From a virus, in IMG/VR virus record IMGVR_UViG_3300028909_000081, positions 1 to 20,469 of that record: a stretch of 20,469 nt of DNA. The stretch is one strand, 5' to 3'. The position numbers were made by a program, and so were the translations under genes. The stretch's first letter is position 1; the number at the start of each line of letters is the position of its first letter. Below the pieces are notes generated by a model, which was given only the letters and a program-made list of their open reading frames with translations, was not told where the DNA came from and did no database searches. Shown here in pieces: positions 1 through 20,469 of the stretch.

Positions 1-2
1 AC

Positions 3-176
3 ACGTTGATTGACCCTAACACTTATTTGGAATACGGCGGATCAGGCACCACAGGGCTATTTGTTGTCAACGGGAACCCCTGGTATGCAACCACCGAAGG
101 AACACACCCTAACAGCGAAGGTAATGCGCTTGTGTCTTACTCCGTCACACCCGCGTCCTTCCCGTCAGTATATTAA
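3..176 (+). CDS. C-terminal end of an unrecognised phage protein (5' truncated)
   Basis: An open frame enters from the left edge and ends at TAA 174-176, nine bases before the next gene; only the last 57 residues are visible. They are rich in Gly, Thr, Asn and Tyr, with no Cys and few charged residues, as in a beta-rich structural protein, and end in ...TPASFPSVY. I do not recognise the family. The next gene is a Mu F-like minor head protein, so by usual gene order this place would hold a portal or a small head protein, but the visible residues do not prove either. A competing open frame at 10-267 overlaps both this frame and the next gene and looks like a shadow. Confidence 0.5.
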   Translation, partial: TLIDPNTYLEYGGSGTTGLFVVNGNPWYATTEGTHPNSEGNALVSYSVTPASFPSVY

Positions 177-185
177 TTTATTTGT

Positions 186-989
186 ATGGGAGCACTTAAA
201 ACATTTAAGCCTGTTCATCCTAACGCAGGTATCGAAGCAGCGTATAGCCGCCAGTTACTGGCGCTGATTGATCAGATGAATAAGAGCGTTAATTTTTGGG
301 TGTTGCAGGCATATAAAACAAACGCGCCTGAAATCGCGATGGATGCAAGCCCGGCATTTTTAATGCGCGTCTTAATGAAACGACTGAGCCGTTACTGGCT
401 TAAAAAGTTTTCAGACCGCGCACCTGATCTGGCTAAAAGTTTCACTAAACAGTCAGGCGACTACACGACGCGGGCTTTTATGGATTCGTTAAAGCAGGCA
501 GGTTTTGCGATCGAGTTCAAAATGACGGCTGCCATGAACGATGTGGCACAAGCCACCGTGAACGCTAATGTCGCTCTTATTAAAAGCATCCCCCAACGGC
601 ATTTAGCTGAAGTCGAAGGCATCGTCATGCGCAGCGTGCAGACAGGTCGCGATCTGGGTACGTTAAGTAAAGAGTTACAGGCAAATTTTGGGGTAACGCG
701 CCGGCGCGCACAATTTATTAGCAGGGACCAGAATAACAAAGCTACGGCAGCAATAACAAAAGTGAGGCAAAAAGAAGCGGGAATTACCGAAGCCGTCTGG
801 ATGCACAGTAACGGCGGTAATGAACCGCGGCAGGAACACGTTAAGTGGGGTGCTGCCAAAAAAACATACAAGATTGACGAAGGTATGTATTCCGAAGTTG
901 AAGGTAAATTTATCTATCCGGGTGAACGGCCTAACTGCCGGTGTATATCAAGGCCGGTCATACCGGGGCTGTCTTATCATTTAAGGTAG
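186..989 (+). CDS. Mu F-like minor head / head morphogenesis protein
   Basis: A 267-residue protein of the Phage_Mu_F (SPP1 gp7-like) family, which sits inside the procapsid near the portal and is needed for correct head assembly and, in relatives, DNA ejection. The N-terminal half is helical and basic. The C-terminal third carries the family signature: a TRRRAQFISRDQNNKA segment (about residues 170-186), then a W-M-H-S block followed by RQEHVKW, and the closing YPGERPNCRC motif near residue 250 with its paired cysteines. Length fits the family. The ATG at 186 is the first in frame, but no clear Shine-Dalgarno precedes it, so it may rely on coupling to the gene ending at 176. It stops at 987-989, just before the next start. 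Confidence 0.88.
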   Translation: MGALKTFKPVHPNAGIEAAYSRQLLALIDQMNKSVNFWVLQAYKTNAPEIAMDASPAFLMRVLMKRLSRYWLKKFSDRAPDLAKSFTKQSGDYTTRAFMDSLKQAGFAIEFKMTAAMNDVAQATVNANVALIKSIPQRHLAEVEGIVMRSVQTGRDLGTLSKELQANFGVTRRRAQFISRDQNNKATAAITKVRQKEAGITEAVWMHSNGGNEPRQEHVKWGAAKKTYKIDEGMYSEVEGKFIYPGERPNCRCISRPVIPGLSYHLR

Positions 990-992
990 CTT

Positions 993-1199
993 ATGCCGAT
1001 CCGAAAAGTAACAGGTGGGTATAAATGGGGCAACCACGGCACTGTTTATTCTTCACGTAAAGATGCTGAACGCCAGGCAGCCGCTGCGCATGCTAACGGT
1101 TTTACAGGCGACGATGACACAAAATTAATGCTGGCACTTATTGACGTGCTGGAACAACTACTTGAGGGTCGACATGGCCGAAATAAGACTCGCGCTTGA
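993..1199 (+). CDS. small conserved phage protein, head module
   Basis: A 68-residue protein beginning MPIRKVTGGYKWGNHG. The pattern 'basic residue, GGYKWG, G-V-Y, then an Ala-rich helix with AERQAAAAHANGF' is one I recognise from small uncharacterised proteins encoded beside minor head genes in many phages; no function is established to my knowledge. AAGG at 983-986 is a plausible ribosome binding site seven bases before the ATG. The start lies three bases after the previous stop, and the 3' end overlaps the next gene by 26 bases, which supports translational coupling. The C-terminal part (about residues 45-60) is a short leucine-rich helix. It could be a minor head component, but this is inferred only from position. 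Confidence 0.65.
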   Translation: MPIRKVTGGYKWGNHGTVYSSRKDAERQAAAAHANGFTGDDDTKLMLALIDVLEQLLEGRHGRNKTRA

Positions 1200-2643
1200 T
1201 AAAAACAGTGCGCGAACATACGACATTGAAGGGCGGTTGCGCGTAGCAGTTTCAAATATATCTAAAGCTAATGTGTGCCCATATATCGGCCACGAAATTC
1301 CAGACCCGGACGGCACGTTAAATCTGGATCCAAAAAAAGTCTATCAGCTATTACGCGACCCGGGCGAACTGGAAAAAGCAGCACCGACGTCGAATGGGGT
1401 GCAGCTGATGATAAAACACATTGCTGTATCGCCTGAAGACCCTAAAAAGATGGATGTTGTCGGTAGCATTGGCACCGACGCCGTTTTTAAAAAACCCTAT
1501 TTGCAAAACAGTCTCATCGTATGGGACGCTGTTGCTATAGCGGGTATTGAAAGCGAAGATCAGGTTGAATTATCGTGCGGGTACCGTTACAGGGCGGACA
1601 TGACACCCGGCACATACGAAGGAGTTGCATACGACGGTGTTATGCGGGATATCAGTTTTAACCACGTAGCACTGGTTACAGAGGGCAGGGCCGGCAGCGA
1701 TGTCGTTGTCGGGGATTCACAATTGGAGACTTCTATGTCACGAAATTTTACATTATCGCGCAAAGCAGCGATGGCGAAAGGTGCCCTAGTGGTCTTCCTC
1801 AAGCCCAAACTGGCTAACGACGCAAAAATCGATTTAAACCCGATTTTGGATGGGGTAACTCATGCTAACTGGGAAAAGAAAAAAGTGCAGATTGCTGAAG
1901 CGATTAAAATCGCGACTAAAGGCAAACTGGCACAGGATGCGAGTCTGAAAGACCTGATGGGTTTATTGGATATGTTTTCAGCATCTGATAACGACGGTAC
2001 GGACGAGTCGCCAGACGCAGATAAAGACGGCGCTACAGATCCAAAAGGAACGGAAGAGGGTGCTGAAGATGAGGATGATGATGAAGAAGCATCAGACGAA
2101 AATCCAGACGCAGACCTTGATGGTGCCAAAGCTGAAAAAGTGACAGCCGATGCTGAAAATGATAAGGCTGAAATACTTACTAAACTAAAGGCGCTATTAG
2201 CTCAACTTGAAGGTGGAGCTGCAGATGAGCCGCCAGAATTCCCTGGCAAACCTAAAAAACCTACATCCGAAAAGGAAAAACCTATGGGTGCATCAGATAA
2301 AACTGCCATGGATGCAGCGATTGCCGCCGCAGTCAAAAATTCCGAACAAAACACAACAAAACGACTGAATGACATCGCTGAAGCACGCGAAGCCGTCCGG
2401 CCGCATGTTGGCGAATTACGTGTGGCATTTGATAGCGCTGAAGCGGTATATAAAATGGCGCTGGATGCTGCTGGCGTAGATTTAACTGATGTTCCGCCGG
2501 CTGCGTATAAAGCGATGGTGAAGATGCTGGTTAAAGAGCAAACCACCCAAACCACTAAAACCCATTTGGCCCATGACAGTGCAGCCGTAGCAAGCTTCGC
2601 GTCCCGGTTCCCAACTGCGGGTCCAGTTATTCAATTAGGTTAA
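1174..2643 (+). CDS. DUF2213 protein: probable capsid maturation protease fused to scaffold
   Basis: A 489-residue DUF2213-family protein. ATG 1174 is preferred over the longer 1141 frame because GAGGG at 1164-1168 lies five bases upstream and MAEIRLALDKNSARTYD matches a usual N-terminus. Residues 1-185 form the family domain. It has features of prohead serine proteases: His82 in IKHIAVS, Ser134 in ELSCGY, and His164 in FNHVALV followed by GRAG. The spacing resembles herpes/HK97-fold maturation proteases, so a His-Ser-His or related triad is inferred. Residues about 270-325 are a very acidic Asp/Glu linker, and the rest is Lys/Ala-rich helix with a conserved-looking end, as expected of a scaffold delivered into the procapsid and then degraded. 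Its place between the minor head and major capsid genes fits. Two internal starts may make shorter products (listed separately). Confidence 0.8.
   Translation: MAEIRLALDKNSARTYDIEGRLRVAVSNISKANVCPYIGHEIPDPDGTLNLDPKKVYQLLRDPGELEKAAPTSNGVQLMIKHIAVSPEDPKKMDVVGSIGTDAVFKKPYLQNSLIVWDAVAIAGIESEDQVELSCGYRYRADMTPGTYEGVAYDGVMRDISFNHVALVTEGRAGSDVVVGDSQLETSMSRNFTLSRKAAMAKGALVVFLKPKLANDAKIDLNPILDGVTHANWEKKKVQIAEAIKIATKGKLAQDASLKDLMGLLDMFSASDNDGTDESPDADKDGATDPKGTEEGAEDEDDDEEASDENPDADLDGAKAEKVTADAENDKAEILTKLKALLAQLEGGAADEPPEFPGKPKKPTSEKEKPMGASDKTAMDAAIAAAVKNSEQNTTKRLNDIAEAREAVRPHVGELRVAFDSAEAVYKMALDAAGVDLTDVPPAAYKAMVKMLVKEQTTQTTKTHLAHDSAAVASFASRFPTAGPVIQLG
1735..2643 (+). CDS. possible nested scaffold product from an internal start
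   Basis: Inside the DUF2213 gene, ATG 1735 is in frame and sits exactly where the protease-like domain ends (after ...SDVVVGDSQLETS). GGAGA at 1725-1729 gives a canonical ribosome binding site with a five-base spacer. Initiation here would make a 302-residue protein containing only the linker and helical scaffold-like regions. Lambda genes C/Nu3 are the known precedent for a scaffold nested in frame in a protease gene. Seen: the site, the frame and the domain boundary. Inferred: that it is used. Confidence 0.4.
   Translation: MSRNFTLSRKAAMAKGALVVFLKPKLANDAKIDLNPILDGVTHANWEKKKVQIAEAIKIATKGKLAQDASLKDLMGLLDMFSASDNDGTDESPDADKDGATDPKGTEEGAEDEDDDEEASDENPDADLDGAKAEKVTADAENDKAEILTKLKALLAQLEGGAADEPPEFPGKPKKPTSEKEKPMGASDKTAMDAAIAAAVKNSEQNTTKRLNDIAEAREAVRPHVGELRVAFDSAEAVYKMALDAAGVDLTDVPPAAYKAMVKMLVKEQTTQTTKTHLAHDSAAVASFASRFPTAGPVIQLG
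2284..2643 (+). CDS. possible second internal start, 119-residue scaffold-like C-terminus
   Basis: A second in-frame ATG at 2284 follows AAAGGA (2271-2276) at a seven-base spacing. It lies immediately after the acidic and Lys/Pro-rich linker and starts the Ala-rich helical C-terminal domain (MGASDKTAMDAAIAAA...). The product would be 119 residues. Internal AAAGGA sites arise easily in Lys codons, so this is weaker than the 1735 start. Confidence 0.25.
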   Translation: MGASDKTAMDAAIAAAVKNSEQNTTKRLNDIAEAREAVRPHVGELRVAFDSAEAVYKMALDAAGVDLTDVPPAAYKAMVKMLVKEQTTQTTKTHLAHDSAAVASFASRFPTAGPVIQLG

Positions 2644-2655
2644 TAGGAGAAAGTT

Positions 2656-3825
2656 ATGTCACAATTTCAACAGCAAGTAAATATTATGCCCGCACCAGGC
2701 GTGGCGGGCGATTTTTGCTCGGCCAACCCCCGCGCGTCGGTGTTGAACGGGCCTGGTGATCCTGTAGCAGGACCTAACGGCGTTACGGTAGGGTACTTCT
2801 GCTGGGGATCGCCGCAAGGTTACGACAACGTTTCAGGCGAAGTCGATCCGTGGTCGCAGGTTAACAATACCGGAGCTGGTACACCTCTCGGTTTTATCCA
2901 CCGCGAACAGCAAGCTCTGATTACTAAGTTCCTTGGATATAACACCCAGCTGGTACCTCCAGGATACCCTGTCACAGTGCATCAGGCTGGCGACTTCTGG
3001 GTAACTAATAACGGAACTACCGCCGTAACGGCAAACATGAAAGCCTACGCGAATAACGCTACAGGCCAGATTAGTTTTGCGGCTACAGGCTCTCCGCCAA
3101 CAGCAGCATCAGTAACTGCTTCTTTGGTAGCCAATAGCGCTGCGACATCAACCATTGCGGTTAATACAGCAACAACCAGCACTATTGCAGGTACCACACT
3201 CACTATGGGTGCGTTATCCAGCGGCGGTTTTGTTGCAGGTCAGACTCTGACTGGCACCGGTGTAGCTGCAGGTACAACGATCGTTGCGCAGTTGACAGGT
3301 ACCGCTGGCGGTTCTGCTGGCGCTACCTTCCAGGTAAATATTAGTCAGACAGTACCTAGTACCACGATTACTGCATCAGGCGGCATGTTTACCGCCGGCT
3401 CTGCATTGTCAGGTACGTTTGCTGTCGGGCAGACATTATCAGGAACGGGCGTATCGGCAGGAACAACCATCACTGCCTTTATTTCAGGTTCAGGCGGTCT
3501 GGGTACTTATGCTGTCAGTATCAGCCAAACCACCACATCAACAACCATTTCAGCATCAGGCGGTACTTTGGTTGTTTCTGCTGTTGGTTCCGGCGCGATC
3601 AGTATTAATGACACGATTACTGGCGGCACTATCGCCGCAAATACGCAGGTCACAGCACAGGTTTCTGGTGCTACAGGCGGCGTTGGCAGTTATCTGACTA
3701 ATACATCTACCGCATCAACAAGCGGTACTGTGACAGTCTTGGGCGCCACTGAAACTAAGTGGTTTGCGATGTCCCCCGGCGCGGTCGGTGAACTCATTAA
3801 GATGAGTTCATGGGCTATCGGCTAA
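2656..3825 (+). CDS. decoration-like head structural protein carrying three inserted repeat modules
   Basis: A 389-residue protein encoded directly before the major capsid gene, where DUF2184-type phages usually encode a small head decoration or cement-like protein. Residues 1-160 and the last 25 ([20 protein letters not shown]) look like the ordinary protein: an N-terminus with [10 protein letters not shown], then [18 protein letters not shown], and a beta-rich core ending in [11 protein letters not shown]. Between them, residues 181-363 are three tandem copies of a Gly/Thr-rich module that recurs in the sheath, baseplate J and fibre of this phage. That roughly doubles the expected length. 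AGGAGA lies just upstream of ATG 2656. A surface location on the capsid is inferred from gene order and the repeat content. No exact family name can be given with certainty. Confidence 0.7.
3196..3744 (+). repeat. three tandem Gly/Thr-rich modules in the head protein
   Basis: Copies at 3196-3384, 3385-3564 and 3565-3744 encode residues 181-243, 244-303 and 304-363. Each follows the plan: beta strand with 'T-x-x-A-x-S-G', then V-G-Q-T-L-(T/S)-G-T-G-V, A-G-T-T-I, a G-x-G-G turn, G-T-Y/x-x-V, and an S-Q-T-x-x-S-T-T-I end. The third copy is the most degenerate ([20 protein letters not shown]). Confidence 0.85.
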
Positions 3826-3851
3826 TCTGCTAATTTAAAAAAGGAAATAAC

Positions 3852-4907
3852 ATGAAACGAAATTTAGAATTAGCGATGCTCGAATCGCGGTACGGTATTG
3901 TGGGACCCGCTGGCGAATTGTTTGACTATTTGCCAGAAGGTGCTGCAGAACGTATGGCGTTGGATGCACAGCCCGCGTTGGTTACCGTCAGCAACTCCGG
4001 TATCCCCTCCTTCCTGGCTAACTACCTTGACCCTAACCTGGTCCGTGTTTTAGTCACCCCGAACCGCGCCGCCGCTATTTTGGGCGAAGCGAAAAAAGGC
4101 GACTGGACTATGGCTACAGCGATGTTCCCGACCATTGAAAACGGCGGTGAAGTATCGAGCTACGGCGACTACTCTGAAAACGGTACCGTCACAGCAAACG
4201 CCACCTTCCCGCAACGTCAATCGTACCATTATCAGACGATTACGCAATGGGGTGAAAAACAACTGGAAATGGCGGCTTTAGCTAAAATCGACTGGGCGGC
4301 GCGTTTAAATATTGCTTCTGCAATCGTGTTGGATAAATACCAGAACAATACTTATTTTTACGGCGTGCAAGGTTTGCAAAATTACGGGTTGTTAAATTCT
4401 CCTGATTTACTTCCTTCACTTGCGCCAGGTGTGAAAGCATACAACTCAGGAACGTCAGGGCCGTGGATTACCAACGGTGCAGTAACAGCGACAGCGAATG
4501 AAATCTACACAGATATTCAGTCGCTATTCAGTTTAGTTGTATCGCAATCCGGTGGCCTGGTTGAAATGGATTCGCCGATGACTTTAGCAATGTCACCAGC
4601 GTCCAGTGTTGCTTTAACCACCACTAATCAGTACAACGTCAACGTTGAAGATTTACTGAAAAAGAACTTCCCTAAACTGCGTATTGAAACTGCACAGCAG
4701 TATTTAAATACGTCAGCAGGAAATATGGTTCAGTTGATTGTTGATGAACTTGACGGGCAAAAAACCGGCTTCTGTGCATTCACTGAAAAAATGAGGGCAC
4801 ACAAGATGGTCGTTAAAATGTCTAGTTTCGAACAGAAAAAGTCGCAGGGAAGTTGGGGCGCTATTATTTTCCAACCTTTTGCAATCAGCTCGATGGTAGG
4901 CGTATAA
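3852..4907 (+). CDS. major capsid protein, DUF2184 family
   Basis: A 351-residue DUF2184-family major capsid protein with the HK97-type fold expected for this family; about 400-500 copies would form the shell. The family pattern is visible along the whole length: the N-terminal helix with MLESRYGIVG, the GIPSFLANYLDP segment (residues 49-60), VTPNRAAAILGE, the GDWTMATAMFP strand, QRQSYHYQTITQWGEKQLEMA (around 120-140), YFYGVQGLQNYGLLN, and a C-terminal IVDELDGQKTG and FQPFAISSMVGV end. AAAAAAGGAAATAAC directly before ATG 3852 is a strong ribosome binding site, as expected for the most abundant virion protein. An intrinsic terminator follows 29 bases after the stop. No delta domain or cleavage site is obvious by eye, though the first 30 residues may be removed if the DUF2213 protease is active. 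Confidence 0.92.
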   Translation: MKRNLELAMLESRYGIVGPAGELFDYLPEGAAERMALDAQPALVTVSNSGIPSFLANYLDPNLVRVLVTPNRAAAILGEAKKGDWTMATAMFPTIENGGEVSSYGDYSENGTVTANATFPQRQSYHYQTITQWGEKQLEMAALAKIDWAARLNIASAIVLDKYQNNTYFYGVQGLQNYGLLNSPDLLPSLAPGVKAYNSGTSGPWITNGAVTATANEIYTDIQSLFSLVVSQSGGLVEMDSPMTLAMSPASSVALTTTNQYNVNVEDLLKKNFPKLRIETAQQYLNTSAGNMVQLIVDELDGQKTGFCAFTEKMRAHKMVVKMSSFEQKKSQGSWGAIIFQPFAISSMVGV

Positions 4908-4936
4908 GTAGTATTTTGTAGTTTAATCGCAAGACG

Positions 4937-4970
4937 AAAAAGGCATTCTTATGAATGCCTTTTTATTTTA
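4937..4970 (+). terminator. rho-independent terminator after the major capsid gene
   Basis: A perfect 12-bp stem, 4937-4948 (AAAAAGGCATTC) pairing with 4953-4964 (GAATGCCTTTTT), closed by a TTAT loop and followed by ATTTTA. The A-tract and U-tract make it potentially bidirectional, although no gene on the other strand needs it. It is the only clear terminator in the window and divides head genes from connector genes, so downstream genes probably rely on read-through, since no convincing promoter was seen in 4965-4982. Confidence 0.9.
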
Positions 4971-4982
4971 TGGAGATTTAAA

Positions 4983-5351
4983 ATGGCCGAACTCCCCAAG
5001 CTATCATCCGGCAATACAGTCAGTGTTGGATGCAAGATTCCTAACGGGATCCACATGGATTTTCTGACACCTGGCAAACCTCTTCGCCGCGTTACTTTAC
5101 GCGGTACAAACGCATCGCGCGTTATAGGAGGTTTTGGTATTACTGAAAACGTACCGAAAGAATTTTTTGACGAGTGGATGCGGCTGAATGCAGAACACCC
5201 GGCGGTTGTGAATGGTTTTATTTTTTCAATGAATAAAACAAACGATGCCGAAGCCAGAGCAACTGAGATGAAAGCGGAAAAGAACGGGTTTGAACCTTTA
5301 GATCCTGATAAGCCTGGTAAAGACTTAAAAAAATTCACCGTGGCAGATTAA
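4983..5351 (+). CDS. small conserved phage protein between capsid and connector genes
   Basis: A 122-residue protein starting MAELPKLSSGNTVSVGCKIPNG. The N-terminal 50 residues look like a compact beta fold (TVSVGCKIPNGIHMDF, RRVTLRGTNA), and the rest is charged and helical with FDEWMRLNAEHPAV and a Lys/Asp-rich end. I know similar proteins only as uncharacterised neighbours of DUF2184 capsid and DUF4054 genes. TGGAGA at 4971-4976 precedes ATG 4983 by six bases. It is the first gene after the capsid terminator, 15 bases before the DUF4054 gene. A minor head or connector-associated role is inferred from position only; no enzymatic motif is visible. Confidence 0.6.
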   Translation: MAELPKLSSGNTVSVGCKIPNGIHMDFLTPGKPLRRVTLRGTNASRVIGGFGITENVPKEFFDEWMRLNAEHPAVVNGFIFSMNKTNDAEARATEMKAEKNGFEPLDPDKPGKDLKKFTVAD

Positions 5352-5366
5352 TTTAAAGGCGTAATA

Positions 5367-5789
5367 ATGTCAGTCGTATTTAACTACTCCACATGGGCAC
5401 TTCGTTTTCCGGCTCTTGCGGCGAACGTACCAGAAACGCTGGCGCAACTTTATTTTAATGAAGCCTGTCAATATTGTGATAACACCGGATGCAGTCTGGT
5501 TACAGATGACAGTATTGGCGGGCAACGCGAGACATTTTTAAATTTAATAACGGCGCACATAGCCACATTAAATTCAGGTACTGCGGCGCAACCTGCTACA
5601 GGCATCGTAGGCCGCATTAATAGTGCGACTGAAGGAACTGTTACCGTACAGCTTGAGAATAAATATCAGGAAGGTACAGCGCAGTGGTGGCAGCAAACGC
5701 AGTCGGGCTCTAGCTACTGGGCGATGTCGAATCAATATCGCAACGCATTGTACGTTGTAACCCGCCCACGTAATTTCTGGCCATCATGA
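5367..5789 (+). CDS. DUF4054 head-tail adaptor
   Basis: A 140-residue DUF4054-family protein, the usual adaptor (gp6/gp15-like) that docks on the portal ring in this phage group. Diagnostic stretches are FRFPALAANVPETLAQLYFNEA-like sequence at residues 12-33 (ALRFPALAANVPE), then the helix with FLNLITAHIATLN (about 57-69), GRINSATEGTVTV (about 80-93), and the Gln/Trp-rich end with AQWWQQTQSGSSYW and PRNFWPS. Length is normal for the family. AAAGGCG just upstream serves ATG 5367. Its stop overlaps the next start as ATGA, so the two are translationally coupled. Confidence 0.85.
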   Translation: MSVVFNYSTWALRFPALAANVPETLAQLYFNEACQYCDNTGCSLVTDDSIGGQRETFLNLITAHIATLNSGTAAQPATGIVGRINSATEGTVTVQLENKYQEGTAQWWQQTQSGSSYWAMSNQYRNALYVVTRPRNFWPS

Positions 5790-6343
5790 GCGCGTCATTT
5801 AAAAGTTCAGGAACACTGAACGCGAGATTAGCAGAGTTAGCGACGAATTTAAAGGCAGCCCAAAAAGTCCACGTAGGGTTTTTGGAATCAGCAACCTACG
5901 AAAATAAGCCTGTTGCTTACATTGCGGCGATACAGGAGTTCGGCGATCCAGGTTCGGGCATCCCTCCCCGACCTTTTTTCCGCACGATGATTGCGAATGA
6001 AAAAAACCATTGGGGGCAGGATATAGCGAAAAAGTTATTGGCTACTAATTACAATGCTAAACAGTCATTAGATCAGATGGGGCAGGAAATAAAAGCCGAA
6101 TTGCAGACATCGATTATCGATCTGGTCGCACCGCCCTTATCGCGCACAACAATTATGCTGCGCGCCATGCGCGCTGCAGACCCAACGTTAGGCGATAACG
6201 GAAACCCGATATCGTACGCGACAGTAAATGAAGCGCGTGCCAGGGTTGCGGCAGGCGAAAGCACAAATGGGGTATCAGAAAAACCACTGATAGATTCAGG
6301 GCACATGCTGAATAGCGTGGATTACGAGGTAGACCCGGAATGA
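5786..6343 (+). CDS. tail completion / HK97 gp10-like neck protein
   Basis: A 185-residue protein of the type annotated as neck, tail-completion or HK97 gp10-like. The key signature is VHVGFLESATY followed by YIAAIQEFG and IPPRPFFRTMI (about residues 28-70), shared by proteins that cap the head-proximal end of the tail. The C-terminus has PPLSRTTIMLRAM and ends with the typical PLIDSGHMLNSVDYEV. It overlaps the DUF4054 gene by four bases upstream and the next gene by four bases downstream (ATGA both times), fitting a tightly coupled connector cluster. Function is by family resemblance and position. Confidence 0.8.
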   Translation: MSASFKSSGTLNARLAELATNLKAAQKVHVGFLESATYENKPVAYIAAIQEFGDPGSGIPPRPFFRTMIANEKNHWGQDIAKKLLATNYNAKQSLDQMGQEIKAELQTSIIDLVAPPLSRTTIMLRAMRAADPTLGDNGNPISYATVNEARARVAAGESTNGVSEKPLIDSGHMLNSVDYEVDPE

Positions 6344-6723
6344 ACTTGCACAATATCGTAGCGCCAGTTATAGCCGCAATTAACCCGTGGCTTACCGCTT
6401 CTTATCAGCAGTCCACAACACCTACAATTGGCATCGATTTTACGCAGACACCAGGATATTTGCCGGCAGTAAATGTTCAGGTGCAAAAGCAACCGATTCA
6501 GTGGAAAGATTTACAGCAAGTTAGCGGACTGAATTTAGTCGGCGAAAAATGCGTGATGTATGTTAGCGGTAACTGGCAAGGCGTATCACGACCAGCCAGT
6601 AAAGGCGGCGATTTAGTTACGCTGCCGGATGGCACTGTCTGGCTGGTTATTATGCCACTTGAAAACTGGTATTCGACGGACGGATGGACAAAAGTAGCGT
6701 GCGTTTTGCAAAACGGGAGTTAA
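6340..6723 (+). CDS. probable head-closure (stopper-like) protein
   Basis: A 127-residue protein. After a short helix (residues 1-20) it looks like a small beta barrel: GVSRPASKGGDLVTLPDGTVWLV and EDW-like LENWYSTDGWTKVACVLQ resemble head-closure proteins, where a 'D-x-V-x-L-P-D-G-T...W-L-V' strand pair precedes a Trp-rich turn. The call rests on this and on its place between the tail-completion and tail-terminator genes. The start overlaps the previous stop (ATGA). I would not give an exact family. It could instead be a collar protein unique to this phage group. Confidence 0.55.
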   Translation: MNLHNIVAPVIAAINPWLTASYQQSTTPTIGIDFTQTPGYLPAVNVQVQKQPIQWKDLQQVSGLNLVGEKCVMYVSGNWQGVSRPASKGGDLVTLPDGTVWLVIMPLENWYSTDGWTKVACVLQNGS

Positions 6724-6726
6724 ATA

Positions 6727-7272
6727 GTGGTGACGGCGACGATTAGCATTACTGAAGCCGATCTGTTTCAGACTCTCGGCAATTTTTTAACTTACGTACT
6801 ACCCTCCGGGACGCCTGTCGTAAAAGCGCAGACAAACCGCGTGGCAGAACCAGCAAACACTAATTTTGTCACGATGACACCATCGTTACGACAACGTTTA
6901 GGATTTAACTGGACTGAATTTAGCGACGGGTACCCAAGTACAGCCTCAGTGCAAACAGATAACGCGCCTACTGACGTGTCAGTTCAGTTAGATATTCACG
7001 GTCCGCTGGCGGCCGATAATTTACAGATACTGACAACATTGTTCTGGTCAGGCTGGGGGTGTGATCAGTTCGCCACATCTGGATTCGATATTACACCGCT
7101 ATGGTGCAGCACTCCGGTTCAGGCACCTTTTTTAAATGCAGAACAGCAGATTGAAACGCGCTGGACTGTGGACTTTCATATGCAGGTAAACGCTGTTGTC
7201 ACAATCACCCAACAATTCGCTGCAGCACTGGACGTTGAACTGGTTTCTGTAGAAGCGGTGTATCACCCTTAA
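6727..7272 (+). CDS. tail terminator-like neck protein (LIC_12616 / gp12-like)
   Basis: A 181-residue protein resembling the phage neck-terminator (LIC_12616) group: a helix with ITEADLFQTLGNFL, then TPVVKAQTNRVAEP and FVTMTPSLRQRLGFN (residues 30-65), VQLDIHGPLAADNLQ, a Trp-rich stretch, and FLNAEQQIETRWTVDFHMQVN near residue 150. Such proteins cap the tail tube and join it to the head. The start is GTG: two GTG codons stand at 6727 and 6730, with GGGAG at 6715-6719 giving spacings of 7 and 10, so 6727 is preferred. The next gene, the sheath, starts 46 bases later; the gap holds its binding site TGGAGT and no gene. Confidence 0.72.
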   Translation: MVTATISITEADLFQTLGNFLTYVLPSGTPVVKAQTNRVAEPANTNFVTMTPSLRQRLGFNWTEFSDGYPSTASVQTDNAPTDVSVQLDIHGPLAADNLQILTTLFWSGWGCDQFATSGFDITPLWCSTPVQAPFLNAEQQIETRWTVDFHMQVNAVVTITQQFAAALDVELVSVEAVYHP

Positions 7273-7318
7273 TTTAATTTCACAGCTTGCTTTTAGCAGC
7301 TTTTATATGGAGTAACGC

Positions 7319-9256
7319 ATGAGTACAATACCAGCATCGGCCATTGTCCAGGTCAACCCCAGTGTTTTATCGGCCGGCGGTTCTGGCTTAGATTTATCCG
7401 GGCTATGTCTGGATAACGGCACTCGCACACCAATCGGAACAGTTCCTTCATTTCCTTCAGCACCCGCTGTCGGTGCATATTACGGATTAGCTTCAGTACA
7501 CTACGCTAACGCTCTTATATATTTCGCGGGTTTTCAAGGTTCGAACATTAAGCCTGGCGCATTATTGTTTGCGCAATACAACCAAAACGCCGTACCCGCA
7601 TATATCCGCGGCGGTGCAACAGCGGCTTTATCACTGACAGCGTTACAGGTTCTTAGCGGCACGTTAATCGTCACTGTAGAAGGCGTACAGAAAACGTCGG
7701 GGGCGATCACTTTATCTGCGGCTACCAGCCCCGCAAACGCTGCGACGATCATTACCACAGCATTCGGCGCGTACGACGGTGTTACCAGCACCGCGACAAC
7801 TATCGCTACAGGCACGACAACCAGCGTAACAGGCTCAATCACCGGCTATACCCTGACAGTGACTGCTGTCGGTTCAGGCGCTTTAGTTGTCGGCGGCGTA
7901 CTGTCTGGCACAGGCGTTACGACAGGTACAGCGATTACGGCACAACTTACTGGCACGACGGGAGGTATTGGCACTTATACTGTCAGCCTTAATCAGACAA
8001 CAACATCAACCACGATTACGCAATCATACGGGTTGATGACTGTTGCAGCGATGTCGTCAGGTACTCTGTATGTCGGATCAGTCATATCAGGAGGTACTAC
8101 TGCAGCCGGTACAACCATTACAGCTCTGGGCACCGGTACAGGTGCAGCAGGTACATATATTACGTCAGGCGGCGCGCAAACAGTATCTGCGACCACAATC
8201 AGTTCAGGTCCGCTCACCTGTACTTATGATAGCGTTTCCGGTAACTTCGTTTTAACCGGCGGCGCCCCCGGTGCAGCAGGTACGATTGGTTACTGTACCG
8301 GCACACTGGCTACTGCTTTGTCGATGACTTCGGCGACCGGGGCCGCATTGTCGCAAGGCGCGGTACCTGGAACACCTGCAGCCTTCATGGCGGGCATCGT
8401 CGCGCAGACAACTAACTGGGCAACTTTCTTTACCCTGTTCGATCCTGATAATGGTTACGGCAACGTGAATAAACAGGCGTTCGCTAACTGGGACGGCTTG
8501 CAAAATAGCGAATTCGCTTATGTTGCGTGGGATCTCGATATCACTCCGACGCAATCGAACGCAGCAACAAACAGTCTCGGCTATATTCTTAAAAATAACT
8601 CAACTTCGGGAACTATTTGCGTTTACGACCCAAATAACACCGGACTGGCAGCTTTTACTTCAGGTTCTATTGCATCGATCGATTTCACGCAGTTAAACGG
8701 ACGTTCGACACTGGCGTTTAAATCGCAGTCCGGATTTACGTCAACTGTCTCGTCACAGACTGTATCTTCTAATCTGATCGCTAACGGATACAATTTTTAC
8801 GGCTCTTACGCGACAGCCAATCAGGGTTTCCAGTTTTTTAATCCAGGCCAGATTTCAGGTCAGTTCCAGTGGGCGGATAGCTACGTTAATCAGATATGGA
8901 TGAATTCAGCGTTCCAGCTAGTGTTAATGACACTGCTGACCAGCGTGAAAGCTATTCCTTACAACTCGCAAGGTTACGCTTTAATTCGCGCAGCGTTAAG
9001 CACAGTGATTACGCAAGCGGGTAACTTCGGCGTATTTCAGCCAGGCGTTCAGTTATCTGCTTTGCAGATTGCCGAAGTCAATACGGCGGCAGGCACGCCG
9101 ATCGATGCGATTTTGTTTTCACAAGGGTATTATTTGCAGATTTTGCCTGCCACTGCGCAGGTGCGGGGGGCCCGCGGTTCTCCGCCGATGACTTTTTGGT
9201 ACATGGATGGCGGATCAGTACAAAGCATGAATTTAGCCTCAGTCGAAGCTCAATAA
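7319..9256 (+). CDS. contractile tail sheath protein, DUF3383, with two inserted modules
   Basis: A 645-residue DUF3383-family tail sheath, the contractile outer tube that drives injection. Family landmarks are the N-terminal [18 protein letters not shown], the [17 protein letters not shown] block, [36 protein letters not shown], the [15 protein letters not shown] segment and the C-terminal [18 protein letters not shown] with NLASVEAQ. Residues about 171-296 are not part of the usual protein: two Gly/Thr-rich modules split a small beta domain, whose halves ([17 protein letters not shown]...TTAFGAYDG and [14 protein letters not shown]...GTLATALSM) would otherwise be contiguous. Length exceeds what I expect for the family by about the size of the insert. 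TGGAGT precedes ATG 7319 by five bases; the tube gene follows 15 bases after the stop. Confidence 0.92.
7829..8206 (+). repeat. two Gly/Thr-rich modules inserted in the sheath
   Basis: 7829-8026 encodes residues 171-236 ([17 protein letters not shown]..., [30 protein letters not shown]) and 8027-8206 encodes residues 237-296 ([42 protein letters not shown]). The first copy is very close to the second head-protein copy over its C-terminal half: [16 protein letters not shown] against [16 protein letters not shown]. At DNA level the two are clearly diverged. Confidence 0.85.
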
Positions 9257-9271
9257 TAAAGGATATTCACC

Positions 9272-9700
9272 ATGAGCATTACTTCAGCAAACAGTACCCT
9301 TTATCTGGGCGTAACAAGTTTGTTTAACACCCCGCAACAAATGATAGGCTTCGCACAAGATGACGCCTATGAGGTTGACGCGGTAGATCCTGTCGAAGCC
9401 CTGATCGGCGTTGACGGAATTATGTCGACTGGCTGGGTGCCGCAGATTAAAATTATGCACGTCACCCTGCAACCGGATAGTGTGTCGAATGTCTTTTTCG
9501 AGGCGTGGTACGCATCGCAGGAAGCGCAACGTGAAATTTATCAGGCATTCGGTACGATATATCAGCCTGGCATCTCACGGGCATACGCGTTAACGAATGG
9601 AGTTCTGGCTAATTACACGCCTTTAGCTGCGGGTAAGAAAGTGCTGGCACCGCGCCGGTTTCAGATCAAATGGCAAACAATCTTAGGAGCACCTGCATAA
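9272..9700 (+). CDS. tail tube protein, DUF3277
   Basis: A 142-residue DUF3277-family protein, taken as the inner tail tube: gene order puts it directly after the sheath, and the family has the expected size. Visible landmarks are the beginning ITSANSTLYLGV, PQQMIGFAQDDAYEVDAV, the VDGIMSTGWVPQIKIMHVTL strand region (residues 48-67), SVSNVFFEAWYASQEA, and the closing PRRFQIKWQTILGAPA. AAAGGA at 9257-9262 lies ten bases before ATG 9272. The stop TAA shares its last base with the ATG of the chaperone gene at 9700. Confidence 0.88.
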   Translation: MSITSANSTLYLGVTSLFNTPQQMIGFAQDDAYEVDAVDPVEALIGVDGIMSTGWVPQIKIMHVTLQPDSVSNVFFEAWYASQEAQREIYQAFGTIYQPGISRAYALTNGVLANYTPLAAGKKVLAPRRFQIKWQTILGAPA

Positions 9701-10107
9701 TGCGTAAAACCGCAACCATTACGATCGCGGCGGAAGGACGGGATAAAGGCAAAGTATTTCAGCTGAAAGAATTGCCTGCTTCACAAGCTGAACGTTGGGC
9801 GATGAAAGTTTTTCTGGCTTTGGCTAAAAGTGGCGTCGATATACCGGAAGATGTCATGCAATCAGGTATGGCAGGGATCGCTGCCGTCGGGTTCAAAGCT
9901 TTAGCGGGTATGAATTACTATGATGCGGAACCGCTGATGGATGAGATGTTCCAGTGCGTGCAGGCCGTGCCAGACCCGGGTAAACCGGCGGTGCTTCGCA
10001 ATCTGATTGAAGATGACATCGAAGAAGTGCAAACCCGGTTGTTGCTACGTAAAGAGATTCTTCTGTTGCACGTAAATTTTTTGCCAGCCGCCGGAAACAC
10101 GCTGTAA
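9700..10107 (+). CDS. tail assembly chaperone, short (unshifted) form
   Basis: A 135-residue protein in the position of the tail assembly chaperones (lambda G, P2 E), between the tube and tape-measure genes. ATG 9700 overlaps the previous stop (TAATG), and AGGAG at 9685-9689 gives a ten-base spacing, so 9700 is preferred to the more upstream in-frame ATG at 9670. The protein begins with a beta segment (RKTATITIAAEGRDKGKVF), then LKELPASQAERWAMKVFLAL, a typical start for this class, followed by helices and an acidic stretch (LIEDDIEEVQTRLLLRK). A slippery heptamer near the 3' end allows an extended form. These proteins bind the tape measure during tail assembly and are not found in the mature virion in known systems. 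Confidence 0.82.
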   Translation: MRKTATITIAAEGRDKGKVFQLKELPASQAERWAMKVFLALAKSGVDIPEDVMQSGMAGIAAVGFKALAGMNYYDAEPLMDEMFQCVQAVPDPGKPAVLRNLIEDDIEEVQTRLLLRKEILLLHVNFLPAAGNTL

Positions 10108-10298
10108 GATTCGGCGGCATACCTGATCAGCGCCGTATTGATTATCTGAATGTCCCCCGTACGCTCGGGATGGTACTTTCGCATAAAATGGCGACGCTGG
10201 AACAATTAGATACGATTTACAGTGTTGAAGATGTGTACGATATGATCGAAATAATCATGGTAGATAACTACAACACGAATCTTGACAGAGAAGAATAA
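9700..10298 (+). CDS. tail assembly chaperone, -1 frameshifted long form
   Basis: Slippage by -1 at 10077-10083 would join the first 127 codons (to 10080) to an open frame that has no good start of its own and ends with TAA 10296-10298, giving 199 residues. The extension (ASRRKHAVRFGG, IDYLNVPRTLGMVLSHKMA, LEQLDTIYSVEDVYDMIEII) looks like a genuine small helical domain. Its stop overlaps the tape-measure ATG by one base (TAATG), exactly as gene T meets H in lambda-like arrangements. In that open frame the first stop upstream is 10050-10052, so translation can enter only by frameshift between 10053 and 10107, or from a poor internal ATG at 10170. Family knowledge: G/GT-type frameshifting is conserved among long-tailed phages. 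Confidence 0.8.
10077..10083 (+). promoter_or_regulatory. -1 programmed frameshift slippery heptamer
   Basis: T TTT TTG in the zero frame of the chaperone gene (AAT TTT TTG at 10075-10083), an exact X XXY YYZ heptamer. After a one-base backward slip both tRNAs can re-pair on TTT TTT, and reading continues with GCC AGC CGC. From memory this is the same heptamer used in the P2 E/E' tail gene. Confidence 0.82.
10087..10118 (+). promoter_or_regulatory. stem-loop downstream of the slippery site
   Basis: GCCGCCG (10087-10093) is perfectly complementary to CGGCGGC (10112-10118), giving a 7-bp all-GC stem; G94-T111 and A95-T110 can extend it. The loop spans the zero-frame stop at 10105-10107. The spacer from the heptamer is only three bases, shorter than the usual five to nine, so the lowest pairs may be open when the ribosome pauses. 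Confidence 0.65.
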
Positions 10299-11974
10299 TG
10301 CCGACAGTAATTGATTCTTTTGTTGTATCGTTAGGGCTTGACGCTAAAGGCTTCACGCAGGGGCAGAAAGACGCGGCCAAAGCGTTGACAGATATGGAAC
10401 GTCAGTCCGTTAAAACGGGTCAGCAAATAGAAAAGGCAGGTAAAGCATCAGTAGCCGCGTTCAGCTCTCTGAAACGGGAATTGTTTGCAGTTATAGGGCT
10501 GCTTGTTGCGGGGGCAGGCGTTAAGTCGTTTATCGGCGGTATGCTGGATATGACGGCATCAGTAGAGCGAATGTCGACTAATTTTGCGTTAAATAAGCGC
10601 AGTATTTTTGAGTGGCGCGTAGCAGCTGAACAGGCAGGGGGAACGGCTGAAGAAGCCACAGCCGCAATCTCTAAAGCGAATGATGAGTTTGCGCGATTTC
10701 ATAAATACCGTGAAGTTAGTCAGGGCGTTCTGGTCAATGGTGTCGATATTTCTGGTGCTTCAGACGGATTAGATTTACTGCTTAAAAAATCAGAAGCCAT
10801 TGCGCGTGTAAGGAATAACGTACTAAATAAAGGCGGCTCGCAGGGGCAAGCTGAAGCAGCAGGCAATTTAGCGACATCCGAACTGGGTATCGCGCTAAGT
10901 TTGTACCCGATTCTGAAAGATGGCCCGGAAGGAGCTAAAAAATTATTGCAGGCGAATAAAGCTTTAGTTGATCAGGAATTAAAACTAGCTGCGGATTCTG
11001 AAAGTTTACGTAAAGAATGGAACAAAGTAACTAATAGTTTATCGGCTGCTGGGCTTAGCGTGTTAAATCATTTTATGCCAGCGATAAAAAAATTCGCAGA
11101 CTATTTGTTAACCCCGGAATTTCAGACTGATTTAGATAAATTAACGCAAGGCGCAGCTGATGTAGGCGACGCTTTAGTGTGGCTAGCTCGTAAATTAAAA
11201 TGGGTTATAGGCGATAGTTCGCCGACAGGGGATACCCCCCGCGTTAAAGGTAAAAATGGATACACCTACAAAGACGGCGTAATCGATAAAAACGATCCAA
11301 ATAACTATGTTGGCGGCACCACAGCAACCGGGCACACGTTAAATGATGCGAATCCAGAGTATCAGCAAGCATTACGCGTTCAGGGATACGAAAACGCGAC
11401 TAATTTAAATGAAAAAAAATTGCGCATCACTAATAAATTAAAAGCGATGGGCTATACGACGGATCAGGCGCGCGCCATCGCAGGAAATTTACAAGCTGAA
11501 AGTGGGCTAGATACCGGAGCTTACAATCCGCGGGGCGGAGGGCAAGGTGCGAGAGGGTTAGGTCAATGGCGCGGCGCGCGGCAAGATGCGTTCAAAAAAA
11601 TGTTCGGGCATGGCGTTGAAGGTAGCACTGAAGATGAACAACTGAAATTTCTGAAATATGAATTGGATACGAACTTAAGGTATAAAAACGCCTTGTCAGG
11701 ATCGTCAGTAGGTGCAATGACTGAATCATTCGCCCGTATTTATGAAGCGCCGAGCGCTGCAGAGTTATCATCGTCTTTGAAAAAACGGCTAGGCTACGCG
11801 GGGGCGCTCGGGGCGAATGCAACAGCAGTGGGCAAGAGCGCCAGTAATTCGTCATCAACTACGGTGAATATCGATTCAGTTAATATAAAAACAGCAGCAA
11901 CCGATGCACCAGGTATTGCAGGGACGATTAAACCTGCGATTCAGGTGGCGATGGCGACGACTGGAGTGCAATAA
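10298..11974 (+). CDS. tail tape measure protein with tail-lysozyme domain
   Basis: A 558-residue tape measure, which sets tail length and, in this type, helps open the cell wall during injection. Residues 1-60 (IDSFVVSLGLDAKGFTQGQK, DMERQSVKTGQQI) are the usual helical start of this class. Residues about 57-83 are hydrophobic (LFAVIGLLVAGAGVKSFIGGML), and the middle is coiled and helical. Residues about 370-500 match the phage tail lysozyme (Phage_lysozyme2-type) domain: a KLKAMGYTTDQARAIAGNLQ helix, then the likely catalytic Glu401 in AESGLDTGAYNP, GARGLGQWRGAR, and LKFLKYELDTN. Length is short; at roughly 0.15 nm per residue it predicts a tail of about 80 nm. ATG 10298 overlaps the frameshift-product stop; the C-terminus overlaps the next start (TAATG). 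Confidence 0.9.
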   Translation: MPTVIDSFVVSLGLDAKGFTQGQKDAAKALTDMERQSVKTGQQIEKAGKASVAAFSSLKRELFAVIGLLVAGAGVKSFIGGMLDMTASVERMSTNFALNKRSIFEWRVAAEQAGGTAEEATAAISKANDEFARFHKYREVSQGVLVNGVDISGASDGLDLLLKKSEAIARVRNNVLNKGGSQGQAEAAGNLATSELGIALSLYPILKDGPEGAKKLLQANKALVDQELKLAADSESLRKEWNKVTNSLSAAGLSVLNHFMPAIKKFADYLLTPEFQTDLDKLTQGAADVGDALVWLARKLKWVIGDSSPTGDTPRVKGKNGYTYKDGVIDKNDPNNYVGGTTATGHTLNDANPEYQQALRVQGYENATNLNEKKLRITNKLKAMGYTTDQARAIAGNLQAESGLDTGAYNPRGGGQGARGLGQWRGARQDAFKKMFGHGVEGSTEDEQLKFLKYELDTNLRYKNALSGSSVGAMTESFARIYEAPSAAELSSSLKKRLGYAGALGANATAVGKSASNSSSTTVNIDSVNIKTAATDAPGIAGTIKPAIQVAMATTGVQ

Positions 11975-12663
11975 TGGGTTCAGGTATCCCCCAACTGGTT
12001 AACGATATCGGTTTAGCCGTCGACGTTGCGGTTTTGCTGACTTCCGATATTATTATCGGCGCTAACGGTTTAGTTAACTCCGCGCAGCAAGCCAATAATC
12101 AGGGCGTTAATCAGGCAATTTATAACGGCATATACGCAGGTATCACTCAAACGCCGATTAAACTGCAGTGGGGTATTTATCTTAATGGTGTACCGGTCTT
12201 GCAGCCAGATACAGTGCTGTCACTTGAATACCATAAAGAATCGAGCGTACCAGATTATCCAGTTGAAGGCGGCTCCTTTGGGCAGTACAATAAAATTGCA
12301 AAACCCTATGAGGCACGGATACAGATGGCTGTTGGCAGCAACGGACCTGACGGGTCGGCTAACAGGGCATTTTTTTTAGATGATTTAGAAACATTGGAAG
12401 CCAGTTTCGATCTGTATGATATTGTCACGCCAGAAAAAACATACCTGAATGCGAATATCACCGGGTTTGATTACCGGCGCACATCTGGTCAGGGTGCCGG
12501 TATGATTGTCGCTGATATTTCGCTGGTCGAAATCAGGGTTAGTACTTCTGCAGCATTTAGCAATACGGCGCAACCTGATGGTGCTGCGGCCCAGCCAAAT
12601 CAGGTAACACCCCAACCACCGCCGGTTAACGCCCCGGCGGCCTCGACTGTTTTAGGAAATTAG
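11974..12663 (+). CDS. baseplate hub-region / tail-tip protein, unassigned
   Basis: A 229-residue protein immediately after the tape measure, where myoviruses of this group encode the protein that joins tube to baseplate hub. The N-terminus is hydrophobic (VDVAVLLTSDIIIGANGLV). The central part looks like a tube-type beta domain: LQWGIYLNGVPVL, SLEYHKESSVPDYPVEGGSF, EARIQMAV, and later DIVTPEKTYLNANITGFDYRR. The last 40 residues are low-complexity Pro/Gln/Ala. The 'x-Y-P-V-E-x-G-x-F-x-x-Y-N-K' motif is one I associate with phage tail proteins next to the tape measure, but I cannot name the family. TGGAGTG lies about six bases upstream of ATG 11974. Baseplate assignment is by context. Confidence 0.6.
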   Translation: MGSGIPQLVNDIGLAVDVAVLLTSDIIIGANGLVNSAQQANNQGVNQAIYNGIYAGITQTPIKLQWGIYLNGVPVLQPDTVLSLEYHKESSVPDYPVEGGSFGQYNKIAKPYEARIQMAVGSNGPDGSANRAFFLDDLETLEASFDLYDIVTPEKTYLNANITGFDYRRTSGQGAGMIVADISLVEIRVSTSAAFSNTAQPDGAAAQPNQVTPQPPPVNAPAASTVLGN

Positions 12664-12665
12664 CT

Positions 12666-12977
12666 ATGCAAACTATCCCGCTGATTGATGAATATGCACA
12701 AACGATCACGGTAGGGTTAGGCGGCCAGAATTGCACAATTAATTTATACCAGAAGTCGACCGGATTCTTTTGCGATCTGTATGTAGGCGGCACACTTATT
12801 GTGGGCGGCGTACTGTGCAATAACTGGACCAAAATAGTCCAGAATACCTATCTCGGTTTTCTGGGTGATCTGGCTTTTTACGATACGCAGGGAACAAATC
12901 CCCCAAGTAGTCCGGGACTCGGCGCGCGATATCTTCTTTATTATTTACAGGTATCTGATTTGAACGGGGCAGGTTGA
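12666..12977 (+). CDS. baseplate plug protein, Pam3 gp18-like
   Basis: A 103-residue protein resembling the small cyanophage Pam3 plug family (gp18; formerly a DUF), which closes the tube lumen at the hub. It has QTITVGLGGQNCTINLYQKSTGFFCDLYVGG (about residues 11-41) built from beta strands, VGGVLCNNWTKIVQN, then GDLAFYDTQGTNPPS and a C-terminal ARYLLYYLQVSD. These 'G-x-F-x-D-L-Y-V-x-G' and 'L-C-x-N' features and the size fit. It starts three bases after the previous stop with AGGA just upstream, and overlaps the hub gene by one base (TGATG). Confidence 0.75.
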   Translation: MQTIPLIDEYAQTITVGLGGQNCTINLYQKSTGFFCDLYVGGTLIVGGVLCNNWTKIVQNTYLGFLGDLAFYDTQGTNPPSSPGLGARYLLYYLQVSDLNGAG

Positions 12978-13867
12978 TGAGTTTCGTTAAACGTGTCATT
13001 GAAGTCACGCTCACATTAGGTACAGGCGATTTTGGAAACGGTCTTGGTAGTAGCGTAACGTTGTCAGGTTATCGTGTCCGGTGCGATTGTCAGATTCATG
13101 GCGGCGATGCTGGCGCCGCCGTACAGTTGCGTATATCCGGGGTAACGCTTCCGCTAATTAACCAGTTAACATGTCTTGGCCAAATTTTAGGCCAGTACAA
13201 AGGCGGTAATACAGTACGGGTTGCGGTCGGAAATAGCGGTTCAGCATTGACAACTATTTTTACAGGCTCGATTATCACCGCTTGGGGTGACTTTGCGTCG
13301 CCGCCCGATTCAGCATTGAATATTACCGCGATAGCCTATTTATGGCACGCAGTGTTGCCGGTGAACGCCTCAAGTTTTCCTGGTACAACGTCCATAAATA
13401 CGATATTTCAGGCTATCGTAGCAGGTATGAATAATGCGGTGCCTTCACTTAATCTGACTTATTCCAATCCGCAAAATATTGCTACGACACTGACTAATAT
13501 GTATCTTCCAGGGTCAGGCTTAGATCAGATCCGTGAATGCGCGGCGGCGGCAGGTGTAAATTATAAAATAGAATTAGGCGTATTGACGATATGGCCGGTG
13601 AATGGTTTTATCCCGAATATAGGGTTAATACCTATCATATCGCCTAGTAACGGTCTGGTTAGTTACCCTACTTTTTCACAACAGGGGGTTGATATAAAAA
13701 CTGTATTTTTACCGAATCTGAGTCAGGGCAACCGATTTACGGTAACTGACAGCGCATTAACACTGGCTAATAACACCTGGACCATTGCTTCTGCTGTACA
13801 TACGCTGGAAAGCGAAACGCCGGGCGGCGCGTGGTTCACAGTATTAAAGGGGATATGGGTTGGATGA
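12977..13867 (+). CDS. baseplate hub protein (gp27/gpD-like)
   Basis: A 296-residue protein between the plug and spike genes, the position of the trimeric hub (T4 gp27, P2 gpD, Mu gp44 functional class). The frame can begin at TTG 12974, but ATG 12977 overlapping the plug stop (TGATG) is the better start. The first 120 residues are beta-rich (IEVTLTLGTGDFG, VTLSGYRVRCDCQIHGGDAG, VRVAVGNSGSALTTIFTGSI), as for the first hub barrel. A middle segment (TTSINTIFQAIVAGMN) and the YLPGSGLDQIRECAAAAGV stretch followed by ELGVLTIWPV are typical of phage hub proteins. It overlaps the spike gene by eight bases. Confidence 0.72.
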   Translation: MSFVKRVIEVTLTLGTGDFGNGLGSSVTLSGYRVRCDCQIHGGDAGAAVQLRISGVTLPLINQLTCLGQILGQYKGGNTVRVAVGNSGSALTTIFTGSIITAWGDFASPPDSALNITAIAYLWHAVLPVNASSFPGTTSINTIFQAIVAGMNNAVPSLNLTYSNPQNIATTLTNMYLPGSGLDQIRECAAAAGVNYKIELGVLTIWPVNGFIPNIGLIPIISPSNGLVSYPTFSQQGVDIKTVFLPNLSQGNRFTVTDSALTLANNTWTIASAVHTLESETPGGAWFTVLKGIWVG

Positions 13868-14636
13868 TGATGCTTATCAGAGTACGGCGACTGCAGCTAA
13901 TATGCAGGGCGACTATAACGCGCTGATCTACACAATAACCCAAATACTAAATCGCAAACACACAGCAACATTAGTGCAGGTTGTTTCAGTCACTAATACG
14001 GGCACAGACGCCGCGGTTGGATTCGTTAGCGTACAGCCCCTAATTAATCAGACGGATGGATACGGTAACGCTATACCTCATTCTATTTTGAGTGGTGTGC
14101 CTTATTTCCGTATGCAGGGAGGGGCGAACGCAATAATTTTAGACCCACAAAAAGGCGATATCGGGCTGGCAGTTTTTGTTGAAAAAGACATCAGTAAGGT
14201 CGTGGCTAATAGCGCGTCAGCGTCATCCTCTACGGCAGGCACACCTAATAATCCGTTACTAAGCAACCCCGATTCGAACCGTCGGTTTTCCATGTCAGAT
14301 GGCGTGTATTTTGGCGGATTTTTGAATGGGATACCAACGCAATACGTTCAGTTCAGTGCGACCGGTATAACGCTGGTATCGCCAAATCTGATCGAGCTGC
14401 AGGCAACGGATATTAAATTAGTTGCACCTACTATAGAGCTTAACGCAACATCGTCGGTCACAGTGACGACACCTACATTTACGGTTAACGGTAACGCAGT
14501 GGTGACAGGCAGCGTGGCGGCGACTGGCGATGTAACAACAGCAGTAGGTGGGGGTCACAGTTTAACTACGCACCATCATCAGGTGGTTAACGTACAGACC
14601 GGCAGTTCAACTATCAACACAGGAACTACAGTTTAA
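13860..14636 (+). CDS. baseplate spike / membrane-piercing protein, Gp138-N family
   Basis: A 258-residue spike. The start is TTG 13860, chosen because no ATG occurs in frame until Met15 and AAAGGGGA at 13846-13853 is a strong, well-spaced binding site. Residues 35-140 match the Gp138 N-terminal OB-fold domain: LVQVVSVTNTG, GFVSVQPLINQTDGYGN, VPYFRMQGGANAIILDPQKG and DIGLAVFVEKDIS, then FSMSDGVYFGGFLNG. Residues about 165-235 are short strands repeating every 8-10 residues (ITLVSPNLIELQATDIKLV, TIELNATSSVTVTTPTFTV), a triangular beta-helix. The tip region has GHSLTTHHHQV, where a His-x-His could bind the metal ion known from spike tips. The trimer would sit below the hub and pierce the outer membrane. 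Confidence 0.87.
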   Translation: MDDDAYQSTATAANMQGDYNALIYTITQILNRKHTATLVQVVSVTNTGTDAAVGFVSVQPLINQTDGYGNAIPHSILSGVPYFRMQGGANAIILDPQKGDIGLAVFVEKDISKVVANSASASSSTAGTPNNPLLSNPDSNRRFSMSDGVYFGGFLNGIPTQYVQFSATGITLVSPNLIELQATDIKLVAPTIELNATSSVTVTTPTFTVNGNAVVTGSVAATGDVTTAVGGGHSLTTHHHQVVNVQTGSSTINTGTTV

Positions 14637-15073
14637 TGAACACATTATTTTTGCTGCCGTCGACCTGGGATTTAGCGCAAGATGCTTTCGGTAACATCGC
14701 AATGTCAACCGAACCTTACTCACTGGTGCAAGACGCGGCCAGTACCGTCAGGACATTCGCAGGCGAAGTTTATTATGATACGACGCAAGGACTGCCTTAT
14801 TTCACTCAGATTTTCGGTGTCACCCCTATACCCTATGAACTGATCCGCGCTAACGCTATTGCAGCAGCGAATACAACACCTGATATCGCTTCGACACAAC
14901 TGTTTTTTACCGGGCTTGTTAACCGCAGTTTATACGGTCAGCTTCAGGTGACGTCTGTAACCGGCGCAACAGCAGCTCTGGCTGTACCACTATCAGGCGG
15001 GCAAGGCGTACAGGGCGCGCAAACATTCACATTAGATGCATCCGTGTTAGGCGGCGGCGACATTTTAGGATGA
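14636..15073 (+). CDS. baseplate wedge protein, T4 gp25-like
   Basis: A 145-residue protein of the gp25/gpW-type wedge class, which starts sheath polymerisation at the baseplate. It begins with strands WDLAQDAFGNIAMS, then the helix SLVQDAASTVRTFAGEVYYDTTQGLPYFTQI (residues about 29-60), where the 'G-E-V-Y-Y-D-T-x-x-G-L-P-Y' pattern is the conserved core. YELIRANAIAAANTTPDIAS and a final beta segment follow. Length is normal. It overlaps the spike stop (TAATG) and the following gene start (ATGA). In comparable operons baseplate J comes next; here a different gene is placed between them. Confidence 0.85.
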   Translation: MNTLFLLPSTWDLAQDAFGNIAMSTEPYSLVQDAASTVRTFAGEVYYDTTQGLPYFTQIFGVTPIPYELIRANAIAAANTTPDIASTQLFFTGLVNRSLYGQLQVTSVTGATAALAVPLSGGQGVQGAQTFTLDASVLGGGDILG

Positions 15074-16167
15074 CTATGAAAAAAATTATCGTGTTTGTGC
15101 TGTTTCTGTCGGCGGGTGCACTGCTTTATTCGCAGACAACAGGATTTCCCTGGTCTGAAGGTCAGACAGTAACAGCGACATCCCTGAATAATGCTTTTAC
15201 TGCACGCGTAACTTATACCTCTGGCCCACTCTTAAAATACGGTGTGATGCTGGGAAACGGTTACGGCGACAGCCAGACGCTTAATAACTACGGTCTGAGT
15301 AGCTACGTACTAACATCTAACGGTCCTGGTGTACCGCCTTACTGGGCGCCGGGCGGCGGCGGGTCATTTACTTACCCAGGTGCCGGGATACCTAATTCGT
15401 CCGGATCTGCATGGCTTCCTTCTTACGCTACAACCGGAACAGGTAACGTTGTTTTATCTAACGGCGGCACTTTAGTCGCCCCTGCGCTGGGTATGCCAGC
15501 GTCAGGCGATATAACGAATCTGACAGGTACGTGCGCTGCTTGTAATATTAGCGGAAACGCAGCAACAACTACATTGGCCGCTGAAGCGACCGCTACAGCG
15601 GGCGGGACCACGAATACTATTTCCTACCAGACAGCGCCAGGTGTGACGGCCTATATCACGGCGCCGGTATCATCATCAACATTTTTAGAGTGGAACGGCA
15701 CATCTTTTATTTGGGGCACTTCACCAGGAGGCTTCACTAACCCGATGACGACGGCGGGCGATCTGATTTACGGCGGCGCCAGCGGCACCCCAACCAGATT
15801 ACCAACAGGGTCAGGCGTTCTTGTTGGCGGTACCACACCAAGCTACAGTTTAAATGTGCCCGGCTTAACGGCAGGCTACGCCACCTTAGCGGCTACAGCG
15901 GTTAATGTGTACGGCGGATCAGTCAGCACAAACAGCGTAACACTGACCAGTGGGCGTGCAGGCACATTTACCTGCACATCGGGGGGATCGATCACGATCA
16001 CAAACACGAATATATTATCAACGTCTAACGTTATCATCTCAACGAATACCCCAGGCGGTACTGTTTCATGGACGCCAAACATTAAAACGATTACCAGCGC
16101 GACGTCTTTTGTTGTTATTTGCGCTACCTCAGACACCAGTATTTATAATTACGTCATTTTGAATTAA
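15070..16167 (+). CDS. tail-fibre-like protein with N-terminal signal peptide
   Basis: A 365-residue protein inserted between gp25 and baseplate J genes. It opens with a clear Sec-type leader: two Lys after Met (MKK), a hydrophobic core IIVFVLFLSAGALLYSQ, and possible cleavage after LYS about residue 22. The mature part starts FPWSEGQTVTATSLNNAFTA, a common opening of phage fibre proteins, and continues with fibre motifs: LVAPALGMPASGDITNLTGT, NPMTTAGDLIYGGASGTPTR and SGVLVGGTTPSYS. The rest is Gly/Ser/Thr beta sequence with four cysteines (TCAAC, FTCTS, VICAT). ATG 15070 overlaps the gp25 stop, while ATG 15076 would give the classical MKKI start. A virion protein assembled in the cytoplasm should not need export, so either a periplasmic or envelope role, or a leader used as an anchor, is possible. 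Confidence 0.72.
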   Translation: MTMKKIIVFVLFLSAGALLYSQTTGFPWSEGQTVTATSLNNAFTARVTYTSGPLLKYGVMLGNGYGDSQTLNNYGLSSYVLTSNGPGVPPYWAPGGGGSFTYPGAGIPNSSGSAWLPSYATTGTGNVVLSNGGTLVAPALGMPASGDITNLTGTCAACNISGNAATTTLAAEATATAGGTTNTISYQTAPGVTAYITAPVSSSTFLEWNGTSFIWGTSPGGFTNPMTTAGDLIYGGASGTPTRLPTGSGVLVGGTTPSYSLNVPGLTAGYATLAATAVNVYGGSVSTNSVTLTSGRAGTFTCTSGGSITITNTNILSTSNVIISTNTPGGTVSWTPNIKTITSATSFVVICATSDTSIYNYVILN

Positions 16168-16200
16168 ATGGTACCAGGCTATTAATAATTAGGATTCTCA

Positions 16201-17613
16201 ATGTCGACAAACGTACCATTTCCAAGTATAGGCACGAACGGTTGGGTACCGCCAACTGAAGAAGCAATACTGACTGGCGTTCAGGCGGATTTAAACCAGG
16301 CTTTCGGCGGTAATCTTAATCCTGCACTGACATCGCCCCAAGGTCAGTTAGCGACATCGCTGACAGCGATTATTGGCGACGTGAATAGTCAGTTTTTGAC
16401 GCTGATGAATAATGTCGACCCTGCGTTTTCTTCCGGGCGGATGCAAGACGCTATCGGGCGCATTTATTTTATGACCCGTATCGCTGCGCAGGCCACTGTC
16501 GTTACCTGCACCTGCATAGGCGCTGTCGGGGCAATTATACCTATTAACGCTACGGCGATCGATCAGGCAGGCAATATCTATCTGGCCACAGCAGGCGGAA
16601 CAATCCCAACAGGCGGCAGTATATCGCTGACGTTTGAATGCAGTACCGCCGGACCTATCGCCTGCCCTATCGGCTATTTAAGTTCTATTTACAAAACGGT
16701 ACCTGGCTGGAACAGCATTTACAACCCGGCTGCAGGTGTAGTCGGGTACAACACGGAGACACCCCAGGCATTCGAATTGCGCCGCGAACAATCTGTCGCG
16801 ATTAATGCGCAAGGTAGTCTGCCGGCGGTTGTGTCGGCCTTATTCGCCGTAGCTGGCGTGGAAGATGTTTACGTTATTCAGAACCCGCTACCCATTGCGA
16901 GCGGCGCTGTTGTTACAGGCAGTATTTCAGGCACAACGTTCACTGTTACTGCAGTAGCATCCGGTACTGTTGCGGTCAATCAGATGCTGACAGGAAGCGG
17001 TATTACGCAAGGCACTTATATCACATCGCTGGGTACAGGCACAGGTAGTACGGGAACATACGCGCTGAATTTTTCACAGACTGTCGGCAGTGAATCCATC
17101 ACCTGTGCAGTAGGCGGTGTTCAGTTGCTGCCCAACTCAATTTATGCGTCTGTATATGGCGGCGTTGCACAAGCAATCGGTAACGCCTTGTGGGCTAACG
17201 TCAGTCCCGGGTGTAACTACAACGGAAATACGACCGTGACAGTGTATGACACCGCTTCAGGTTATAACCCGCCCTACCCGTCTTATCAGATTGCTTTTGA
17301 AACACCGGCGGCCACACCAATACTGTTTAGTATTTCTATGCAGTTAAATAGTAATACGCCTTCTAACGCTATCGCTTTAGTTCAGGCTGCGGTAATTCAG
17401 TCTTTTGCAGGGCAAGACGGCGGCACTAAGGCGCGTATTGGCAGTTCTCTTTATTCCAGCAGATACTACGCTAATATTGCCGCGCTCGGTTCGTGGGCGG
17501 TTATTTACTCAATAGAATTAGGCGTTACAGCACCGACGCTAAGTTCGGTGTTGATGGCAGCGAATCAGGTTCCGACTTTATCAGCAACGAATATCGCCGT
17601 AGTTTTCTCTTAA
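16201..17613 (+). CDS. baseplate J-like wedge protein with one inserted module
   Basis: A 470-residue Baseplate_J-family protein, part of the wedge ring linking hub and fibres. Landmarks are the N-terminal [21 protein letters not shown] and [16 protein letters not shown] (family start), [57 protein letters not shown], then [19 protein letters not shown], the strand [20 protein letters not shown] and a [17 protein letters not shown] end. Residues 234-301 are an extra Gly/Thr-rich module placed between [12 protein letters not shown] and [12 protein letters not shown], which are normally adjacent in this family. ATG 16201 is preceded by TTAGGA about eight bases upstream, and the 33-base gap before it holds no gene. 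Confidence 0.92.
16900..17103 (+). repeat. Gly/Thr-rich module inserted in baseplate J
   Basis: Residues 234-301: [20 protein letters not shown], then [37 protein letters not shown] and SESIT. Same order of motifs as in the head, sheath and fibre copies. Flanks rejoin into normal baseplate J sequence. Confidence 0.85.
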
Positions 17614-17614
17614 T

Positions 17615-19111
17615 ATGCAAAATTTAGAACAAACAATTCTTGCTCAGTACGCCAATTCGCCAACACTAAATAGTGTGGTTCAGGCATGGAATTCTGAGTT
17701 AGACCCAACAACTAATATCAATAATTTTTACAATAACGTATGGAATATTGAAACGGCGACCGGCTACGGTCTGCAGGTGTGGGGGCGTATCGTTAATATC
17801 GGTAACACGGTGAGTTTGCCTGCGGGTATGCCATTTGGTTTTGAAGAAGCAACAACAGCCAGCGCGGCGGAATTCGGGCAGTCCAATTTCTATAACGGAA
17901 CGCAAACAACCAGTAATTACGTGTTGTCAGATCCAGTGTTCAGGACGCTTATTCTGGCTAAAGCGCTCATGAATATCAGCACATCGACGTCATCTGCCTA
18001 CAACCAGATTTTAATGGCGTTATTCCCCGGCAGGGGAAACGCTTACGTAACAAATTTAGGTAACATGCAGGCCAGGCTGACTTTCGAATTTACGCTGCAG
18101 CCTTACGAATTAGCGATTATTAAGCAGACAGGAGCGATCACACCACCGACCGGCGTTCTGTTTGATGTTATGCAGGTTCAGTTGCCTTTTGCTTTTGGTT
18201 TTGCTGAAGCCGATGGCGGGTCAGCTTTTCCTGCCGTCGTTATTAATTCTATTTACGCCGCGACGTGGCAGGGTAACCAATTACAGTACACAACACCCCG
18301 GACTAACTATCTGGACAATGCAGCATTAAATGTGCTGACACAATGTACGGCCACCTATAATAATGCAACGTCACCAGACGGTACAACTGATGCTACGTTA
18401 ATCACACTAAGCGCAGCAGTTACCGCGCCAGTTTGCGGATGGACTTCAGCAGGCACACCTTTTTCGTCCACTAATTTTTCAGGGTTAGCAACTACTTTTT
18501 CTGTTTATGTTTTGGTTGGCACACTAACCTGCACGGTTGATCTGTTCATTAATGACGGCAGCGGAACGCTGCAGGCTAACAGTACGGTAAATATTGCCAC
18601 AGGCGCGATTACGAATATAGCTGCCGGGGGTGTTGTAGTTACTCCTTTAGCGGGCGGTTGGTATTGCTTCGCCATAACGGCTACGTTTGCCGGCGGCTCT
18701 GCAAACGGTTACGAATGCTATGTCACGCCAGACGCCAGTTCAGCTAACGATAACCAGACATTTTGGATTGCTAATTCACAGTTTGAATCGGGGGCAGGGC
18801 AGACCAGTTTCATACCGACATCAACCACGTCTGGCGCTACGGTCACAGATTATACGCCCGGCGTGGATAACAGCACAGTCACTTTTAGTGTCGCACCTGC
18901 AGCCACAGTCGCCCTGACATGGAATGGTACAGCACAAAGTAACATCGTTAGCGGCGACAGCGCGACAGCACAAAACGCGCTGTTTGGAACCGGAAACGGT
19001 ACTACAACAACATTCAACATGACGAATAATTTGCCAATTACGATATATTTAAGCGGGTTAGGCAGCGCTACAGGATTTAATACCGGCACACTTTTTGAAG
19101 GGTACTCTTAA
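17615..19111 (+). CDS. DUF2612-type baseplate protein fused to a lectin-like adhesin region
   Basis: A 498-residue protein following baseplate J, the place of the gpI/DUF2612 wedge-to-fibre protein. Residues 1-200 are that domain: [73 protein letters not shown], and [15 protein letters not shown]. The ordinary protein would end soon after [12 protein letters not shown]. Here it continues with a region typical of phage adhesins: [23 protein letters not shown], a jelly-roll-like run, [14 protein letters not shown], and [18 protein letters not shown], a carbohydrate-binding/lectin-like pattern. It ends with [15 protein letters not shown] and [16 protein letters not shown] 17615 follows the J stop by one base and lacks a visible ribosome binding site, so re-initiation is likely. 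Confidence 0.78.
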
Positions 19112-19112
19112 T

Positions 19113-20399
19113 ATGCAAGTAGCAAATGTTCCGGCAGGGTTCCCGATTCCCTTCGCTAATAACGCGGGAGCCGGATTTATACGAACAATCCCGACAGCTT
19201 CTCAGATAGGCATCACAGCAGGGGCGGCATCGCTTACTGACGGGTTCCCCCCTCTGACATTTAACCCTACAGCCGCTGGCGGCGTACCTCCTTTCGGTCA
19301 GGATTTTAACGGCATACTGAAGGAAATAACTGCGGCGATTCAAGGTTTGCAGGCCGGGTATATATACGGTTTTAGCCCTACATTTTGCGAAGCGATCGGA
19401 GGCTATCCAAACGGCGCAATTATCGCAAATGCTGCGCGTAATACGTTCTGGGTATCGACAGCGGATAACAATTTAACGAATCCAGACGCAGCTAACGCCA
19501 CCTTTACAGGGTACATTACCGGCACAATTCTGACTGTTACGGCTATCAGTACAGGTACTGTCGCTATCGGACAACTTTTGTCTGGCACCGGCGTAACTTT
19601 AAATACGCAGATTGTTAGTTTTGGCACAGGATCTGGCGGTACAGGAACGTACAACGTACAGACGACGCAAACCAATAGCAGCACGACGATTACGGCTGCT
19701 GGTGCATCGAACTGGCAGTATTTCATTCAGACACTAGGTAACTTAAGTGTTGAGGCTTTTTCGGCCGTTAGCGCCGCTATCAGCGGTAGTTTTTCCGCAT
19801 CAGCATTAAACGCATCGGGTACGGCGTTAGGTATTACCAACGTATCAGGATCTGGTACGGCGTGGTACAAATCTTTTTTCGGCGTATCAGGATCGGCCAT
19901 TTTTCTGTTGTCATCTTCAGTACAGGCATCCCAGGCTGCGGCAAATGCGGCGTCATACACTTCTTACCGGCCCTTCCAGTGGAATGCCAGTACAGGTGCA
20001 GTGACAATAGATGCCACGGGAGCGGGAGCTTATTTTGGCGGGGCGGCCTTCGCGGCGACAGCAGCATCAAATACGGCGACAACACAGCTGGCAACAACGG
20101 CTTTTGCTAATCCTGGCAATTCCATCAGCGCAAACGGCTACGTAAAACTGCCTAGCGGGATTATTTTTCAGTGGACGCAAGGGGCTAATCAGGCAGTTGC
20201 AGGCAGCCAGGTTGTTAACTTCCCGATCACATTCCCCAACGCAGTGCTGAAAGCGTGCGTATCGAGCTTATATTCATCCGCTTCTCAGTACGGGACTTAC
20301 GGATTCTATTCATCAGCAGTTGGCTCAGCAGCCGTGATACGGAGCAATTCAGATAACGGTAATGGTGTCACCCCGGTTATTTTCGCCATCGGGTATTAA
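19113..20399 (+). CDS. tail fibre protein with one inserted module
   Basis: A 428-residue fibre. ATG 19113 is chosen: it follows the previous stop by one base, GAAGGG lies ten bases upstream, and the next gene starts with a matching N-terminus. Residues 1-130 are the virion-attachment part ([77 protein letters not shown]), a common prophage fibre N-terminus. Residues 130-197 are the Gly/Thr-rich module, after which family sequence resumes with [11 protein letters not shown]. The remainder is Ala/Ser/Gly-rich shaft and a C-terminal domain with [20 protein letters not shown], a fibre-tip domain pattern (gp53/fibre-C type) likely to bind the receptor. No clear terminator follows. Confidence 0.85.
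19500..19703 (+). repeat. Gly/Thr-rich module inserted in the tail fibre
   Basis: Residues 130-197: [56 protein letters not shown] and SSTTITAAG. It separates [14 protein letters not shown] from SNWQYF, which are normally close together in this fibre family. Confidence 0.85.
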
Positions 20400-20414
20400 T
20401 TAAAAAGGTAACGC

Positions 20415-20469
20415 ATGCAAGCTTCTAACGCACCAACCCCTTTTCCGATACCTTTTGCGAATGCCGCCG
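20415..20469 (+). CDS. start of a second, paralogous tail fibre gene (3' truncated)
   Basis: ATG 20415 follows AAAAAGG (20402-20408) at a six-base spacing. The 18 visible codons read MQASNAPTPFPIPFANAA, closely matching the first residues of the preceding fibre ([18 protein letters not shown]). The DNA of the two starts is diverged, so this is not a recent copy. It continues beyond the window. Confidence 0.82.
   Translation, partial: MQASNAPTPFPIPFANAA

Follow-up and report, generated by a model that had tools for sequence, protein, structure and literature searches.

A widespread Gly/Thr-rich module inserted into unrelated virion proteins of tailed phages

The window analysed here is a whole stretch of 20,469 nucleotides (positions 1 to 20,469 of the IMG/VR virus record IMGVR_UViG_3300028909_000081). 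It encodes a minor head protein, a tail sheath protein, a baseplate J protein and a tail fibre protein, in which seven copies of one Gly/Thr-rich module are found. Genes and module copies are given below, the bit scores deriving from a profile built solely from copies outside this phage (external profile).

2656..3825, + strand: minor head (decoration) protein, 389 aa, XM1 gp53 family (PF23982, E 8.1e-22; phrog_2122, E 5.1e-40)
3154..3375, + strand: head module 1 (58.7 bits)
3370..3555, + strand: head module 2 (59.2 bits)
3550..3738, + strand: head module 3, the most diverged copy (38.1 bits)
7319..9256, + strand: tail sheath protein, 645 aa, DUF3383 family (PF11863, E 9.5e-109; phrog_205, E 4.4e-71)
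7808..8023, + strand: sheath module 1 (72.0 bits)
8018..8206, + strand: sheath module 2 (46.8 bits)
16201..17613, + strand: baseplate J / wedge protein, 470 aa (PF04865, E 1.7e-6; phrog_6, E 2e-52)
16894..17106, + strand: baseplate J module, at site 1 of two alternative sites (79.2 bits)
19113..20399, + strand: tail fibre protein (phrog_12796, E 3e-30; PF21882 at the C-terminus, E 2.6e-12)
19485..19697, + strand: fibre module (75.6 bits)

In the minor head protein, residues 4-168 are covered by the family match and the three modules follow, while the baseplate J protein has a solved relative in the baseplate wedge protein gp16 (7kh1_A5). The fibre gene starts at ATG 19113, with an upstream TTG at 19095 being also possible. 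An eighth copy lies outside the window in a second fibre paralogue of G001, a 57-kb record with near-identical copies of the window genes.

All seven segments belong to one module family. The external profile comprises 308 of 316 distinct copies, the eight belonging to the window and its near-identical contigs having been removed, and it retrieves all seven window copies at 38-79 bits, whereas 3,500 residue-shuffled copies (500 for each of the seven) reach 11.0 bits at most. Across the six frames of the window, in segments of at least 40 aa, nothing outside the seven copies exceeds 5 bits. Profile and shuffles confirm all seven copies proposed in a preliminary description of the sequence, at positions that differ by a few residues at most from those given there; the motif order that it ascribed to all of them is loose in head copy 3 and sheath copy 2, both of which lack S-G-x-G-V. 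The module is about 64-72 residues long. Pairwise identities of the seven copies amount to 32-57% in protein and 42-60% in DNA, and at this DNA identity a recent DNA duplication is unsupported. Charged residues make up 2.5% of the module vs 12.9% of the remainder of the same proteins, 73 of the 316 distinct copies carry no charged residue, and Gly, Thr, Ser and Ala together account for 60%, Thr and Gly contents being high. The tyrosine of the G-T-Y motif is kept in 309 of the 316 distinct copies; this count is a census, while invariance in the 91-row alignment used below for structure prediction is not, since 23 copies were omitted from it by hand.

Relatives of the host proteins occur with and without the module. 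The head, sheath and baseplate J proteins of Pantoea phage PA-1 all lack it, and the PA-1 sheath has nothing opposite residues 152-297 of the window sheath. Among 74 full-length sheaths, retrieved through the sheath core, 26, 13, 28 and 7 contain 0, 1, 2 and 3 copies (22, 12, 18 and 4 of the 56 groups formed at 90% identity), and the median length rises accordingly from 510.5 to 583, 658 and 726 aa, with a slope of 72.8 aa per copy (r 0.99). On a tree of the sheath core the copy number changes 17 times, compared with a mean of 36.0 and a minimum of 31 in shuffles. In ten baseplate J homologues the module is found at two alternative sites, site 1 being empty in eight of the ten, in which the second site is filled. 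For the fibre the N-terminal flank alone aligns, the 12 matches listed of 134 records stopping at residue 130-150, and the far C-terminus (residues 346-429) matches PF21882. The module is very probably an accessory insert rather than integral to the host folds: in head, sheath and baseplate J it is absent from relatives in which both flanks are conserved. Flanks matching the host family on both sides, as previously described for all four proteins, are therefore confirmed for these three, while in the fibre this applies to the N-terminal flank. The proposal of one inserted, non-integral module is borne out by relatives that lack the module or carry it elsewhere, and family alignments, chosen beforehand as a check, reveal segments that are missing in relatives instead of being common to all.

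The module is not confined to the four window proteins. We collected 492 copies in 307 ORFs from 201 loci and the window; after masking of the modules these host proteins form 46 clusters, a few of which are short fragments. Counting hosts and insertion positions, as had been suggested, yields these 46 clusters with at least 11 recognisable virion families, as well as the two sites in baseplate J, so that the insertion into unrelated virion proteins is promiscuous. Beyond the families of the window, hosts include an SU10-type adaptor, a lambda-D-type decoration protein, a neck terminator, a tail collar protein, a major tail protein, other head proteins and a capsid protein. In one module protein (L095), Big_1 domains adjoin the modules. 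A scan of IMG/VR returned at least 426 module-encoding sequences among the 599 pattern matches listed. Searching 50,697 annotated phage records with the module consensus by tblastn gave four weak matches at E up to 10, a number that is too low because the low-complexity filter was on; the baseplate copy alone gave no match in the phage records, possibly also an effect of this filter. A scan of genome contigs found no relative with the fibre copy and 18 loci with the module consensus. Spread within bacterial chromosomes was considered and rejected: in six genomes, taken from the 18 loci and picked for holding a copy, 12 of the 13 matches lie on a single contig of the respective genome, the remaining one being weak (E 3.9e-4). 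The isolate genome of Rhodovarius crocodyli CCP-6, found by the same scan, has four copies on a single contig, which may represent an intact prophage.

Existing profile collections contain the module in a hidden form. The family phrog_21413 matches all four window proteins (E 8.5e-17 to 9.3e-13) and each of the seven copies singly, and phrog_38233 gives E values of 5.6e-13 to 2.2e-6; some viruses behind these PHROGs therefore carry the module. Annotated as unknown function and tail fiber protein, respectively, they are long whole-protein families of 595 and 896 positions, in which the module corresponds to positions ~394-477 and ~552-636 and is neither delimited nor named. A known Pfam domain was sought as well, and none covers the module in the four window proteins or in ten further module proteins. 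We recognised no published description of the module, and four short module motif strings have no occurrence in the papers searched; as subscription papers lie mostly outside this literature, this is weak evidence of absence.

To reconstruct the history of the insertions, a tree was calculated from 316 of the 492 copies, omitting those shorter than 56 residues or below 40 bits and duplicates. Among 263 copies with 10 host labels the label changes 27 times, compared with an average of 152 in shuffles (at least 140 in 200 of 200). The copies thus mostly follow their host protein, which indicates that the insertions are old. The nearest copy from another host is a first head copy for all 17 first sheath copies, and it is a first sheath copy for 22 of the 32 first head copies. 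For the second tandem copies the link between head and sheath is weak: a second sheath copy is nearest for 14 of 29 second head copies and a second head copy for 3 of 16 second sheath copies. The module would have been inserted into loops of virion proteins that already existed, with tandem multiplication at some sites, and was probably transferred at least once between the genes of the head decoration protein and the sheath; later it would have been inherited mostly with each host protein, while copies were further gained and lost.

The module alone is predicted as an all-beta domain with a pLDDT of 94.7 and a pTM of 0.81 (AlphaFold2, 91-row alignment). The alignment contains the window baseplate copy and 90 of 113 dereplicated copies, the 23 omitted ones being mostly diverged and including the first head copy of the window. 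Judged from its nearest structural matches, which we take to be barrels, the module is predicted to be a self-folding small beta barrel. The top PDB match, and the closest fold match among solved structures, is chain 1 of 8eci from Arthrobacter phage Bridgette (Foldseek E 0.079, TM 0.72; VIA Z 7.3, rmsd 2.1, 64 aligned residues, 28% identity), although a Z below 8 may, by the tool's own guidance, reflect a common arrangement only. This chain of 124 aa is a separate protein chain, whereas the module is an insert, and the module family profile does not retrieve it at E up to 10. It may be the capsid cement protein, as Bridgette has dimeric capsid cement proteins according to the accessible text of PMC13033339. 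Domain II of translation factors and the N-terminal barrel of F1-ATPase show a similar arrangement (Z 5.2-7.0 over 59-71 residues) at 6-20% identity and share no known common function with the module; this likeness is probably one of arrangement only. No solved sequence relative of the module was found with two profiles (best E 0.27 and 0.37, from chains taken as unrelated). The sheath, the sole host protein predicted whole, was modelled with moderate confidence (pLDDT 74.6), and its model aligns with the solved module-free sheath 9b42 over 454 residues (Z 25.9, rmsd 6.0, 23% identity). For the sheath, the structure prediction suggested earlier as a check thus gives no sign of an integral fold, and together with the module-free relatives this leads us to reject such a role in head, sheath and baseplate J.

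Ig-like domains of phage virions are small beta domains that occur as promiscuous inserts with variable copy number and are missing in relatives. Like the module they are inserted in many unrelated virion proteins, and they represent the nearest known kind, with the module, nearly uncharged (2.5%), differing from them in this respect. In Pfam, no Ig family matches any of the four window proteins (E up to 1) or of ten further module proteins (E up to 0.01), and no Ig-titled entry is present among the 50 matches listed in the structural comparison of the module model, a result that says nothing on unlisted folds. The earlier impression that the module is not a classical Ig domain holds in the sense that no recognisable Ig family emerges from Pfam. 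The mosaicism of phage protein domains described in PMC10684548 is the same general phenomenon of shuffled fragments; as far as this article is accessible, it stresses fibres, spikes, endolysins and polymerases, and the words sheath and decoration are absent from its main text.

What the module does can be argued from its kind, composition and location. We tentatively propose, at somewhat short of an even chance for the statement as a whole, that it is an exchangeable, weakly adhesive accessory domain displayed on virions of tailed phages. Display on the outside of the particle is likely, and we infer it from the published descriptions of XM1 and E217, in the portions accessible (PMC10457771, PMC10329688). 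XM1 gp53, a relative of the window head protein, forms trimers on the capsid surface, and domain III of baseplate J dimerises between wedges, both according to the accessible part of PMC10457771; in our own mapping to XM1 numbering, site 1 of baseplate J falls in domain III, so the copy at this site may be partly buried. Adhesion, argued from kind and composition, is less certain than display and could well prove wrong. Outward-facing modules of head, sheath, baseplate and fibre would establish numerous weak contacts of a non-electrostatic kind to surfaces or polymers such as the cell envelope, glycans or matrix, and would act like the Ig-like domains of other phages while belonging to a different sequence family.

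Other explanations have to be weighed against weak adhesion. That the segments resemble each other by chance or convergence, or form an integral part of each fold, has a negligible probability: a Gly/Thr/Ser/Ala content of this height would lend itself to chance likeness, but shuffles of the same composition stay far below the copies, the segments are absent in relatives and the module has a confidently predicted fold. A role as cement, in which modules connect adjacent subunits, either of the head decoration or of the sheath, and lend the particle stability instead of contacting the environment, is rather unlikely. It is favoured by the top fold neighbour, as the 8eci chain may be a capsid cement protein, and by the head copies, which by our own mapping lie in the half of gp53 that forms the trimer in XM1 (PMC10457771, accessible part). 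However, the cement assignment of the chain is itself deduced and its Z score allows for a common arrangement only, more than a third of the full-length sheaths (26 of 74) manage without any module, and the same module is found in collar, neck and fibre proteins, whose geometries differ.

Still less probable is a nearly neutral or selfish insert, tolerated in loops and spreading by recombination with no function of its own. Gain and loss in one slot and the alternative sites look permissive, yet long inheritance with the host protein points to selection, and positions such as the tyrosine are strongly kept over large divergence, perhaps by selection for folding only. We consider it very unlikely that the modules form a shield, an uncharged Thr/Gly-rich coat that reduces undesired adherence or makes the particle less prone to proteolysis or recognition; charge depletion, the high Thr/Gly content and the presence on many particle parts would suit such a coat, but fibres, which should stick, carry the module too. 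Weak adhesion remains our preferred, tentative reading. Relatives that naturally have or lack the module, as in the sheath ladder and at the two baseplate J sites, make its function directly testable.

The module is a widespread, unnamed virion domain, and a named profile would help annotation because unrelated proteins that share nothing but the module can end up grouped together in clustering. As a more doubtful extension, one domain family might serve as a generic, tunable surface layer on the whole particle of many environmental phages, in which the copy number per slot (0-3 in the sheath) may set the dose. Since head, sheath, baseplate, neck and fibre all bear the same domain, its copies may make homotypic contacts, within a virion or from one virion to another, or may all attach to a single environmental polymer. 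Such a layer, if real, would give tailed phages a second promiscuous display system that is independent of Ig domains; it would have attracted little notice since hardly any of it shows up in the annotated phage records searched. If the modules are adhesive, the decoration of virions known from Ig-like domains would extend to another family and to most particle parts, the sheath included.

The window, a 20,469-base virus record of IMG/VR, covers a portion of the virion genes of a phage with a contractile tail, and its structural gene order is the same as in Pantoea phage PA-1 (OQ847583), the annotated relative used here for comparison. Its gene products are:
minor head protein (XM1 gp53 family)
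major head protein
tail sheath (DUF3383)
tape measure protein with lysozyme domain
baseplate J protein
DUF2612 protein
tail fibre

The preliminary description had reported seven copies of one Gly/Thr-rich module of about 60–68 residues in four of these proteins (three in the head protein, two in the sheath, one each in baseplate J and the fibre), and this is borne out by scores of 38.1–79.2 bits with a profile of 308 copies, all from other phages, compared with at most 11.0 bits when each copy was shuffled 500 times. Nothing else in the six window frames scored above 5 bits. Pairwise identities among the seven copies are 32–57% at the protein and 42–60% at the DNA level. In a Pfam scan of the four window proteins no family covered the module; all four match both phrog_21413 (unknown function) and phrog_38233 (tail fiber protein) through the module, which both PHROGs contain as one stretch. 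Distinct copies contain on average 2.5% charged residues and 60% Gly+Thr+Ser+Ala, compared with 12.9% and 38% outside the module in these proteins (302 ORFs, taken without dereplication); 73 of 316 copies carry no charged residue and the tyrosine of the G-T-Y motif is kept in 309 of the 316 distinct copies.

The modules had also been regarded as inserted into otherwise unrelated virion proteins, which comparison with PA-1 upheld for head, sheath and baseplate J. The sheath (645 aa, against 492 aa in PA-1, with 211 of 492 aligned positions identical) differs by a single clean insertion at window residues 152–297, the difference between the baseplate J proteins (470 aa in the window, 410 aa in PA-1) falls in the module region, and the alignment score of the head protein rises from 119.5 to 230 once residues 147–359 are removed, which locates the insertion to a loop close to the C-terminal end. 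In the fibre the N-terminal flank alone is alignable, so that insertion is likely there. Of the phage records, 181 match the sheath, none of them spanning 80% of the window protein at a single place, and the 15 baseplate J relatives listed of 562 records reach 82–86% coverage in two or three pieces.

Elsewhere in the window, the DUF2612 protein (17615–19111) is extended at its C-terminus by some 300 residues, which are absent in PA-1 (498 vs. 195 aa) and covered by no family in a Pfam scan. Between a small gene (14636–15073) and baseplate J, where PA-1 has no gene, lies an ORF of 365 aa (15070–16167) whose start resembles a signal peptide; it shows a weak match to the K1-lyase C-terminal domain (E 8.6e-4, below Pfam's cut-off).

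Modelled alone with AlphaFold2 from 91 selected rows, the module is predicted to consist of strands only (pLDDT 94.7, pTM 0.81). Its best solved match and candidate fold neighbour is 8eci chain 1 from Arthrobacter phage Bridgette (Foldseek E 0.079; Z 7.3, rmsd 2.1, 64 residues, 28% identity), followed by translation factors and F1-ATPase as further candidates. The model also aligns with residues 103–179 of the tail tube of Acinetobacter phage Mystique (9n71 chain A; Z 5.9, rmsd 2.4, 63 aligned), which may be an independent instance of this principle. The whole sheath model (pLDDT 74.6, pTM 0.62) aligns with the solved sheaths of phages Pa193, E217 and XM1 (for 9b42, Z 25.9 and rmsd 6.0 over 454 residues).

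When IMG/VR was searched with the sheath core alone, aligned without the module, there were at least 578 relatives among 599 pattern matches, of which the best 80 were kept; since the query rows were taken from 17 sheaths that carry the module, and the top matches were selected, the counts give no prevalence. Six of these sheaths are cut at a contig end, and the 74 full ones contain no module in 26 cases, one in 13, two in 28 and three in seven (22, 12, 18 and 4 of the 56 groups at 90% identity). Median lengths are 510.5, 583, 658 and 726 aa, respectively, with a slope of 72.8 aa per copy (r 0.99). On a quick sheath-core tree of 79 of the 80 rows, copy number changes 17 times, compared with a mean of 36.0 and a minimum of 31 in 200 shuffles, which argues that copies were gained and lost within one sheath slot. 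Another ORF of the fetched stretch carries the module at 15 of the 26 module-less sheath loci vs. 39 of the 48 others. The ORF just upstream of the sheath, mostly about 240–270 aa, bears one module in many relatives (L216–L294); its positional counterpart in the window (6727–7272, 181 aa) has none.

Among 12 stretches around module-bearing frames from 12 records, picked by frame length and position, ten contain a baseplate J homologue and the other two fibre-type proteins. Two homologues (L300, L301) carry the module where the window protein has it; in the remaining eight this site is empty, the flanks being joined by 7–12 residues, and the module lies at a second site near the C-terminus, after window residue 441–443. 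All 20 records searched, each chosen as a module carrier, hold one to eight copies. In the 57.2-kb record G001, which has near-identical genes, all eight copies lie between 7.9 and 25.7 kb, and the eighth is accounted for by the presence of two fibre paralogues (445 and 315 aa) with one module each.

The preliminary description had proposed to count hosts and positions of insertion; the host ORFs fall into 46 clusters by module-masked BLAST, a few being short fragments, and baseplate J shows two sites. With a profile iterated on the same loci (L006–L206 and the window), 492 copies were found in 307 ORFs (167 proteins at 90% identity), 362 of them distinct when counted with short flanks and none on the minus strand, partly by construction as loci were oriented to the match. 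Hosts were recognised on representatives, i.e., for part of the clusters. Ten of these include a minor head protein, a lambda-D-type head decoration protein, head protein phrog_1912, an SU10-type adaptor, a neck terminator, a tail collar, a major tail protein and virion structural protein phrog_3287; Pfam matched no family in five (L014, L202, L198, L034, L011), L202 having one weak tail-fibre PHROG besides the module's own and L011 none. Other representatives gave matches to tail fibres (L106, L103, L088), a virion structural protein (L112) and a capsid protein (L099, PF25209); the only PHROGs matched by L097, L105, L111 and L060 are those of the module, and L111, L093, L109, L106 and L112 match no Pfam family. 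Against predicted viral structures the module model gave matches to 16 proteins at E ≤0.001, an HK97-type major capsid protein and a P22 gp10-like protein among them.

Two proteins of metagenome-assembled bacteria also contain the module, one with RHS repeats (L098, 2615–7939) and one with Big_1 domains (L095, 2–2797), so that it may perhaps reside in cell-surface proteins too, provided that these are neither phage fragments nor mis-binned. Two collagen-repeat proteins recorded for the giant virus Indivirus ILV1 match the module model (56% and 32% identity), which may reflect either transfer or mis-assembly.

A quick tree was made of the 316 distinct copies, of which 263 bear one of ten host labels. 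The label changes 27 times on it, far below 200 shuffles (mean 151.6, minimum 140), so most insertions are old and have been passed on together with their host protein; with about 64 columns and branch support not assessed, broad counts alone are used. Among first copies, all 17 in the sheath have one from the head as their nearest other-host copy, and 22 of the 32 in the head have one from the sheath, so the first module was likely transferred between head and sheath genes. The link is weaker for second copies, as 14 of 29 in the head and only 3 of 16 in the sheath point to each other, and the whole tandem was perhaps transferred.

In XM1 the head relative, gp53, is described as forming surface trimers at three-fold and quasi-three-fold axes, with residues 95–160 mainly involved in trimerisation (PMC10457771); the window head insert falls in the half holding these residues. 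Assuming XM1 geometry (T=7) and three modules per decoration subunit, a head would carry over a thousand copies. The sheath insert aligns near E217 residues 150–159. The E217 sheath has a domain A, which the smaller pyocin sheath lacks (PMC10329688), and we infer that the insertion site lies in domain A, on the outside. The XM1 sheath has an insertion domain that its authors suggest may come from the host (PMC10457771), a precedent for domain acquisition in a sheath.

Promiscuous accessory domains are a known kind of element on phage virions. In the literature searched, no description was found of this module family, its presence in sheath and neck or its copy-number ladder, and the family thus seems new within that kind. 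The main rival reading assigns the module a cement role. The reading preferred here is that the module, like Ig-like domains, would be displayed on the particle surface and would there confer weak adhesion. The reasons are that it is dispensable, variable in dose, found on several parts of the particle, predicted to fold on its own, and free of most charge.
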